Origin: Jiangella asiatica
GTDB taxonomy: Bacteria > Actinomycetota > Actinomycetes > Jiangellales > Jiangellaceae
Reading direction: 5' to 3'
NCBI RefSeq assembly: GCF_004349065.1
Contig: NZ_SMKZ01000002.1
Span: 1 to 64,000, forward strand
Length of the DNA: 64,000 bases
In this document: in pieces, positions 1 to 64,000 of the stretch
How positions within the stretch are numbered: position 1 is the first letter of the stretch
How the letters are laid out: every line of letters starts with the position of its first letter
Made by a program: the position numbers and the translations under genes
Notes under the pieces: model-generated
What the model was told of the DNA's origin: nothing
Seen by the model: only the letters and a program-made list of their open reading frames with translations
Databases searched by the model: none

Positions 1-1180
1 GGCCGGTGGGCTGGTAGATGCGTGTGGGGTCCAGGACGAGCTCGCGTAGGAGTTCGCCGGTGGGGGCGTTGATGATGCGGATGTCGAGGTCGTGGACGAG
101 GGCCAGGACGTAGGTTCCGGTGTGGGTTCGCCCGATCCCGATGCGGTGGAGCGTGCCGTTGTGGCGCAGTGTGATGGATCCGGCTGTGGAGACCCGGTCA
201 TGGCGGACGCGGTCGTGGGTGTCGCCGGAGCGGTCGGCGCCGGGGGTGGCTTTGGGGCGCGCGGCGTAGGCGGTGGCCGGGGTGGCGCGGTGTGGCAGGG
301 ACCGGTGCGGGCGGCGGTGGTTGTACTCGTCGGCGAAGTCGTCGAGCAGTGCCTGCAGCTGGTCGATCGTGGTGGGCTGGACGGGCTGGGCGGCCAGCCA
401 CTTCTTCATCGTGGCCTGGAATCGTTCGACCTTGCCCTGGGTGGTCGGGTGGTTCGGTTTGCCGTTCTTCTGCACGATGCCTCGGCGGCGCAGCTCGTGC
501 TCCAGGGCGGTGCGTCCGCCCTTTCGGCCCTGTCCGGCCAGTCGCACGGTGTAGACCATGCCGTTGTCGGTGAGCGTGGAGGCGGGGTATCCGTGCAGGC
601 TGGCGGCTTGGCGGACGGTGTCCAGCACGATCTTGGCGGTGACGCGTGGCCAGGCGCTGAGGTGCAGGGCGTAGCGGGAGTGGTCGTCGAGCCAGGTGAT
701 GATCTCCACGTCTGCCCCGGGTCGCCCGTCGGGGCGGGTGAGGCGGTAGTGGGTGAAGTCGGACTGCCAGCACTCGTTCGGCATCGAGGCCTCGAAGCGG
801 ATGTAGGAGCTGCGGGGCCGCTTCTTCGGCTCGGGGGTGACGGCTGCCTCGCGTGCCAGGACGCGGTGGATCGTCGCGCGGGAGACCTTGGCGCCGTGGT
901 GGTGTTCCAGGTGCCAGGCGATGGTCTCGGCGCCGCCGTCCAGGCCGGCCTCGGTCAACTTCTTGCGCAGGACCAGGATCTGCTCGACGACCGCTGGCGG
1001 TGTCGCCGCCGGGTTGGTCTTCGGGGCCCGGGAGACGGGCTCGAACGCGGCCTCGCCCTGCTCGCGGTATCGGGCCATGAGGCGGGAGATCCAGCCCTGG
1101 GAGACCCCGTAGGTGCGGGCGACCTCAGACTGGGATGTACCGGCGAGAACGGCAGTGATGACCAGGCGTCGCTTCGACAT
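1..1180 (-). CDS. IS481-family transposase (3' end beyond window)
   Basis: DDE-type transposase of the IS481 family. The frame is open from an ATG at 1180 to the window edge (393 codons, close to the usual family length), so only a few C-terminal residues are missing. It starts MSKRRLVITAVLAG, followed by a helix-turn-helix (EVARTYGVSQGWISRL, about residues 19-34). An rve-type integrase core follows: WQSDFTHYRL carries the first catalytic Asp, LTDNG the second, and the last lies in the region around KVERFQATMKKWL. The C-terminal part has the typical EYNHRRPHRSLPHRATPA block. There are no internal stops, so it may still be active. It is transcribed toward the left edge. The family call is confident. 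Confidence 0.9.
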   Translation of the reverse strand, partial: MSKRRLVITAVLAGTSQSEVARTYGVSQGWISRLMARYREQGEAAFEPVSRAPKTNPAATPPAVVEQILVLRKKLTEAGLDGGAETIAWHLEHHHGAKVSRATIHRVLAREAAVTPEPKKRPRSSYIRFEASMPNECWQSDFTHYRLTRPDGRPGADVEIITWLDDHSRYALHLSAWPRVTAKIVLDTVRQAASLHGYPASTLTDNGMVYTVRLAGQGRKGGRTALEHELRRRGIVQKNGKPNHPTTQGKVERFQATMKKWLAAQPVQPTTIDQLQALLDDFADEYNHRRPHRSLPHRATPATAYAARPKATPGADRSGDTHDRVRHDRVSTAGSITLRHNGTLHRIGIGRTHTGTYVLALVHDLDIRIINAPTGELLRELVLDPTRIYQPTG

Positions 1181-1291
1181 GGCGAAGCGTCCAACGCCCA
1201 GCGGTCAGCCTCGCGACGCCATGCCGATGCCCCGAGACACCCCTATTCCGATGTCGTGAGACACCCCATTCCGATGTCCTGCGCCAGGACA
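1..1291 (-). mobile_element. IS481-family insertion sequence, one end outside the window
   Basis: The element end upstream of the transposase is inferred at about 1291. Read on the minus strand from there it begins TGTCCTGGCGCAGGACATCG, and the truncated IS481 copy near 46.69 kb begins TGTCCTGGCCCAGCACATGG at the same place relative to its transposase start. The other terminal repeat and any target duplication lie off the window. Both copies are also followed outward by ACTGCCCCCG, so the true end could lie some bases further out. Confidence 0.7.
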
Positions 1292-1324
1292 CTGCCCCCG
1301 CTACCATGTGATGTCTCAAACATC

Positions 1325-1364
1325 GACGACAGTCGAACCCTCGGTTGTGGGTTCGGCTGTCGTC
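1325..1364. terminator. Strong hairpin between two IS481 copies
   Basis: A 16-bp stem (arms 1325-1340 and 1349-1364, one mismatch, loop TCGGTTGT) lies directly past the stop codon (1363-1365) of the decayed transposase on the minus strand. On the plus strand it is followed by ATTTT. It could act as a bidirectional terminator. It may equally be part of the IS terminus. Confidence 0.5.
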
Positions 1365-1982
1365 ATTTTCGGGCCTGGTGGGTGGGCTGGTGGTCGCGTG
1401 GGGTCGATGGTGAGTTCGCGGAGGCGTTTGCCGGTGGTGGCGTTGACGAGGCGGACGTGTAGGTCGTGGACGAGCAACAGGACCTGAGTTCGGCCGACGC
1501 CGATGTGGTGCAGGCGGCGTTGACGCGCAGGGTGATTACGCCGGAGCCGTCGATCAGTTGGTGCGGACCCGGTCGTGGGTATCGCCGGATCGGTCGGCGG
1601 ACGGGGTGGCTTTCGGGCCGGTGGGGGTAGGCCGTCGCGAGGGTCGCACGGTGCGGGAGCGAGCCGTGCGGGCGGTCCTGGTTGTAGGTGTCGCGGAACT
1701 GGTCGAGCAGGGCCTGCAGCTCGGAGATGGTTTGGGATTGTTGGGTCCGGGCACGTAGCCAGTTCTTCGTCGTCTGCTTCGTGCCGTGGTGGTGGGTCAA
1801 GTGTGCCAGCCGATGCTGTCCGCGCCGGCGTCCAGACCGGCTCGGTCAGTTCTTTGCAAAGACGTAGGACGCTTTTTCAGCTTGTAGACCCAGGCACGGT
1901 GCACCCCTTAGCGGCGGGCGACCTCGGCAGGCGTCTGACCCTCGACGAACAGGGCCGTGATGACCAAGCGAGCCTTTGACAT
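1363..1982 (-). pseudogene. Decayed IS481-family transposase
   Basis: A second, broken IS481 copy in the same orientation as the first. The N-terminal piece starts at ATG 1982 (MSKARLVITALFVEGQTPAEVARR) and hits a stop where the HTH should continue. The catalytic core is missing. A C-terminal piece (LQALLDQFRDTYNQDRPHGS, then LPHRAT) is readable at about 1620-1760, and another frame recovers the final HDLHVRLVNATTGKRLREL block near 1370-1470. At least two frameshifts and a large internal deletion make it non-functional. Confidence 0.8.
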
Positions 1983-2168
1983 GGCCGACGATCTGGCACA
2001 TCAGCGCTGTCGGGTGGGAGCCCGCCAGTGAGGCTCCCGGACCCAATCCGGGTCCGGGAGCACGAGCCGACGATGACCCCTGGGGCCGCGGCGACCTCGT
2101 CCTGCGCGGCGCGTGCGTCCGGGTGCCGGCACCGGCCGGTGGGCGCCGTCGGCCTCGCTCCGTGAACC

Positions 2169-2222
2169 TTGATCAGAAGCGGGTTGTCATCGCCCTGGTG
2201 ACCACAATCCGCTCCTGATCAA
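2169..2222. repeat. Imperfect 19-bp inverted repeat in intergenic DNA
   Basis: Arms TTGATCAGAAGCGGGTTGT (2169-2187) and ACAATCCGCTCCTGATCAA (2204-2222) pair with two mismatches around a 16-base spacer. The surrounding 1983-2789 stretch has no convincing gene. The long open frame across it overlaps the AraC gene in another frame and lacks family features. The repeat could be a hairpin, a small mobile-element relic or a regulator site. Confidence 0.5.
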
Positions 2223-2789
2223 AGGATTGGCAGGCCGACAGCCGACATCGATGACGCGGCCGCCACGGGCACGGGCGAGCACCGGGCCCCGGGCGGGTCG
2301 GACCTTGGGCTCACGGTGACGTCACCGACCACAGGGCCGGCCCGAACTCGATTCGTTTGCCGAACCGGTAGGTGTTGGCCGTCACAGTGGATGACGATGT
2401 GGACCTCACCTGCGTGACGACGAACTATGTGCCACCCTTGCGGGCCACCTCTCGCTCCCTCGAGATCCGACCGATCCGAAACGGACCGTGTCGGCGACGC
2501 TCGAAAACGAGGCCACCCAGACGGATTGGATGGGTGATATCAGTGGAGGATTTGGGCGTTGATCCGCCGGCTGGCACCTACCTGCCCGCACGGCGATCGA
2601 CGACGAGGCGTACTGCGCATCGCGACGCGTTTACGGCTGAGCGAACGTTCTCCTACGGGAGGGGCCGTACGCTGCGCGTCTGCGCTTCCGGCCCGGCGAA
2701 GGCCGTTGACCGCCGTAAGGGGCATCTCCTAGCGTCCTGGACGAATCGCTCGCCCGACTCGATGGCATCTGGAGTGAGAGGTCACCTGA

Positions 2790-3731
2790 ATGAGCCCATC
2801 GAGCCCGAACCGCGCCACAGTTCGTGCTCATCCCGAGGTCTGCACCGGGATGCTGGATCCAGTGGTCGATGCGCGAGGCTGGTTCCCGCTCGTCGCGCAG
2901 GCCGACGCAACCTTGATCTCGACGCGGGACCGGTTGGCGTACGACGGCGTCCAGTCTCGCGCCTACTGCCTGGTCACCTCCGGGACGGGGCACATCGTCG
3001 TGAACGGCATCGGCTACGAGGTCGGCCCTCGTTCGCTGATCGGCATGCCGTGGGGGCATCACGTCGAATATCGCCCGGCCCGCAACGATCCGCTGCTGGT
3101 CAGCACCGTGCACTTGATTCCGCGACACGATGCGGCGGTGCCGGTCACGCTGCGCGTCGCCCACGCGCCTGATGATCCGTTGTGGGACAGCTCGCATCGA
3201 CAGGATCTTCCGGCGCTGCCGCAGGTACCGTTCCAACTCCGACACGGTGATCGCGTCGGCCTGGCACTGCTCATCGCCTTCGCGGCGCATTACTGGGGGC
3301 GCGGCGATGTGACCGCCATGGTTGGCCGGCACATCGGTGCCGTCCTCCTCGACGAGGTGTTAACCGCGCGTCGTCGGCTTGCCCCGCAGTACGACCCGAA
3401 TTTGCCACCGACGTTGCGCCGTGCCATCGCGTGGGCGGTCGGGCACGTCCACCGGTCATTTAAGCTGGCCGATCTCTGCGCTGCCGCCGGAGTGAGCCCG
3501 ACGACCCTCGGCCGGCTGTTTCGGTGTCACCTGGGTGCGGCGCCGATGACCTGGGTGCAGCATTTGCGGCTGGAGCGGGGTGCGCGGTTGTTGCGCGAGG
3601 GGACGCTGACGGTCGGTCAGGTCGCTCGGCGCGTCGGGTTCGCCGACGCCGAGTACTTCGCACGGCTGTTCCGCCGGCGCTACCGCATGACGCCTGGCGA
3701 GTGGCGGCGGCGCTCGATGAACGTGCCGTGA
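2790..3731 (+). CDS. AraC/XylS-family transcriptional regulator
   Basis: A 313-residue DNA-binding regulator. The N-terminal part (about 20-200) has a cupin-like ligand-binding pattern (YCLVTSGTGHIVVNGIGYEV, then PRSLIGMPWGHHVEY). The C-terminal 100 residues hold the double helix-turn-helix: FKLADLCAAAGVSPTTLGRL for the first HTH, and TVGQVARRVGFADAEYFARL with FRRRYRMTPGEWRR for the second. The architecture suggests a sugar-responsive activator. It stands alone and converges on the beta-helix gene (34 bp between stops). ATG 2790 is preceded by AGTGAGAGGTCACCTG, a weak ribosome site. The target is unknown; the neighbouring beta-helix gene is a candidate. Confidence 0.88.
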   Translation: MSPSSPNRATVRAHPEVCTGMLDPVVDARGWFPLVAQADATLISTRDRLAYDGVQSRAYCLVTSGTGHIVVNGIGYEVGPRSLIGMPWGHHVEYRPARNDPLLVSTVHLIPRHDAAVPVTLRVAHAPDDPLWDSSHRQDLPALPQVPFQLRHGDRVGLALLIAFAAHYWGRGDVTAMVGRHIGAVLLDEVLTARRRLAPQYDPNLPPTLRRAIAWAVGHVHRSFKLADLCAAAGVSPTTLGRLFRCHLGAAPMTWVQHLRLERGARLLREGTLTVGQVARRVGFADAEYFARLFRRRYRMTPGEWRRRSMNVP

Positions 3732-3764
3732 ATCGATGCCCGAGGCTGGCCTCCTCGGTCCAGG

Positions 3765-5528
3765 TCACGCGTTGCCGGTGACGACCACCTGCTTGCGGCC
3801 GCGTGGTGCGACAACGTCATCGTCGAATCCGTTCACAGCGTTACCGGTCACCGCTCCGGTAGCCGTCGCCGAGACCCGGATGCCGGCATCGCCGCGACCG
3901 GACAGGACGTTACCGGTAACTGTGAAGCCGTCTCCCCCGACGTACACGGCCGCTCCACCGCGCGAGGGGCTGATATCGGTGCCGACGTTCGCTGTCACGC
4001 TGACCCCTGCAGACCTGTCGTCCACCCGCACCAGCCCGGCCGGACTGCCGCTCTGGCTGGTGTTGCCCGACACGCTCCCCACCGTCACGCGTTCCAGGTC
4101 CACGCAGAGCTCATCGATGGCGGAGAAGGTGTTGTCGGTCACCCGGACCCGTCGGCACGTCGCGACATGGATCCCCGCAGGTGCGGCGCCGAAGGTGTTG
4201 CCCCGGATCTCCAGGCCGTCGGCGTAGTTCGCGCTGATGACGTAAGTGTCGTCGCCAGGCTCGGTGAGGTCGTCGAAGGTGTTGTCCGCGATCACCACGT
4301 CGGTGATCTCGCCGCCGCCGGGCAGGCCGCGCAACCAGATCACCTGCTGCCCGGGCACGTCGTTCGAGGTGCGGCGGAAGCCGGTGAAGGTGTTGCCCAG
4401 GATGCGAATGCGTTTGGCGCCGATACCGCTGTCCAGGGTGATCTTCACCGGCGGGCGCACGTTGGGGTCCCAGGTCTTGGGGATGACGACGTTCGGTGCG
4501 ACGAAGGTCAGCACCCGTCCCATCCCCGGGGTGGTCTGGATGAACCTGTTGTCGGCGATGAGCACATCGGCGCAGGTCGGCAAATGCAGGATCCCGATGT
4601 CGGCCGACGCGTGCGGAGTGTCGTCCACCGCCGGCTGATGCCCGGGATCCACCACCAGGTTGTTGGTGAACCGAATTCGCTCCATCCACGAATCCTGCTT
4701 GTACCCATGACACCCGACCGGCTTCGGCGACGGATAGGTCACGCCGCCTACGGTTAAGGGGAGGAAGGCACAGTGATCGATTGTGACGTCGCGGGTGAGC
4801 AGCCCGCTGTATGACCCGGTCGGCTCGGTGGTCCCTGTGGCGCCGAAATAGGAGTAGTCCAGCTGGATGCACTCGCGCCCGGCGGACTTCGGTCCCTCGT
4901 CGTCGTGGAACCCGGCGAACGTGCAGCGCTCGATCAGCACCCGCTCGCAGCCCGCCAGCGGGATGCAGTGCCGCGACCCCTGGCACTCGATGAACGAGCA
5001 ATCGCTGATCACCACGTCGCTGGCGTGATGGAGGTTGAACAGTGAGATCGGCCGGGCCTCGGCGTAGGAGCCGCGCATGGTCAGCCCTCGAATGGTGATG
5101 TTCGTGGCCCCGCCGCCGTACCAGGGCCGGCCCGGGGAGGTCACCGCGAACGAGATTCCTCGGGCGCGGGTCAGAGTGGCACCGTAGCCGATCAAAGTCA
5201 GGTTGCTGGGCAGGATCAACGGAGGTGGAGAGCCGGTCTTCGGGCTGATCCAGTACGGCTTCGGCGCCGGCGGGACGATCACACACCCGCCGCCGGACTC
5301 CCGGACAGCGTCGAACGCGGCGATGAAAGCGCCACTGCTGTCGGTCTCGCCGTCACCCCTCGCGCCGAAGTCGGTGACATCGTAGACCGGGCCGTTCTCG
5401 GCGGCGGCGGCCGGGGATGACATACCCGCCGTCGCCGCAACGCCCAGGCCAGTGGCCAGGCCGGCCAAGCCCAGGAACGACCGTCGTCGGGTGGACTCGA
5501 CGGGTGCGTCGGTGCTGCGATGCTCCAT
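3765..5528 (-). CDS. Tat-exported right-handed parallel beta-helix (pectate-lyase-like) protein
   Basis: Predicted secreted polysaccharide-active protein of 587 residues. The start was placed at ATG 5528 because a clean Tat signal follows (STRRRSFLGLAGLATGLGVA, ending SPAAAA near residue 40); upstream in-frame codons add only unlikely sequence. The mature part opens with VYDVTDFGARGDGETDSSGA, the hallmark of pectate_lyase_3/GH28-type folds. It then shows repeated strands such as IRILGNTFTGF, VVIADNTFDDL and LEIRGNTFGAA, the right-handed beta-helix repeat. The fold is confident. Whether it is a lyase, a hydrolase or a non-catalytic binder cannot be told by eye. The adjacent desulfation locus suggests a polysaccharide substrate. 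Confidence 0.85.
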   Translation of the reverse strand: MEHRSTDAPVESTRRRSFLGLAGLATGLGVAATAGMSSPAAAAENGPVYDVTDFGARGDGETDSSGAFIAAFDAVRESGGGCVIVPPAPKPYWISPKTGSPPPLILPSNLTLIGYGATLTRARGISFAVTSPGRPWYGGGATNITIRGLTMRGSYAEARPISLFNLHHASDVVISDCSFIECQGSRHCIPLAGCERVLIERCTFAGFHDDEGPKSAGRECIQLDYSYFGATGTTEPTGSYSGLLTRDVTIDHCAFLPLTVGGVTYPSPKPVGCHGYKQDSWMERIRFTNNLVVDPGHQPAVDDTPHASADIGILHLPTCADVLIADNRFIQTTPGMGRVLTFVAPNVVIPKTWDPNVRPPVKITLDSGIGAKRIRILGNTFTGFRRTSNDVPGQQVIWLRGLPGGGEITDVVIADNTFDDLTEPGDDTYVISANYADGLEIRGNTFGAAPAGIHVATCRRVRVTDNTFSAIDELCVDLERVTVGSVSGNTSQSGSPAGLVRVDDRSAGVSVTANVGTDISPSRGGAAVYVGGDGFTVTGNVLSGRGDAGIRVSATATGAVTGNAVNGFDDDVVAPRGRKQVVVTGNA

Positions 5529-5622
5529 GCCGGTCAACCTGCCGTACGCGGCCTGTAGCGGCCAAGCGATGCGGCGGCCGACGGTCAAATCCTCCGGCAC
5601 ATGACCGATCAATCCGGGGCCC

Positions 5623-6066
5623 TCAGTCGCCGTTCGCGCGGTGGAGCGGTGCGGTCGAGAACCGTAGACCATCGATGCCGGGCAGCGTCACCGACACGGG
5701 CGGGTTGTCCTGGTTTCGGGTCGCAGGGACTGCAGCAGCCGGCATCGCTGATGTGGTCCGTCGCAGTGGCGAACGCGGCCAGGTCCAGGTTGCCGCCACG
5801 CGCGCGAGGGCTTCCTCCCTGCCGGCCAGGACCGTTGCCAGCGGATCACCGTCGGCGGATCCCGGCCGTACGGCGGCCGTACCACCGGCGCTATCGGGAG
5901 CCAACACCAGCTTTACGTCCTGAAGACCCTTGTAATCCACCCGCTGACACGCCCGGCAACCGTCCACGCCGAAACTCCGCCAGAACACAGAGGCACATCG
6001 GACGCGAAGCGGCGTTCGAATGGAGCTTGTAGTGATCCAGCCTGAAGGTGTCTGTCTCATGACCAT
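5623..6066 (-). other. Possible remnant of a carbohydrate-binding protein; 5529-6166 otherwise without a clear gene
   Basis: The 638-bp gap between the beta-helix and dehydrogenase genes holds no convincing complete gene. One minus-strand frame contains a protein-like stretch (VDYKGLQDVKLVLAPDSAGG) that resembles the core of family-6-type carbohydrate-binding modules, but the flanking residues are not protein-like. It may be a frameshifted relic of a larger glycan-active protein. The resemblance is weak. Confidence 0.2.
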
Positions 6067-6166
6067 CGGCTCGTGAACCGCCCGGCTAAGTCATCGTCCT
6101 GCCTGCGTGCTCCTTCCTGCGACGCCAGCGCCGCCGTGCAGGCGACCTGACACCACCTTCCAGAAC

Positions 6167-7348
6167 TCACGGGGTGAGCAGGACCTTGATCGTGCCGTCG
6201 GTCTTCTTCTGGAACATGTCGTAGGCCCTGGGTGCGTCGTTCAGCGGCAGCTTGTGGGTGTGGAAGTGGTCGACGCCCAAGGGGTCGCCGGCGCCGGTGA
6301 GCAGGGGCATGATGTCGTCGGTCCAACGCCGGACGTTGGCTTGGCCCATGCGCAGTTGGATCTGCTTGTCGAACAGCGTCAGCATCGGCAGCGGGTCGGC
6401 CATGCCGCCGTAGACGCCCACGAGGGAGATCGTCCCGCCGCGGCGTACCGCGTCGATCGACGTGTACAGCGAGGCGAGGCGGTCGATGCCGGCTTTCTGC
6501 ATCATCGGTTCGGCGAAGGTGTCAGGCAACAGTCCGACCAGCTTCTGGGCGAATTGTGCGGTCGGTGAGCCGTGCGCTTCCATGCCGACGGCGTCGATGA
6601 CCGAGTCCGCGCCGCGGCCGTCGGTCAGGTCCCGTACGGTGGCGGCGAGATCGTGCTCGGCGTCCGGGTCGAGGACGGTGGCACCGCGCTCGGCGACCCT
6701 CGTTCGGCGTTCCGGGACGGGGTCGGCGCCGATGACGGGGTGGCCGCGGTGCAGTGCGATGCGGGCGGCCATGTCGCCGATCGGTCCGAGGCCCATCACC
6801 AGGACGGTGCCATCCAGCGGGATTGCGGCATACTCGACGGCCTGCCAGGCTGTCGGAAGGACGTCGGAGAGGTAGACGAACCGCTCGTCCGGTCCGTCCT
6901 GAGGCACGTTGATCGGTGCGTACTGCGCCTGCCGCACACGCAGGTACTCGGCCTGCCCGCCGGGCACCTGGCCGTACAGTTTCGTGTATCCGTAGAGCGC
7001 GGCGCCCATGCCGTGCTCGCGCACCTGGGTCGTCTCGCACTGGGTGTGCAGGCCGTGCTGGCACATGTAGCAGCGCCCGCAGCAGATCTGGAACGGCACG
7101 ACCACCCGGTCGCCGGGGCCAATCTGGGTGACCTGGCTGCCGACTTCCTCGACGATGCCCATCGACTCATGACCCATGACGTCGCCGGGCTCCATGAACG
7201 GAGCCAGCGGTTCGTACAGGTGCAGGTCCGACCCGCAGATCGCCGTCGTGGTGACGCGGACGATGGCGTCCGTGGGCTCGACGATCCGGGGATCGGCGAC
7301 ATCATCGACCCGGAGGTCGCGCTTGCCCTGCCAGGTCACGGCCCTCAT
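6167..7348 (-). CDS. Zinc-dependent alcohol/formaldehyde dehydrogenase (MDR superfamily)
   Basis: A 393-residue medium-chain dehydrogenase of the glutathione-independent formaldehyde dehydrogenase-like branch. It has the catalytic zinc region (AICGSDLHLYE about residues 37-47, GHESMGIVEEVG about 69-80), a structural zinc loop with four closely spaced cysteines (CCGRCYMCQHGLHTQC) and a Rossmann segment (VLVMGLGPIGDMAARIAL). The extra loop around VGLLPDTFAEPMMQKAG and the C-terminal HKLPLNDAPRAYDMF match long-chain members of the family. It probably oxidises an alcohol or aldehyde with NAD. It is monocistronic. ATG 7348 is preceded by GGGAGAGGACCAGCGCC, which supplies a ribosome site. Confidence 0.88.
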   Translation of the reverse strand: MRAVTWQGKRDLRVDDVADPRIVEPTDAIVRVTTTAICGSDLHLYEPLAPFMEPGDVMGHESMGIVEEVGSQVTQIGPGDRVVVPFQICCGRCYMCQHGLHTQCETTQVREHGMGAALYGYTKLYGQVPGGQAEYLRVRQAQYAPINVPQDGPDERFVYLSDVLPTAWQAVEYAAIPLDGTVLVMGLGPIGDMAARIALHRGHPVIGADPVPERRTRVAERGATVLDPDAEHDLAATVRDLTDGRGADSVIDAVGMEAHGSPTAQFAQKLVGLLPDTFAEPMMQKAGIDRLASLYTSIDAVRRGGTISLVGVYGGMADPLPMLTLFDKQIQLRMGQANVRRWTDDIMPLLTGAGDPLGVDHFHTHKLPLNDAPRAYDMFQKKTDGTIKVLLTP

Positions 7349-7999
7349 GGCGCTGGTCCTCTCCCGTGATGTCGTCTCGGTGTGGTCGGTGTACCCCGAG
7401 ACGACACGGCCATTCGGGGGTGCCGAGCCGGTCGGTCGGCCTCCGGGCGCGTGGAGCTATCGTCCCGACCGACGGTCACGACAGCCATCATGAATGGTTT
7501 TGGTGGCGGTTCGGGTGTGCGTCCCCGGCGTGCTCATCACGGTGCTCGGCGGGCAGGTGACCTGGGCGCTGGGCTTGCAGTTCGTCTTCCTTCTCAGAAC
7601 TGCCCGGCACGGCCTCCGGCACCGTGGCCGGTGTGTCCGGCGCCGTGACGGCCGCCGGCTTCTGCGGCTCGGTTTCAGGGGCGACCGGCGGCGTGGCCAC
7701 CGGCGACGAGCCAGATGCCACCTGCGGACACGCGGCCGGATGGAGCCCGGGCGATCGCGCGGAGCGCGACCTGCAGGACATGGAACGCGCCAGCCGCGAT
7801 CGGCTCGAGGACTGGCGGCGGCGAATCATTCCGCCGGTACCGGCAGCGACTCATGAACGCCGCTCTCGCGGGCGTCGTCCAGCTGCAGTCGGTGGTCGAC
7901 GTGATGGCGACAGACGTGGTGACGTGCAGGCGGCGACATCATGACCGTGTCGCCTTCCGCGCCGATCGACGAGGTCGTCCAGCTGATGCGACGAGACAT
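7349..7999. other. Gene-free stretch with possible decayed CBS-like coding fragments
   Basis: No intact gene is convincing in these 651 bases. On the plus strand, two frames near 7885-8070 read like pieces of one protein: SVVDVMATDVVT, then in another frame MTVSPSAPIDEVVQLMRRDI, continuing to a stop at about 8070 inside the end of the sulfatase gene. The first half resembles the start of a CBS domain. I read this as an eroded gene, with low confidence. Confidence 0.25.
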
Positions 8000-9484
8000 C
8001 TACGATCGAGACGAGCTGGTCGGCCCTGCGGTGGCCGAGGCGGTGTCCTGGTTCCGTGCCCACCTGTCGTGAGAGTCCTCGCCACCGGGGGAGGCGGGAC
8101 GGTCGTTGGGGTTGGGCGCGGGGATGGCGGCCCGCACCTCCGTCAGCCACGTGTCGAGGGTCCGGGCCAGCCGGCGCGTGTCAGCCGGCCTCTTCTCCGC
8201 GAGGTCCTCCGTCTCCGAGATGTCGTTTCGGAGGTCGTACAGCTCCAGGTGGTCGTCCTCGAAGAAGCGGATCAGCTTGAGGTCGCCCCACCGGACGGCG
8301 GCGCCAGGCGTGCCGCCCTGGTTGCCGTAATGCGGGTAGTGCCAGAAGACCGGACCGCGGTCGAACGTCTCGCCGCTCAGCAGCGGGAGGATGCTGACGC
8401 CATCGGTGTGCTGCTCCGGACGCAGCGGCAGCCCGGCAGCCGCCAGGAGGGTCGGGTAGAGGTCGGGGCTGGTGGTCAGCTCGCCGGTGGTCGTTCCCGG
8501 TGCCACCACGCCGGGCCAGCTCACGATGAGCGGCACGCGAACCCCGCCGTCGTACATCCATCCCTTCCCCTCGGCAAGGGGCGCGTTGCAGGTGGGCGAT
8601 CGCTCCGCCGTCGACAGGCCCCCGTTGTCGGAGGTGAAGATGACGATCGTGTCGTCGAGCTTTCCGCACCGTTCCAGGCCGTCGAGCAGTCGGCCGAGGT
8701 TCCAGTCGAGGTTCTCGATCATCGCCGCGTAGGCCGGATCGGACTGGACGGTCCGGCGCTGCACCCGTAGGTGCCGCAGATGCCAGGGCGGCAGCCGCTC
8801 GCCGGGTTCGAGGGCCTCGACGTCGGCCAGGCCGAGCTCGCGTGCCTTGTCCGCGTACTTGCGGATCAGGTGTTCAGGTGCCTGGATCGGCGTGTGGACG
8901 GCGTAGTGCCAGAGGTTGAGGAAGAACGGGCGGTCGTCAGCTGAGTTGATCAGTGCGATGGCCTCGTCGGTGAGCCGGTCGGTGAGGTACTCGCCGTCGG
9001 GGCCGTCGGTCAGGGTGGGGCATCCGTACGGACTGACGTAGGTGGGCGGGCGCCCCCAGTCGCAGCCGGCCACGTTGACGTCGAAGCCGTGCCGGTCCGG
9101 CCACGTCATGCGCGAGCCGAGGTGCCACTTTCCCACGTGCCAGGTGCGGTATCCACCGTCTCGCAGCGCTCGGGCTAGGGAGATCTCCTGGCTCGGAAGA
9201 CAGTGGTGGTAGGGCACGTCGCACAGACGTCCCACCGCATGGCCGCCGATGTAGTTCGTGACGCCGACGGTGGCCGGGTACTTGCCCGTGAGAACGCTCG
9301 CCCGGGTGGGCGAGCACACCGGAGCCGCCGCGTAGGCGTCGGTGAACGCCATGCCGTTGGTCGCCAAGCGGTCCAGGTTCGGCGTCTCGTAGAACGTCGA
9401 GCCGTAACAGCTCAGATCACGCCAGCCGAGGTCGTCGACGAGGATCAGGACGATGTTCGGCCTCGAGGTGACCGTGTCTGTCAT
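8000..9484 (-). CDS. Type I sulfatase (formylglycine-dependent)
   Basis: A 494-residue sulfatase hydrolysing a sulfate ester, probably on a carbohydrate. ATG 9484 was chosen because the conserved metal-binding start follows at once (RPNIVLILVDDLGWRDLSCY; DD binds Ca2+). The activation motif is CSPTRASVLTG, with Cys57 the residue to be converted to formylglycine and Arg61 its partner. Also present are the His/Lys site GKWHLGS, the HxPxxAP region HTPIQAPEHL and the DNGG metal site (IFTSDNGGLS). No signal peptide is visible, so it should act in the cytoplasm. It is last in the minus-strand run after two sulfatases and GH2, 145 bp behind GH2. The substrate cannot be read from the sequence. Confidence 0.93.
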   Translation of the reverse strand: MTDTVTSRPNIVLILVDDLGWRDLSCYGSTFYETPNLDRLATNGMAFTDAYAAAPVCSPTRASVLTGKYPATVGVTNYIGGHAVGRLCDVPYHHCLPSQEISLARALRDGGYRTWHVGKWHLGSRMTWPDRHGFDVNVAGCDWGRPPTYVSPYGCPTLTDGPDGEYLTDRLTDEAIALINSADDRPFFLNLWHYAVHTPIQAPEHLIRKYADKARELGLADVEALEPGERLPPWHLRHLRVQRRTVQSDPAYAAMIENLDWNLGRLLDGLERCGKLDDTIVIFTSDNGGLSTAERSPTCNAPLAEGKGWMYDGGVRVPLIVSWPGVVAPGTTTGELTTSPDLYPTLLAAAGLPLRPEQHTDGVSILPLLSGETFDRGPVFWHYPHYGNQGGTPGAAVRWGDLKLIRFFEDDHLELYDLRNDISETEDLAEKRPADTRRLARTLDTWLTEVRAAIPAPNPNDRPASPGGEDSHDRWARNQDTASATAGPTSSSRS

Positions 9485-9629
9485 GGACCGTTGCTCCCTA
9501 GCCTCGCCGGCCGCGACGCCTCCTGGACAGCTCGCTCGCCGTGCATGAACACGTTCTACGATCGGCATGCTAACGATGGGGTCGGCCCGCGATCCTGACC
9601 ACGTCCGTTCCCGCAGGGCGGTTGGACGG

Positions 9630-11918
9630 TCATCGCGGTGCGAGCTGCGGGGCGCTCGGAGCGCTCGGAGTGCCGGCAGGGAGCACCTGGATCTCGGCGG
9701 TGGCGGCACCGAGTGCGGTGTGCTCGGCGTGCAGGCGTACGGGCCCTGGCGTCTCCGTGGTTCGCAGCCACACCGCGCCCCCGCCGCCCACCAGCGCGAA
9801 CGGGTTGTCTCCGATGATTCGAGCCGGCCCTTCCACTCTCAGCGAGACCGCGCCGGTGGCGTATGGCCGGCGGTTGCCGAACTCGTCGGTGACGCGCAGA
9901 ACCACCCGGGTGGCGTCGCTTCCGTCCGCGACGAGCGTGGTGTCGTCGGGCTCGACCTGGAACAGCGCGTCCACGCCGCGTCCGCTCAACCGCCGGGTCG
10001 TCACCAGGCGGCCTTCCAGGTACCCCTCGATGCACAGGTCGTGCCAGTCGGGTCCCCACTTGGCGGACAGGGCATCGGTGATGAACGGAGGGTGTGGCAG
10101 GTGGCCGAAGGCCTCGCGAGCTGGCTCTAGGCGAGACACCATCCGATCACCGACGTACAGACGCAGTTCGTCGCAGTTCGAGCAGATGACGGCCAGCCCG
10201 CTCGATCGATGCCCGGCGCGGTCGTCGTACATCGTGTTGTGTGTCTCGACGGCGTGCGGGTGGAACTCCCCGCGCGACCAGTGGAAGGCAGGCTCGAGCA
10301 CGATGGCCTCGGCCGGATCGCACTGTGACCGATACAGTGCGGCGGCGGGCTTGGGGATGCGGAAGATGTCCGACACGCCGTGGTAGCAGACGTGGTCGCC
10401 GGATCCGGCGTCGCCGCGGGTGTTGTAGTCGAACGCGCACCACCCGATGCCCCCGGCGTGCCGGTCGTCGCCGTAGATCTGGTCGAGGACGCGAGCGTGC
10501 CGCAGAACGTGCTCCTGGACCCGGTCCAGGTGATCGGTCTGCTTGGTCGGGAAGGTGTGACCGCCGAACTCGGTGACGAGGTACAGCTGATGGTTGGGTC
10601 GCCGTAGCTCGCCTATGTCGAAGTCGTTGACGGTGTAGACGTCCTCCAGCAGTTCTGAGTCGAAGAAGTTGCGGATTCCACCGGTCTGACGGGAGTCGTC
10701 GAGGGTGCGTGCCAGCTGATTGGTGCGGGTGTAGAAGTCGTGGTGGTCGCGCGACTCGTTGATCCGGACGCCCCAGAGGATCACCGACGGCCGGTTGCGG
10801 TCGCGGCGCACCATCGCTTCCACGTCGCGACAGGCGAGCGCCTGCCACGCCGCGTCGCCGACATGGGACCAACCGGGTATCTCCTCGACCACGAGCAGGC
10901 CGATCTCGTCGCAGCGGTCCAGGAAGTGTGGCGACTGCGGGTAGTGAGACGTCCGGACGACGTTGCACTTGAGCTCGTGCCGGAGGATCTCGGCGTCTCG
11001 TCGCTGCACTCGCCGGGGCATGGCGCCGCCGACGAACGGGAACGTCTGATGTCGATTGAGCCCGCGCAGCTTGAGGCGGCGCCCGTTCAGGAAGAAGCCG
11101 GCCGGCGTGAACCGCGCCTCGCGCAGGCCGATGCGGCGGGTGTGCTCGTCGTCGGACGGGCCGTGCAGCCTGACCACGACGTCGTACAGGCGTGGCCGGT
11201 CGATGTCCCACAGCTCGATGTCTCCGAGGTTCTCGAGCAGCAGGTCCACGGTCGCGGTGCCCCGATCGGAGACCCGCACCTCACGCTGCGACCGCGCCAG
11301 TATCCGGGCACCGTCGCGCAGCTCCGCCTCGATCGAGAGCGGTCCGGGGACCGCGCCGTCCGCGTCGAGCTCGCACGACACTTCGATGGCACGCTCGGCC
11401 TCGAGGACGCGCACCGGCTTGGCGAACACGTCGGCGACGAAAACCTGAGGAACGAGGCGGAGCGTCACGTCGCGGTAGATGCCGCCGAACGTCAGGTAGT
11501 CCATCCGCCCGCCGAACGGCGGGATGTCGGGCCGTTCCGTGGCGTCGACCCGGATGGCGATCACGTTCGGGCGGTCCCGGGCGACCTGAGCGGTCAGCTC
11601 CATGGAGAACGGTGTGTATCCGCCGAGGTGCTCTCCGACGAGAACGCCGTTGCACCAGACGGTGGAGGCGGTCATGGCGCCGTCGACATCGAGGAACACT
11701 CGGCCGGTGAACCCTTCCGGCACCTCGACGGTGCGGCGGTAGACGGAGACGAACTGGTAGGCAGCGCGATCGAAGCCATGCCAGGGAAGGGTCGTGGTGC
11801 TGTGCGGCAGAGTGACGCGCTCCCATCCGGAGTCGTCGAGGTCGGCGGCCTCGTCTCCGGGCGAGGCCGGGGCCGTGTGGCGCCAACCGCGGTCGAGGTC
11901 CAGCAGGTGTCGTGGCAC
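9630..11918 (-). CDS. Glycoside hydrolase family 2 (beta-galactosidase/glucuronidase-like)
   Basis: A 762-residue retaining exo-glycosidase. Domain order: jelly-roll sugar-binding domain (about 1-160, ending in the FGGIYRDVTLRL motif), Ig-like sandwich (about 160-270), TIM barrel (about 275-560) and a C-terminal Ig-like domain with GNRRPYATGAVSLRVEGPA. The acid/base is Glu388 in ILWGVRINES and the nucleophile is Glu450 in LVTEFGGHT. There is no signal peptide, so it is probably cytoplasmic, working on imported oligosaccharides once neighbouring sulfatases have removed sulfate groups. It sits 52 bp behind a sulfatase in the same operon. The sugar specificity (galactose, glucuronate or another) is undetermined. 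Confidence 0.92.
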   Translation of the reverse strand: MPRHLLDLDRGWRHTAPASPGDEAADLDDSGWERVTLPHSTTTLPWHGFDRAAYQFVSVYRRTVEVPEGFTGRVFLDVDGAMTASTVWCNGVLVGEHLGGYTPFSMELTAQVARDRPNVIAIRVDATERPDIPPFGGRMDYLTFGGIYRDVTLRLVPQVFVADVFAKPVRVLEAERAIEVSCELDADGAVPGPLSIEAELRDGARILARSQREVRVSDRGTATVDLLLENLGDIELWDIDRPRLYDVVVRLHGPSDDEHTRRIGLREARFTPAGFFLNGRRLKLRGLNRHQTFPFVGGAMPRRVQRRDAEILRHELKCNVVRTSHYPQSPHFLDRCDEIGLLVVEEIPGWSHVGDAAWQALACRDVEAMVRRDRNRPSVILWGVRINESRDHHDFYTRTNQLARTLDDSRQTGGIRNFFDSELLEDVYTVNDFDIGELRRPNHQLYLVTEFGGHTFPTKQTDHLDRVQEHVLRHARVLDQIYGDDRHAGGIGWCAFDYNTRGDAGSGDHVCYHGVSDIFRIPKPAAALYRSQCDPAEAIVLEPAFHWSRGEFHPHAVETHNTMYDDRAGHRSSGLAVICSNCDELRLYVGDRMVSRLEPAREAFGHLPHPPFITDALSAKWGPDWHDLCIEGYLEGRLVTTRRLSGRGVDALFQVEPDDTTLVADGSDATRVVLRVTDEFGNRRPYATGAVSLRVEGPARIIGDNPFALVGGGGAVWLRTTETPGPVRLHAEHTALGAATAEIQVLPAGTPSAPSAPQLAPR

Positions 11919-11970
11919 GAGTCGATCAGCTCCTGTCGGTGTGGCCCGGATCGGGCCGCAGGTCGGGGGA

Positions 11971-14247
11971 TCAGTCCCGTGGCTCGTACGGCCGTCCCGT
12001 CGCGGGGTCGAGGAGATCCACGACGACCTGTTCGAGCCGGCCGCTGAAGTCGAACGGCCCGTCGGCGTCGGCGCGGACGGGGGACAGCCGGTCGCCGCCG
12101 ATGTCCAGGCCCTGGAAGGCCACGAAGTGCTCGAAGGTCTCGTCGAGGCGCAGGTGCCCCGCTTCGTTCCCGCCGATCAGCAGGGTGGCCGTGCCCGCGG
12201 AGCTGTCGGTGTCCTTGATGAACCGCACGGCCACCTCCGAGGCGCCGAGCGGGACGGGAACGGACGAGCGCAAGATTTTGTGGTCGCCGTAGTAGTTGTA
12301 GTCGTAGACGAGCCGGCCGTCCTCGACCATGAGGCAGTAGCCGCTGTTGACGCTGCCGTGCGCGATGAGCACGCCGTCCGCTGACCGGTCCGGGCGGACG
12401 ATCCGGGCCGAGATCTGAACGGACCGGCCCGCGACCGGGGGCGCCGCGGCGGTGGGGATGTGCTGGACTCCGTCGAGGTAGACGAATCGGTGGCGATCCT
12501 TGGGGGAGTGCGGGCGGAAGTTCGCGTTGGCGCGCTCGGCGAAGCCGCGGTCGTCCAGTGGCAGGACGTTGTTGCGGCGGGCTTCCCGCCACCAGGTGTC
12601 GACCAGCTCGCGAAGCTTGCCGGGCATGGCCGCTGCCAGGTCCTCGGCCTCGGAGAAGTCCTCGGCCGCGTGGTACAGCTCCCACCGGTCGGTGTCGAAG
12701 TCCGCGCCGCGGCGGTGCCAGGCGACGGCCTTCCACCCGTCGCGCCAGATGGCCCGGTGCCCGTCGGTCTCGAAGTACTGCGTGCGCTCAGAGGTCGCGG
12801 CCGACGCGTCGTCCAGCACGGCGCGCATGCTGACGCCGTCGAGCGCTCGCTGCGGCACCCCCCGGTACGTGCGCGGCGCTTCGATGCCGATGAGGTCCAG
12901 GACCGTGGGCACGATGTCGGTGACGTGCTGGAACCCCGAGCGGCGCTCCCCTGCACCCATCCTGTTCGGCAGGCTCATGATCATCGAGGTGCGGATGCCA
13001 CCGGCGTGCGTGTTCTGCTTGTACCGCCGGAGGGGCGTGTTGGCGGCCTGCGCCCAGCCGAGGGGGTAGTTCACGTGCGTGGTGCGCCCGTCGATCTCCT
13101 CGATCCGGGCGAGGTTCTCCGCCAGGGAGGGCAAGCGGCCGTTCTCGTAGTGCGTGGTGTTCAGGACGCCGTGCTCCCCTCCCTCCTGGCTCGCGCCGTT
13201 GTCACCCAGCAGCACCACGATGGTGTCGTCCAGGCGGCCCAGCTCGTCCAGGTAGCTCAGGAGCCGGCCGATCTGGGCGTCGGTGTGCTCGAGGAACCCG
13301 GCATACACCTCCTGGAAGCGTGCCGCGAGTCGCCGTTCGTCCGCGGTCAGCTCGTCCCACGGGCGCACGTCGTCGTTGCGCGGCGGCAGTGCGGTGCCGG
13401 GCGGGATCACTCCGGTCTCGAGCTGCCGCCGGTAGCGCCGTTCCCGGATGACGTCCCAGCCCTCGTCGTAGGCGCCGCGGTACCGTTCGACGAACTCCGC
13501 CGGTGCCTGGAACGGCGTGTGCGTGGCGCCGAACGCGAGGTAGAGGAAGAACGGCTTCTCCGGCGCGATCGATGTCTGGTCGCGGAGGAACTCGCACGAC
13601 TTGTCCACGAGGTCGGCGGTCAGGTGATATCCGTCCTCCGGTGTTCGCGGCGCCGTCGTCTGGTGGTTGTCGTGGTACAGCTCCGGGTAGTAGTGGTCGG
13701 TCAGTGCTTCCATGAACCCGTAGTAGCGCTCGAAGCCCCGCCCCAGTGGCCACTGGTCGTACGGGCCGGCCGCCGTCGTCTGGTCCATGGGCGCGAGATG
13801 CCACTTTCCGACGGCCATCGTGTTGTAGCCCCCGGCCACCAGCATCTCCGCCAGGGTCGCGCAGTCGTGACCGACCCTGCCACGGTAGCCGGGGTAGCCG
13901 TCGTCGACGTGTGACAGATACGCCATGCCGACCGCATGGTGATTGCGGCCGGTCAGCAGGCAGGCCCGCGTCGGTGAGCACAGTGCCGTCGCGTGGAAGT
14001 TGGTGAACTGCACGCCGCGCGCGGCGAGCTCGTCCATCGTCGGCGTGGCGATCTCCGAGCCGTAACTGCCGAGGCTGGAGAACCCGATGTCGTCGAGCAC
14101 GAGGAAGACGACGTTCGGGCGACCGGCCGAGGTCGGGACCGGGGGCCAGGACGGGGTCGAGTCGCGGTACGTCGTGCCGATCGTTGCTTCGCGTGATGCT
14201 TCGCCCGGTCGCTGCCCGGTCGGCCGGTTCGGTTCGGTCACTGCCAT
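11971..14247 (-). CDS. Large arylsulfatase-type sulfatase
   Basis: A 758-residue type I sulfatase. ATG 14247 overlaps the 3' end of the upstream sulfatase gene by 10 bases, which indicates translational coupling; open sequence further upstream is antisense-like and was not used. It has the N-terminal metal motif PNVVFLVLDDIGFSSLGSYG, the activation motif ALCSPTRACLLTG with Cys90, then GKWHLAPMDQ, ATHTPFQAP and LGDNGASQEGG. After the catalytic domain (to about residue 550) come some 200 residues forming a beta-sandwich-like tail (GSVNSGYCLMVEDGRLVYDY) typical of large bacterial arylsulfatases. No signal peptide is visible. It is closely similar in plan to the preceding gene, so the two look like an old tandem duplication. 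Confidence 0.93.
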   Translation of the reverse strand: MAVTEPNRPTGQRPGEASREATIGTTYRDSTPSWPPVPTSAGRPNVVFLVLDDIGFSSLGSYGSEIATPTMDELAARGVQFTNFHATALCSPTRACLLTGRNHHAVGMAYLSHVDDGYPGYRGRVGHDCATLAEMLVAGGYNTMAVGKWHLAPMDQTTAAGPYDQWPLGRGFERYYGFMEALTDHYYPELYHDNHQTTAPRTPEDGYHLTADLVDKSCEFLRDQTSIAPEKPFFLYLAFGATHTPFQAPAEFVERYRGAYDEGWDVIRERRYRRQLETGVIPPGTALPPRNDDVRPWDELTADERRLAARFQEVYAGFLEHTDAQIGRLLSYLDELGRLDDTIVVLLGDNGASQEGGEHGVLNTTHYENGRLPSLAENLARIEEIDGRTTHVNYPLGWAQAANTPLRRYKQNTHAGGIRTSMIMSLPNRMGAGERRSGFQHVTDIVPTVLDLIGIEAPRTYRGVPQRALDGVSMRAVLDDASAATSERTQYFETDGHRAIWRDGWKAVAWHRRGADFDTDRWELYHAAEDFSEAEDLAAAMPGKLRELVDTWWREARRNNVLPLDDRGFAERANANFRPHSPKDRHRFVYLDGVQHIPTAAAPPVAGRSVQISARIVRPDRSADGVLIAHGSVNSGYCLMVEDGRLVYDYNYYGDHKILRSSVPVPLGASEVAVRFIKDTDSSAGTATLLIGGNEAGHLRLDETFEHFVAFQGLDIGGDRLSPVRADADGPFDFSGRLEQVVVDLLDPATGRPYEPRD

Positions 14248-16421
14248 GTCAGCTGGGCCCTCTCGTCGACGTCTGCCTGCTCGTGCACCGGTGGCCCGAG
14301 CTCGACCACGACGTTGTCGAGGGCGCCGGTGAAGGTGAATGGAGCCTCGTACTCGTCGCTGACCGGTGACGGGGCGTTGTGTCCGCACTGGACCGACACG
14401 CACGCGATGCCGGCGGGCACCAGCCGCGGAACAGTGCGGCGGCCGACGGGGCGGCCGTCGATCGACAGGACGGCGTGCGCGCCGGGGCCGGCGGGCTCGA
14501 TGTCGAGCCGGAGGAGCGCTGGCCCGGTGGGCAGGACCTCCGTGGCCGTGAGCACCGTGTGCCGGCCGGCCAGGTTGTAGTCCAGCATCAGCCGGCCGTC
14601 CTTGACGAAGAAGCTGAAACCGAACGCGCGCCGTCCGTACGCCAGCAGTACGCCCTCGTCCGACGGCGAGCACCGCGCGGTGGCGGTGATGCGGAACGCC
14701 CGCTCGGAGAACCTGGGCCCGACGACGTGGTTGAGCAGCCGGGTACCCGGCAGCAGGGTGTAACGGCGCCGGTCCGTGGCGGGGTCGAGCGCCAGTACCC
14801 GCTCGCCCATGCGGTCATCGAGCGGCAGCACCGCATAGCGTTCCGCTTCACGCCACCACAGGTCGGCCAGCTCGCGGGTCCGTTCCGGCTCGGTGCCGGC
14901 CAGGTCGACGGCTTCGGAAAAGTCCTCTTCCAGGTGGTACAGCTCCCAGCGGTCCTCGTCGAACGGCGTCCCGGGCCGATGCGCGGTGACCGCCTTCCAG
15001 CCGTCGGCGTAGATGCCCCGGTGGCCGGCGGTCTCGAAGTACTGGCACCGGGGCTCGGTCGTGGCCTTCGCATCGGTGAGGGCAGGCAGCATCGAGGTGC
15101 CGTGCAGCGGGAGTTGGGCGACACCGCGGTGGGTCCGCGGTGCCGTCGTGCCGGTGAGCTCGAGGATGGTCGGCGCGAGGTCGATCGCATGGTGGAACTT
15201 TGTCCGGATCGGCTGGCTGGTGTCCAGGTGTCCGGGCCAGTGCGCCACCAGCGGCACCCTGACGCCGCCGCCGTGAGTGAACCTCTTGTAGTACCGCGAC
15301 GGAGTGTTGCCGGCCTGTGCCCAGCCGGCCGGATACTGGTTGTGCGTCCGTGGGCCGCCGAGCTCGTCGATGGCGGCCAGCCCGTCGGCCACGGAGTCGT
15401 CGAGGCCGAGGAAGTACCGGTACTCGTTGACGGTGCCGTGTGCTCCGCCCTCGCCGCTGGCACCGTTGTCGGACATGACGATGACGAGCGTGTCGTCCAG
15501 CACCCCGCGCGCTCGCAGGACGTCGACGACGGCACCGACCTGGGCATCGGTGTGCTCCATGAAGCCGGCGAACACCTCCTGCATGCGCGCATAGAGGCGG
15601 CGCTCGTCTTCGCTCAGGTCCGACCACGCCGGAACGCCGGGGTCCGCCGGGGGTAGCCGGGTCCCCGCGGGCACCACTCCGAGGTCGATCTGACGCTGCA
15701 GGACGAGTTCTCGCTCGCGGTCCCACCCATGGTCGAAGGCGCCTCGGTAGCGGTCGATGTAGTCGCGCGGGGCTTGGTGCGGCGCATGGCAGGCCCCGAA
15801 GGCCAGATAGCAGAAGAACGGGTCGTCCGGCCGCGACGTGAGGTGATCGGCGAGGAACTCCTGCGCGCGGGCGGCCAGGTCCTCGCTGACGTGGTAGCCG
15901 GGGCGGTCCGGGGTGTCGACACGGTGCTGGTCGTAGAACAGCTCAGGGTGCCACTGGTCGTCCTCGCCCCAGAGGAAGCCGTAGTACCGGTCGAACCCGC
16001 GTTGAGTCGGCCACTGGTCGAAGGGTCCGGCGGTACTCAGCTGCCCGGGCGGTGTCAGGTGCCATTTCCCGACCGCGTAGCTGCCGTAGTGGCGGCCGTG
16101 CAGCATCTCCGGGATGGTGGCAGCCGCTGGTGACACGTGGCCGCGGTAGGAGGGGAAGCCGGTGTCGAACGCGGCCAGGAAGCCCATGCCGACGGAGTGA
16201 TGGTTGCGGCCGGTGAGCAGGCTGGCCCGGGTCGGCGAACACAGCGCCGGCACATGGAAGTTCGTGAAGCGCAGGCCGGCCGCGGCCAGCGCGTCGATGG
16301 TTGGCGTGGCGATGGAGGCGCCGTAGCAGCCGAACTGGCCGAAGCCGACGTCGTCCAGCAGGACCAGCAGGACGTTGGGCCCCTGACGTGGTTCGCGGGC
16401 GGGCCACGACGGTTCGCTCAT
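14238..16421 (-). CDS. Large arylsulfatase-type sulfatase, first gene of the operon
   Basis: A 727-residue type I sulfatase. Motifs: PNVLLVLLDDVGFGQFGCYG (metal site), ALCSPTRASLLTG (Cys61 is the formylglycine residue), GKWHLTPPGQ, FGACHAPHQAP and VMSDNGASGEGG, plus the long C-terminal beta-sandwich tail (FSFFVKDGRLMLDYNLAGRH). ATG 16421 has a good ribosome site (GAGGAGG, 10 bases upstream). It heads a probable operon with the 11971-14247 sulfatase, GH2 and the 8000-9484 sulfatase. A LacI-type palindrome lies 31-52 bases upstream, just past a TAGACT -10 box, so LacI repression is likely. No export signal. Confidence 0.93.
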   Translation of the reverse strand: MSEPSWPAREPRQGPNVLLVLLDDVGFGQFGCYGASIATPTIDALAAAGLRFTNFHVPALCSPTRASLLTGRNHHSVGMGFLAAFDTGFPSYRGHVSPAAATIPEMLHGRHYGSYAVGKWHLTPPGQLSTAGPFDQWPTQRGFDRYYGFLWGEDDQWHPELFYDQHRVDTPDRPGYHVSEDLAARAQEFLADHLTSRPDDPFFCYLAFGACHAPHQAPRDYIDRYRGAFDHGWDRERELVLQRQIDLGVVPAGTRLPPADPGVPAWSDLSEDERRLYARMQEVFAGFMEHTDAQVGAVVDVLRARGVLDDTLVIVMSDNGASGEGGAHGTVNEYRYFLGLDDSVADGLAAIDELGGPRTHNQYPAGWAQAGNTPSRYYKRFTHGGGVRVPLVAHWPGHLDTSQPIRTKFHHAIDLAPTILELTGTTAPRTHRGVAQLPLHGTSMLPALTDAKATTEPRCQYFETAGHRGIYADGWKAVTAHRPGTPFDEDRWELYHLEEDFSEAVDLAGTEPERTRELADLWWREAERYAVLPLDDRMGERVLALDPATDRRRYTLLPGTRLLNHVVGPRFSERAFRITATARCSPSDEGVLLAYGRRAFGFSFFVKDGRLMLDYNLAGRHTVLTATEVLPTGPALLRLDIEPAGPGAHAVLSIDGRPVGRRTVPRLVPAGIACVSVQCGHNAPSPVSDEYEAPFTFTGALDNVVVELGPPVHEQADVDERAQLTWQ

Positions 16422-16451
16422 CCCACGTGCCTCCTCGGCATCGTCGCGCTA

Positions 16452-16485
16452 GGTGGGGAAACGTTTCACCACCAGCGCGAGTCTA
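16452..16485 (-). promoter_or_regulatory. LacI-type operator and -10 box of the sulfatase/GH2 operon
   Basis: A 22-bp near-perfect palindrome (16452-16473) with core GGGGAAACGTTTCACC; on the minus strand it reads GGTGGTGAAACGTTTCCCC. A -10 box TAGACT occupies 16480-16485 on the minus strand, so the operator covers the expected transcription start. The same TAGACT box precedes the lacI operator. The -35 is weak. Confidence 0.7.
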
Positions 16486-16677
16486 GCGGATGTCCGCGAG
16501 GCGTCGCCGAGGAAGGGTGCGGATGACCGCCGCGAACCTGCTCTACGTCATCGCCGACCGGGCGACGCCACGGGTGTCGTCCGGGGGTGTGCGCACGCAT
16601 CGATGGACCTACGCCGTGCGCGGGCCGGACCTCGACCGGACACTGCGCGCGCTCTGGCGGGAGCGCGCCGGTGCGGA

Positions 16678-18900
16678 TCAGGCCTCGAAGGCCTGAAGCA
16701 TGCCGTCCATCCCGGCCACGACGAACGTCGTGTCGCCGTCGCACAACGCCGGCGTGGCGATGATGCCCTCCTTGCAGACCTGACGCAGCTCGCGGTGGCC
16801 GCCGGTTCGCAGGTCGAGGAGGTGGACGCTGCCGGTCGAGCTGGTCACGTAGGCGTCCGAGCCACGCGTGACCACGCCCGGACCGAAGAGCTGGACCGGA
16901 AGGCTCGCCTCCCACCGTGCCGCACCGGTCGACGGGTCCACCAGCAGGGCGTGGCCGGCCTCGTCGATCGTCAGGACGTCCGACCCGACCAGCACGGGCG
17001 GGCAGAAGATGAACGACCCCGGCCTCGACCAGGCCGGCGTGCCACCGTCGTCGAGTCGCAGTCCGAAGCCATTGTCCTTCGTGCCGACCACCGCGGTGCG
17101 CCCGGCTAGCAGGACCTGGCAGTCCCACGGGCCCTTGGTCAGCCTCCCATGGGTGTCGGGCCGGTCGGTGAGCAGCTGCGTCCAGGCCGTGCGCCGCGGA
17201 TCGCGCGCGTCGATGGCATGCACCCGGCCGTCGCCCACGCCGACGTAGACCAGCTCTCCGTCACAGGCCGCGCGGCCCATCGACCGCACGCCGAAGTCTC
17301 GCCGCCATCGCACCCTGCCGGAGCCGGCATCGAGGCAATAGAGCGTCTCGCCGGCGAAGAGGATCGCTTGGGGCTCGCCGTCGATCTGCGTCACGAGTGG
17401 ATCGGCCATCACCGGCACGCCCAGGTCGGTCCGCCACAGCTCCCGTCCGGTGCGGGCGTCGAGTGCGTACAGGTGGTGGTCGCTGGAGGGTGCGTAGATG
17501 GTCCCTCCGTCGGCAGCGAAGGCGAGCCGCGAGTAGACCGGACCGATCCGGCGGGTCCACTGCGGCCGGCTGCGCCCGGCACCCGGCCGGAAGGCCGAGA
17601 CCCGCCCAGCGACCGTCGCCGCGACGAGGAGGCCGTCGTGGTGCGCCAGGGCGCTGTGGACCATGTCGCCCATAGAGTGCCGCCACATCGGCGCGAACCC
17701 GTCGCCGGGCTTGGTGACGGTCACGATCTCGCGCCAGATCTCGCCGCTGGTCCCCTCGACCCGGAGGATGGCGCGGTGCTCGCCGGGCGGCTCGTGTCCG
17801 AACGGCAGGTCGCCCGCGAAGCCGTTGCCGTCGGCGACCAGGGGCGTCCACGTCTGGCCGTCCTTGTCTCTCCCGACCCAGATGTCCTGGTTGTAGACCA
17901 GGGCCGAGACCGATGCGACCGGCTGCCCACGGTCGAAGCCGGCCCGGACGGTGAGCGCGTCGCCGGTGCGGTCGACGCCCGCCGAGATCTCGGCCGGCTC
18001 GAGGTCGGCGACGTCGGCGGCCAGGTCGATGGAGGTCACCGGGCGGGGTTCGGCGGCTGCCGTGGCCGGCGTCAGCGGCACGGAGACGAACTCCACCGTC
18101 AAGACGTCGCGATCCCCGTCCTGGACCCTGGTCAGCAGGTAGAAGCCGATGTCGCCGGTCACCTGTTTGAGGGCCTTGCCGGCTACCACGGTGAGCCCGT
18201 TGAGCCGCCGGACCCGCTCGGCGTGCATGTGGCCGCACAGGATCGCGCGCACCCGGAAGGGCTGGATGGTTTCCGCGAACGTCTCGGAGTTCTGCAGGAA
18301 GTAGTACTCGTCGCCCATCGGCGGATGGTGGCTGACGATGACCGTCGGGCGGTCCGCACCGTTGCGCTCGAGGGCTCCTCCGAGCCAGTCCCGCGTGGGC
18401 TCATCGAGCCTGACCGCGCTCTGCTGAGCCACCGTCAGGTCGGGCAGGCACCAGTGCAGGCCATCGGGCGTGACGACGGAGGAGTTACGGGCCCCGCCGA
18501 ACTCGTCGTTGGCGAGGAAGCGGTCCCAGGTCTCGTAGGCCGAGGCATCGTGCCTGGCGTCGTGGTTCCCCGGCACGTGGAGCATCCGGCCGCGCAGTGA
18601 GTCGGGTACCAGGTCGCAGTAGGCCTGGTACTGGTAGGCGCTGCCGTCGTCGGTGACGTCCCCGCCGTTGACGACGAGAGCCGGGTCCTTCGCCTCGATC
18701 GCGGCCAGCACGGCACGCAGGGCCGCGGTGCGGTCTTCGATCTCCGGATCGACGTGGGTGTCGCTGATGAACGCGTACGTCGTGGTTCGCGCGGAACGGG
18801 CGGCGCCGCTGGCGACTCCTGGCAGCGTCGCCATGGCGGCAGCCGCCCCCGTGGCCTGGAGGAATTCTCGGCGACTGGGCAGGAACCGGGAAGGAGTCAT
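16678..18900 (-). CDS. Tat-exported metallophosphoesterase with C-terminal PQQ-like beta-propeller
   Basis: A 740-residue protein with two functional halves. A Tat signal (PSRREFLQATGAAAAMATLP) suggests export. The calcineurin-like phosphoesterase domain (about 40-290) has all metal-binding motifs: SDTHVD, GGDVTDDG, GNHDAR, VSHHPPMG and GHMHAER. A linker domain follows (about 290-400). A propeller of PQQ/WD-type blades runs to the end (LYALDARTGRELWRTDLG, LYCLDAGSGRVRWRRDFG, LVDPSTGAARWEASL). ATG 18900 was chosen; ATG 18912 in frame is also possible and neither has a clear ribosome site. A LacI-type palindrome lies just upstream. It may strip phosphate from a glycan or glycerophosphodiester outside the cell; the substrate is inferred only from its neighbours. 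Confidence 0.85.
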   Translation of the reverse strand: MTPSRFLPSRREFLQATGAAAAMATLPGVASGAARSARTTTYAFISDTHVDPEIEDRTAALRAVLAAIEAKDPALVVNGGDVTDDGSAYQYQAYCDLVPDSLRGRMLHVPGNHDARHDASAYETWDRFLANDEFGGARNSSVVTPDGLHWCLPDLTVAQQSAVRLDEPTRDWLGGALERNGADRPTVIVSHHPPMGDEYYFLQNSETFAETIQPFRVRAILCGHMHAERVRRLNGLTVVAGKALKQVTGDIGFYLLTRVQDGDRDVLTVEFVSVPLTPATAAAEPRPVTSIDLAADVADLEPAEISAGVDRTGDALTVRAGFDRGQPVASVSALVYNQDIWVGRDKDGQTWTPLVADGNGFAGDLPFGHEPPGEHRAILRVEGTSGEIWREIVTVTKPGDGFAPMWRHSMGDMVHSALAHHDGLLVAATVAGRVSAFRPGAGRSRPQWTRRIGPVYSRLAFAADGGTIYAPSSDHHLYALDARTGRELWRTDLGVPVMADPLVTQIDGEPQAILFAGETLYCLDAGSGRVRWRRDFGVRSMGRAACDGELVYVGVGDGRVHAIDARDPRRTAWTQLLTDRPDTHGRLTKGPWDCQVLLAGRTAVVGTKDNGFGLRLDDGGTPAWSRPGSFIFCPPVLVGSDVLTIDEAGHALLVDPSTGAARWEASLPVQLFGPGVVTRGSDAYVTSSTGSVHLLDLRTGGHRELRQVCKEGIIATPALCDGDTTFVVAGMDGMLQAFEA

Positions 18901-18920
18901 GGGGCAGACCATACGATAAA

Positions 18921-18938
18921 GTGGTGAAACGTTTGGCC
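18921..18938. promoter_or_regulatory. LacI-type operator between divergent phosphatase genes
   Basis: GTGGTGAAACGTTTGGCC, a near copy of the operator at 16452-16473 and of the two sites near 24.7-24.8 kb. It lies 21 bases before the start of the metallophosphoesterase (minus) and about 80 bases before the histidine phosphatase (plus), so it could control both. A weaker similar stretch (GAACGTTATCGAAACG) follows at about 18950-18965. Confidence 0.7.
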
Positions 18939-19016
18939 GTTGGTAGCTGAACGTTATCGAAACGATCGATTCCCGGCGAGTCGGTCATGCCCGACACCGG
19001 CGAAAGGTGGACATCC

Positions 19017-19721
19017 GTGCGGCTGCTCGTGATCAGACATGCCGATCCCGACTACGCCGCCGACGCGATCACCGAGCGCGGCCGGCGCGAGGCCGATGCA
19101 CTGGCCGCGTGGCTGAGCAGCCAGGACGTGACGCACGTGTTCACCTCGCCGATGGGCCGTGCCCGGCAGACGGCGCGGCCGACCGCCGCCGCCACCGGTC
19201 TTCGTCCGCACGTCCTGCCCTGGACGGCAGAGCTGCGGATGGTCAAGGTCGCCGACTCCCTCGGCGGGGTCGGCCCGGTATGGAACCTGCCCGGGGAGCT
19301 GGTGCGGGGCGGCCGCGACCTGCCCACCACCGTGGACTGGGACCGGCTGCCGGCACTGACCGGGTACGACTTCCGGGCTCGGTTCGAGCAACTGCGACGC
19401 GACTCCGACGCCTTCCTGGCCGAGCTGGGTTATCGGCGCGAGAACGGCGTCTACCGGGCAGCCGCGCCGGACGAGGATGTCGTCGCCGTCTTCTGTCACG
19501 CGGGTTTCGGCCTGGCCTGGCTGGCGCACCTTCTCGCGCTGCCGTTGACCCTGACGTGGTGCGGCCTCTACCTCGCGCCGACCTCGGTCACCACGGTGCT
19601 GATGGAGCGTCGTTCACCTGGTCTGGCCGTCCCGCGCGCCTTGGCCATCGGCGACACATCGCACCTGCGGGCGGCCGGCTTGACGGACAGTACGCGTGGC
19701 CTGACGGCCAACAGCCGTTAG
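19017..19721 (+). CDS. Histidine phosphatase superfamily (phosphoglycerate-mutase-like) protein
   Basis: A 234-residue protein from GTG 19017, chosen because AAAGGTGG sits 6 bases upstream; an in-frame ATG at 18987 would add ten residues. The catalytic N-terminal motif is VIRHADPDY, an RHA variant of the family RHG, with the phosphate-binding arginine in TSPMGRARQTA and the second histidine in VVAVFCHAGFGLAWL. The length suits a small-molecule or sugar phosphatase. It is divergent from the exported metallophosphoesterase, shares the LacI-type operator region, and converges with another metallophosphoesterase gene (4-bp overlap of ends). The substrate is unknown. Confidence 0.82.
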   Translation: MRLLVIRHADPDYAADAITERGRREADALAAWLSSQDVTHVFTSPMGRARQTARPTAAATGLRPHVLPWTAELRMVKVADSLGGVGPVWNLPGELVRGGRDLPTTVDWDRLPALTGYDFRARFEQLRRDSDAFLAELGYRRENGVYRAAAPDEDVVAVFCHAGFGLAWLAHLLALPLTLTWCGLYLAPTSVTTVLMERRSPGLAVPRALAIGDTSHLRAAGLTDSTRGLTANSR

Positions 19722-20569
19722 GCCAGCCCCAGTTGGCGGCTGGGCTCGGCGCCGAACCCCTCGACCACGAGCCGGTCCGGCTCGACGTGACAGATCGCGA
19801 ACGCCGTGCCGCCGCCGTTGACCATCGCGGCGAGGGTGAGGAACGGCCGGCCCTGCCGGTCGGCGAGGTCACCGCGGTGCCGATGCCCGTTCAGGTACCC
19901 GATGACGCTCGGGTGACGGTCCAGCACGCGCAGCACGTCGCCCGCGTTCAGGACGGTGTGCTTCTCCGCCGGCAGGAGCGGCTGGTGGGCGAGGACGATG
20001 ACGCGCTCGCCGTCGTCGTCGGCGGCGGCCAGGCGGGACTCCAGCCAGCGCAGTTGCTCCGGCCCGACGCCGCCGTTCCACGGATGCGCGTTGATCTGTC
20101 CCGAGGCCAGCTGCTCGCGGAGCACCCGGCGCCGTTCCAGCCACCGCGGCGATCCGGTCGGCTGGTCCAGGGCCGCTGACTCGTTGGTGTCGAGGACCAG
20201 GAACCGCACGCCGCCGGCACGGTGTTCGTAGTACGCGGCGGTCATGGACAGGGCCGCCATGACCCCGCGGCGGTCGCCCCGGAAGCTCTGGAGGTCGTGG
20301 TTGCCCAGGACGTGCAGCACGGGGACGCCGGACGTGCGCAGAACGCGCAACAGGGGCGCCAGGTCGGCCGGGTCGCGATCGATCAGGTCGCCGAGCTGGA
20401 CGATGAAGTCCAGGTGCCGGCCTGTGAAGAGCGCCACGGCGTCGTGAAGCCGGCTCAACCCAGCGCGGTAGGCGCGCGGCTGACCGGACACCGGTGGATC
20501 GGCGTCGGCGTACTGACAGTCGGCGACGACTCCGAAGGAGACCATGGCCCGCCGAGAGGCGCGGCTCAC
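19718..20569 (-). CDS. Cytoplasmic metallophosphoesterase (Mn-dependent ADP-ribose/CDP-alcohol diphosphatase-like)
   Basis: A 283-residue calcineurin-like phosphoesterase. Metal motifs: GVVADCQYADAD, QLGDLIDRD, LGNHDLQSF, VLAHQPLLP and GHRHRGDL. The DxQYAD opening and general layout resemble the ADPRibase-Mn/CDP-alcohol pyrophosphatase subgroup. The GTG start at 20569 overlaps the stop of the upstream sulfatase as GTGA, so translation is coupled; a downstream ATG at 20545 is an alternative start. It is last in the lacI-sulfatase-sulfatase operon. No signal peptide is visible. It may release phosphate or a nucleotide from a catabolic intermediate, which is inference. Confidence 0.85.
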   Translation of the reverse strand: MSRASRRAMVSFGVVADCQYADADPPVSGQPRAYRAGLSRLHDAVALFTGRHLDFIVQLGDLIDRDPADLAPLLRVLRTSGVPVLHVLGNHDLQSFRGDRRGVMAALSMTAAYYEHRAGGVRFLVLDTNESAALDQPTGSPRWLERRRVLREQLASGQINAHPWNGGVGPEQLRWLESRLAAADDDGERVIVLAHQPLLPAEKHTVLNAGDVLRVLDRHPSVIGYLNGHRHRGDLADRQGRPFLTLAAMVNGGGTAFAICHVEPDRLVVEGFGAEPSRQLGLA

Positions 20570-21996
20570 GAGTCGAGCGGATCGGGCGCCGCGGCCCTGG
20601 CGGGCTGATGGCCGTAGCGGACGCCGCGCAGGCCGTTGGTCCGCACCCGGGGCGCGAGCTTGCGGCGCCGCACCATCTCACCGGAGGAGGCCACGATGGT
20701 GGGCGTCACCCCCTCGATCCGCTTCACCCAGCCGGCGAGCCGGTCGGCGAGCTCGAGCCGGACCGCGACGTGTTCGTCGTTGTCGATCAGGTTCACCAGC
20801 TCGTACGGATCGAACTCCAGGTCGTACAGCTCACGCTCGACGTACCGGTCTGCCGTTCCGGTGTTTCGTGGATCGGCGTCGGGGGCGGCGACGTAGTACT
20901 TGTACTTGGGTGTGCGCAGGACCCGGCCGACCTCGTTCTCGCCGACCTGGCTGAACCCCTCGCCACCGGCCTCCGGCGCGTGCCCGCCCAGCAGCGGCAC
21001 GAGCGACGAGCCCTGCATGCTGTCCGGCACCTCCAGGCCCGCGGCGTCGAGGAGGGTGGGCACGAGATCCACCGTGTTCACGATCGACGAGATCCGGCCG
21101 CCGCCGCGGAACACCGGGCCGTCGAGGACCATCGGGACCCGGATGGAGGCGTCGTGGCTCGACCGCTTGAACTCCTTGTTGCGGGTGCGGAAGTGAGAGC
21201 CGTGGTCGGACGTGAAGGCGATGATGGTGTCGTCGAGCAGGTCCAGGCTGCGCAGGGCCTCCCGCAGCCGGCCGAGGCACTCGTCCAGGCGCTTGACCTG
21301 CCCCAGGTAGCCGGCCAGCTGGCGGGCCGCGGTTCCGCCCAGCTCGGCCAGATCGGGGGGCATCCAGCGCCCGCCGTAGTACTCGGCGTAGCCCTCGGGC
21401 GCATCGTTGCTGTCGGTCTCGTTCTGCTGGTGCGGCTCGATGAACGAGAGGAACAGGAAGAACGGTTCGCGGTCGTGATCGGCCACGAACCTGATGGCCG
21501 CGTCGGTCAGCGCGTCCGCACGGTATCCAGGCAGGGCCACGGGGTCGTCGTCGTCGTCGAACAGGATGGTCCGGTAGGCGTCGGAGGTGAACTCCAGGAT
21601 GTTGGAGGCGAGCCAGGACGTGTAGCCGGCGCGCTGATCGGCGGGCACCGCGGCCGGGCCGTCGGCCAGGTGCCACTTGCCGATGTAGCCACACGCGTAG
21701 CCCGCGGCACCGAACCGTCTGGCGACGGTGTCCGCATCGGTGGCGAGCGAGAGGTCGTTGCGGTGGACGCCGGTGGCGGTCGGGTACAGCCCGGTCTGCA
21801 ACGACGACCTCGCCGGCGCACACAGCGGATTCGGCGTGATGGCGCACGCGGCATGCGTGCCCTGCAGAGCCATCCGGTCGAGGTTCGGTGTCAGCCGCAG
21901 CGGATTGCCCGCGTAACCGGTGGTGTCCCAGCGCTGCTGGTCGGTGAGGAAGACCACGACGTTGGGTCTGCGGCTGGTACGGTCCGTTTCGCTCAC
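20566..21996 (-). CDS. Type I sulfatase
   Basis: A 476-residue sulfatase. RPNVVVFLTDQQRWDTTGYA is the choline-sulfatase/iduronate-sulfatase style of metal site (DQQ rather than DD). The formylglycine motif is CAPARSSLQTG with Cys59. GKWHLAD, FIEPHQQN and FTSDHGSHF (DHG metal site) follow. The C-terminus is Arg/Pro-rich and probably disordered. It lies 31 bp behind the next sulfatase gene and couples to the metallophosphoesterase through GTGA. It lacks a signal peptide. Its active-site style differs from that of the large arylsulfatases at 12-16 kb, which suggests another sulfate position or sugar. Confidence 0.93.
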   Translation of the reverse strand: MSETDRTSRRPNVVVFLTDQQRWDTTGYAGNPLRLTPNLDRMALQGTHAACAITPNPLCAPARSSLQTGLYPTATGVHRNDLSLATDADTVARRFGAAGYACGYIGKWHLADGPAAVPADQRAGYTSWLASNILEFTSDAYRTILFDDDDDPVALPGYRADALTDAAIRFVADHDREPFFLFLSFIEPHQQNETDSNDAPEGYAEYYGGRWMPPDLAELGGTAARQLAGYLGQVKRLDECLGRLREALRSLDLLDDTIIAFTSDHGSHFRTRNKEFKRSSHDASIRVPMVLDGPVFRGGGRISSIVNTVDLVPTLLDAAGLEVPDSMQGSSLVPLLGGHAPEAGGEGFSQVGENEVGRVLRTPKYKYYVAAPDADPRNTGTADRYVERELYDLEFDPYELVNLIDNDEHVAVRLELADRLAGWVKRIEGVTPTIVASSGEMVRRRKLAPRVRTNGLRGVRYGHQPARAAAPDPLDS

Positions 21997-22027
21997 GGTC
22001 GTGTCCTGTTCGTGGTCGGGTGCGCGT

Positions 22028-23482
22028 TCACCGGGGATCCTGGTGGTGTGGGACGACGTCGGCCGTGGCGATCATGCGATCCAGCAGCCTGACGCGCAGC
22101 TCGTCGATCGCGCCCGCCGCCGCTTGGACATGGATCAGGTTGCGCTGTTCCGCGGGATCCAGCGTGAGATCGTAGAACTCGTCGTCCTCGTACATCCGGC
22201 GCACGTACTTGTATCGGTCTGTTCTGATCATGGTCGCCTTGCCATGTGCGACGGGGTCCTCGCGCTGCAGGCTCATCCGCGGGTAGTAGAGACCCTCGGG
22301 CTCCTGTGGCGAGGCCAGTTCGGCCGCGTGCGTCTCGCTCTCCCGCCGGCCCCCCTCGCACAGCACGTCCGGGCGGTGCTCGTTCGCGCCGTCGCTGATC
22401 AGTGGGAGGAGCGATCGGCCGAAGTGGTCGTAGTCGCGCTCCAGGCCGGCCAGCTCCTCGATGGTGGCGGTCACATCGACGAGCTCGGTGAGCGCATCGG
22501 TGACGCCGACGCGGCCGGCTCGGTCGCGTGGCGGCTTGATGACCAGGGGGACGCGCGTGAGCGAGTCGTCGAACACGTTCTGGGCCTTCTCCGGCAGCCC
22601 GAAGTCGCCCGCGAAGTCGCCGTGGTCGGCGAGCAGGACGATGGCGGTGTCAGGATAACGACCCGACCGCCGAACGGCCTGTACGACCTCGCCGAACATC
22701 GCATCCGTGCGGGTGCACATGTCGTAGTAGGTGGCCCGCAGCTCCCGCCATCGCTCGGGCGGCCAGTCCTCGAGCCCTTGGCGCCGGGCCAGCTCCGTGA
22801 TCGTCCGAGGCTTGTGGTCGCCGGCCGCCGGGCGAGGCAGCGGATCGGGCACGAGCCGTCGGTCGGTGCTGCCGTACCACGGTGCCGCGACGCCATAGGG
22901 GCAATGCGGGGTGAGCAGTGTCAGCACGACACAGAGCGGTTGGTCGACGGGCCGGTTCAGAATCAGGTCGACGGCCGCGTCGACGTGATGACGATCGTCG
23001 TCGACGTCTAGCTCGTCCGGCAACCGGCCAGCATAGAAAGAGTAGTACCCCGGCACATCGGTGCTCGGCCACCACTCCCGCCAGCGCGCGGCCCACGACA
23101 ACCCCGTCGGGCGCTGCTGGTTCTCGACACGCACGTCGACCGACCCGTCGATGGCGCGCGGCGACAGCATGTCGTTCTTCCCTGCCCACCACACGAAGTA
23201 GCCGGCCTCGCGCAAGCGCCGCAGCAGGTTGGGCTCGTCCTCGCGCAGCAGGTGGTGCTGCGTACGGTGGCCGCGGACGTGTGGGTACCAGCCTGTCAGC
23301 ACCGAGCACCGGCTGGGTACGCAGATCGGGTTCTGGCAGAACGCTCGGGAGAAGGAGACCGCGTCCGACTCCACCAGCCGGTCCACCTGGGGCGTGGCCA
23401 CCACGGGATTGTGGTGGCCCAGCGCGTCGCCGCGCCACTCGTCGGCCACGAAGATGATCAGGTCCGGACGGGAGGTGGTCAC
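22028..23482 (-). CDS. Type I sulfatase translationally coupled to lacI
   Basis: A 484-residue sulfatase. GTG 23482 overlaps the lacI stop as GTGA; longer upstream readings are antisense to the regulator and were rejected. Motifs: RPDLIIFVADEWRGDALGHH (variant DEW metal site), NPICVPSRCSVLTG (Cys54 is the formylglycine residue), AGKNDM where most sulfatases have GKWH, LTPHCPYGVAAP and LLADHGDFAGDFG. The GKND/DEW combination marks a distinct sulfatase subgroup. It is the second gene of the lacI operon and has no export signal. Confidence 0.9.
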   Translation of the reverse strand: MTTSRPDLIIFVADEWRGDALGHHNPVVATPQVDRLVESDAVSFSRAFCQNPICVPSRCSVLTGWYPHVRGHRTQHHLLREDEPNLLRRLREAGYFVWWAGKNDMLSPRAIDGSVDVRVENQQRPTGLSWAARWREWWPSTDVPGYYSFYAGRLPDELDVDDDRHHVDAAVDLILNRPVDQPLCVVLTLLTPHCPYGVAAPWYGSTDRRLVPDPLPRPAAGDHKPRTITELARRQGLEDWPPERWRELRATYYDMCTRTDAMFGEVVQAVRRSGRYPDTAIVLLADHGDFAGDFGLPEKAQNVFDDSLTRVPLVIKPPRDRAGRVGVTDALTELVDVTATIEELAGLERDYDHFGRSLLPLISDGANEHRPDVLCEGGRRESETHAAELASPQEPEGLYYPRMSLQREDPVAHGKATMIRTDRYKYVRRMYEDDEFYDLTLDPAEQRNLIHVQAAAGAIDELRVRLLDRMIATADVVPHHQDPR

Positions 23483-24582
23483 CGGCCGGGACCCCCCGCC
23501 TGGTCCGCGCTGCGGTCCCGGCTGGACGACCTGACGATCAGCTCCCACGGCCGCTCGATGATCCGGCCCGGCTGACCCGGCTCGTCGATCCTCGCGAAGA
23601 GACGTTCGACCGAGGCGTCCGCGGATCGGGTGGGGTCTCCCACCGAGGTGAGGGACGGCTCGATCCGCTCGCCCTCCTCGGTGTTGCCGACACCCATCAC
23701 GGACAGCCGGCCCGGAACGTCGATACCCAGACGATGTGCCGCCCACACCGTGGCGACGGCACCGCGGTCGGTCATCGAGAGGACCGCCTCGGGCAGATCC
23801 GTTCGCAGCAGCCTGGTCGTCACCTCATACATGTCCTCGCGCCGGTTGCTGGTGGTGATCGGCTCCGGGTCGAGCTGGTGCCTGGCGAGGGCTTCCACCG
23901 CGCCGGCCAGCCGCGCGGCATGGTCGGCCATCTGGCGGTGCTGGGCCAGGATGCGGATCTTTTGATGCCCCTGCTCGACCAGGTGATCGACGGCCGCCGC
24001 GAGAGCCGCCTTCTCGCCGTGCCTGACGACGTCGAATCCGTGGGGCCGCATCGTCTCCGAGTGCACGACGAGACTCAGCCCGGCGGCCGCCAGAGCACGG
24101 ATGACTCGTGTCTCCAGGTGCTGGGTGCCGAGCATGATTGCGCCGTCGACCATGCCGGACTGCAACAGCGTCGCGACGCGCCGGCCCGATGCCGTGTCGC
24201 GGAACGGCAGGTGCACGACGCCGTAGTCACGCCGGTCGGAGAGCTCTTCCATCTGCTCGCTGATCGCGTCGACCCACGGTGTCATGGGCCCGTGCCAGAC
24301 CAGGGCCACCAGCTCCGTGCGTTCTTTGCGCAACGCGCGAGCGGTGCGGTTGCGCCGGTAGCCGACCTTCTCCGCGGCGGCGAGGACCTTGCTCCGCGTC
24401 GGCTCCGGAACCCCCGAGCGTCTGTTGGCGCGACCGCTGACCACGTAGGAGACCGTCGTGATCGAGACGCCCGCCAGCTCGGCGACGTCCTTGAGCGTCG
24501 GAGGCCGCCGGGGCTGCGCCGGCTCGGTGGTTTTGATCCTGGTCTCCTTCTCGAGGACGGCCTCAGCAGGGTCCGTGCACAT
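23479..24582 (-). CDS. LacI-family transcriptional repressor, probable regulator of the locus
   Basis: A 367-residue regulator from ATG 24582. Its DNA-binding helix-turn-helix is PTLKDVAELAGVSITTVSYV with the hinge region AAAEKVGYRRNRTARALRK. The periplasmic-binding-protein-like core follows (VDGAIMLGTQHLETRVIRAL, LSVMGVGNTEEGERIEPSLT). An in-frame ATG at 24687 would add 35 poorly protein-like residues; neither start has a strong ribosome site, so the start is uncertain. It heads the operon with two sulfatases and a metallophosphoesterase. A LacI-type palindrome lies over its own start region, and similar sites precede the ABC importer, the sulfatase/GH2 operon and the phosphatases, so autorepression and local control are likely. 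The inducer is unknown. Confidence 0.9.
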   Translation of the reverse strand: MCTDPAEAVLEKETRIKTTEPAQPRRPPTLKDVAELAGVSITTVSYVVSGRANRRSGVPEPTRSKVLAAAEKVGYRRNRTARALRKERTELVALVWHGPMTPWVDAISEQMEELSDRRDYGVVHLPFRDTASGRRVATLLQSGMVDGAIMLGTQHLETRVIRALAAAGLSLVVHSETMRPHGFDVVRHGEKAALAAAVDHLVEQGHQKIRILAQHRQMADHAARLAGAVEALARHQLDPEPITTSNRREDMYEVTTRLLRTDLPEAVLSMTDRGAVATVWAAHRLGIDVPGRLSVMGVGNTEEGERIEPSLTSVGDPTRSADASVERLFARIDEPGQPGRIIERPWELIVRSSSRDRSADQAGGPGR

Positions 24583-24690
24583 TATCTCGCGCTGGGTGGG
24601 CGACCGCCGGATTCGCGACGGTGCTCGTTCCAGCCGTAGGGCGCTGACGAGGACGAAAAGCGCGGCGCTCCCTCGCACCGTCGTCATCGG

Positions 24691-24739
24691 TTGGTTAATC
24701 GTTTGGCCAGAGTCTAGGGGATTCGGGAGGCGAAGTGAA
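24691..24739 (-). promoter_or_regulatory. lacI promoter with overlapping LacI operator
   Basis: On the minus strand, a -35-like TTCACT (24734-24739) and -10 TAGACT (24711-24716) are separated by 17 bases. The operator TTGGTTAATCGTTTGGCCAG (24691-24710) covers the expected start site, a typical autorepression layout. Confidence 0.65.
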
Positions 24740-24777
24740 GCCTGCGTGGCCGGAACGGATCGGTCGACTCGAACGCC

Positions 24778-24815
24778 TTGACAACCCCAGCATAGTGGTT
24801 AATCGTTTGGCCCAC
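24778..24815 (+). promoter_or_regulatory. ABC importer promoter with overlapping LacI operator
   Basis: A consensus -35 TTGACA at 24778-24783. The palindrome 24795-24815 (core GTGGTTAATCGTTTGGCC) covers the position where the -10 should be (TAATCG, 16 bases from the -35). It is almost identical to the lacI operator about 90 bases away, so the two may be bridged by one repressor. Confidence 0.7.
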
Positions 24816-24941
24816 AGCTCAACATTTCCGTCCGAGATCCATCCGTCTCCGGATGAGCGGTTCACCTCTCCGATCCCCGCAGTGGTCGCCTCGCGACGAG
24901 TGGGAGAGGGACGTCACCGGCACACCGCGAAGGGGAAAGTC

Positions 24942-26477
24942 ATGAAGGCCACGCCACGGAGTCGGGGCGAGCTGTCCAGGCGACGCCTGCTGGGGATGGG
25001 ATTCGGCCTGGCAGGGCTGGCCGCCGCCGGCTGCCAGGTCAAGGTCGACGACGATGCTGCGCCCCGGCCGGCCGCCACGGTGTCGATACCCGATCCACAG
25101 CTCGAGCTGCCGGACGGGGATCTCACCTTCCGATGGGTCGACAGCGGGTCGCTGAAGGCGCTGTTCAACGAGGCTGTCCTCGAGGCGTACCACGAGAAGC
25201 ACCCCAACGTTACGACCGACTACACCGGCCAGGGCTGGCCGACGGTCAACGACACCGTCACCTTGGGCATCAGGAACGGCACCGCGCCGGACATCTTCGC
25301 CATGCCGCAGTCGGTACCGCCGGCGACCGCGGTGGAGGAAGGCTGGGTACAGCCGATCGACGATCTGATCCCCGACTTCGACGCCTGGCGGGAGCAGTGG
25401 CCGGCGGACGCTCTCGTGCCCGGTGAGCACATCTTCGACGGCAAGGTCTACACGCTTCCGCTGGGAAGCAGCCTCGTGCTCAGCCAGTTGCTGATCTACG
25501 ACGTGGCCGTCCTCGAAAGCGCCGGCGTCGACCCGGAGCGGGACCTGGGCTCGTGGGACCAGATGCGCGCCGCGGCGCGGACGGTGACCCAGCAGGGCGG
25601 TGGGGACGTGTTCGGACTCATCATCCCCGGCGGACAGCGCATCGGCCGGATCGTGATGGAGCTCGCCGTGAGTGCCGGCTGGCGGTCGTCGGAGACCATC
25701 TGGGGCTTCGACTTCAGCACGGGGGAGTACGCCTTCGATGCGCCGGAGATCATGGCGGCGCTGGAGCATCTTCGGGCCTTCGAGGCCGACGGCAGCCTGT
25801 TCCCCGGCTCCTTGACCTTCAAGAACGACGACGTGGTCGGCCGGATGCCGAACGGCGTGGCCGGCATGACGTTCCACGGGAACTACTACGTCGCGGAGTG
25901 GAAGCAGGGCTCGCCCGGGTGGGAGTTCGGGTTCGCCGGACAGCCTCCGCAGGAGGAGGGCGGCGCCGTCTTCGAGCCGTACCAGGCGCTGGGCAACAAC
26001 AACGTCTGGGTCTACGCCGACACGCCGTATCCGACCATAGCGGCCGACCTGCTCTCCTACGTCGGCTCGGTGGAAGGGCAGACCCAGCTGGTGCGGATGA
26101 CCAGTGGCCTGCTCCAGTCGGTCATCCCCGAGGCGAACGAGGCGGCCCAGGGGTTCGACCTGGACCCGCACGGTGTCAAGTCCGCCGAGCTGGCCCGCGA
26201 GCAGATGCGCAAGTGCCCGATCCCGTCGGCGCGCAACCCGGAGGTCTCGGCCGCGCTGGTCGAGGCACAGACGATCAAGCCCGACTTCAACGAGCTGGTC
26301 CAGGGCGTCTTCACCGGCGACATCACCGACGCGGCGAAGGCATTCGCCGAGTACAACGCCACACTGAACCGCTCCCTGGACGAGTCCATCGCCGAAGCCC
26401 GTGCCAAGGGAGCCGACATCTCCCGCGACGACTGGGTCTTCACCGACTGGGACCCCACCCAGGACTACACCGCCTAG
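24942..26477 (+). CDS. Carbohydrate ABC transporter substrate-binding lipoprotein
   Basis: A 511-residue extracellular solute-binding protein (family 1). ATG 24942 was chosen: AAGGGGAAAG precedes it and a Tat-lipoprotein signal follows (RRRLLGMGFGLAGLAAAGC, lipobox AAGC), whereas the longer reading starts upstream of the promoter and operator. The mature protein shows the usual bilobal pattern: LTFRWVDSGSL, APDIFAMPQSVPPATAVEEG, and the Asn/Gly-rich NGVAGMTFHGNYYVAEW. It is first in the operon with two permeases (18 bp to the next gene). It captures the oligosaccharide that the sulfatases and GH2 are inferred to process. Confidence 0.92.
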   Translation: MKATPRSRGELSRRRLLGMGFGLAGLAAAGCQVKVDDDAAPRPAATVSIPDPQLELPDGDLTFRWVDSGSLKALFNEAVLEAYHEKHPNVTTDYTGQGWPTVNDTVTLGIRNGTAPDIFAMPQSVPPATAVEEGWVQPIDDLIPDFDAWREQWPADALVPGEHIFDGKVYTLPLGSSLVLSQLLIYDVAVLESAGVDPERDLGSWDQMRAAARTVTQQGGGDVFGLIIPGGQRIGRIVMELAVSAGWRSSETIWGFDFSTGEYAFDAPEIMAALEHLRAFEADGSLFPGSLTFKNDDVVGRMPNGVAGMTFHGNYYVAEWKQGSPGWEFGFAGQPPQEEGGAVFEPYQALGNNNVWVYADTPYPTIAADLLSYVGSVEGQTQLVRMTSGLLQSVIPEANEAAQGFDLDPHGVKSAELAREQMRKCPIPSARNPEVSAALVEAQTIKPDFNELVQGVFTGDITDAAKAFAEYNATLNRSLDESIAEARAKGADISRDDWVFTDWDPTQDYTA

Positions 26478-26495
26478 GAGATACGAGGCCGATCC

Positions 26496-27452
26496 GTGTC
26501 CGTCACCCAGCCACGCCGATCCAGCCGGGACTGGAGCCGCTTCGCCACGCCCGCGTGGTGCTACGCCTTCATGCTGCCCGCGCTGGTGCTGGCCGCGTTG
26601 TTCACCTTCTACCCGATGGTCATGTCGTGGGTGTACTCGACCGTCGACTGGAACGGCTTCTCGTCCGACATCGAGTTCGTCGGCCTGGCCAACTACCGCG
26701 AGCTGATGAGTGACGGACTGTTCTGGGACGCGTTCGGGCGATCACTGATCTTCGTCCTGGTGGGCACCCCGTTGCGGGTTATCGGAGCGCTCCTCGTCGC
26801 GATCGTGCTCAACCAGCAGGCGCTCAAGCTGAGCCCCGCGTTCCGGACGATGTTCTTCATGCCCGTCGTGACGACGGCGGCGATCGTCGGCATCGTCATG
26901 ACCTTCATCTTCGGTCCCTACGGCGGGCCGTTGAACGAGGTTCTCGTGAGCCTGGACGTGGTCGACGCGCCGGTCGACTTCCTCGGCGACAGCGACACCG
27001 CCATCTGGGCCGTGCTGCTGACCCACACATGGAAGAACTTCGGCATCACCATGATCTACTGGCTGGCCGCCCTGCAGACCGTTCCGCAGAGCTACTACGA
27101 GGCAGCCAAGGTCGACGGCGCCGGCGCATTCGCCCTGCTCCGCCACATCACGCTGCCCGTGTTGCTGCCCTTCGCCGTGGTGATCATCGTGCTGACGGCG
27201 AACGAGAACCTGCACGCGTTCGCGCTCGTGCAGGCCATGACCGCGGGCGGGCCCTTCTTCAGTACCCAGGTGATCGAGGTGTACATCTACCAGACCGCGT
27301 TCGCGGCCGACGCCACCGGCGGGGGCGTGCCACGGCTGGGCTACGCCTCGGCGGCCGGCTGCTTCTTCGGCACGGCCGCGCTCGTCCTCGCCCTGATCCA
27401 GGGCATCGCGGTCCGCCAGACATCCCGTATGCGCAAGCAGCTGAAGGCGTGA
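26496..27452 (+). CDS. Carbohydrate ABC transporter permease (MalF/UgpA-like)
   Basis: A 318-residue inner-membrane permease with a GTG start at 26496 and a short GAGATACGAGG region upstream. Six hydrophobic segments are visible, starting with AWCYAFMLPALVLAALFTFY. The EAA loop YYEAAKVDGAGAFALLRHITLP (about residues 203-224) couples to the ATPase. The partner permease follows 6 bp later. No ATP-binding gene is present; in actinomycetes such importers usually share a chromosomal MsiK-type ATPase, which would lie elsewhere. Confidence 0.92.
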   Translation: MSVTQPRRSSRDWSRFATPAWCYAFMLPALVLAALFTFYPMVMSWVYSTVDWNGFSSDIEFVGLANYRELMSDGLFWDAFGRSLIFVLVGTPLRVIGALLVAIVLNQQALKLSPAFRTMFFMPVVTTAAIVGIVMTFIFGPYGGPLNEVLVSLDVVDAPVDFLGDSDTAIWAVLLTHTWKNFGITMIYWLAALQTVPQSYYEAAKVDGAGAFALLRHITLPVLLPFAVVIIVLTANENLHAFALVQAMTAGGPFFSTQVIEVYIYQTAFAADATGGGVPRLGYASAAGCFFGTAALVLALIQGIAVRQTSRMRKQLKA

Positions 27453-27458
27453 GAGCCG

Positions 27459-28388
27459 ATGACATCGACCAGTGAGGCCGGCCCGTCCATGGTGGACGAT
27501 CAGACGGCGACGATGCTTGGCCGGCGACGTGCTGGCCGGCGGCGAGGCCGTGGCCGGCGCCGCCGGAGCAACGTGGTCCGCGCCACCATCCTCAGTGTCG
27601 TTCTCGTGCCGATCTGTCTCGTGTGGATCTACCCGTTCATCTGGATGGTGTCGGCTTCGCTGAAGACCAACGCCGAAGTCTTCAGCGGTCTCGGGCTGTT
27701 CACCGACGTCGTCCGGCTGGACAACTACGTGCGCGCCTGGAACGAGGCCAACGTCGGGCGCTACTTCTTCAACAGCGTGTTCGTGACGGTCTTCTCCGTC
27801 CTGATCGCCGTCACCGCCACCTCGATGATCGGGTACGTGCTCGGCCGATACCGGTTCCGGGGCAAGAAGGTGATCATCGGGATCTTTGCCGCCGCGATCT
27901 TCCTGCCCGAGGGGTACACGATCATCCCGGTCTTCGACCTGATCTCCAAGCTCGGGCTGACCGGCTCGCTCTGGGGAGTCACCCTGGCCGAGGCCGGTGG
28001 CGCTCACGTCGTGATCATCCTGCTGTTCGCGGGGTTCTTCGCCCAGCTGCCGGGCGAGTTGGAGGAGGCGGCGCGGATCGACGGCGCCGGCTTCCTGCGG
28101 ATCTTCGCCAGCGTCTACCTCCCATTGGCGAAACCGGTCATCGCCACCGCCGTGATCCTGCAGTTCATGCACAGCTGGAACGACTTCCTGCTGCCTCTGG
28201 TGCTCACCTTGTCGCAACCGGACCTGCGCACGCTCGCCGTCGGCATCTACGCGTTCAAGGGCGAGCACCTCACCGACTGGTCCGGGATGGCCGCGGCGTC
28301 GACCATCGCCCTCCTGCCGATCATCCTGCTGTTCTTCTTCCTCCAGCGCTACTTCGTCGAGTCCGTCGCCGGCGCCATGAAGGGATGA
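27459..28388 (+). CDS. Carbohydrate ABC transporter permease (MalG/UgpE-like)
   Basis: A 309-residue permease. An Arg-rich N-terminal tail (about 20-45) is followed by the first membrane helix (VVLVPICLVWIYPFIWMVSA) and TNAEVFSGLG. The EAA loop is ELEEAARIDGAGFLRIFASV (about 200-220), and the C-terminus ends QRYFVESVAGAMKG, the MalG-type ending. It completes the importer and is followed after 3 bp by the PLD-like gene, so the latter belongs to the same transcript. Confidence 0.92.
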   Translation: MTSTSEAGPSMVDDQTATMLGRRRAGRRRGRGRRRRSNVVRATILSVVLVPICLVWIYPFIWMVSASLKTNAEVFSGLGLFTDVVRLDNYVRAWNEANVGRYFFNSVFVTVFSVLIAVTATSMIGYVLGRYRFRGKKVIIGIFAAAIFLPEGYTIIPVFDLISKLGLTGSLWGVTLAEAGGAHVVIILLFAGFFAQLPGELEEAARIDGAGFLRIFASVYLPLAKPVIATAVILQFMHSWNDFLLPLVLTLSQPDLRTLAVGIYAFKGEHLTDWSGMAAASTIALLPIILLFFFLQRYFVESVAGAMKG

Positions 28389-28391
28389 GTA

Positions 28392-29771
28392 ATGGGTGGA
28401 ATCATGCAACGCGGAACCGGCACGTCCCTGAGCGCGGCCGCGCGCCTGGCCGCGCTCGCCTCGACGCTCGTCCTGGTGAGCCTCGCCGCACCGGCGAACG
28501 CCGCCCCAGTCGGGTCATTGCCGCCGATCACCGATCCGGCGCCGTTCGGCTGCTTGCCGGCGACACCCGGCGACACCGTCGGCGGCCGGTACCTGGTGTG
28601 CACCAACGACCCCAGCTCCAGCGACCCGGCGCAGCGCGAGCCGTACCTCGAGGAGCTGACCCGGCTGACCGAGCTGGCCGTCGCCGGCGACCAGATCCAC
28701 ATCGCGATGTACAACTGGTGGTACCGGAAGGTGGACCAGCCCACCTACGACTACAGCGAGATGTACGACTTCACCCACGCGCTCATCGACGCCGCCGACC
28801 GCGGCGTGGGTGTGCACATCGCGCTCGACGAGCACTCCGACCCCGACCACTACGCCGACATCGACGTGCCCGGCCTCGCCCAGCCGTGGGACGAGCTCTC
28901 AGTAGCCGCGAACGTCGATTTCGTCTCGTGCGGGGAGACGACCGCGACCGACTCGCTGTGCCTGCAGACGCCCGGCAACGACTCCGCCATCCAGCACAAC
29001 AAGCTCTTCCTCTTCAGGCTCGGCGGCACCAAGCACGTTCTCGTGTCGTCGGCGAACCTCGGCGCCCCGGGGATGGGCGACCAGTACCAGAACCTCGTCG
29101 GCATCCGTGACGACGTCCGGCTCTACGACTTCTTCGCCGACTACTACCGGCGCCTGGTCGACAACGACTGGGACGGCTGGACCACCGCGGCGGACCGGCG
29201 CTCGAACGGCGACGCGAACCCCTTCACCGGCGTGGTCGAGACACGGGGTTACGTCTACCCGCATCCCAAGCCGGAAGACACGGTCGCCAACATTCTCGGC
29301 AAGGTGCAGAGCTGCCCGTCCTCGGGCGATCGGAAGATATGGCTGGCCGAGCCCTCCATCAAGAACAGCCGGCTGACCGCGAACGACAACCAGCTGCTCG
29401 ACCTGCTGACCAGCCTCGTGAATCTGGGATGTGGTGTCAAGATCATCACCAAGTCGGTGGACGACCCGGCCGACCCCGACGACGTGTTCTCGACCTTGAC
29501 CAGCACGGGTGCGGAGGTGGTGACGGTGTCGTGCCTGCACAGCAAGTACATCATCGTCGACGCGGTGAGCAACGGCATGAACGGCGGCGATCCAGGCAGC
29601 CGTGAGTACGTGTGGACCGGGTCGAGCAACCTGGGGCCTGGGTCGGCGTGGAGCTCGGCCAACAGCAACGTCTGGGTCGAGCAACACGACGTCGTGCGCG
29701 CGTATGTCTCGAACTTCACCGCGATCTGGAACCGCAACTACGCCGGGGAACCCGACCCGTCCTGCACGTAG
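28392..29771 (+). CDS. Secreted phospholipase-D-like (HKD) protein
   Basis: A 459-residue exported protein with a Sec-type signal peptide (LAALASTLVLVSLAAPANA, cleavage near residue 38). Two PLD half-motifs are seen: QHNKLFLF in the first domain (H-x-K, without the usual downstream Asp) and LHSKYIIVD in the second (complete H-x-K-x4-D). Eight or so cysteines suggest disulfides outside the cell. ATG 28392 or 28404 could start it. It is last in the ABC importer operon (3-bp spacing). PLD-family enzymes cut phosphodiesters, so a phosphodiester-bearing substrate such as a glycerophosphoryl-glycan or teichoic-type polymer is possible but unproven. Confidence 0.85.
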   Translation: MGGIMQRGTGTSLSAAARLAALASTLVLVSLAAPANAAPVGSLPPITDPAPFGCLPATPGDTVGGRYLVCTNDPSSSDPAQREPYLEELTRLTELAVAGDQIHIAMYNWWYRKVDQPTYDYSEMYDFTHALIDAADRGVGVHIALDEHSDPDHYADIDVPGLAQPWDELSVAANVDFVSCGETTATDSLCLQTPGNDSAIQHNKLFLFRLGGTKHVLVSSANLGAPGMGDQYQNLVGIRDDVRLYDFFADYYRRLVDNDWDGWTTAADRRSNGDANPFTGVVETRGYVYPHPKPEDTVANILGKVQSCPSSGDRKIWLAEPSIKNSRLTANDNQLLDLLTSLVNLGCGVKIITKSVDDPADPDDVFSTLTSTGAEVVTVSCLHSKYIIVDAVSNGMNGGDPGSREYVWTGSSNLGPGSAWSSANSNVWVEQHDVVRAYVSNFTAIWNRNYAGEPDPSCT

Positions 29772-30434
29772 CCGGACTCAGCGATATCGCGCGGCGAGCG
29801 AGGTGAGTACCGTCAGCATCGCGCTCGCCGCGGCCGTCCCGGGCGGCCGAGCTGGCCAGCGTCGACATGATGGTGACGCCCGTCCCGCCGCGACCAGTGC
29901 TTGCTTTCCGGTCCAGTCGTCGCAGGTGAAGCCGATGTGCGGTGGGCCTCCGAGGGCCTTCGCGAGGGGTCCAGCGGCCCGAGGCAGTCCGGGTGGCTGC
30001 CCTCGATCCGGGCCGCCGCGCAGCTCGCGCAACGAGACGGTGGTACGGCTCGCGCGAACGCACCCATCCGTGCCTCCAGGGCTCCCAGCCGGGCGAGGAT
30101 CTCGCGCGCCTCATCTATGGCCGTGACTCCCGTATGGCCGTGACTCCCGCCGCCGTGGGCGCGACGCCACGCGGGATCCTGCGGAACAGCTGGACGCCCA
30201 CTCATGGTCGAGGCCATCTCCCGGCGCTTCGCCGTCACCTCGCTCACGAACGTGTCGTACTCGCACCGATACCTCGGCGACGAGACGCTGCGCGACAGCG
30301 AGTCGGTGCTCGGTCTCCAGCTCACCGCGGTCCGTGGCGAGCGGGTTCTCGAACCTGGCGTGCCCGCGGCGAGCGCGTGAGGACCAGGTCATCGGGTACC
30401 GGTCGACGAGTGTCGGACGGACCGAGGAGTGATC
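29772..30434. other. Intergenic stretch without a convincing gene
   Basis: About 660 bases. On the minus strand, 29950-30320 contains a short helical, protein-like run (AIDEAREILARLGALEARMG) followed by a cysteine-rich segment. No family is recognisable and the flanking residues are not protein-like, so it may be a decayed small gene. The start of the next gene is preceded by CGAGGAG at 30423-30429. Confidence 0.3.
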
Positions 30435-32225
30435 ATGGCCGAGACCGTGGCGGACCGGTTGGTGGGACGGCTGCGCGAGTGGGGCGTTCAGCAGGTCTTC
30501 GGCTATCCGGGCGACGGCATCAACGGCATCGTCGCGGCGTTCGAGGCGGCGGACGGCGAGCCGCGGTTCGTCCAGTCGCGGCACGAGGAGATGTCGGCGT
30601 TCCAAGCGGTCGGCTATGCCAAGTTCAGCGGCCGGCCCGGGGTCTGCGCCGCGACGTCCGGCCCGGGCGCGATCCACCTGCTCAACGGCCTGTACGACGC
30701 CAAGCTCGACCACGTGCCCGTCGTGGCGATCGTCGGCCAGACGGCACGCGCGGCGATGGGCGGCCACTACCAGCAGGAGGTCGACCTCCAAGCGCTGTTC
30801 AAGGACGTCGCAAGCGACTACCTCGCGGAGGTGAACGTGCCGGAGCAGCTGCCCAACGCCGTGGACCGGGCGTTCCGGGCCGCTCTGGCCCGGCGAGGGC
30901 CGACGGCGTTGATCGTCCCGGCCGATGTGCAGGAGCTCGACTACAGCGCGCCCGGTCACGTGTTCCGGCAGGTGCCGTCTGGACCGCCGGACGCCCCGGA
31001 GGCCGTGGTAGTGCCGAGCGAGGATCAGCTCGCGGCGGCCGCGGGCGTGCTGAACGCCGGACGGAAGGTCGCCATCCTGGTCGGCCAGGGTGCCCGGGGT
31101 GCCGCCGACGAGGTGATGCAGGTCGCTGAGACGACCGGGGGCGGCGTGGCGAAGGCCCTGCTCGGCAAGGACGTGCTGTCCGACGATCTCCCCTATGTCA
31201 CCGGCTCGATCGGCCTGCTCGGCACCCGAGCCAGCTACGAGCTGATGCGGGGCTGCGACACCCTGCTGATCGTCGGCTCGAGCTTCCCGTACACGCAGTT
31301 CCTGCCCGACTTCGGCCAGGCCCGCGCCGTGCAGATCGACCTCGACGGCCGCATGGTCGGCATGCGCTACCCAACCGAAGTGAACCTGGTGGGCGAGGCA
31401 CGGGCGACGCTGCGGGCGTTGCTCCCACTGCTCCGGCCGACGACCGACCGCTCGTGGCGTGAGGAGGTGGAGGGTCACGTCGCCGACTGGTGGGGGATCG
31501 TCGAGCGCCAGGCCATGATGGACGCACGGCCGGTCAACCCGATGCGCATCGTGCACGAGCTGTCGCTGCGCGTCCCGGACGACGCGATCGTCACCGCCGA
31601 CTCGGGCTCGTCGACCACCTGGTACGCGCGCCTGCTCCGGATGCGCGGGCGGATGCGCGGTTCGCTGTCGGGCACGCTGGCGACGATGGGTGCGGGCGTG
31701 CCGTACGCGATCGGTGCGAAGTTCGCCCACCCCGACCGGCCGGTCGTCGCACTGGTCGGCGACGGAGCGATGCAGATGAACGGGCTGGCCGAGCTGATGA
31801 CGGTCACCCGGTACCGGGACCGGTGGGTTGACCAACGCTTCGTCGTCTGTGTCTTCCACAACAACGATCTCAACATGGTGACCTGGGAGCTGCGGGCGAT
31901 GGGCGGCGCGCCGAAGTTCGAGGACTCGCAGACCCTGCCTGACGTCGACTACGCCGGCCTGGCACGCGGCCTCGGGTTCGAGGCGATCAATGTCGACGAG
32001 CCCGGTGCGCTGGGGGACGCCTGGGATCGGGCGCTGTCCGCGGATCGGCCGGTCCTGCTGGACGTCCGGTGCGACCCGGAGATCCCGCCGATCCCGCCGC
32101 ACGTCACCTTCGAGCAGCTCAAGGACACCACCGAGGCGCTGCTCAAGGGCGACCCGAGCGCATGGCGGGGCCTCGTCCACGGTGTGCGGGCAAAAGCACA
32201 GGAGTACGTCCCGGGCCAACGGTGA
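30435..32225 (+). CDS. Thiamine-diphosphate-dependent enzyme, pyruvate oxidase/dehydrogenase-like
   Basis: A 596-residue ThDP enzyme of the pyruvate oxidase/acetolactate synthase superfamily. ATG 30435 has CGAGGAG 5 bases upstream; a GTG six bases earlier is less likely. The N-terminal Pyr domain has the catalytic Glu in SRHEEMSAF and the FGYPGDGIN loop. The central domain (about 190-340) contains VGQGARGAADEVM and would bind FAD or a nucleotide. The C-terminal PP domain holds the ThDP motif VGDGAMQMNG...FHNNDLN. It lacks an obvious membrane-binding amphipathic tail, so phosphate/oxygen-dependent oxidase, quinone-linked and other decarboxylase activities all remain possible. It stands alone, followed by a hairpin. 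Confidence 0.85.
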   Translation: MAETVADRLVGRLREWGVQQVFGYPGDGINGIVAAFEAADGEPRFVQSRHEEMSAFQAVGYAKFSGRPGVCAATSGPGAIHLLNGLYDAKLDHVPVVAIVGQTARAAMGGHYQQEVDLQALFKDVASDYLAEVNVPEQLPNAVDRAFRAALARRGPTALIVPADVQELDYSAPGHVFRQVPSGPPDAPEAVVVPSEDQLAAAAGVLNAGRKVAILVGQGARGAADEVMQVAETTGGGVAKALLGKDVLSDDLPYVTGSIGLLGTRASYELMRGCDTLLIVGSSFPYTQFLPDFGQARAVQIDLDGRMVGMRYPTEVNLVGEARATLRALLPLLRPTTDRSWREEVEGHVADWWGIVERQAMMDARPVNPMRIVHELSLRVPDDAIVTADSGSSTTWYARLLRMRGRMRGSLSGTLATMGAGVPYAIGAKFAHPDRPVVALVGDGAMQMNGLAELMTVTRYRDRWVDQRFVVCVFHNNDLNMVTWELRAMGGAPKFEDSQTLPDVDYAGLARGLGFEAINVDEPGALGDAWDRALSADRPVLLDVRCDPEIPPIPPHVTFEQLKDTTEALLKGDPSAWRGLVHGVRAKAQEYVPGQR

Positions 32226-32291
32226 CCGCTCCCCCGGCGCACAGCACTGGCGAGCCGCAGGTAAGGCGGGCGGATGGCGTCTGAGAGACGA

Positions 32292-32320
32292 GCGCCCGCC
32301 GAACCCCCGCTGGCGGGCGC
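32292..32320 (+). terminator. Rho-independent-like hairpin after the ThDP enzyme
   Basis: Stem GCGCCCGCC (32292-32300) pairs perfectly with GGCGGGCGC (32312-32320) around an 11-base loop, about 67 bases past the stop codon. There is no U-run, as is usual in high-GC actinomycetes. Confidence 0.6.
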
Positions 32321-32856
32321 CGGAGGGGGCGGGCACCTCGCCCGGTACGGCCGGACCATCCGGGGCATGGCGCTACCGGCCGGTACATCACATTCGCCCC
32401 ACAGTCGATATTCGTCAACATGTGTCGCGATGTCGGTGGCGGCGCCCGCGCGGCTGAGGGCTCGACCGCACGCCGTGCGGCGATGGTCCGCTGAATGAAC
32501 GGCCGCGCATAGGGTATGAAAGGTCCGTGGGTCGCGGCGGCTGACGTGGCATCAGGGTCTAGCCGCCGCGACCCGCGTGGATGTGCCTCCTGGATGCGGT
32601 GCGGCCCGGTGGTCCGGACCATCCTCGCGGAGAAATTTCTGATCGTGGTTCCCGGGTCGGTCCCGCCGGCGGGCTGGTGTTCCGGGCGCCTCGATCAGGT
32701 GTACGCACCTGACGGCAGCTGGCCGCGGCCCATTGGACTGGAAGACGGACCGTTCTGTACCGCAAGGGGTTGATAGCGGCAACGCAACGTGCTTTCGTGG
32801 ATCTAGCGTGGTCAAGCAATCGCCACCGCCCTTCGATTTTCTGGAGAGGTGTCGGC
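32321..32856. other. Intergenic stretch upstream of the sigma factor, no gene seen
   Basis: About 535 bases with no convincing open frame on either strand. A GGGTAT box at 32512-32517 resembles the -10 of SigB/SigF-type promoters, but I see no matching GTTT -35 at the right distance, so no promoter is called. Confidence 0.4.
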
Positions 32857-33702
32857 ATGCAGGCCCAGGTCTTCTCGTCCATCGACGAGCGCGCACAGCA
32901 CCACCGCCAGCACCCCGAGAGAACAGATCGCCGAGAGGCGGCGAACGACCTGTTCAGGAGGGCCGCCCGGGCCAAAGGCCACGAGCGCCAGCGGCTGATC
33001 GACGAAATCGTCCTGCTCCATCTCGGCCTCGCGGAATCCGTCGCCAGGCGCTACAGCAACCGCGGCATCGAGCGTGACGACCTCGTCCAGGTCGCGAACC
33101 TCGGGCTGGTCAACGCCGCCCAGCGGTTCGATCCCGACCTCGGCAAGGACTTCGTCTCCTTCGCGATGCCCACCATCACCGGCGAGGTGAAGCGGTACTT
33201 CCGCGACCATGGCTGGGCCGTCCGGCCGCCGCGTCGGGTCCAGGAACTGCATGCGGCTTTGAGGGTGGCCACGGCCCAGCTCTCGCAGTCTCTCGGCGCG
33301 GCGCCGACGCATGCGGAACTGGCCGAGCATCTCGGCGTCGACGTCGAGGAGATCAGGGAGGCCACCGCTTCACACGAGTGCTTCACGACCGCCTCCATCG
33401 ATTATCGCGGTGGCGATGGTGACGAGACGCCGATGGCGGACTCACTCGGCGAGGAGGAGCGCGGTTTCGCCCGCGCCGACGCTGTCGTGATGCTGGCGCC
33501 GCTGTGTCGCGAGCTGCCGCAGCGGGATCGCCGCATTCTCTACCTCCGGTTCTTCCGCGGCTGGACACAGCAGGAGATCGCCCAGGAGTTGGGCGTCACC
33601 CAGATGCAGGTGTCACGCCTGCTGGCCCGAATCCTCGGTGCCTTGCGATCCGGCCTCGGCGCGCCGGAGCCCGACCGGCCCACCCGGCGGCGTCGCGCGT
33701 AG
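32857..33702 (+). CDS. SigB/SigF/SigG-type RNA polymerase sigma factor
   Basis: A 281-residue group 3 sigma-70 factor. ATG 32857 follows a strong ribosome site (TGGAGAGGTG); the longer frame adds sequence without sigma features. Region 2: HLGLAESVARRYSNRGIERD, DLVQVANLGLVNAAQRFDPD and FAMPTITGEVKRYFRDHGWA. Region 3: RVQELHAALRVATAQLSQSL with HAELAEHLGVDVEEI. Region 4: LCRELPQRDRRILYLRFFRG with TQQEIAQELGVTQMQVSRLL. This is the actinobacterial stress/differentiation sigma family. No anti-sigma or anti-anti-sigma partner is adjacent, which is unusual, since such factors are normally controlled by an RsbW-like kinase encoded nearby. Confidence 0.92.
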   Translation: MQAQVFSSIDERAQHHRQHPERTDRREAANDLFRRAARAKGHERQRLIDEIVLLHLGLAESVARRYSNRGIERDDLVQVANLGLVNAAQRFDPDLGKDFVSFAMPTITGEVKRYFRDHGWAVRPPRRVQELHAALRVATAQLSQSLGAAPTHAELAEHLGVDVEEIREATASHECFTTASIDYRGGDGDETPMADSLGEEERGFARADAVVMLAPLCRELPQRDRRILYLRFFRGWTQQEIAQELGVTQMQVSRLLARILGALRSGLGAPEPDRPTRRRRA

Positions 33703-33839
33703 CCGGCTGGCCGCCGACACACGAAGCCTGAGCCGGTCGACCCGGACCGGCCGGCCACAGGTGTTCGCACCGGGCGACAGCCCCAGCAGGCACATCGAGC
33801 ACATCACCGTCGTGACCGGCGTAGGGAGGGCTCTTCTGG

Positions 33840-34067
33840 TCAGCTCTTCTTCCGAGCGGCCGCCTTGCCGCCCTTGCTGCCGGCCTTCTTCTTCTGGGCG
33901 GTGGTGCCGCCTTGCGAGCTGTCGCCACCGGAACCACTCTTCGTGCCGCCACGGCTCGATGAGCCGGGGGAGTTGGCGATGCGTGCCGCTCGCTCCTTCG
34001 ACATGCCCTTGTCCTTGAGGGCTTCGTACTGCTTCTCGTTCTTCACGTTCGCCGACTTGCGGGGCAT
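33840..34067 (-). CDS. Small basic Lys/Ser/Gly-rich protein (DUF7218-like)
   Basis: A 75-residue protein. ATG 34067 has GGAGGTGGCA just upstream, a strong ribosome site, so the four-residue longer reading was rejected. The conserved N-terminal part, VKNEKQYEALKDKGMSKERA then ARIANSP, is followed by a low-complexity Ser/Gly/Lys tail ending KAAARKKS. Proteins with this head occur widely in actinobacteria and have no proven function; the basic tail suggests nucleic-acid binding. The family name is from memory. Confidence 0.75.
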   Translation of the reverse strand: MPRKSANVKNEKQYEALKDKGMSKERAARIANSPGSSSRGGTKSGSGGDSSQGGTTAQKKKAGSKGGKAAARKKS

Positions 34068-34178
34068 TGCCACCTCCACGTCTGTGCTGCTCGTGAGGGT
34101 CTCCTACCCTTCCGTTACCGGTTCACACGGCCGTGGTTCCGTGCCCGGGTACCGTCTGAGGCGCCGCTGGCGGGGTAG

Positions 34179-35396
34179 ATGGTCACCATGCGCGTCGACG
34201 GCTCGATCGGCCTGGTCCGCCTGGGGTATCGGTGGGCAGCGGAGCTTCGGCGAGGGCAGCCTGCCGTCGAGACCCGGTTCCTCGGCCGACCCGCCGCCGT
34301 CATCGGTGGTCCAGCTGGGGTGAGGCGCTTCTATGACCCGCGGCTGCGCCGCCAGGGTGCGGTTCCCACGCCGGTGAGCTCTGTGCTCTTCGGGCGAGCG
34401 TCGATCCATGGTCTCGACGGCGACGAGCACCACCACCAGAAGACGATGTACATCGAGGCCCTTGGTCCGGACTCGCTGGGCCGGCTGCGTGACCAGGCAC
34501 GCCGGCAGTGGGCGGCCGCCGCCCGGGCCTGGGAGCCCGGGAGGCCGTTCGTCCTGTTCGATCAGGCCGTTCACGTTCTGTCGGCGGTGGCGATCGCGTG
34601 GTCGGGCATCCCGTGCGGGCCGGGGGAGGTCTCGCGCCGCGCTGGCCAGCTGGTCGCCGTCCTCGACGGGTTCGCCAGCCCTGGCCCGCGCTACCTGAGG
34701 GCACGCCTCGCGCGCCGGCGGCTCGACCGATGGGCGACCGCGCTGATCCGGGCCGTTCGCACCCACCACATCGTTCCAGACCCCGGAACCGCGCTGGAGA
34801 CCACGGCTGAAGCGCGGGACGTGACCGGACGGCTCTCAGCGGATCCGGCAGCGGCGGTGGCCCTGCTGAACCTGGTGCGCCCCATGGTCGCCGTTGCCTG
34901 GTTCGTGGCCTTCGCCGGTGTCGCACTGGACCACCAGCCGTGGTGGCGTGCGCGCATCGCCGACGGGGACGCGGCCGCGTGCACCGCGTTCGCACACGAG
35001 GTCCGCCGCCGATATCCGTTCGTTCCGGTGCTGGCCGCTCGTGCCCGCACCGACCAGGACGTCCTTGGGGTTCCCGTGCCGGACGGCGGTTACGTGATCC
35101 TCGATGTGGACGGCACCGACCGGGACCCGCGGCACTGGCCTGACCCGGACAGGTTCGATCCCGGCCGTTTCCTCGGCCCGACGATCGCCCCTGGCACACT
35201 CGTACCGCAGGGCGGCGGAGACCTGCGGACCGGCCACCGCTGCCCTGGCGAAGCCGCCACCCTCGTCCTACTCGAGGAGGCGGTCCGGCGGCTCGCGCTG
35301 ACCCGATACGACCTGCCACCGCAAGACCTCACCGTCGACCTCGCGCGGATCCCCGCCCGACCGCTCAGCGGGGTCGTCGCCGTGACGCGCCGCTGA
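34179..35396 (+). CDS. Cytochrome P450 of CYP152 type (fatty-acid peroxygenase)
   Basis: A 405-residue heme-thiolate enzyme; ATG 34179 or 34188. The heme loop is GGGDLRTGHRCPGE, the CYP152 pattern, with the Cys ligand in HRCPGE. The I-helix region reads LLNLVRPMVAVAWFVAFAGV, also diagnostic of CYP152, where the usual acid/Thr pair is replaced by an Arg-Pro that anchors the fatty-acid carboxylate. The ExxR region appears as HEVRRRYPFVPVLAARA. Known members hydroxylate or decarboxylate fatty acids using H2O2 directly, without redox partners, and none is encoded nearby. Chain length and alpha/beta preference cannot be predicted here. Confidence 0.88.
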   Translation: MVTMRVDGSIGLVRLGYRWAAELRRGQPAVETRFLGRPAAVIGGPAGVRRFYDPRLRRQGAVPTPVSSVLFGRASIHGLDGDEHHHQKTMYIEALGPDSLGRLRDQARRQWAAAARAWEPGRPFVLFDQAVHVLSAVAIAWSGIPCGPGEVSRRAGQLVAVLDGFASPGPRYLRARLARRRLDRWATALIRAVRTHHIVPDPGTALETTAEARDVTGRLSADPAAAVALLNLVRPMVAVAWFVAFAGVALDHQPWWRARIADGDAAACTAFAHEVRRRYPFVPVLAARARTDQDVLGVPVPDGGYVILDVDGTDRDPRHWPDPDRFDPGRFLGPTIAPGTLVPQGGGDLRTGHRCPGEAATLVLLEEAVRRLALTRYDLPPQDLTVDLARIPARPLSGVVAVTRR

Positions 35397-35468
35397 ATCA
35401 AGGCCGCGGTCGCCAGCGGCGTCAGCTGGTCGAGGCTCTCCAGGAGCCCGCGCAGCGACTGGCGACCG

Positions 35469-35621
35469 GTGAGACCGTGGGTCGAACATGATCTCGTCGG
35501 CGCCGACGTCGCGCACGGCGGGTGGTTCCCCGGCATCGACTGGGTGGCTGTCGTCCTCTGCAACGACGCGGACGTCGCGCCCGTGTATTCGCGGGCCCGC
35601 GAACTCATCACCGCCGGCTGA
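35469..35621 (+). pseudogene. C-terminal relic of a serine hydrolase (beta-lactamase family)?
   Basis: A 50-codon stretch just after the P450 gene ends in GGWFPGIDWVAVVLCNDADV followed by ARELITAG. This resembles the last strands and helix of class C beta-lactamase-like hydrolases (HDGGWPG...VAVLCND). No upstream part of such a gene is present, so I read it as a fragment. The resemblance rests on one short block. Confidence 0.35.
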
Positions 35622-35780
35622 CCAACTCGGCGCGAAGCCGGCGGTGAGGAGCTCGCAGCCGGTTCGCCCCAACTCCGGCGATGCGCTATCCTCGGGCAGG
35701 CAAGATCGAGGGCCGGAACGGCAGAAGCCGCATCTGGCAAGGGTTCTTGTCAGGCTTCCGTACAGCACGGGAGTCGGCGA

Positions 35781-35857
35781 CGCGGGGTGGAGCAGCTCGG
35801 TAGCTCGCTGGGCTCATAACCCAGAGGCCGCAGGTTCAAATCCTGCCCCCGCTACCA
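35781..35857 (+). tRNA. Initiator tRNA-Met (CAT)
   Basis: A 77-nt cloverleaf with encoded CCA. Anticodon loop CTCATAA lies on a stem CTGGG/CCCAG that carries the three consecutive G-C pairs diagnostic of initiator tRNA. The first base pair is mismatched (C1-U72), as in actinobacterial tRNA-fMet. The acceptor is GCGGGG/CCCCGC and the T-arm is GCAGGTTCAAATCCTGC. It probably serves as the attachment site of the integrated element whose remains follow. Confidence 0.95.
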
Positions 35858-35922
35858 AAACCGCAGGTCAGGCAAGGTTTCCCCTTCTCGGATGGGGAGA
35901 GAAACCATGCAAGACTCGGCGA

Positions 35923-35955
35923 AAAGTCGGCGCGATCACCAGTCGCGCCGACTTT
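35923..35955 (+). terminator. Perfect 13-bp hairpin downstream of tRNA-fMet
   Basis: AAAGTCGGCGCGA (35923-35935) and TCGCGCCGACTTT (35943-35955) pair without mismatch around a 7-base loop, followed by CTTCATTT. It lies between the tRNA and the excisionase gene and probably ends the tRNA transcript. Confidence 0.65.
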
Positions 35956-36026
35956 CTTCATTTCCCACCAGGTGCGTACTCGACACCGCTCGGCGGCGCT
36001 CGGTCCGCCTCGCACACCCGACGTGC

Positions 36027-36266
36027 ATGAGCGAACCTGCACACCCCGTTTCCGGCCTCGAGCCGGTGCTGACGATGTCGGAGCTGGCCGCCCACCTGGG
36101 CGTCCCGGTCCAGACGATCCACGACCATCGCCATCGTGGTCGCGGACCTCGCGGCATCCGCGTCGGACGCGAGCTGCGCTTCCGCCTCTCCGAGATCCAG
36201 GCATGGCTAACCGAGCTCGAGGAGCACGACGACGCTGCCTCGTCTCGGGCCGGTGAGGTTCGATGA
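36027..36266 (+). CDS. Excisionase-like helix-turn-helix protein
   Basis: A 79-residue DNA-binding protein of the MerR-like excisionase type: LTMSELAAHLGVPVQTIHDH then HRHRGRGPRGIRVGRELRFR and LSEIQAWLTELE. ATG 36027 gives the usual length; a longer in-frame start at 35892 would run through the hairpin region. The stop overlaps the first ATG of the integrase reading (ATGA). It lies directly downstream of tRNA-fMet, the normal order of an integrative element (attL-xis-int). It is apparently intact, although the integrase is not. Confidence 0.8.
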   Translation: MSEPAHPVSGLEPVLTMSELAAHLGVPVQTIHDHRHRGRGPRGIRVGRELRFRLSEIQAWLTELEEHDDAASSRAGEVR

Positions 36267-37075
36267 GCGCAGGACGCAGCCGACTGGAAATCGGCACCTA
36301 CGGCGACATGAGCACCATTCGCACACCCCGCGGGCACCGTCCGAGCCGAGGCACGCTTCCGGACTGGACGGTGAGGTCCGCAATGTCACCGCCACCGGCC
36401 CGACCGTCAAGGCAGCCAAGCAAGCCCTGCGGCAGAAGCTTGCCCGGCACGTCACCGCGACTGGATCCGGCACGACGCTGTCCCCGGAGAGCACGGTCGC
36501 CGAGCTAGCGGCCGCCTGGTTGGATGACGTCCAGGTCCGCACCGATCTGGCAGAGGGCACCAGGGACCTCTACGCCCGCGAGGAAGAGTCTGATCCTTCC
36601 GCACCTGGAAATCCTGCGACTGCGGGAGGTCACCGTCGGACGGATCGAGCAGCTCATCAAGCGCCAGGCAACCGTCTCATACGCGCACGCCAAGCACAGC
36701 CGCCGGATGGTGTCGATGATGTTCAACTTCGCGCTGCGCCACGACGCCGTCCACATGAACCCGGTCGCCGGGGCCGCCCGCCTCTCGGCGCCGAAGAGCC
36801 AGCCGAAGGCGTGAGGTACGAGGAGGTCGAGCAGGTCCGCAATGCTGCCCGAACCTGGCGCACCGGCAAGTCGGTCAGCGGACCCCGCCCGGACGGGCAA
36901 GTTCGCGAACTGTCATCGCCCGCGCGACCGACGCCAGACCGCAGCTGAGATGCTCGGCATTGCTCCGTCCCCGGACCCTGTTCTGTGACAAGCCAGGAAC
37001 CTAGGGGACGACACCGGCGTGCGCCCCACGAGACGCCAAACCCACCCACGGATGTGTCAGAAGAGCCTCAAATGA
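36263..37075 (+). pseudogene. Frameshifted, truncated tyrosine recombinase (integrase)
   Basis: Pieces of one phage-type integrase appear successively in different frames. First is MSAGRSRLEIGTYGDMSTIR (36263-36350). A second frame gives VRNVTATGPTVKAAKQALRQ up to LAEGTRDLYAREEE (about 36370-36590). A third gives HLEILRLREVTVGRIEQLIK to the stop after SAPKSQPKA (36600-36814). A fourth gives VRYEEVEQVRNAARTWRTGK to GPRPDGQ (36813-36900). Beyond that only fragments (VRPTRRQTHPRM) remain, to about 37075. The catalytic Arg...HxxR...Tyr half is not recognisable, so the element cannot excise unaided. Confidence 0.8.
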
Positions 37076-37851
37076 CGTCCGACGGCTTGGCAGGAGGTTC
37101 AGATGGCGCAGGGGTGAGGTGTCCTCCGACGACGTTCAGCGCGGTCGTCCGGAGAGTGGCCTGACTAAAGATGATCTCATTCATGGTTCCGAGCTGGGTT
37201 CGGTAGATGACGACATCTGGAGCATGACGTGGTCGCGTAGTTCTCGCCGATCTCGTCGTGAACGCTCATGCGTCCCTGTGCGCATGTCTTGCGCCGACCG
37301 TCACGAGCAGCGCGTGCGGAATTGCGGGGAAGCTGCAGGTAGCTGGCTCCCTTGCCGGCAACATCACGACGAGGGATCATGGCAGGACGGCTACACACCG
37401 TCACGGTCCGGTCGCAAAGCGCGGACACTATAGCCCCTGTCGATTCATTTGAGTCGGGCATGTAACGGTTGACCGGCATTTCGGCAAACTTCCGGGAGAC
37501 TATTCGTCTGGTAGCGATGCAGTTCGATGGTCATAGTCTATTGGGGGCCTCGCACAGGGTTTGTCTACTCCGCGCAACCCAATGAGTTGCCGATTCCGGA
37601 GACAGTCACTCAGAGTGACGTTCCGTACGCGTGAACTTCAAGATCATTGCTTGCCCGATCAGGCCTCGAACCGGTTGCCCCGCAGTAAACATCATGTAGA
37701 ATGTTCCAGATCCAAGCCGGGTCAGGGTGACGTTCGACTGATCCGCCGTAGTACGGCGGCCACGTCATAGAAGGAGCCACCGTCGAGACAGCCACGAGGG
37801 TCAGGCAACACCGTGCTGATCCCGCGGCCCAGCGGGAGGAGTAGCGAAGAT
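37076..37851. other. Non-coding stretch between integrase relic and tctC
   Basis: About 775 bases without a convincing gene on either strand. Base composition is lower in G+C than the surroundings in several places (for example 37440-37560), in keeping with eroded foreign DNA. The only feature I support is the tctC promoter at 37675-37702. Confidence 0.5.
37675..37702 (+). promoter_or_regulatory. Candidate sigma-70-type promoter of the tctCBA operon
   Basis: TTGCCC (37675-37680) and TAGAAT (37697-37702), 16-bp spacing, in an AT-richer patch about 150 bases before the tctC start. A related stretch (GAATGTATTCC, compare GAATGTTCC here) lies upstream of the KDPG aldolase gene and could be a shared GntR site. 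Confidence 0.45.
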
Positions 37852-38835
37852 ATGAGAATGAGAACAGTGGCGATCTCTGTGCTTGCCGTGGGGGTGGCGG
37901 CGACGGCGTGCGGTTCTACGACGGGCGAGACGAGCTCGGACGGCGCAGCAGGATATCCCGAACGGGCCATTACGTTCCTCGTACCGTTCGACACCGGCGG
38001 ATCCAGCGACCTGACGGCGCGGGCCATTGCTCCAGCCCTAGAGCAGGAGCTCGGTCAGCCGGTCAACATCGTCAACAAGGGCGCCGCAGGTGGAGTGACA
38101 GGGCTCACCGAGCTGATGAACGCCAAGAGCGACGGGTACACCATCGGCCTCGCGGCATCCGGACAGTTCAGTGTGGCGCCGTTGACTGCGGACGTGCCTT
38201 ATACCATCGACGACTTCGCCGGCTACGTGGGGCTGATCGAGGAAGCGAACATGCTCACAGTCAATGCGTCGTCGGAATGGCAGGATTTCGATGACCTCGT
38301 GGACGCCTTCGAGCGCGGAGAGACCATCCAGTTCGGTCACTCGGCCGATCTCCTCCGGCTGATCCAAGCGCGAGTGTTCACCGACGCAGGTATCGAAGCC
38401 ACTGGCATCCCGTTCTCCAGCGGCGGCGAGAGCAACACGGCGCTGCTCGCTGGCGACGTCGACGTGATCGCGCAGTCGTTGGCGGCCGGCGTGCCAATGG
38501 TGGAGAACGGTCAGACCAGGTTCCTCGCGACGTTCGCGTCTGAGCGGCTCGAGTCGTATCCGGACGTGCCGACGCTTGCGGAGCTGGGCTATGACGCCGG
38601 GCAGAGTGTCGCCCGCAAATTCATCCTTGTCCCGAAGGACACCCCGCCCGAGATCGTGGCTGTCATCGAAGAGACGGCCACTGCGGCCATGCAGGACGCG
38701 ACCTACAAGGAGTTCGTCGCGTCGTCCTCGTCGTCGTTGCCCGAAGACGTCACGGGAGATGCGTTGAAGGAGCAGCTCGACACTGAGCGATCCACCTACG
38801 AGAGCTGGATGGAAGAGCTGGACACGGTGCAATGA
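37852..38835 (+). CDS. tctC: Tripartite tricarboxylate transporter substrate-binding lipoprotein (TctC/BugE-like)
   Basis: A 327-residue extracellular binding protein. ATG 37852 is preceded by GGGAGGAG; the longer reading adds non-signal sequence. The lipoprotein signal is VAISVLAVGVAATAC with the lipid-bearing Cys in the lipobox ATAC. The mature protein starts YPERAITFLVPFDTGGSSDL, the Bug-family hallmark, then GAAGGVTGLTELMNAKSDGY and SYPDVPTLAELGYD. It delivers a carboxylate substrate to TctAB; the catabolic genes nearby suggest a sugar acid or hydroxy acid. The stop overlaps the next start (ATGA). Confidence 0.9.
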   Translation: MRMRTVAISVLAVGVAATACGSTTGETSSDGAAGYPERAITFLVPFDTGGSSDLTARAIAPALEQELGQPVNIVNKGAAGGVTGLTELMNAKSDGYTIGLAASGQFSVAPLTADVPYTIDDFAGYVGLIEEANMLTVNASSEWQDFDDLVDAFERGETIQFGHSADLLRLIQARVFTDAGIEATGIPFSSGGESNTALLAGDVDVIAQSLAAGVPMVENGQTRFLATFASERLESYPDVPTLAELGYDAGQSVARKFILVPKDTPPEIVAVIEETATAAMQDATYKEFVASSSSSLPEDVTGDALKEQLDTERSTYESWMEELDTVQ

Positions 38836-39287
38836 CGCTGGACCGCGGACAGCGTTACGCGGGTGTTGTCGCGATCGTCGGCGGAGCGCTCTCGATCGGC
38901 TATTCGATGATTGCCCTGTCATTGGGGGCACTGTCGCAGCCCGGCTCGGGATTGTGGCCGCTGATCGTGAGCGTCGGTCTTCTCGTTGCGGGCGTCGTGC
39001 TGGTAGTGCGGCGCCCGCGGGACGCGGATACCGGTGATGATTCGGACACCGTGGTGGAGGAGGCCGGACCGTCGGGCCGATTCGTGGTGATCGCCGTCGC
39101 GGTGCTGGTGGCGTACGTGATCGTGCTGCAACAGTTCGGCTTCGTGGTTGCCGCCGCTTTGGGCACGATCGCCTGGCTGCGCTGGTTCGGCCGCGAGTCC
39201 TGGGTGTCGTCTGCGGTGATCGGGCTGGTCGCCGCTGTCTGCCTCCACTTCTTGTTCGTCGAGGTCCTCCACGTGCCACTTCCCTGA
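38832..39287 (+). CDS. tctB: Tripartite tricarboxylate transporter small membrane subunit (TctB)
   Basis: A 151-residue protein with four predicted membrane helices: GVVAIVGGALSIGYSMIALS, GLWPLIVSVGLLVAGVVLVV, FVVIAVAVLVAYVIVLQQFG and a last one around VIGLVAAVCLHFLFVEVLHV. SQPGSGLWPLIVS is typical of TctB. It is translationally coupled to tctC and 58 bp before tctA. It is assigned mainly by position and topology, as TctB sequences are poorly conserved. Confidence 0.85.
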   Translation: MTLDRGQRYAGVVAIVGGALSIGYSMIALSLGALSQPGSGLWPLIVSVGLLVAGVVLVVRRPRDADTGDDSDTVVEEAGPSGRFVVIAVAVLVAYVIVLQQFGFVVAAALGTIAWLRWFGRESWVSSAVIGLVAAVCLHFLFVEVLHVPLP

Positions 39288-39345
39288 GTAGGGAACTTTC
39301 TCATTGATCACTTGACCAAGCTCGCTCGAGCCCCGGGAGGGACGC

Positions 39346-40860
39346 GTGGACGCGATCAACGGACTGGCCGACGGCTTCGCCGTGGCGGCGTCGCCGGCGA
39401 ACCTCGCATACGTCGCGCTGGGCGTGCTGTGTGGGATGATCGTCGGCATCCTCCCCGGCCTCGGCCCGGTGGCCACGATCGCGCTGCTCCTCCCGCTGAC
39501 TTACCAGGTGGAACCGGCATCGGCCGTCATTCTGTTGGCCGGGATCTTCTACGGCGCCATGTACGGCGGCACGATCACCTCGGTGTTGTTACGGCTGCCC
39601 GGCGAGGCCGCCTCAGTGGTCACGACCTTCGATGGGCATCCGATGGCCAAACAGGGTCGGGCCGGGCCGGCGCTGGGAATCGCCGCCATCGGGTCATTCA
39701 TCGGCGGTACGGCGGCGGTGGTCGCTCTTACCTTCTTCTCACCGTGGATGGCCAGCGTCGCGCTCGAGTTCGGCCCGCCGGAGTACGCCTTGCTCGCGTT
39801 GCTCGGGCTCAGCCTGGTGGTCAGAGTGGGGACGGGATCGACCGGGGCGATTCTGCTGAGTGCATGTCTCGGACTGCTGATCGCCACTGTGGGTCAAGAC
39901 TTGTTCACCTCCGAGCCCCGCTACACGTTCGACGCGGTGGGCTTGCTGGGTGGTCTCGACATCGCTCCGATCGCCATGGGTCTGTTCGGCATCGCCGAGG
40001 TCTTGGACACGGTTGGGAAGCGCTATGGCGACGCGGTCAAGACGCACGTCGGCCGCGTGTTGCCGAGCAAGAACGATCTCAGGCGGTCGGCTGGGGCCAT
40101 CGTCCGTGGCTCCGGGCTGGGATTCCTGGTCGGCGTCATGCCCGGAATCGGCGGTACGGTGGCGTCGCTCGGGTCGTACGCCGTCGAGAAGAAGTGGGCC
40201 AAGGACCCCAGCCGATTCGGCAAAGGCGCCATCGAGGGAGTAGCCGGCCCCGAGTCGGCGAACAACGCGGCGGCTAGTGCCTCGTTCGTGCCCCTGCTGA
40301 CGCTCGGAATACCGGGCAGCGCGGCCACTGCGATTATGTTCGGGGCGTTGCTCTTGCACAACGTGACCCCCGGCCCGCTCCTCGTCGAACAGCACCCCGA
40401 GGTGTTCTGGGGAGTCATTGCCTCAATGTACATCGGGAATCTCATTCTGTTGGTGCTGAACCTGCCGCTGGTCGGGATCTTCATCCAGATCCTCCGGGTG
40501 CGTACCGGCATCATGACCGGTCTGATCGTCGCCGTGACCATCATCGGGGCCTACGCGTTGCACAACGACTTCTTCGATGTGTGGGTGATGCTCTTCTTCG
40601 GCGTCGCGGGCTACGTGATGAAGAGGGTGGGACTTCCGCCAGCGCCGCTCCTGCTCGCCTTCGTCATGGGGCCAATTCTGGAGACGGCCATCCGGCAGTC
40701 GTTGCTTATGTCCGGTGGCGGACTGGGAATCTTCGTCAGCCGTCCGGTATCACTTGGGCTGATCATCGTGACGCTCATCGTCGTGGTCCTCCCGGTCGTC
40801 ATGAAGACGGCGGGTCGACAGCTGGCGCGTCGGCAACGGTCCGGGACCGGTAGGGGATGA
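39346..40860 (+). CDS. tctA: Tripartite tricarboxylate transporter large membrane subunit (TctA)
   Basis: A 504-residue permease with about twelve membrane segments. GTG 39346 follows GGGAGGGACGC. The conserved N-terminal signature is GMIVGILPGLGPVATIALLL, repeated in the second half as FLVGVMPGIGGTVASLGSYA. PESANNAAASASFVPLLTLG and LGIPGSAATAIMFGALLLHN are also TctA hallmarks. It imports the substrate with an ion gradient. It overlaps the next gene (ATGA), tying transport to the 2-hydroxyacid dehydrogenase. Confidence 0.93.
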   Translation: MDAINGLADGFAVAASPANLAYVALGVLCGMIVGILPGLGPVATIALLLPLTYQVEPASAVILLAGIFYGAMYGGTITSVLLRLPGEAASVVTTFDGHPMAKQGRAGPALGIAAIGSFIGGTAAVVALTFFSPWMASVALEFGPPEYALLALLGLSLVVRVGTGSTGAILLSACLGLLIATVGQDLFTSEPRYTFDAVGLLGGLDIAPIAMGLFGIAEVLDTVGKRYGDAVKTHVGRVLPSKNDLRRSAGAIVRGSGLGFLVGVMPGIGGTVASLGSYAVEKKWAKDPSRFGKGAIEGVAGPESANNAAASASFVPLLTLGIPGSAATAIMFGALLLHNVTPGPLLVEQHPEVFWGVIASMYIGNLILLVLNLPLVGIFIQILRVRTGIMTGLIVAVTIIGAYALHNDFFDVWVMLFFGVAGYVMKRVGLPPAPLLLAFVMGPILETAIRQSLLMSGGGLGIFVSRPVSLGLIIVTLIVVVLPVVMKTAGRQLARRQRSGTGRG

Positions 40861-41885
40861 CTGCGGCCGAGCGACGTCCCTTTGTCGTCGGCATTTCGCC
40901 AGACGTCGTGGCGGGCGCGGTGGATGATCCCCTTTACCGGCTTCGGGAGGATTTGAAGGGGGAGGGCATCGATGTCGTCCCGATGCCGGCCGACTGGCCC
41001 GAACGTATCGAGCCGTCAGTTGAGCGGTACCACGCGGTCGTGGTCATGCGAGAGACCGTCACGGCCGCCACGCTGGACGCGAATCCCGCGTTGCGGCACA
41101 TCTGCCGGTGGGGCTCCGGCGCCGATGCCATCGACCTTGGCGCGTGTTCGGCGCGAGGGGTTGCGGTATCGGCGACGTACGGGAGTGCTGCGTCGGTAGC
41201 CGGGGCTGCCATGACGCTCATCCTCTCGCTGGCGTACCGGTTGCCGGAGAAGCAGCGCTTGATCGCTGCCGGCCGATGGACGAAGCGGCGGACGTTCCCG
41301 GGCCGGGGGCTTCGAGGCCGCACGGTGAGCATTCTCGGCATGGGCCGGATTGGAACCGAGGTCGCCCGGTTGCTTGCACCGTTCGGCGTCCGGCTGCTCG
41401 GCGTCGCAGGCAGAGGCGACCAGGCCGCGGCGCAACGGCTCGGGGTTGAGCTGGTGACCTTCGAGACGATGATGCGCAAAGCCGATTATGCGGTTGTGAG
41501 CTGCGCTCTCAACCCGGCCACCCGCCATCTCGTCGACCAGTCGGCGCTTCGCATGCTCAAGCCGAGCGCTTACATCATCAACGTGTCGCGCGGTGAGGTC
41601 ATCGACCAGGAGGCGCTGTGCGACGCCCTCGCCGAGGGTGCTGTCGCCGGTGCCGGGCTGGACGTGTTCGAGGAAGAACCCCTGCCGGCCAGCCATCGGC
41701 TAGTGGGCTTCGACCAAGTGATTCTCACGCCGCACTCGCTCGGCCACACCGAAGACGCGATGCGCGCGAATCACGCCGCCGCAGTAGTCCAATTGGAACG
41801 CGCCGCGAGGTGGCAAGCGCCGGGGGACGTCATCAACGAGGACGCACTACGACACTATCGGTGGAACGCCGAGAGTCCACGGTAG
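40857..41885 (+). CDS. D-isomer-specific 2-hydroxyacid dehydrogenase
   Basis: A 342-residue NAD(P)-dependent reductase of the phosphoglycerate/glyoxylate dehydrogenase family. The nucleotide-binding motif is GRTVSILGMGRIGTEVARLL. Catalytic residues: Arg in NVSRGEVIDQEAL, Glu in the following GLDVFEEEPLP stretch, and His in TPHSLGHTED. It probably interconverts a 2-keto acid and a D-2-hydroxy acid in the pathway fed by TctCBA. The start overlaps the tctA stop, so it is the last gene of a four-gene operon. The exact substrate cannot be deduced. Confidence 0.9.
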   Translation: MTAAERRPFVVGISPDVVAGAVDDPLYRLREDLKGEGIDVVPMPADWPERIEPSVERYHAVVVMRETVTAATLDANPALRHICRWGSGADAIDLGACSARGVAVSATYGSAASVAGAAMTLILSLAYRLPEKQRLIAAGRWTKRRTFPGRGLRGRTVSILGMGRIGTEVARLLAPFGVRLLGVAGRGDQAAAQRLGVELVTFETMMRKADYAVVSCALNPATRHLVDQSALRMLKPSAYIINVSRGEVIDQEALCDALAEGAVAGAGLDVFEEEPLPASHRLVGFDQVILTPHSLGHTEDAMRANHAAAVVQLERAARWQAPGDVINEDALRHYRWNAESPR

Positions 41886-41925
41886 CGCTCCTGCTCGCTT
41901 TGTGACCGCGATCGGTCGGTTCATG

Positions 41926-41941
41926 TATTATGTAGTCTGTG
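41926..41941 (+). promoter_or_regulatory. -10 element giving a probable leaderless gntR mRNA
   Basis: TATTAT at 41926-41931 lies so close to the GTG start (41939) that transcription from this box would begin at or next to the start codon. No ribosome site is visible upstream of the GTG, which fits leaderless translation. The -35 is not clear (TTGTGA at 41900-41905 is 20 bases away). Confidence 0.45.
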
Positions 41942-42643
41942 TCGGATCTTGGGCTGCCTGTTGCGGAGGGTGCTCCCGGACTGGTGGACCGCGTCTACCT
42001 GTCCTTGCGCGACGCCATCGTGGTGGGCGAGCTGGCGCCTCGAACCAGGTTGCGCGAGAACGAGCTCGCCGAGCACTACTCGCTCTCCAGCACCCCGGTC
42101 CGGGAAGCGCTTCGGCGGCTGGCCTTCGAGGGGCTAGTGGAGCTGCTGCCGCGGAGAGGCGCGATCGTCGCGGAACCCGACTTGTCGACCATCGCAGATC
42201 TGTACACGACGCGGGCGCTCATGGAGTGTGCTGCCGTGAAGCTGGCCGCAGCAGCCACCGATAGGGACCTGACGCGGGTCGAGGCGGTGTTGGCCGAGGA
42301 AGAAGCGGCGGTGAAGGCGACCGATCATCGTGCTTTCAGCATTCTCGACGTCGCCTTCCACCGCGCCCTGTCCGATCTCGGTGGTAACGTCGTCCTGGCC
42401 CGCGAGGCCGAGCGACTGCACCGGCAGATTCAGGCGGCCAGGTCACGCGCCGCGGTTCATCTTCGAGACCGGCTCGCACGTTCCCATGCCGAGCACCTCG
42501 AGATCGTGCGGGCCGTGAGCGACGGTGACCCCCGCCGTGCACAGCGTCTGGTCGGAGCGCACATCGCTGGTGTCAAGGAGACCGTCCTGCGTGCGCTCGA
42601 CACCGAGAAGACCACGACACTCGGTAGTGCGGTCTCTCAGTAA
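41939..42643 (+). CDS. GntR-family regulator, FadR/FCD subfamily
   Basis: A 234-residue regulator from GTG 41939. The winged HTH (about 10-75) reads LVDRVYLSLRDAIVVGELAP, then RTRLRENELAEHYSLSSTPV and REALRRLAFEGLVELLPRRG. The C-terminal FCD ligand domain has metal-site residues in DLYTTRALMECAAVKLA, FSILDVAFHRALSDLGGN and a late His (RSHAEHLEIVRAV). FCD regulators usually sense sugar acids or related carboxylates, in keeping with the flanking operons. It is convergent with the dehydratase gene (7-bp overlap of ends) and follows the tct operon after 53 bp. It is the likely regulator of both. Confidence 0.9.
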   Translation: MSDLGLPVAEGAPGLVDRVYLSLRDAIVVGELAPRTRLRENELAEHYSLSSTPVREALRRLAFEGLVELLPRRGAIVAEPDLSTIADLYTTRALMECAAVKLAAAATDRDLTRVEAVLAEEEAAVKATDHRAFSILDVAFHRALSDLGGNVVLAREAERLHRQIQAARSRAAVHLRDRLARSHAEHLEIVRAVSDGDPRRAQRLVGAHIAGVKETVLRALDTEKTTTLGSAVSQ

Positions 42644-43830
42644 GCCGGGTACTGCGGGCGCTTGCCACCGTGGCTCGAGGGGCCACGTCGGTTGGCTGAA
42701 GTGGCCTCCGCTGCCACGGAGGCGTAGTGCGCCAGTTTGTCGGCGTCGAGCTCCACGCCCAGGCCGGGCTGCTGTGGGATCGTGAGGCTGCCGTCTCGGA
42801 ACGTGAGCGGGCCGCCGACTATGACGTCGTCCATGACGTGGCTGTACATGCTGTCCATTGCCGGGATCAGGGTGGGCAGAGCGGCGGCGAGCTGCAGGAC
42901 TGCGGCGGTACCGATGCCGAGCTCTGACGCTCCTGCACCGCCGCTGTGCAGGCCGATTCCAAGCTGCCAGGCGGCGCACGCCCGGGCGAAACCTGCCGCT
43001 GAGCGCATGCCGCCGAGATAATAGATGTCCAGAAGGACGACGTCCACCGCATGGGCCGCGACGGCTGCTGGAAGCTCAGGCCAGTCGGTGAGGCACATGT
43101 TCGTAGCAGTGGGGATGCCACCGCGTGCCGTGACCTGGCTCATTCCCTCGATGCCCAGCACGGGGTCCTCCAGCCACTCCAGATCGGCTTCGGCGAGCTG
43201 GGCCGCGGCACGCAAGGACGTGCCCAACGACCACACCGCATTGGGATCGACGCGCAGCTGATGGTCGCGGAAGCGATCGCGTAGAGCCAGTGTGACCGCC
43301 ACGTCTTCGGCCCACGCAGCTGAGCCCGCCTTGAACTTGATCGTGGTGCAGCCAGTCGCCGCGACCAACCGCTCCGTCTCGGCCACGATGTCGTCGGCAG
43401 TGCGGACGGCCGGGCGTCCGTCGTGGTCGAGCAGCCGGAAGACATAGGCTGTCGTGGGAACCGACGTCCGCAGCTGCCCGCCGAGCAGATCTGAGACCGG
43501 TCGACCCAACGTCTTGCCCTGGATGTCGAGCAGGGCCATCTCGAACCCGGCGTAGAGGATGTTTCCCCCACGGTCGGCGAACTTCCCGCCGGTCAGCCGC
43601 CCACGTAGCTCCTCGGTGGCGAACGGGTCGAGGCCTACGATGTCGTCACCGGCGGCACGAACCCGGGCGTGGGGCGACCGGCCGCCCAGCTCGCCGAGTC
43701 CGGTCACTCCTTCGTCGGTCCTCACTTCGATGACGATCCGGTCGAGTGATCTCGTGACACCGTCGGAATGCAGACGGGGAGCGTAGATGGGCACCCGCAC
43801 GGGTGTCGCCGTCACCGAACTGATGCGCAC
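42637..43830 (-). CDS. Enolase-superfamily sugar-acid dehydratase/MLE-like enzyme
   Basis: A 397-residue mandelate racemase/muconate lactonising-type protein. GTG 43830 was chosen because GGAG sits 7 bases upstream and VRISSVTATPVRVPIY is the usual N-terminal strand; a GTG four codons earlier is possible. The capping domain is about 1-125. The barrel has the KxK-type base region CTTIKFKAGSA, metal ligands Asp in RVDPNAVWS and Glu in LEWLEDPVLG, and IGLHSGGAGASELG near the C-terminus. It probably dehydrates or epimerises a sugar acid. It is last in the operon eda-dehydratase-DHDPS relic-this gene; its start lies inside the end of the relic. Confidence 0.87.
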   Translation of the reverse strand: MRISSVTATPVRVPIYAPRLHSDGVTRSLDRIVIEVRTDEGVTGLGELGGRSPHARVRAAGDDIVGLDPFATEELRGRLTGGKFADRGGNILYAGFEMALLDIQGKTLGRPVSDLLGGQLRTSVPTTAYVFRLLDHDGRPAVRTADDIVAETERLVAATGCTTIKFKAGSAAWAEDVAVTLALRDRFRDHQLRVDPNAVWSLGTSLRAAAQLAEADLEWLEDPVLGIEGMSQVTARGGIPTATNMCLTDWPELPAAVAAHAVDVVLLDIYYLGGMRSAAGFARACAAWQLGIGLHSGGAGASELGIGTAAVLQLAAALPTLIPAMDSMYSHVMDDVIVGGPLTFRDGSLTIPQQPGLGVELDADKLAHYASVAAEATSANRRGPSSHGGKRPQYPAY

Positions 43831-44309
43831 GAGGAACTCCACGTGGTCGAAAGCCCGGTGACGTGGTGCTCGATGGCCCGGCGGAGCTTCGCCGAGGCCG
43901 CGTGCAACGGAGCCTGCGGCGGGTCGGCTGGCAGGACGCGGGCTTCGCACGTGGCTCGCGTCGCCGGGACGGCGTACTTCGGCACCGTGGCGAGCACAAG
44001 ATCGTCGCCGGCATCGGCCGCGGCTTCGGCGAATGCCATAGCATCGGCAGGCCGGTCGGCGCTGATACCGACGATCGTCACGCCGTCGTCGCCCATTTCC
44101 TCGACGAGTGTGCTGATCAGCTGAAGCCGCTCGTCGGGCGTGAGCGTCGAGGACTGTCCGCTGGTTCCAGCCGCCACAAGGCATTTCACCCGATTCTCGG
44201 GCTGGTTGTCGAAGCCTGGTGGGTCGACGCTGCCGTCATCCGCGTAGCGTGTGATCAACGCGGTCGGCTGTCCGGTCAGCGGACCGAAGAGATCATCTCG
44301 TGCAATCAT
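43812..44309 (-). pseudogene. Internally deleted DHDPS/KDG-aldolase-family lyase
   Basis: The frame encodes 165 residues against about 300 for the family. The first 110 match the N-terminal half (LTGQPTALITRYADDGSVDP, CLVAAGTSGQSSTLTPDERL, VTIVGISADRPADAMAFAEA, ending VPKYAVPA). The reading then jumps straight to a C-terminal-like piece (LPADPPQAPLHAASAKLRRA). The central segment with the Schiff-base lysine and the YNxP tyrosine is gone, and residues are also missing near FDNQPENRV. It should not be catalytic. It keeps its place in the operon between the two dehydratases, where a KDG-type aldolase or dehydratase would fit. Confidence 0.8.
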
Positions 44310-44347
44310 CTCGACTCCTTCGGGGTGCGGTGTCGTCGCCGGTACAC

Positions 44348-45502
44348 CTAGGCCTGGGCACCCAACGGACGCAATCGTGCTCGCGCCGGGTGCCTCCGAA
44401 CCAGCTCACGATCCAGCTCGATGCCCAGGCCGGGGCGGTCGGACAGGACGAGGCAGCCATCGCGGAACACCTCGGCATCGCCCACGAGCGCGCTTCGCCA
44501 CGGGACGCCTTCTACCGCGTACTCCAAAAGGTCGTCGTCGGGTGCGGCGCACATCGCGTGCAGGCTGGCGAGGACGGCGACCGGCCCATGCGGGCAGTGT
44601 GGGCTGCTCCGATGTCCAGCCGCCTGTACGGCGCGCGTGATGTCGTGCAACGGCTTGATGCCGCCGACGTACACCACATCCGGCATGGTCACGTCGATCT
44701 TCGCTTCGTCGAACAGGGCCAAGTGCTCCGGCGTTGTCGCCAAGGTCTCGCCGGCCGCCTTGAGCACACCAGGGGGTGTCTGGACACTCCGCCACCCATC
44801 GGCTTCGTCATCGCCCAGCAACGACTCGATCCACGCCGGCGCCGCGGTGGCCATAATGGGGTCGACCATCTCATGTGCAGAGGCCCCGAATCGGCCGTGG
44901 CAATCGACGAAGAGGTCGAAATCTGCGCCGAGCTCTCGGCGGACCTCGCTCAGCCGGGTGAGTCCCTCGTCGACCAGGCGATCGCCCTCTGGAGTGCCGA
45001 GCAGTTCTGCAGACACACCGTCGAACGGCGCGCACTTCACAGCCGTGAAACCGGCGTCGCGGGCTCCGCCTGCCGCGGCCGCGAAGGCAGCCGGGGACCG
45101 GTCGGCCAGCAGACTGCGGTTGACGTTCGCGTAGAGGCGGACCGACCGGCGTTGACGGCCACCCAGCAAATCGACGACCGGACGGCCGAGCAGCTTGCCG
45201 CGCAGGTCCCAGAGGGCCATCTCGATACCGCTCCGTGGGGTGATCTGAGTCAGCGGCATCCCTTGGGTGACGGTCAGCGGCTGGAACACCTGGTCGTCGA
45301 GAACGGAGAAACCGAGCAACCGGGGCGCCAACTCGGCGATGACGGCGCTGACCGTTGTTTCTCGGCCGTTCAGCGTTGCCTCGCCGACTCCGTACACGCC
45401 GGATGTGGACACCACTTCGACGAAGAACCAGTTGGAACCCTCGGTCGCGCCGACGATCACAGGCCGGATCTCGGCGATCTGGACGCCATTGAGGAAGGTC
45501 AC
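44348..45502 (-). CDS. Enolase-superfamily dehydratase (D-galactonate-dehydratase-like)
   Basis: A 384-residue enzyme. The capping domain includes FFVEVVSTSGVYGVGEATLN. The barrel has the metal Asp and catalytic His together in LFVDCHGRFGAS, Glu in WIESLLGDDEAD, and HRSSPHCPHGPVAVLASLHA near the C-terminus. The DxHGR and HCPxGP patterns recall D-galactonate dehydratase and relatives, which form 2-keto-3-deoxy sugar acids. ATG 45502 overlaps the upstream aldolase stop (ATGA). The product would be the natural substrate of the KDPG-type aldolase encoded just before it. Confidence 0.87.
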   Translation of the reverse strand: MTFLNGVQIAEIRPVIVGATEGSNWFFVEVVSTSGVYGVGEATLNGRETTVSAVIAELAPRLLGFSVLDDQVFQPLTVTQGMPLTQITPRSGIEMALWDLRGKLLGRPVVDLLGGRQRRSVRLYANVNRSLLADRSPAAFAAAAGGARDAGFTAVKCAPFDGVSAELLGTPEGDRLVDEGLTRLSEVRRELGADFDLFVDCHGRFGASAHEMVDPIMATAAPAWIESLLGDDEADGWRSVQTPPGVLKAAGETLATTPEHLALFDEAKIDVTMPDVVYVGGIKPLHDITRAVQAAGHRSSPHCPHGPVAVLASLHAMCAAPDDDLLEYAVEGVPWRSALVGDAEVFRDGCLVLSDRPGLGIELDRELVRRHPARARLRPLGAQA

Positions 45503-46161
45503 GACACGACCGGCGGGGGGACTGGCCGGGCTCCGGCGATCTGCTGACAGGTCTGTCGCACGCGACCTTCGATGACGTCCCAGCGTCCTTCGTTGATCAG
45601 CTTGTCGGACAAGGCCCAGGTTCCGATGCCCACCGCGGTCGCGCCTGCGGAGACGTACGCGCCGGCGTCCTCGGCTGTCACCCGGCCTGTGACGACCAGC
45701 TGCACATCGTCGAGCGCCGCAGTCAGATCGGCGACGTACTGCGGACCGGAAATACCGGCCGGGAACAACTTCACCAGGTCGGCTCCTGCCGCCACGGCCG
45801 CTTCGATCTCTGTCGCGGTGTAACAGCCCGGCATGGCCGCGGCCCCGGCGTCCTTCGTCGCGGCCACGACGGTGGGCACCGTTCCAGGCGACACGATGAG
45901 CCGGGCCCCGGCGGAAACGGCGTCACGCACCTGACCTGCCGTGCGGACGGTCCCTGCACCGAGCAGGATGTCCTCGCCGTATCGAGCGGCGGCCCGTTCC
46001 AGCCACGGCAGTGCTCCCGGTGTGTTGAGCGTCACCTCTAGAGCCAAAGCGCCGCCGCGTATTGCGGCGTCCGCGGCGTCGTCCAGACCGTCGGTTCCGC
46101 TGAGTCGGGCGATCACCACTACGCCAGGGTCGATGAGTGGAGCGAGGGACTGTCCGGGCAT
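45499..46161 (-). CDS. eda: 2-keto-3-deoxy-6-phosphogluconate/4-hydroxy-2-oxoglutarate aldolase family
   Basis: A 220-residue class I aldolase. ATG 46161 has GGGGAAGCG directly upstream; longer readings run into IS481 debris. The Schiff-base lysine is in GADLVKLFPAGI, the catalytic Glu in LALEVTLNTPGA, and the phosphate-loop region is LLGAGTVRTAGQVRDAVSAG with FIVSPGTV-type sequence LIVSPGTVPT. It cleaves a 2-keto-3-deoxy (phospho)sugar acid to pyruvate and an aldehyde. It is first in the sugar-acid operon and translationally coupled to the dehydratase. The upstream 46162-46200 contains ATTCTGCAGAAT, a perfect 12-bp palindrome that could be an operator. Confidence 0.9.
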   Translation of the reverse strand: MPGQSLAPLIDPGVVVIARLSGTDGLDDAADAAIRGGALALEVTLNTPGALPWLERAAARYGEDILLGAGTVRTAGQVRDAVSAGARLIVSPGTVPTVVAATKDAGAAAMPGCYTATEIEAAVAAGADLVKLFPAGISGPQYVADLTAALDDVQLVVTGRVTAEDAGAYVSAGATAVGIGTWALSDKLINEGRWDVIEGRVRQTCQQIAGARPVPPPVVS

Positions 46162-46194
46162 CGCTTCCCCATTCTGCAGAATGTATTCCGTAAT

Positions 46195-46692
46195 TATGGC
46201 ACAGGCCAGGCACCAGCTTGGTCCTGCTGCCGCGTCCGCCGGCGAACCGGACGGAAACCATGCCGTTATCGGTGAGCGTGGAGGCCGGGTGGCTGTGCTG
46301 GGCTGCGGCATCGTCGAAGCTGGCCAGCACGATCGGTGCGGTGATCCGGTGGTGAGCTGAGATGTGCAAGGCCGTTCTGCTTGCGCAGCCTGAGCACAAG
46401 GTCGATGGTCTCGGTGCTGTCGCGGATGGGCTGGCCTTCGGGACCCGCGAGCGTGGCTGGAACGCCGCCTCGCCCTCGGCCCGGTAGCGGGCCACGAGCT
46501 TGGAGACCCAGCCCTTGGAGACCTCGTAAGTGCGGGCCACCTCGGCCCGGCTACGACCCTCGACGACTGCAGTGATGACGACTCTGGCCTTCGACACGAC
46601 CGAGGCTGTCCCGGCCCTGAGGTCTTCAGTGACCCGACACGCCGGTTTCCGATGTCGTAAGACATGGGTTCCCCATGTGCTGGGCCAGGACA
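46195..46692 (-). pseudogene. Truncated IS481-family element and transposase remnant
   Basis: The third IS481 copy in the window, same orientation as those at 1-2 kb. The outer end at about 46692 reads TGTCCTGGCCCAGCACATGG on the minus strand. From GTG 46597 the N-terminus reads VSKARVVITAVVEGRSRAEV, then ARTYEVSKGWVSKLVARYRA. After PRSRVPKA the frame breaks, and only a central block (HPASTLTDNGMVSVRFAGG) is recovered before the copy ends near 46200. Large deletions and the missing C-terminal half make it dead. Confidence 0.82.
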
Positions 46693-46907
46693 CTGCCCCC
46701 GTTTACCACGTAGGCCGGATCAGGCGTCGGTGGCCTGGGCTTTTGCATGTCAGGGCCGGGCCGGCGGTCGGGTGGTGGCCCGGGGTCCTTGCGCTCACCC
46801 GGGTCTGTGCCTGTTGGGCTGTGAGGGCTGTCTGTGGTGTGGAACCGGGTTAGCGTGAGATCGTTTCGGCGCCAGCGCCCGGCGGCCACGGGCCGCTTGA
46901 TCATCAC

Positions 46908-46990
46908 GATCTCTGACATCACCAGGTGTTCGTGTGCGTCCGGAGGCTTGCATGCGTGGTGTAGCGCACAGAGTCCTGGTGTCAGAGATC
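46908..46990. repeat. Imperfect palindromic intergenic repeat, copy A
   Basis: An 83-bp element with outer arms GATCTCTGACATCACCAGG (46908-46926) and CCTGGTGTCAGAGATC (46975-46990), further pairing inward (GTGTGCG with CGCAC), and a central CTTGCATGCGTGGTG. A diverged copy with the same order of blocks is at 58785-58870. It lies between the IS481 relic and the 3' end of an AraC gene. Confidence 0.7.
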
Positions 46991-47026
46991 GAGGTCGTGC
47001 TACCGGCGACGCTCCCGGCCAGCTGG

Positions 47027-48022
47027 TCAGAGCGTCCTGCCGCGTGCGGTTCCAGCGAGCCTCAACTGGCCGGGACCGTCGTCGGCGCCGGCCTCCTGGC
47101 CGCGGTGCTGCCGAGGCGTGATGCCCCGGACCCGTTTGAAGGCGACGCTGAGTGCGAAGGCGTTGGCGTACCCGACTCGCCGGGCGATGGCGTCGATCGT
47201 GGTGTCGGTCCCGCGCAGCAGGTCGGCGGCGAGGGTGATCCGCCAGCCGGTGAGGTAGGTCATGGGCGGCTCGCCCACGAGGTCGGTGAACCGGCGGGCG
47301 AACGCCGCGCGGGAGGCGCCGGTCGCGGCGGCGAGCCGGGCCACCGTCCATGGCCGGGCGGGATCGTCGTGGATCAATTCGAGCGCCGGGCCCACCAGGG
47401 GGTCGCTGTGTGCGCGGTACCAGCCCGGCGCCGCGGCGTCGGGCCGGGCGAACCATGCGCGCAGGGTGGCGATCAGCGTGAGGTCGAGCAGCCGGTCCAG
47501 GACCGCCCGCTGGCCCGGCTCGTCCGCGGCGACCTCCTGCTCCAGCATGGTGAGGATGGGTATCCGGGCGTCGGCGCGGGGAACGTGCACGAGTGGCGGC
47601 AGGGCGCTGAGCAGGCGCGCGCCGACGTCACCGGTGACCTGGTAGGTGCCGCTGGCGACGACGGCGGAACCGTCCGCGCCGTGGCCGTAGGTGTTGGGGC
47701 CCAGGTTCAGCTCGCCGGTGACGTCCCGGCCGTCGGCGTCGGTCAGGCGGTTGCCGGCATGAAGCGTGAGGGACGGCTCGGTCTCCGGGTGGTCGCTGAC
47801 GGTGTAGGGGTGCGGTCCCTTGATCACGACGACGTCGCCGGTGCGCATCAGCAGCGGCTCGGCGTCGTCGGGCACGATCCAGGCGTGCCCGTGTACGGCC
47901 GCGGCCAGGGCGAGCGGCGCACGGTCGGCGATGCGCAGCGCCCAGGGCGGCTCCAGCACGGCCCGGCAGAAGGCGGCGCTGCGTGCCCGGACACCGTCGA
48001 GCAGGTTGGCGAGCGCGTCCAT
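47027..48022 (-). CDS. AraC-family regulator with cupin ligand domain
   Basis: A 331-residue regulator from ATG 48022; longer readings extend into the divergent promoter. The N-terminal cupin-like domain (about 1-190) is of the AraC-binding type (PLALAAAVHGHAWIV, GDVVVIKGPHPYTVSDHP). The C-terminal pair of HTHs is PWTVARLAAATGASRAAFAR and TIDAIARRVGYANAFALSVA with FKRVRGITPRQHR. It is divergent from the NmrA-like gene at 48140, which it probably controls. Such pairs are common in actinomycetes, with the regulator sensing a redox or electrophile signal; the signal here is unknown. Confidence 0.9.
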   Translation of the reverse strand: MDALANLLDGVRARSAAFCRAVLEPPWALRIADRAPLALAAAVHGHAWIVPDDAEPLLMRTGDVVVIKGPHPYTVSDHPETEPSLTLHAGNRLTDADGRDVTGELNLGPNTYGHGADGSAVVASGTYQVTGDVGARLLSALPPLVHVPRADARIPILTMLEQEVAADEPGQRAVLDRLLDLTLIATLRAWFARPDAAAPGWYRAHSDPLVGPALELIHDDPARPWTVARLAAATGASRAAFARRFTDLVGEPPMTYLTGWRITLAADLLRGTDTTIDAIARRVGYANAFALSVAFKRVRGITPRQHRGQEAGADDGPGQLRLAGTARGRTL

Positions 48023-48041
48023 GATCAGCAGTTTAGACGCT

Positions 48042-48069
48042 TTGACATGGAATCGAGTCGAACGAATAT
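48042..48069 (+). promoter_or_regulatory. Promoter of the NmrA-like gene in the divergent region
   Basis: A consensus -35 TTGACA (48042-48047) and -10 GAATAT (48064-48069), 16 bp apart. Repeated TCGAGTCG/TCGTCTCGAT motifs overlap and follow it (48053-48096) and may bind the divergent AraC regulator. Confidence 0.55.
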
Positions 48070-48139
48070 GGATCGTCTCGATCCGCGACGGCTTCACTGG
48101 GACTAACTCGATCCATCCAGCCGAGGAAGGAACCCGCTG

Positions 48140-49024
48140 ATGTATGCGATCATCGGAGCCACCGGCCACGTCGGTGGCGCTACTGCTCGTGAACTGCTCG
48201 CCGCCGGTGCGCCGGTCCGGGTCGTGGTCCGCGACGAAGTCAACGGCCAGGACTGGAAAACGCGCGGCGCCGAGGTCGCCGTCGCCGACCTCGCCGACCA
48301 GGAGGCGCTGAGCGCCGCCTTCGCCGGCTGCCGCGGTGTCTTCGCCATGCTGCCGACCAGCCCAACCACGACGGACGCCGAGCAACGCCGGCTCGCCGAC
48401 ACCCTGGCCGCCGCGGTGGCCGACCGGGTCGCCGCCGCGGCCGCCGCCGGTGAGCCGGTCACCCACGTCGTCATGCTGTCGTCGGTCGGCGCCGACCTGG
48501 CCGACGGCACCGGACCGGTCCGCTGGCTGCACCACCTGGAGGACAGGCTGCGCGCCACGGGCACGGTGCTGACGGCAATCCGCTCATCGCACTTCCAGGA
48601 GAAGGTCGAGGACGTGCTGGGCGCGGCCATCGACGCCGGGATCTACCCGGTGTTCGGCGACGTCGCCGACATGCCGACGCCGCTGATCGCCACCCGCGAC
48701 GTCGGGGCCGTCGCCGCCCAGAGCCTCCTCGCGCCGCCATCGGCCAGCGAGGTCGTGGACCTCGACGGCCCTCACTACACCGAACGGCAGGTCGCGGAGA
48801 AGCTCGGCGCGTTGCTCGGTACCGAGCTGCGGGTCGTGACCATCCCACGCCTGGGGTGGATCTCCGCGCTCACCGACGCCGGCCTGCCGGCTCCACTGGC
48901 AGCCGAGATCGCGGAGCTCCACCTGGCCGGCGAGCGCGGGCTTCTCCGACCGCGGGGCGACCGGACCCGGCGCTGCACGACCGAGATCGACCAGACCCTG
49001 CGCGACCTCGTGCCGAGCCAATGA
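48140..49024 (+). CDS. NmrA-like NAD(P)-binding protein
   Basis: A 294-residue atypical short-chain-dehydrogenase-fold protein. The nucleotide-binding motif is YAIIGATGHVGGATARELLA at the very N-terminus, followed by VVVRDEVNGQDWKTRGAEV. It lacks the usual Tyr-x3-Lys catalytic pair. HFQEKVEDVLGAA and DMPTPLIATRDVGAVAAQSL match NmrA/quinone-reductase-2-like sensors. It may act as a redox sensor or NAD(P)H:quinone-type reductase. ATG 48140 follows AGGAAGGAACCCGCTG. It is divergent from an AraC gene and probably regulated by it. Confidence 0.87.
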   Translation: MYAIIGATGHVGGATARELLAAGAPVRVVVRDEVNGQDWKTRGAEVAVADLADQEALSAAFAGCRGVFAMLPTSPTTTDAEQRRLADTLAAAVADRVAAAAAAGEPVTHVVMLSSVGADLADGTGPVRWLHHLEDRLRATGTVLTAIRSSHFQEKVEDVLGAAIDAGIYPVFGDVADMPTPLIATRDVGAVAAQSLLAPPSASEVVDLDGPHYTERQVAEKLGALLGTELRVVTIPRLGWISALTDAGLPAPLAAEIAELHLAGERGLLRPRGDRTRRCTTEIDQTLRDLVPSQ

Positions 49025-49045
49025 CGGCGAGGACCGCGGCGCCGG

Positions 49046-50869
49046 CTAGGGTGCGGTGACGCTGACGAAGCCGGATCCGGGTTGGTAGTCGGGCGACTGG
49101 TGGCGGAAGTAGGTGTTGTAGACGTCGCAGTACGCGCCGCCGGCGCTGAGCAGGGACTCGTGCGTGCCCTCCTCGACGATGGCGCCCTCGCGCATGACGA
49201 TGATGCGGTCGGCGTGCTCGATGGTGGACAGGCGGTGCGCGATGACGATGGACGTGCGGCCGGCCAGCGCGACGTCGAGGCCCTCGGAGATCTGCGCCTC
49301 GGTCAGCGGGTCGACGCTCGCCGTCGCCTCGTCGAGGATGACGATGGACGGGTCCTGGAGGAGCAGCCGGGCCAGCGCCACCAACTGACGCTGACCCATC
49401 GACAGCGCCGAACCGTGCTCGCCGACCTCGGTGTCCAAGCCGTCGGGCAGGGCCGCGATCCAGTCGCCGTCCGCCACCTGGCCGGCCGCCGCCCGGACTT
49501 CGTCGTCGGTGGCGTCCGGACGCGGGTAACGGATGTTGTCGGCCACGGTGCCGGAGAACAGGAACGGCGACTGCGGCACGACGCCGAGCTGGCGCCGGTA
49601 GCTGGTGAGGTCGACGGTGCGCAGGTCGATGCCGTCGATGAGGATGCTGCCGCCGCCGAACTCGTAGAAGCGCACCAGCAGCCGGCCGATGGTGGACTTG
49701 CCGGCGCCGGTGTGTCCGACCAGCGCGATCGTTTCGCCGGCCTCGATGGTGAGGTCGAAGTGGTCGAGCACCGGCCGGTCGGGCGTGTAGCCGAACGTGA
49801 GGTCGCGAAACTCGATCCGGCCGGCCAGCCGGCCCACCGGGCGCGGGTCGCGCTGTACTACCAGCGGCTCGGCGTCGATGAGCGCGAACACCCGCTCCGA
49901 CGCCGACAGGCCCTGCTGGAACTGCGACCAGAACGAGGCGATCGAGGTGAGCGGCAGCCAGAACAGCAACACACTCTGCAGGAACAGGTACCAGTCGCCG
50001 GCGGAGATGGTGCCGTCGAGCACCCGGCCGCCGCCGACGTGCACCAGCATGACGGTGGCGAAGCCGGCCACCGCGAACAGGGCCGGAAAGATGGCGGCGA
50101 ACACGAACCCCTGCTTGAGGGTGACTCGGTAGTTCTGCCCGTTGATGGGCCGGAACTCGTCGTAGACCGTGTGCTCCTGGCGGAAGTTCTTCGCCACGGA
50201 GATGCCGCTCATGGTCTCCTGCAGCGTGGCGTTGACGCGGGCCAGGGACCGCTGCTGGTGGCGGGTGGTGTCGCGGGCGATGCGGCGGAAGCCCAGCGCC
50301 ATGGCGACGATGATGGGCACCACCGCCATGACCATCAGCGCGAGGCCGACGTTGCGGGCGAACAACAGCGCGGTGATGAGCCCGACCATCAAGACCTGGC
50401 TGATCACGTTCAGGGTCAGCGTCACCACGGTGGCGAAGTCCTCGGTGTCCGACGTCACCCGGCTGACGACCTTGCCGGACGGGTTCTCGTCGTAGAAGGA
50501 CATGTCGCGTTCCAGGACGGCGGCGAAGGCGTCCTCGCGCAGGTCGAGGACCACGTCGCCGACGACCTTCGCGGTGTACCAGCGCTGGATGAAGTTGAAC
50601 ACCCAGCTCAAGACACCGGCGACGAGGACGGCCGCCACCAGCGCCACCACCAGGCCGGTGGAGCGGTCGTCCACGACGCGGTCCAGTCCGGCGCTGATGA
50701 CCACCGGGAGTGCCGCCTGCATCAGCGAGTGCGCCACGATGCCGAACGCGACCAGCCCCATGGTGGCCCGCTTGGGCCGGAAGTACCGGACGATGCGGCG
50801 CAGGAGCTCGCGGTCGTCGTAGGTGCGGTCGTACTGTTCGGCGTCGAGGCCGTCCATGATGAAGGCCAT
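49046..50869 (-). CDS. ABC exporter half-transporter (membrane domain fused to ATPase), second subunit
   Basis: A 607-residue exporter subunit. ATG 50869 overlaps the upstream gene's stop (TGATG). The N-terminal membrane domain has six helices (about 35-330). The ATPase has Walker A GHTGAGKSTIGR, Q-loop GVVPQSPFLFSGT, signature ALSMGQRQLVALARLL, Walker B VILDEATASVD and H-loop IVIAHRLSTIEHAD. All catalytic residues are present. The signature reads LSMGQ rather than LSGGQ, a mild deviation. With its upstream partner it should form a heterodimeric exporter (Rv1272c/Rv1273c-like pair) for a lipid or drug-like substrate. Confidence 0.92.
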   Translation of the reverse strand: MAFIMDGLDAEQYDRTYDDRELLRRIVRYFRPKRATMGLVAFGIVAHSLMQAALPVVISAGLDRVVDDRSTGLVVALVAAVLVAGVLSWVFNFIQRWYTAKVVGDVVLDLREDAFAAVLERDMSFYDENPSGKVVSRVTSDTEDFATVVTLTLNVISQVLMVGLITALLFARNVGLALMVMAVVPIIVAMALGFRRIARDTTRHQQRSLARVNATLQETMSGISVAKNFRQEHTVYDEFRPINGQNYRVTLKQGFVFAAIFPALFAVAGFATVMLVHVGGGRVLDGTISAGDWYLFLQSVLLFWLPLTSIASFWSQFQQGLSASERVFALIDAEPLVVQRDPRPVGRLAGRIEFRDLTFGYTPDRPVLDHFDLTIEAGETIALVGHTGAGKSTIGRLLVRFYEFGGGSILIDGIDLRTVDLTSYRRQLGVVPQSPFLFSGTVADNIRYPRPDATDDEVRAAAGQVADGDWIAALPDGLDTEVGEHGSALSMGQRQLVALARLLLQDPSIVILDEATASVDPLTEAQISEGLDVALAGRTSIVIAHRLSTIEHADRIIVMREGAIVEEGTHESLLSAGGAYCDVYNTYFRHQSPDYQPGSGFVSVTAP

Positions 50870-52674
50870 CAGCCGGTCACCTCCACGTCGTCGTGCGAGT
50901 CGACGCGCGGCCGGTGTGGCGCGAAGATGCGGCGGTACAGCGCGCTGCGGGCGAGCAGCTCGTCGTGGCTGCCCTCGTCGACTAGCCGGCCGCCGCGCAG
51001 GAGCAGCACTTTGTCCGCCCACCGGATCTGCGACAGCCGATGGGTGATGAGCAGGGTGGTGCGGCCCTCGAGGACCCGCTGGATGGCCCGCTGGATCTGG
51101 TCCTCGGTGGCGCTGTCGATGGCGCTGGTGGAGTCGTCGAGGACGAGGATGGCCGGGTCGGTGAGCAGCGCCCGGGCGATGGCCAGCCGCTGCCGCTGGC
51201 CGCCGGACAGGGTGACGCCGCGCTCACCGATGACGGTGTCGTAGCCGTCGTCGAGCGCGGTGATGAACTCGTGGGCCTTGGCGTCCTTCGCGGCCTGCAC
51301 GATGTCGTCGCGGTGGACCTGCTGGCCCCGGCTGAAGCCGATGTTCTCGGCCACCGGCCGGGAGAACAGCACGATGTCCTGCTCGATGGTGGAGATCTGC
51401 GAGCGCAGGGAGTCCAGCTTCCAATCGCGCACGTCGGTGCCGTCGACGAGGACGCGGCCCACGGTGACGTCGTAGATGCGATTGACCAGTTTCGTCAGCG
51501 TGGTCTTGCCCGCGCCGGTCTCGCCGACGACGGCGACCGTCTGGCCCGGCTCGATCTCGAAGGACAGATCGCGCAGCACCGCCTGTCCGCCGTAGGAGAA
51601 CGTGACGTTCTCGAAGCGGATGGCGCCGCGCATCTCCGCGGCGTGGCCGCGCTCGTTGTGGTCGAGCTCGGTCTCCTCGCGCATCAGCGTCAGCAGCCGG
51701 TTGGCGCTGGCGATGCCGTTCTGCACCAGCGAGAACGAGAAGATCGAGATGAACGCCGGGAAGCCCAGCAGTCCCATGAGACCGATGTAGGTGATCAGCT
51801 GGCCGAGCGTGAGCTCACCGGCGTCGAGCAGCCACAGTCCGTGCAGCAGCCCTCCGGCGGTCGTGATCGAGAGGAGCAGCGTCGGCAGGTAGCGCGCCTG
51901 GATCAGCCCTTGCTCGACGAAGGAGTTCCGGTAGCGGCTGGCGTTGCCCTCGAAACGGTCCTCCTCCTGCTCCTCCTGGCCGGTGGCTTTGACCACCTCG
52001 ATGCCGCGGATGGTCTCGTTGAGCCCGGCGTTGAGGTTGCCGTAGTCCTCGCGCAGCCGGGCGGACACCGGCGACAGCCGGCGTGTGAACCACCGGACGG
52101 ACACGACGAACGCGACCGCGAACACCAGGGGCGCGACGAGCAGCCGGGGGTCGAGGAACGCGATGAACACGATGGGCACGATGCCCTGGGTGAGGGAGTC
52201 GACCAGGAGGTCGATGCCAGGGCTGAACATGGTGCCCAACTGCCGCACGTCGTTGGCGCCGCGGGCCATGAGGTCACCGACCCGCTGTCGGTTGTGGAAC
52301 GTCTGGCTCTTGCCGAGCAGGCTGACGTACAGCTCGTCGCGGGCGTCGCGCTCCATCCGCTTGGCCAGTACCTCGGTGCACAGCCTGGCCACGAAGTCGA
52401 GCACGGTCCGCGCGACCACGATGACCAGCAGGGCGACGACGACGGCGGTCAGGGCGGCGTCGCGGTCGGACCGGTCGCTGAGGACGATGTCGAACGCCTC
52501 ACCGACCTGGCCCGGGATGGCGGAGTTGAGCACCACCATGACGACCGAGCCGATCAGGAAGCCGGCGAGGTGCCATGGATTGCGTCGTTGGTGGGAAAGG
52601 ATCCAGCGCACCGGACCGCGGCGGTCGAACGCCCTGCGGCCGGCGACGGTGAACTCGGTCCGCGCGGTCGTCAC
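50869..52674 (-). CDS. ABC exporter half-transporter, first subunit
   Basis: A 601-residue partner. GTG 52674 was chosen: a -10 box lies 7 bases upstream, so the message is probably leaderless; a further upstream in-frame start (52722) lies inside that promoter. Six membrane helices (about 40-330) include GFLIGSVVMVVLNSAIPGQV. The ATPase has Walker A GETGAGKTTLTK, Q-loop STIEQDIVLFSRP, signature TLSGGQRQRLAIARAL, Walker B ILVLDDSTSAID (Asp where the catalytic Glu usually sits) and LLITHRLSQIRWAD. The Glu-to-Asp change fits a heterodimer with one degenerate ATP site. Confidence 0.92.
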   Translation of the reverse strand: MTTARTEFTVAGRRAFDRRGPVRWILSHQRRNPWHLAGFLIGSVVMVVLNSAIPGQVGEAFDIVLSDRSDRDAALTAVVVALLVIVVARTVLDFVARLCTEVLAKRMERDARDELYVSLLGKSQTFHNRQRVGDLMARGANDVRQLGTMFSPGIDLLVDSLTQGIVPIVFIAFLDPRLLVAPLVFAVAFVVSVRWFTRRLSPVSARLREDYGNLNAGLNETIRGIEVVKATGQEEQEEDRFEGNASRYRNSFVEQGLIQARYLPTLLLSITTAGGLLHGLWLLDAGELTLGQLITYIGLMGLLGFPAFISIFSFSLVQNGIASANRLLTLMREETELDHNERGHAAEMRGAIRFENVTFSYGGQAVLRDLSFEIEPGQTVAVVGETGAGKTTLTKLVNRIYDVTVGRVLVDGTDVRDWKLDSLRSQISTIEQDIVLFSRPVAENIGFSRGQQVHRDDIVQAAKDAKAHEFITALDDGYDTVIGERGVTLSGGQRQRLAIARALLTDPAILVLDDSTSAIDSATEDQIQRAIQRVLEGRTTLLITHRLSQIRWADKVLLLRGGRLVDEGSHDELLARSALYRRIFAPHRPRVDSHDDVEVTG

Positions 52675-52681
52675 CGTTGGA

Positions 52682-52710
52682 GTTCTAGCACGTGGCACTG
52701 ACAGGTCACA
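52682..52710 (-). promoter_or_regulatory. Promoter of the ABC exporter operon, probably leaderless
   Basis: On the minus strand: TGTGAC (-35, 52705-52710), 17 bases, TAGAAC (-10, 52682-52687). The expected start site coincides with GTG 52674 or the base before it, and no ribosome site is visible. Confidence 0.5.
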
Positions 52711-52992
52711 TCTGCATTTCACCGGCGGCAGCCGCTGCCGGTGCCAGGGGGTCTGGGCAGCGGTGAGCGCGGCGCGGGTCTGCGCTGGGGGAAGTGAGGA
52801 TGCTCATCGGCGAGCCTGCCGGCCGGCGGAGTGCGGGCCCGGCGTTCGCGCGGATCGGCCGGTGATCAGGCGGCCGGCCGGTGAAGGGGTGGTCGGTGGC
52901 CGTGGGGGCGGGGTCTGAACCCGGCAGCGACGGTGTTCGTGTCGACCGCGAGCTGTGGGCAAGGGGCGGTCGGGACGGAGCTGTGCGCCGGC

Positions 52993-53271
52993 TCAGCGGC
53001 GCGACCAGCCCCGCTCGCTCTCGGTGAGCCCGCCCCAGATGCCGTAGCGCTCCGGGAGGGCCGCTGCGGCCTCCCGGCACTGCTGGGCGACAGGGCACGT
53101 CGTGCAGATGTTCTTCGCGATCTGCTCCCGGGCGCGCAGGGTGCTGCCGCGGCCCTCGGGATAGAACAGATCTGTGTCCATGCCTCGGCAGGCGGCGTAC
53201 GCCCGCCATGCGTCCCGCAGTTCGAACCAGTCCTCGGCGTGCGTGTTCATGTGATCGGCCAGTGCAGTCAT
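52993..53271 (-). CDS. WhiB-family iron-sulfur transcription factor
   Basis: A 92-residue Wbl protein. Four cysteines for the [4Fe-4S] cluster are Cys28, Cys56, Cys59 and Cys65 in the family spacing (C-x27-C-x2-C-x5-C). They are followed by the turn motif YGIWGGLTESER and a short basic tail (GWSRR). Wbl proteins bind the primary sigma factor and act as redox- or NO-sensitive regulators. ATG 53271 is preceded by GGGGGA 11 bases upstream. It is monocistronic. The tail is too short to assign it to a named Wbl class. The 317 bases upstream (53272-53588) hold no other gene. Confidence 0.93.
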   Translation of the reverse strand: MTALADHMNTHAEDWFELRDAWRAYAACRGMDTDLFYPEGRGSTLRAREQIAKNICTTCPVAQQCREAAAALPERYGIWGGLTESERGWSRR

Positions 53272-53588
53272 GCGGCCATTTCCCCCTTCGCCGTCCTGGA
53301 TGGATCAGTGCCTTTGATCACCTGGACAGTGGAGCGGGCTGGTGATGACGCGCCTACGCGGAAAATCTCGAGAAATTTCCGCGGGCCGGCCGCGTGGCCG
53401 GACGAACCGGGTGAACCACGCGTTCTGACCTGATCGTCGTCACCCTCGGCGAGGGTCTCCGCCGCGCCGGCGGGGCCTTGGGCAGGCAGACAACGCGGCC
53501 GAGCGGGTCACGCCGGCACACCAACGTGGCGCCAGCGTGACCCCCTCGGGATCGCAGCCCTGTCGGGTCGCTTGGACCCGATTGCGCG

Positions 53589-56273
53589 CTACGGCAGGAC
53601 GTACCGGAACTGCTGGTTGACGCCCCCGTGATGCGGGAAGAGGATGAGCCGTCCGTCCGGCGCCACCTGCTCGATGTCGAACACGAAGCCGGGGAACGCG
53701 TCGCTCTTGACGCTCTGGGCCGCGGCCGACGTCGGGTCCAGCGTCCATTGCTGGCTGCTGCTGCCGTCGCAGGGCGCCAGGATCACCGCGTCGAGCGGGA
53801 TGGTCGCGTCGAGGCACCGGCCGGTGTCCAGCCAGCGGATGGTGCCGTCCTCGGGCACCTCCCACGCCCGGGCCGGCGAGTCTGCGCAGTCGCCGGCCCG
53901 CGGCTGCCCGTCGGCGCCGACCACGATGCAGCGGGTGCCTTGGTCGCCGAGGTCGATCTCGAACCGACCGGCGCGGACCACGTCCAGCTCGGCGGGATCG
54001 GTCGTGACAGTCCCAAGCTCGTTGGTGAACTCGGCCCGGTAGAACGTGCCGTCGTCGGCCAGCTCCAACCCGGGCAGCGCCAGCGTGGCCGCGTTGCCGG
54101 TGCCGGTGGCGTCGTCCACCGCGGTCCACGGCCCGTCCGCGGCCGGCGCGGTCTCCCAGAGCCAGGTGGACTCGGGGTTGCCGGAGACGCTCGCCGCGAG
54201 CTCGGCGTCGTCACCGGGCTCGGCCTCGACGTCGGCAGGATGCTCGGTGACCTCGGGCGCCCACCGCACGGTCAGGCCGGCCGGCTCCGAGATCGCCCCG
54301 CCGACGTCGTTGGTGAAGACCGCTCGGTATTGGTAGCCGTCGAGGTCGCGGTCGGCAGTCACCTGCAGCGTCGAGGTGGTGCCCTCCTGACGCGTCGTGG
54401 CGACCTCGGGTCGCGGAGCGCGCCAGTCGCCGCCGGGGGGCAGGACCTGCCAGGTGATGCTGGCGACCTCCGGATTGGCCTTCGCGGTGGCCTCGAAGGT
54501 GACCTCCTGGCCTTCGTCCGCGGTGGCGCTCCGCGGGTGGCTCTCGATCTCCGGGATGTACTGCACCGAGATCACGGCCGGCTCGGTCGTGATGGTGCCC
54601 AGCGGGTTGGTGGCCCGCACCCGGTACGCGCGACCGTCGATCTCCGACGTCGGCTCCGGGATGACCAGCGTGTCGCTGTTCTCGCCGGTGATGTCGACCC
54701 AGTTCTCCTCCGGCGGCTCCTGGTCGGGGGGCGCGCCGGAGTCGTCGTCGGGCTTCTCGCCTTCGACGGCGGGCACGAAGCTCGGCGCGTCGGACGGCGC
54801 CAGCATGAACGTCGCAGGCGCGGCGCTGGTGGCCGCGGCCGTGGTCTGCGCCGGCGCCTGCTCGGACTCGGGGTCGGCGAACTGCCACTGCAGCTGCGGC
54901 GGCGGGTTGCCCGACACCTCGACGGTGAGCACGACCGGCTCGCCGGCCACGACGACGGGGTTGGGCTGCGGCTGCTGCTCGATGCTCGGTGCCTCCTCGG
55001 CCGGCGGCTCGCTCGGCTCGTCCGTCGGCTCTTCGCTGGGCTCGTCCGTCGGCTCTTCGCTGGGCTCCTCCGTCGGCGGCTCGGTCGGCTGCGACGTCGG
55101 CTCGTCCGACGGCTCGGACGGCTCGACGTCGGGCGGGTCGACCACCGGCGGCTCGGGCTCCTCCTCGACCGGCTCGTCCTCGACCGGCGGCTCCTCCTCC
55201 TGCACCGGCGGCTGGTCGGGCTCGGTGTCGGGCGGCTGCTCCTCCGTCGGCGGCTCGGTCGGCTGTGGGTCGGCGTCGTCGGAGCCGCCCGGCTCCTCCT
55301 GCTCGGATGTGGCCGACGGTCCCGCGGCCGGCTCGTCGGGCGGTCCGTCGTCGTTGACCGCCACGTACGCGGCAATGGCGATCGCGGCGGCGGCAGCGGC
55401 GGCGGCACCGCCGACGGCAAGCTGCCGGGCCTGCTTGCCCCATCTGGAGGGGGACAGGATCGCCAGCACGCCGCCACCGGCAGCGCCGGCACCGGCCACC
55501 GCGGCCGCACCGACACCGGACGCGGGAAGCAGCAGAGCCGGCCAAAGCACGCCCCGCATGTCCGAGACCAGCAGCAGCAGCTCGTCGCGGCGTTCGCGGC
55601 AGTGCGTGCAGGTGGCCAGGTGGGCGCTCATCTCGCGGGTGTCGTGCGCGGACAGTGTGCCGCGGACGTAGGACGCGATCTTCGGCGCGTACGGCCGGCA
55701 CTCCGGCTGTACTTCGGCCGACAAGTTCACCGCCAGGTAGGCCTGGCGCAGGCCCTCGCGAGCCCGGTAGGCCAGCGCCGCGACGGAGTTGGCGGAACCG
55801 CCCAGCGCCGGCGCCAGCGACGCCGGGGAGCGGCCCTCGATCTCGGTGTGCCACAGCACCTGCTGCCACCGCTCGGGAAGCGTCTCGAACGCGTGCCGGA
55901 CCAGCTGGCGGTCGGTGGACCGGGCCATGGGGTCGTCGGTGTGCGGCAGGATGTCGAGGATGGACGGGTCGGCCACCTGATTGGCCCGCTGCGAGCTGCG
56001 GTGCCGGTCGATGGCCAGGCGGCGCACCACCGTCTTCAGGTAGGGCGCGAACTCGAGGTCCGGACCACCGCCTTCACGTAGCCGGGTCAGGACCCGCGTG
56101 AAGGCTTCGGCGACGACGTCCTGTGCTTCGTCGCTGTTGTCGGTGACGATGCGGGCGACCTTCGAGGCGTCGTCGACATGACGGCGGTACAGCTCGTCGT
56201 AGGCGGCCATGTCGCCCGCGCGCGTGCGCGCGATGAGCTGTTCATCGCCGGCGGCATCTGCTGGTGTGGTCAC
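53589..56273 (-). CDS. ECF sigma factor fused to anti-sigma zinc finger, membrane helix, Ig-like repeats and ricin-like lectin
   Basis: A single 894-residue protein. Sigma region 2 spans about 10-92 (AYDELYRRHVDDASKVARIV, DVVAEAFTRVLTRLREGG) and region 4 about 122-180 (LPERWQQVLWHTEIEGRSPA, SVAALAYRAREGLRQAYLA). A zf-HC2-type anti-sigma motif follows with His218, Cys222 and Cys225 (HLATCTHC). Hydrophobic stretches lie at about 242-272 and 284-306; the latter is the clear membrane helix. A Pro/Glu/Thr/Ser-rich spacer (310-430) leads to about three Ig-like domains (431-766) and a ricin-B-like domain (770-894, QQW at 841-843 and QQF at 887-889). Inferred topology: sigma domain in the cytoplasm, lectin outside. 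This resembles ECF groups with long C-terminal extensions, but activation presumably needs proteolytic release. No frameshift is seen. Confidence 0.88.
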   Translation of the reverse strand: MTTPADAAGDEQLIARTRAGDMAAYDELYRRHVDDASKVARIVTDNSDEAQDVVAEAFTRVLTRLREGGGPDLEFAPYLKTVVRRLAIDRHRSSQRANQVADPSILDILPHTDDPMARSTDRQLVRHAFETLPERWQQVLWHTEIEGRSPASLAPALGGSANSVAALAYRAREGLRQAYLAVNLSAEVQPECRPYAPKIASYVRGTLSAHDTREMSAHLATCTHCRERRDELLLLVSDMRGVLWPALLLPASGVGAAAVAGAGAAGGGVLAILSPSRWGKQARQLAVGGAAAAAAAAIAIAAYVAVNDDGPPDEPAAGPSATSEQEEPGGSDDADPQPTEPPTEEQPPDTEPDQPPVQEEEPPVEDEPVEEEPEPPVVDPPDVEPSEPSDEPTSQPTEPPTEEPSEEPTDEPSEEPTDEPSEPPAEEAPSIEQQPQPNPVVVAGEPVVLTVEVSGNPPPQLQWQFADPESEQAPAQTTAAATSAAPATFMLAPSDAPSFVPAVEGEKPDDDSGAPPDQEPPEENWVDITGENSDTLVIPEPTSEIDGRAYRVRATNPLGTITTEPAVISVQYIPEIESHPRSATADEGQEVTFEATAKANPEVASITWQVLPPGGDWRAPRPEVATTRQEGTTSTLQVTADRDLDGYQYRAVFTNDVGGAISEPAGLTVRWAPEVTEHPADVEAEPGDDAELAASVSGNPESTWLWETAPAADGPWTAVDDATGTGNAATLALPGLELADDGTFYRAEFTNELGTVTTDPAELDVVRAGRFEIDLGDQGTRCIVVGADGQPRAGDCADSPARAWEVPEDGTIRWLDTGRCLDATIPLDAVILAPCDGSSSQQWTLDPTSAAAQSVKSDAFPGFVFDIEQVAPDGRLILFPHHGGVNQQFRYVLP

Positions 56274-56304
56274 CTGATCTCGCTATCCATCCCCTTCGGG
56301 CAGG

Positions 56305-57180
56305 TCAGTCCAGGGATCCGGTCCCTGAGTGGCGGTAACTGGGCAGCCCAACGGCGTGATCGACATTAGCCCCCCCACGAAGCCGTGTCACGAGTTCAGG
56401 CAATCGTGCTCTGGTGTCCGGGACAGCAAAGACGTCGACCTGTACGTGTGCAGTGCTCAGTTCACCGTTTTCGACCGCCTTCGTCAAGGAGATCCGTTCC
56501 ACTCGGGCCCGCGCATCGTCAGGTACGAGCGCCAGCGCCATGGTCGTGCCGACCTGGCTCAGGGTCGCGTCCGGCCGGACCCGCGAGCGCAGCGCCGAGG
56601 CGGCCTGCAGGATGCGGGCGATCCGCAGCCACGGCCCGGACGCGCCGGCCCAGCGGATGACGATCAGGACCAGCGCCGTCGGCTCGGTGCCGGAGAGCCG
56701 GTCGAGCTCCTGGACCCGGCCGTAGAGGTAGCCGGCGGTGTGCAGCCCCGACAGCGGGTCGATGCCCGGCGACCCGCGCTCGGCAGCGACGGCGTCGACC
56801 CACGCGTCGACCAGCCGGTGCCGGGCGGCGGGCGCCCGCAGCGGCACGCCCCCGGCGTCCTCCAAGGTGGCCCACAGCTCGTCGACCTCAGCCATGACGC
56901 AAGTCAGGTCGCGGGTCTCCGCGGCGCGCTCCCACGCGAACACCGTCAGCGCATGAGAGATCTCCTCGGCATCCGGCGGGTCGGCAGCGAGCGCGTCGAG
57001 CACCGCCTCGACCCCTGGTGGGGGCAGCGCCCCGGACGCTGCCCCCACGTCGTGGGGTGAGATCGTGGTCTCACCCGATCCTCGCGAACCGGTCGCGGCC
57101 CGCCCCGGCCGCTCCAGCCATGCGGTCAGCAGCGACGGCATCGGCACGCCGCCGTGGTCACAGCCCGTCATCTCCGGCAT
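56305..57180 (-). CDS. Hypothetical protein with degenerate GGDEF-like motif, upstream of the sigma fusion
   Basis: A 291-residue protein of no family I recognise. ATG 57180 follows GGCGGGGGA; an ATG six codons upstream is less well placed. The N-terminal 60 residues look disordered. About 65-135 is helical and Trp/Glu-rich (LTVFAWERAAETRDLTCVMA). The second half begins DPLSGLHTAGYLYGRVQELD, which resembles the DPLTGL start of diguanylate cyclase domains, but no GGDEF or EE motif follows, so cyclase activity is unlikely. It ends 31 bp before the sigma fusion gene, so the two are probably co-transcribed. A signalling or regulatory role is inference. Confidence 0.7.
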   Translation of the reverse strand: MPEMTGCDHGGVPMPSLLTAWLERPGRAATGSRGSGETTISPHDVGAASGALPPPGVEAVLDALAADPPDAEEISHALTVFAWERAAETRDLTCVMAEVDELWATLEDAGGVPLRAPAARHRLVDAWVDAVAAERGSPGIDPLSGLHTAGYLYGRVQELDRLSGTEPTALVLIVIRWAGASGPWLRIARILQAASALRSRVRPDATLSQVGTTMALALVPDDARARVERISLTKAVENGELSTAHVQVDVFAVPDTRARLPELVTRLRGGANVDHAVGLPSYRHSGTGSLD

Positions 57181-57317
57181 TCCCCCGCCTTCACGCACGC
57201 TTCGGAATCGTCCCTTGCTCTATCACGACGGGGGAGCAATGGCATCATGACGCGGCGGCGTCGACTAATCCGGGCCGAATCGCGAGGCCACTGATCGCGT
57301 GTGTCAGGCTGACCCCT

Positions 57318-58739
57318 GTGCTGGACCGCATGGAGCGCGTGATCCGCTGGTGGAACGATGTCCGCGAGCGGGTCGCGCGGGCCGCCGCCGAGCGGGAGGC
57401 ACGCGCCGAGGCGAGAACGGAGGACCAGGACGCCGGCCCTGGCGGGGGTGCCTCGTTGCCGCCGGGGGCCACTGTCACGTCGCGGAGCCCGCAGGCGCCG
57501 GCCGTCCCGGCACCAGGTGCGCCGTCGGTGCCCGACGACGCAGCGGGCCAGCCGCCGGGAACGGGCTCGACGCCGACCGCGGCCGCGCCGCCAGGTCCAG
57601 GCAGGGGCGCGGCCACACCGCGTGAGCCGGACGCCGTCGCGCAGGCCGCCGATCAGCCGGCCGCGCACCGTGGGCACCCGGTACCGCGGGCGGTGCGTGA
57701 CGCCGCGGACTGGAGCTGGCGGCTCCTGGTCATCACCGCGGCCGTCGGCGGGGTTGGCTGGCTGGCGTGGGAGCTGCGGCTGGTCATCTTCCCGCTGGTG
57801 GCCGGGCTGCTCATGGCAGCCGGACTGCAACCCCTGGTGAGCCGGCTTCGCCGAGCGGGCTGGCGGCGCGGGTTCGCGGCGGCCACCGTCTTCGTCGGGT
57901 TCCTTGTCGTCGTCATCGGGTCGCTGACGCTGGTCGGCAACGCCGTCGGAGGGCAGTTCGGCGATGTCGTCGACCAGGCGGAGGAGGGCCTGCAGGAGAT
58001 CCGTGGCTGGCTGGCCGGCCCGCCGTTCGGCGTCGACGAGGCGCAGCTGGACCGGTGGATCGACCGGGCGCTGTCGTACGTGCAGAGCGACGACTCCGTC
58101 GCCGAGCAGGCCACCACCGCCGCGACGGTGGCCATCGAGATCTTCGTCGGCATCGTGCTCGCGCTGTTCGCGCTGATCTTCTTCCTCTACGACGGCGAGC
58201 GCATCTGGGCGTGGCTGGTGCGGCTGTTCCCGTCGCGGTCGCGGGTGCGGGCGGCAGCGGCCGGCGACGTCGCCTGGCGCACCCTGGCCCAGTACATCCG
58301 GGGCATCGTGCTGGTCGCGCTGTTCGACGCGGTCGCCGTCACCGTGCTGTTGTTCATCCTGCAGGTGCCGTTGGCGCTGCCGCTCGGCGTGCTGATCTTC
58401 TTCGGCGCGTTCGTACCGCTCATCGGCGCGTTCGTCACCGGGACGGTCGCGGTGCTGGTGGCTCTGGTGACCCAGGGGCTGTTGACGGCCATCGTCGTGC
58501 TGGCCGGACTGGTCATCGTCCAGCAGATCGAGAGCAACCTGTTCCAGCCGTTCATCCTGGGCCGGATGGTGCGCATCCACCCGCTGGCGGTGGCGGTCGC
58601 CGTCGCCATCGGGACGCTGGCCGGCTCGATCATCGGCGCGATCATCGCCGTCCCGATCGTGGCCGTCGTCAACACCGTCGGCAGCTACCTGGCGTCGTCA
58701 CGCGACCAGCCCGACGAGACGCCGGCCGCCGGCCGCTAG
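57318..58739 (+). CDS. AI-2E-family (PerM-like) transporter
   Basis: A 473-residue membrane protein. GTG 57318 or ATG 57330 starts it. The first 130 residues are a hydrophilic Pro/Ala/Gly-rich cytoplasmic tail. Membrane helices begin at LLVITAAVGGVGWLAWELRL and the family layout follows: LAWELRLVIFPLVAGLLMAA, an extracytoplasmic segment (about 220-270), IFVGIVLALFALIFFLYDGE, and the C-terminal signature PLALPLGVLIFFGAFVPLIG then IVQQIESNLFQPFILGRMV. Family members include autoinducer-2 exporters and Na+/H+-type antiporters; most actinobacterial ones have unknown substrates. It is monocistronic. Confidence 0.88.
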   Translation: MLDRMERVIRWWNDVRERVARAAAEREARAEARTEDQDAGPGGGASLPPGATVTSRSPQAPAVPAPGAPSVPDDAAGQPPGTGSTPTAAAPPGPGRGAATPREPDAVAQAADQPAAHRGHPVPRAVRDAADWSWRLLVITAAVGGVGWLAWELRLVIFPLVAGLLMAAGLQPLVSRLRRAGWRRGFAAATVFVGFLVVVIGSLTLVGNAVGGQFGDVVDQAEEGLQEIRGWLAGPPFGVDEAQLDRWIDRALSYVQSDDSVAEQATTAATVAIEIFVGIVLALFALIFFLYDGERIWAWLVRLFPSRSRVRAAAAGDVAWRTLAQYIRGIVLVALFDAVAVTVLLFILQVPLALPLGVLIFFGAFVPLIGAFVTGTVAVLVALVTQGLLTAIVVLAGLVIVQQIESNLFQPFILGRMVRIHPLAVAVAVAIGTLAGSIIGAIIAVPIVAVVNTVGSYLASSRDQPDETPAAGR

Positions 58740-58784
58740 TCCGGCGCCGGTCCGGTCGACCAGCCACTGCATGGCCATGCCGTT

Positions 58785-58870
58785 GATCAGTGACATCACT
58801 AGGTGTTCTCGCGCTCCACCAGGCCTGCAAGCATGGTGAAGCACACACGATCCTCGTGGTGTCGGCGATC
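58785..58870. repeat. Imperfect palindromic intergenic repeat, copy B
   Basis: An 86-bp element homologous to copy A at 46908-46990: GATCAGTGACATCACTAGG at one end, CGTGGTGTCGGCGATC at the other, and a middle with CTGCAAGCATGGTG matching CTTGCATGCGTGGTG of copy A. It is again an imperfect palindrome, lying between the convergent ends of the AI-2E transporter and hisN genes, where it could also act as a terminator. Confidence 0.7.
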
Positions 58871-58951
58871 GTTGATGATCATGGGGGGGCAGCAGGGGGA
58901 GGGCCAAGCCCCGAAACCCCGTTGACCATGGGCGAGGGCTGCAGCCGATGG

Positions 58952-59737
58952 TCAATTGGGCGGGGTCAGGCGCTCCAGGATCTCCTCGTGCAGAGGGCCG
59001 TTGGTGGCCAGTGCGTCCCTACCCAGCGGGCCGGGCCGCCCGGTGAGGTCGGTGAAGCGGCCGCCGGCCTCCTCGACGACGATGGATGGCGCGGCCATGT
59101 CGTGGAGCGACAGCTCCGGCTCCGCGGCGATGTCGACGGCGCCGTCGGCCAGCAGCATGTATGACCAGAAGTCGCCGAAAGCGCGAGTGCGCCAGCAGGC
59201 CCGGGTCAGGTCGAGGAACGCCGACAGCTGGCCGCGATCCTCCCAACCCGCCAGCGACGAGTACGACAGCGACGCCTGCTCGAGCGCGTTGACCGAGGAG
59301 ACCCGGCAGCGGGTGGCCGACGACAGCGACCGGCCGGTCCACGCGCCGGTGCCGCGAGCGGCCCACCAGCGCCGGCTCAGCGCCGGCGCGGACACCACGC
59401 CGGCCACGACCTTGTCCTCGACCATGAGCGCGATGAGCGTCGCCCACACCGGGACGCCGCGCAGGTAGTTCTTGGTGCCGTCAATCGGGTCGATGACCCA
59501 GCGGCGGGCGCCGTAGCCCTCCGAACCGAACTCCTCGCCGACGACGGCGTCGCGCGGGCGGGCCCTGGACAGCGTGCGTCGGATCGCCTCCTCGGTCGCC
59601 TTGTCCGCGTCGGTGACCGGCGATTGGTCGGCCTTGGTCTCCACGCGCAGGTCAGCCGCCCGGAACCGGGACGTCGTCTGTGCATCGGCGTCGTCGGCCA
59701 GGACGTGAGCGAAGCGGAGGTCGTCGTCGTGGGCCAC
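58952..59737 (-). CDS. hisN: Histidinol-phosphatase, inositol-monophosphatase type
   Basis: A 261-residue Mg2+-dependent phosphatase: dephosphorylates L-histidinol phosphate in histidine biosynthesis. Metal and catalytic motifs: SPVTDADKATEE, VVGEEFGSEG, WVIDPIDGTKNYLRGVPVWA (first metal site, D-x-I-D-G-T) and HDMAAPSIVVEEAGGRFTD (second). The GTKNYLRG block is typical of actinobacterial HisN rather than SuhB. It is separated by 63 bp from rsgA, in the same direction, as in many actinomycetes (aroA-rsgA-hisN). Confidence 0.93.
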   Translation of the reverse strand: MAHDDDLRFAHVLADDADAQTTSRFRAADLRVETKADQSPVTDADKATEEAIRRTLSRARPRDAVVGEEFGSEGYGARRWVIDPIDGTKNYLRGVPVWATLIALMVEDKVVAGVVSAPALSRRWWAARGTGAWTGRSLSSATRCRVSSVNALEQASLSYSSLAGWEDRGQLSAFLDLTRACWRTRAFGDFWSYMLLADGAVDIAAEPELSLHDMAAPSIVVEEAGGRFTDLTGRPGPLGRDALATNGPLHEEILERLTPPN

Positions 59738-59800
59738 GACCGCAACCTACACGCTCGCACGTGCTGTCCGGAGTTGCCGGGCGCGAGGGCGGACGCTGGG

Positions 59801-60817
59801 TCAGTCGCCGGCCTGCCGGTCGCGGCTGGCCAGCAGGCGGCGGAAGGAGTCCAGCCGGTCACGGTCGACGCGGCCGGTGGCCAGCGCGGCGTCCAGGGCA
59901 CACTCGGGCTCGTCGGCGGCGTGGGTGCAGCCGCGTGGACAGTCGGCGGTCTCGGCGGCGAGGTCGGGGAAGGCGAGGATCAGCCGTGCGGGATCGACGT
60001 GTGCCAGCCCGAACGAGCGGATGCCCGGTGTGTCGATGACCCAGCCGCCGGCGGGCACCGGCAGCGCGACCGCGCTGGTGGAGGTGTGCCGGCCGCGGCC
60101 GGTGACGACGTTGACCTCTCCGGTGACGCGGTCAGCGCCCGGCACCAGCTCGTTGACCAGCGTCGACTTACCGACCCCGGAATGGCCCACGAGCGCGGTC
60201 ACCCGGTCGCGCAGATGCTCGACGACGGAGGACGCGTCGATGCCGCCGTCGTCGGTGGCCCGGGTGACCACCGTCGGCACGTCCAGCGGCGCGTACGTGG
60301 CCAGCAGCGGTGCGGGGTCGGCGAGGTCGGCCTTGGTGACGCACAGCAGCGGCTCGATGCCGGCGTCGAAGGCCGCCACCAGGCACCGGTCGATCAGCCG
60401 GGGCCGCGGCTCGGGGTCGGTGACGGCGGTCACCACCAGGAGCTGGTCGGCGTTGGCCACGACGATGCGCTCGACCGGATCGTCGTCGTCGGCGGTGCGG
60501 CGCAGCACCGTGGCGCGTTCCTCGACCCGCACGATGCGGGCCAGTGAGCCCGGCTGGCCGGACACGTCGCCGACCAGGCCCACCTGGTCGCCGACGACGA
60601 CGGCCTTGCGGCCGAGCTCGCGGGCGGACATGGCGGTGACGGTACGAGTCGGCGCCCCGTCGACGAAGCACGTGTACCGGCCGCGGTCGACCGCGGTCAC
60701 CAGGCCCCGGCGGGCGTCGGCGTGCGCCGGGCGGCGCTTGCTGCGAGGCCGCGAACCGCGGCCGGGGCGGACCCTGACGTCGCCCTCGTCGTACGAGGCG
60801 GTGGCCCGCCGTGCCAT
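59801..60817 (-). CDS. rsgA: Ribosome small-subunit-dependent GTPase A
   Basis: A 338-residue circularly permuted GTPase that helps mature the 30S subunit. The OB-fold lies about 37-110 (RGLVTAVDRGRYTCFVDGAP). Permuted G motifs: G4 CVTKADLAD, G1 GHSGVGKSTLVNEL, G2/G3 GRGRHTST and DTPGIRSFGL. The C-terminal zinc site is CPRGCTHAADEPECAL. The Arg/Lys-rich N-terminal 35 residues may bind rRNA. ATG 60817 overlaps the aroA stop (TGATG), so the two are translationally coupled. Confidence 0.95.
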   Translation of the reverse strand: MARRATASYDEGDVRVRPGRGSRPRSKRRPAHADARRGLVTAVDRGRYTCFVDGAPTRTVTAMSARELGRKAVVVGDQVGLVGDVSGQPGSLARIVRVEERATVLRRTADDDDPVERIVVANADQLLVVTAVTDPEPRPRLIDRCLVAAFDAGIEPLLCVTKADLADPAPLLATYAPLDVPTVVTRATDDGGIDASSVVEHLRDRVTALVGHSGVGKSTLVNELVPGADRVTGEVNVVTGRGRHTSTSAVALPVPAGGWVIDTPGIRSFGLAHVDPARLILAFPDLAAETADCPRGCTHAADEPECALDAALATGRVDRDRLDSFRRLLASRDRQAGD

Positions 60818-62109
60818 CACGCCGCCGGCTCCGACCCGAGGAGAGCGGACCACATGCCGGGGAAGTCGGCGAGCGTCTTGGACGTCGTCGCGATGTCCTC
60901 GACCCGGACCCCGGGGACGACCAGGCCGAGGACGGCGCCGGCCTGGGCCATGCGGTGGTCGGCGTAGGAATGGAACACGCCGCCGCGCAGCGGCACCGGC
61001 CGGATGACCAGGCCGTCGGGGGTCTCCTCGACCTGGCCGCCCAGGCTGTTGATCTCTGCGGCCAGCGCGGCCAGCCGGTCGGTCTCGTGACCGCGCAGGT
61101 GGGCGATGCCGCGCAGGTGCGACGGCGCGCGCGCGACGGCTGCCAGCGCGGCCAGGACGGGCGTCAGCTCGCCGACGTCGTGCAGGTCGGCGTCGAGCCC
61201 GCGGACCTCGCCGGTGCCGCGGACAGTGAGGACGCCGTCGTCGAGCGAGACGGCCGCACCCATGCGGGAGAGCAGGTCGCGCAGCTCGGCGCCGGGCTGC
61301 GTGGTGGCGGCCGGCCAGCGCGGCACCCGCACGGTGCCGCCGGTGAGCACGGCCGCGGCGAGGAACGGCGCGGCGTTGGACAGGTCGGGCTCGACGACGG
61401 TGTCCAGCGGCCGCACGGCGCCCGGCTCGACCCGCCAGGTGCTCGGCGCCTCGTCGTCGACCTCGACACCGCGCTCGCGCAGCATGGCCACGGTCATGTC
61501 GATGTGCGGCAGCGACGGCACCGGCTTTCCGTCGTGGTGGAGCGTGACGCCCTTGTCGTATCTGGCCCCTGAAAGCAGCAGTCCGCTCACGAACTGCGAC
61601 GACGCCGACGCGTCGATGGTGACCGCGCCGCCGGGCAGCGCCGCGGTCCCACGGACGGTGAAGGGCAGCGCGCCGCGGCCGTCGTCGTCGATGGTGGCGC
61701 CCAGGCTCCGCAGCGCGTCGAGCACAGTGCTCATGGGGCGCCTGCGGGCGGGTGGGTCGCCGTCGAACCGGACGTCGCCGTCGGCCAGCGCGGCGACCGG
61801 CGGGACGAAGCGCATGACGGTGCCGGCCAGGCCGCAATCGACGAAGCCGCCCCCGGCGACCGGCGCGGGGATGACCCGCACTCCGTCGCCGGTTGGCTCG
61901 ATGGTGGCGCCGAGCGCGCCCAGCGCCTCGATCATGAGCCGGGTGTCACGGGCGACGAGCGGATGGCGCAGCCGCGACGGCCCGGACGCGAGCGCGGCGA
62001 GCACCAGCGCGCGGTTGGTCAGCGACTTGGATCCGGGCAGCTCGACGGTGGCGTCCACCGGGCCCGAGGCGGTCGGTGCAGGCCAGAGCGGGGCGGTCGG
62101 TTCAGTCAT
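60817..62109 (-). CDS. aroA: 3-phosphoshikimate 1-carboxyvinyltransferase (EPSP synthase)
   Basis: A 430-residue enzyme of the shikimate pathway: transfers enolpyruvyl from PEP to shikimate 3-phosphate. Motifs: [20 protein letters not shown] (shikimate-phosphate binding), [20 protein letters not shown] (PEP site, corresponding to the NAGTAMRPL loop), [15 protein letters not shown], and C-terminal [20 protein letters not shown] with [15 protein letters not shown]. The LAGTVMRF form is the actinobacterial variant of the loop. It is first gene of the aroA-rsgA(-hisN) cluster and 43 bp downstream of the glpK end. Confidence 0.95.
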
Positions 62110-62152
62110 CGGGCACCAAGCCTATCGGTGCCCGACGACCGAACCGGTCGGA

Positions 62153-63661
62153 TCATTCGTCCTCGACCCAGTCGAAGGTCTTCGTCACGGCCTTCTTCCA
62201 CGTCTTGTAGATCTTCTCGCGGTGGGCGTCGTCCATGGCCGGGTCCCACTGCTTGTCCTGCGCCCAGTTGTTGCGGATGTCGTCCTCGCCCTCCCAGAAG
62301 CCGACGGCCAGGCCCGCCGCGTACGCCGCCCCGAGCGCCGTCGTCTCCGCGACGACCGGCCGGATGACCGGGACGCCGAGGATGTCGGCCTGGAACTGCA
62401 TGAGCAGCTCGTTGGCGACCATGCCGCCGTCGACCTTGAGCGAGGTCAGGGCCACCCCCGAGTCGGCGTTCATGGCGTCGACTACCTCACGGGACTGGAA
62501 GGCCGTGGCCTCCAGCACCGCGCGGGCGATGTGCCCCTTGTTGACGAACCGGGTCAGCCCGACGATGGCGCCGCGGGCATCGGAGCGCCAGTACGGCGCG
62601 AACAGCCCGGAGAACGCCGGCACGAAGTACGCGCCGCCGTTGTCCTCGACGCCGCCGGCCAGTGCCTCGATCTCCGGCGCCGAGCCGATGATGCCGAGGT
62701 TGTCACGCAGCCACTGCACCAGCGAGCCGGTGACCGCGATCGAGCCCTCCAGCGCGTACACCGAATCGTTGGATCCGATCTTGTAGCAGACGGTCGTGAG
62801 CAGGCCGTTCTCGCTCATCACCTTCTCGGTGCCGGTGTTGAGCAGGATGAAGTTGCCGGTGCCGTAGGTGTTCTTCGCCTCGCCCGGCGACAGGCACGCC
62901 TGCCCAAAGGTGGCGGCCTGCTGGTCGCCGAGGATGCCCGCGACCGGCAACCCAGCCAGGGCACCGCGCTCGCGGATGTTGCCGTACACCTCCGAGGACG
63001 AGCGGATCTCCGGGAGCATGGACAGCGGGATGCCCATGTCGGCGGCGTTGTTCTCGTTCCACGAGAGGGTGTCGAGGTCCATCAGCAGCGTGCGCGAGGC
63101 ATTGGTCGGGTCGGTGTAGTGCAACCCGCCGTTGGGGCCGCCGGTGGCGTTCCACAGCACCCAGGTGTCCATGTTGCCGAACACGAGGTCGCCGGCCTCG
63201 GCCTTCTCACGGGCACCGTCGACGTTGTCGAGAATCCACTTCACCTTGGGCCCGGAGAAGTAGGTGGCCAGCGGCAGACCGGTCGTGGATCGGTAGCGGT
63301 CCGGGCCGCCGTCGCGGGCCAGCTCGTTCACGATCCGGTCGGTGCGGGTGTCCTGCCAGACGATGGCGTTGTACACCGGCTTACCTGTGGTGCGGTCCCA
63401 GACCACGGCGGTCTCGCGCTGGTTGGTGATGCCGACCGCGACGACGTCACCGGTGACGAGGTCGGCCTTGGCCAGGGCGCCGGCGCACACTTCACGGGTG
63501 TTGCGCCAGACCTCCTCGGGGTCGTGCTCGACCCACCCCGCCTGCGGGAAGATCTGTTCGTGCTCGCGCTGGTCGACGGAGACGACCCGGCCCGAGTGGT
63601 CGAAGATCATGCAGCGGGTGGACGTGGTTCCTTGGTCGATGGCGGCTACGTACTTGCTCAT
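62153..63661 (-). CDS. glpK: Glycerol kinase
   Basis: A 502-residue FGGY-family kinase, ATP + glycerol to glycerol 3-phosphate. The N-terminal phosphate loop is [19 protein letters not shown], the glycerol site includes [14 protein letters not shown] and [10 protein letters not shown], then [20 protein letters not shown], and the C-terminal FGGY signature reads [23 protein letters not shown] 63661 has GAGGAGAACGG upstream. It lies 91 bp behind the aquaglyceroporin gene in the same direction, forming a glpF-glpK unit. Confidence 0.96.
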
Positions 63662-63752
63662 CCGTTCTCCTCACGTCGTCGTGCGGGCCTGACCCCGTTC
63701 TGCCATCACAACACGGCTTCGGCGTCGGGGGCAGGCCTGGGCTCGGACAACT

Positions 63753-64000
63753 TCAGTAGACGGCGCGGGCGAGGAGACCGCCGAGAATGCCGCCGATGAT
63801 CGGACCGACGATCGGGACCCACGAGTAGGCCCAGTCGCTTGAGCCCTTGCCGCGGATCGGCAGGAGCGCGTGCGCGATGCGTGGCCCGAGGTCGCGGGCC
63901 GGGTTGATGGCGTACCCCGTCGGTCCGCCGAGCGAGGCGCCGATGCCGACGACCAGCAGGGCGACGGCGAGCGGCCCGAGGTCGACGGGCTGGTTGCCGA
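63753..64000 (-). CDS. glpF: MIP-family glycerol facilitator/aquaporin, C-terminal part
   Basis: The last 82 residues of a channel protein running off the right edge. The second NPA motif is [17 protein letters not shown]; the Asp after NPAR is the residue that marks glycerol-permeable members. It is followed by [20 protein letters not shown], the last membrane helix, and a short LLARAVY end. The position just before glpK supports glycerol uptake. Confidence 0.9.

Follow-up and report, generated by a model that had tools for sequence, protein, structure and literature searches.

A candidate LacI regulon for use of a sulfated, galactose-containing compound in Jiangella asiatica

Gene content and operator-like sites

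The window is a 64,000-nucleotide stretch of Jiangella asiatica DNA (assembly GCF_004349065.1, contig NZ_SMKZ01000002.1, positions 1 to 64,000). Between 8000 and 29771 it contains five ORFs that score above the Pfam cut-off for PF00884, here termed S1 to S5. Pfam also identifies GH2 domains (9630–11918), two metallophosphoesterases, one His_Phos_1 protein, LacI, SBP_bac_1 and two BPD_transp_1 proteins, bearing out the GH2 enzyme, three phosphatases, LacI repressor and sugar ABC importer that a first-pass annotation had placed in this interval. Starts were corrected to positions later than the open frame implies for S1 (9484), S2 (14247), S5 (23482) and the solute-binding protein (24942).

The leftmost unit is read from the minus strand in the order S3-S2-GH2-S1, and comprises S3 (14238–16421), S2 (11971–14247), a β-galactosidase-like GH2 enzyme (9630–11918) and S1 (8000–9484). 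A LacI-type operator-like site (16455–16470) lies 34 bases before S3. It is followed by a gene for a Tat-exported metallophosphoesterase with a PQQ/BamB-like propeller (16678–18900, minus strand), and a second operator-like site (18923–18938) separates this from a divergent gene for a histidine-phosphatase family protein (18987–19721, plus strand; Pfam). The LacI-family repressor gene (23479–24687, minus strand) is preceded by a third site (24693–24708) and heads a unit continuing through S5 (22028–23482), S4 (20566–21996) and a leaderless, cytosolic metallophosphoesterase (19718–20569), all on the minus strand. A fourth site (24797–24812) precedes the importer genes on the plus strand. These encode a sugar-type solute-binding lipoprotein (SBP_bac_1; 24942–26477), permease 1 (26496–27452), permease 2 (27459–28388; GlcU/UgpE-like, below cut-off) and, as the fourth gene of the unit and beginning 15 bases past the second permease, a secreted PLD-like protein with two PLDc_2 stretches (28404–29771). 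The importer genes are a solute-binding protein and two permeases; no ABC ATPase gene was found among the cluster ORFs scanned. The PLD-like gene and the Tat leader of the 16678–18900 phosphatase were both absent from the first-pass annotation.

A single LacI-type operator is thus present in four copies, ahead of all four transcription units, and no further copy with 0–1 mismatch occurs elsewhere in the 7.03 Mb assembly. Because these sites are shared within the cluster and found nowhere else at that threshold, the 8000–29771 interval looks like one private regulon under a single repressor, in agreement with its earlier description as one functional unit. Regulator, transporter and CAZyme occur together, the combination that defines an ABC-import glycan utilization locus, and from the shared operator-like sites we infer that the three are under common control. 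To the left of 16455, no operator-like site with 0–2 mismatches was found within the window. A β-helix gene at 3765–5672 was considered as a further member and rejected, as its alginate epimerase matches are weak and partial and it lies in this site-free leftward region.

The sulfatase-family enzymes

Formylglycine motifs are intact in all five enzymes, as first reported: CSPTR in S1 (CSPTR57), S2 (CSPTR90) and S3 (CSPTR61), CAPAR in S4 (CAPAR59) and CVPSR in S5 (CVPSR54). GKWH is present in S1–S4. None is a choline sulfatase by NCBIfam TIGR03417 (79–148 bits against a cut-off of 433).

S1 aligns best, and over nearly its full length, with two solved S1_16 sulfatases, HhSulf (6UST, 564 bits) and AMOR_S1_16A (9FO1, 458 bits), which places it in S1_16. 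In common with these proteins as described, S1 retains the formylglycine motif, GKWH, HTP, DNG and an Asn-Gln pair, but carries Tyr78 in place of their pocket Trp (Trp79 of AMOR_S1_16A) (PMC11760155). Activities given for S1_16 are Gal/GalNAc 4S or GalNAc 6S, and the Trp is described as critical in two S1_16 enzymes. Since a review gives the pocket Trp for only 37% of S1_16 sequences, Tyr78 weakens the assignment to 4S-Gal/GalNAc more than it does S1_16 membership.

S2 and S3 (48% identical to each other) are assigned to S1_4 by their best likeness to PAS (1HDH; 288 and 276 bits, respectively) and BT4683 (7ALL; 279 and 247 bits). The matches span the catalytic part, and unlike PAS, both proteins extend approximately 200 residues past the PAS match at the C-terminus (PMC5066984, PMC10154612, PMC12421950). 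BT4683 is described as an S1_4 endo Gal-3-sulfatase (PMC10154612); a Glu and an Arg of this enzyme bind O2 of Gal. As S1_4 is reported to include plain arylsulfatases too, PAS among them, S2 and S3 need not act on galactose. One could suppose that the locus scavenges sulfur, its arylsulfatase-type enzymes freeing sulfate from mixed organic sulfates and its GH2 enzyme acting on glycoside conjugates, sulfated aryl glycosides for instance. PAS, listed as an S1_4 arylsulfatase, is the best solved match of both S2 and S3, and an S3 relative elsewhere in the genome (54% identity) sits after tripartite tricarboxylate transporter-like genes rather than sugar genes. This explanation nevertheless seems unlikely to us, given LacI control together with a sugar-type solute-binding protein and permeases, the sharing of a unit by the GH2 gene and three sulfatases, and the proximity of S1 to glycan sulfatases.

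The best solved relatives of S4 and S5 are distant (131 and 110 bits). In S5, Lys102-Asn-Asp104 of the GKND motif (residues 101–104) lines up with the GKWH motif in 6pt4 and the GKTH motif in 4upl, so that Asp replaces the sulfate-binding His of the Lys-x-His pair. A search of 392 further genomes from the class gave S5 relatives in nine (E ≤ 1e-40, best 54%, at most four candidates scored per genome). Asp occupies the His position in all nine aligned sequences (S5 and eight relatives), and the Lys is retained in the two closest relatives and replaced by Arg in the other six. Replacing the corresponding residue of choline sulfatase (H104A) is reported to lower kcat/Km from 4.8e3 to 2.6 (PMC5870055). 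Loss of this His makes it doubtful that S5 is a sulfatase. The AlphaFold model of S5 has a mean pLDDT of 60. The active-site motifs were correctly read at first pass (DDxG/GKWH in three enzymes, TDQQ/GKWH in S4, ADEW/GKND in S5), but the conclusion drawn from these three styles, that several sulfate positions are attacked, finds no support in that form: GKND marks the loss of a His, and S2 and S3 belong to a family of mixed activities.

Leaders were called after start correction by a simple hydrophobicity rule and reading by eye, not by SignalP. On this basis, all five sulfatases and the GH2 enzyme lack a leader, as had been proposed; S1, S3, S4 and S5 start near the sulfatase domain, and S2 has a polar lead-in of approximately 40 residues. 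The genome encodes 65 sulfatase domains, compared with 5–29 sulfatase matches in each of 11 congeners, and approximately 61 of the 65 lack a leader by the same simple rule. The leaderless state is therefore not special to the locus; intracellular desulfation is a habit of the organism. A formylglycine-generating enzyme (FGE) is absent from the window, as stated previously; a PF03781 search of the assembly matches only contigs C95 and C33, and the FGE gene, present on another contig, encodes CHESYC, the cysteines of which are presumably the active-site pair.

The GH2 enzyme, the phosphoesterases and the candidate substrate

The GH2 enzyme matches β-D-galactosidase 5euv/5ldr, from what we take to be a Paracoccus, with 593 bits over 723 residues; the next solved match scores 168 bits. 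Glu388 and Glu450, presumably the catalytic residues, are conserved in the H. alba relative. Domain content, the conserved Glu pair and the nearest solved protein are all those expected of a β-galactosidase, which the enzyme is predicted to be, although its score against the NCBIfam GalA model is 268.6 bits (cut-off 900). The glycan link proposed at first pass accordingly holds for GH2, through β-galactosidase, and for S1, through S1_16, and is equivocal for S2 and S3, the family of which is mixed with arylsulfatases.

That the solved protein nearest to GH2 is a β-galactosidase speaks against a role as a glycosaminoglycan accessory locus that finishes sulfated oligosaccharides released by PL8 lyases. 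The genome has seven matches to the PL8 family PF02278 (on C62, C22, C109, C73 and, partial, C57), and 6UST, the best match of S1, is described as a GalNAc-6-sulfatase from a chondroitin user. By Pfam, however, unsaturated glucuronyl hydrolase, hexosaminidase and lyase are all absent from the cluster, and we consider this role very improbable. Carrageenan was considered as a substrate as well; the genome contains just two GH16 (PF00722) matches, which score 69 and 42 bits.

The phosphoesterases, one of them exported, and the secreted PLD-like protein are unexplained by a pure sulfoglycan reading. If the PLD-like gene, which directly follows the permeases, is counted, three of the four regions headed by an operator-like site contain phosphoesterase-type genes. 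These genes might serve a galactolipid bearing phosphate and sulfate, or a phosphodiester-linked sulfoglycan, the PLD-like protein and exported phosphoesterase freeing a sulfated head group for uptake, S5 opening the phosphodiester, and S1–S4 and GH2 finishing the breakdown. The lack of a sulfate-binding His in S5 would fit this scheme, as would UgpA being the best NCBIfam model for permease 1, far below cut-off as it is; the UgpA/UgpE models are, however, general neighbors of sugar permeases. Against it, lipases and additional glycosidases are both absent from the cluster by Pfam, no solved protein matches the PLD-like protein at E ≤ 1, and Asp is missing from the first of its HxK motifs. We regard such a substrate as improbable. 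A related and decidedly improbable speculation is that S5 represents a clade of formylglycine enzymes, with His replaced by Asp and mostly Lys by Arg, that cleaves phosphodiesters or another ester. Together with the PLD-like protein and exported phosphoesterase, the locus would then dismantle a substrate carrying phosphate diesters and galactose sulfates, for example a sulfated galactolipid head group.

The explanation that we favor, and hold to be probable, is a private LacI regulon for the use of an oligosaccharide or glycoside that contains galactose and bears sulfate. The leaderless enzymes and importer, and the relationships of S1, S2, S3 and GH2, suggest that a sulfated galactoside is imported and then desulfated in the cytosol. 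The lipoprotein-dependent ABC importer would take up the still-sulfated compound, and a breakdown product would, to judge from the operators, bind LacI and release the four promoters. In the cytosol, S1 (S1_16-like), S2 and S3 (S1_4-like) and S4, activated by FGE from the other contig, would remove sulfates, and the GH2 enzyme would cleave off galactose. The exported phosphoesterase and PLD-like protein probably act outside the cell, either on the substrate in a form that bears phosphate or on its carrier, which is the weakest step; S5 would be a divergent relative of uncertain activity. The analysis shows the gene content, motifs, operator-like sites, lack of leaders by the simple rule, FGE gene and family relationships, and from these we infer the substrate, transport, repressor binding and order of steps. 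Against the sulfated-galactose reading, a single glycosidase would be a sparse enzyme set for a polysaccharide, and S4 and S5 are without a close solved relative.

Relatives and known systems

A scan for GH2 in named genomes gave 49 loci, 15 of them with a GH2 of at least 40% identity (two on one contig). Sulfatases resembling those of the window (tblastn, E ≤ 1e-8; contig ends cut many flanks) were present in the fetched flanks of one of these 15 (H. alba) and of 17 of the other 34, 15 of the 17 being from Verrucomicrobia-group records. That just one of the 15 closer relatives has such a neighbor counts against the favored reading. For the solute-binding protein, relatives turned up in eight of the 392 genomes searched within the class (E ≤ 1e-30, best 36%, at most three candidates scored per genome); a paralogue in the J. 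asiatica genome is 38% identical. In support of the favored reading, a sulfatase gene lies within approximately 10 kb of the relative in four of six loci inspected, and by coordinates within 5 kb for three further matches (G018:C2, G019:C19 and G020:C6). The complete gene set was not found among the loci inspected, a subset of the matches.

No actinobacterial sulfatase locus was found in the open-licence literature, where absence carries little weight. Individual features are shared with described systems, two of them actinomycete precedents for desulfation inside the cell. The GlcNAc-6-sulfate cluster of Bifidobacterium breve UCC2003 is likewise actinomycete and is reported to combine an intracellular sulfatase with sulfated-sugar use; it handles sulfated GlcNAc, in contrast to the five sulfatase-family genes, GH2 and phosphoesterases found here (PMC7326374). 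SulA1 of a marine Arthrobacter, also an actinomycete sulfatase without a signal peptide, is described as a GalNAc-4-sulfatase and so acts on a galacto sugar; its gene adjoins a chondroitin lyase gene, whereas the present cluster lacks a lyase and instead pairs a LacI regulon and an importer (PMC10972148). The gpPULs of gut Firmicutes, which are putative glycosaminoglycan loci, similarly cluster a regulator, an ABC or PTS transporter and enzymes, but contain PL8 lyases, unlike this cluster; according to the review describing them, none had been characterized at its writing (PMC9067506).

The overall plan is already known from other bacteria; the abundance of leaderless sulfatases and the one odd sulfatase-like enzyme are unusual. 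The 65 sulfatase domains, approximately 61 of them leaderless, and the PL8 lyases suggest that J. asiatica is a sulfated-glycan specialist. If the favored reading is correct, the locus would provide a compact model of actinomycete intracellular desulfation, comprising a single repressor and importer, four operator-like sites and a defined enzyme set, and S5 and its relatives would offer a clean test of what a formylglycine enzyme does once its Lys-x-His pair has lost the His.

Gene order and operator-like sites

The window covers the initial 64 kb of C57, a 272-kb contig in an assembly of 7.03 Mb and 134 contigs. Read from right to left, with gene order taken after start correction, the cluster begins with a plus-strand importer unit (a solute-binding lipoprotein, 24942–26477, two permeases, and a secreted PLD-like protein, 28404–29771), followed on the minus strand by the LacI repressor (23479–24687), the sulfatase-family genes S5 (22028–23482) and S4 (20566–21996), and a cytosolic metallophosphoesterase (19718–20569). 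A Tat-exported metallophosphoesterase with a propeller (16678–18900, minus strand) lies between a plus-strand histidine phosphatase and S3. The leftmost group, all on the minus strand, comprises S3 (14238–16421), S2 (11971–14247), GH2 (9630–11918), and S1 (8000–9484). Neighboring genes overlap at LacI/S5, S4/metallophosphoesterase, and S3/S2. Pfam identified no ABC ATPase among the cluster ORFs; in actinomycetes the ATPase is usually common to several ABC importers and encoded elsewhere. ARAGORN places a 103-base tRNA-Asp on the plus strand (19978–20080) within the minus-strand metallophosphoesterase gene, a call that is probably false.

A near-palindrome, GGTKAAWCGTTTSRCC, is present in four copies in gaps of the cluster: at 16455 (34 bases before S3), 18923 (23 bases before the exported phosphoesterase), 24693 (6 bases before LacI), and 24797 (130 bases before the solute-binding protein). 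With up to three mismatches, the window holds 10 matches versus 2.95 expected, a number reached in 0 of 100 shuffles. Six of the 10 come from the four cluster sites, each matched on one strand or on both; the remaining four carry three mismatches and are at chance level. Across the assembly, up to two mismatches yields 21 matches, of which only the four cluster sites have zero or one mismatch and all others have two; a reversed control pattern yields four. The pattern was built from the four sites, so their fit is by construction, while the absence of further sites with zero or one mismatch is independent. Given the shared sites, the five sulfatase genes and GH2, together with the importer, the PLD-like gene, and two metallophosphoesterases, are proposed to form one regulon. 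The arrangement is also consistent with autoregulation by LacI, which presumably binds these sites.

Elsewhere in the window are a β-helix protein weakly similar to alginate C5-epimerases (3765–5672) and a gene set resembling a tripartite tricarboxylate transporter (37813–40860). A similar set on contig C68 (L048, 3409–8779) is followed by a sulfatase of S1_4 type that shares 54% identity with S3. The resemblance to this transporter family is judged from N-termini.

Enzymes of the cluster

GH2 matches the β-D-galactosidase 5euv/5ldr over almost its full length (593 bits; second-best solved protein, 168 bits). S1 matches 6UST (564 bits) and 9FO1 (458 bits), both members of S1_16, a subfamily in which 4S-Gal/GalNAc and 6S-GalNAc activities occur; a pocket Trp is present in all four S1_16 structures compared (PMC11760155). 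S1 retains the Asn-Gln pair of 6UST and 9FO1, and Tyr78 replaces the Trp. According to the review PMC10154612, S1_16 enzymes of B. theta cannot do without this Trp, although only 37% of S1_16 have it; any sulfate position assigned to S1 is thus tentative. S2 and S3 share 48% identity, and both best match PAS (1HDH; 288 and 276 bits), then BT4683 (7ALL; 279 and 247 bits), which belong to S1_4 as an arylsulfatase and an endo Gal-3-sulfatase, respectively. S4 has no near solved relative (best match, 131 bits).

The first-pass annotation counted five sulfatases. S5 does retain the FGly motif and the downstream His, Asp-His, and Glu-Lys, and its Gly-Lys-Asn-Asp aligns with GKWH of 6pt4 and GKTH of 4upl. 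For choline sulfatase, PMC5870055 gives kcat/Km values of 4.8 × 10³ (wild type), <7.5 × 10⁻⁵ (K102L), and 2.6 (H104A), and notes that the phosphonate hydrolase RlPMH differs from this enzyme at two of 11 active-site residues. When S5 is aligned with eight relatives, all nine sequences have the Asp; the two nearest relatives (53 and 51%) also retain the Lys, and the six others (38–41%) have Arg and one inserted residue. The residues differing in RlPMH presumably occupy the Lys and His positions. Among 54 motif-picked sulfatase frames in the genome, 44 have GKxH, one GKWG, and one GKVL; GKND is found in S5 alone, and no GKxx was found in the stretch examined of the remaining seven. The set is thus most safely described as four sulfatases and one divergent relative. 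Among the leaderless sulfatases of the genome, one subgroup (L005, L193, L200, L202, L203) has (H/T)-x-H-D near the N-terminus, with GKxx not found in the stretch examined.

Sulfatases across the genome and in relatives

PF00884 has 68 matches in the genome, or 65 domains once three split genes are joined, on contigs C22, C68, C83, C61, C44, C36, and others (L003–L022, L167–L205). Eleven congeners (5.6–7.9 Mb) have 5–29 matches and ten other Jiangellaceae 0–44; in this comparison the J. asiatica genome and G020 were counted from 43 scored candidates each, giving at-least values. For leaders, 69 frames less four truncated fragments and one duplicate gave 64, and the second L174 domain made 65. 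L174 (C29:113102–115972) has two sulfatase domains in one 1101-residue open frame, and is either a fusion or two in-frame genes. Six N-termini were flagged as hydrophobic, four with a Tat-like leader (L019, L022, L184, L205); in L168 and L203 the stretch lies upstream of the nearest start codons or coincides with them, and these were scored leaderless by eye. Approximately 61 of 65 domains are leaderless by this hydrophobicity rule, used here in place of SignalP. PL8-type (PF02278) lyase matches occur on C62, C22, C109, and C73 (L208–L211), sharing C62, C22, and C73 with sulfatases.

The formylglycine-generating enzyme (FGE), which the first-pass annotation did not see in the window, was sought in the genome and strongly matched on C95 (281 bits; protein with CHESYC), with a second, partial match on C33 (77 bits). 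FGE is present at E ≤ 1e-40 in 18 of 23 genomes, J. asiatica included; at this threshold none was found in congener G011, despite its 10 sulfatase matches.

The best-coverage GH2 relative (48%) is in a Tat-led protein of Haloactinopolyspora alba, approximately 4–5 kb from a 61% S3 relative. In two congeners, S5 relatives lie near permease-like genes (28–30% identical to those of the window) and golvesin- and M14-domain proteins. Relatives of the solute-binding protein (best outside J. asiatica, 36%) lie within approximately 10 kb of a sulfatase in four of the six loci examined (L144, L146/L147, L149, L150) and have none within that distance in L145 and L148; L151 was excluded as it ends at a contig end.

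A proposed sulfated-galactoside uptake locus

The make-up of the cluster supports a locus that takes up a sulfated galactoside and desulfates it in the cytosol. That compound would be the substrate and would enter the cell with its sulfates in place, and the PLD-like protein and phosphoesterases may take part in its use. Such a scheme has precedents in B. breve (PMC7326374) and Arthrobacter SulA1 (PMC10972148). The features of most interest to a specialist are S5 and the 65-domain sulfatase set.
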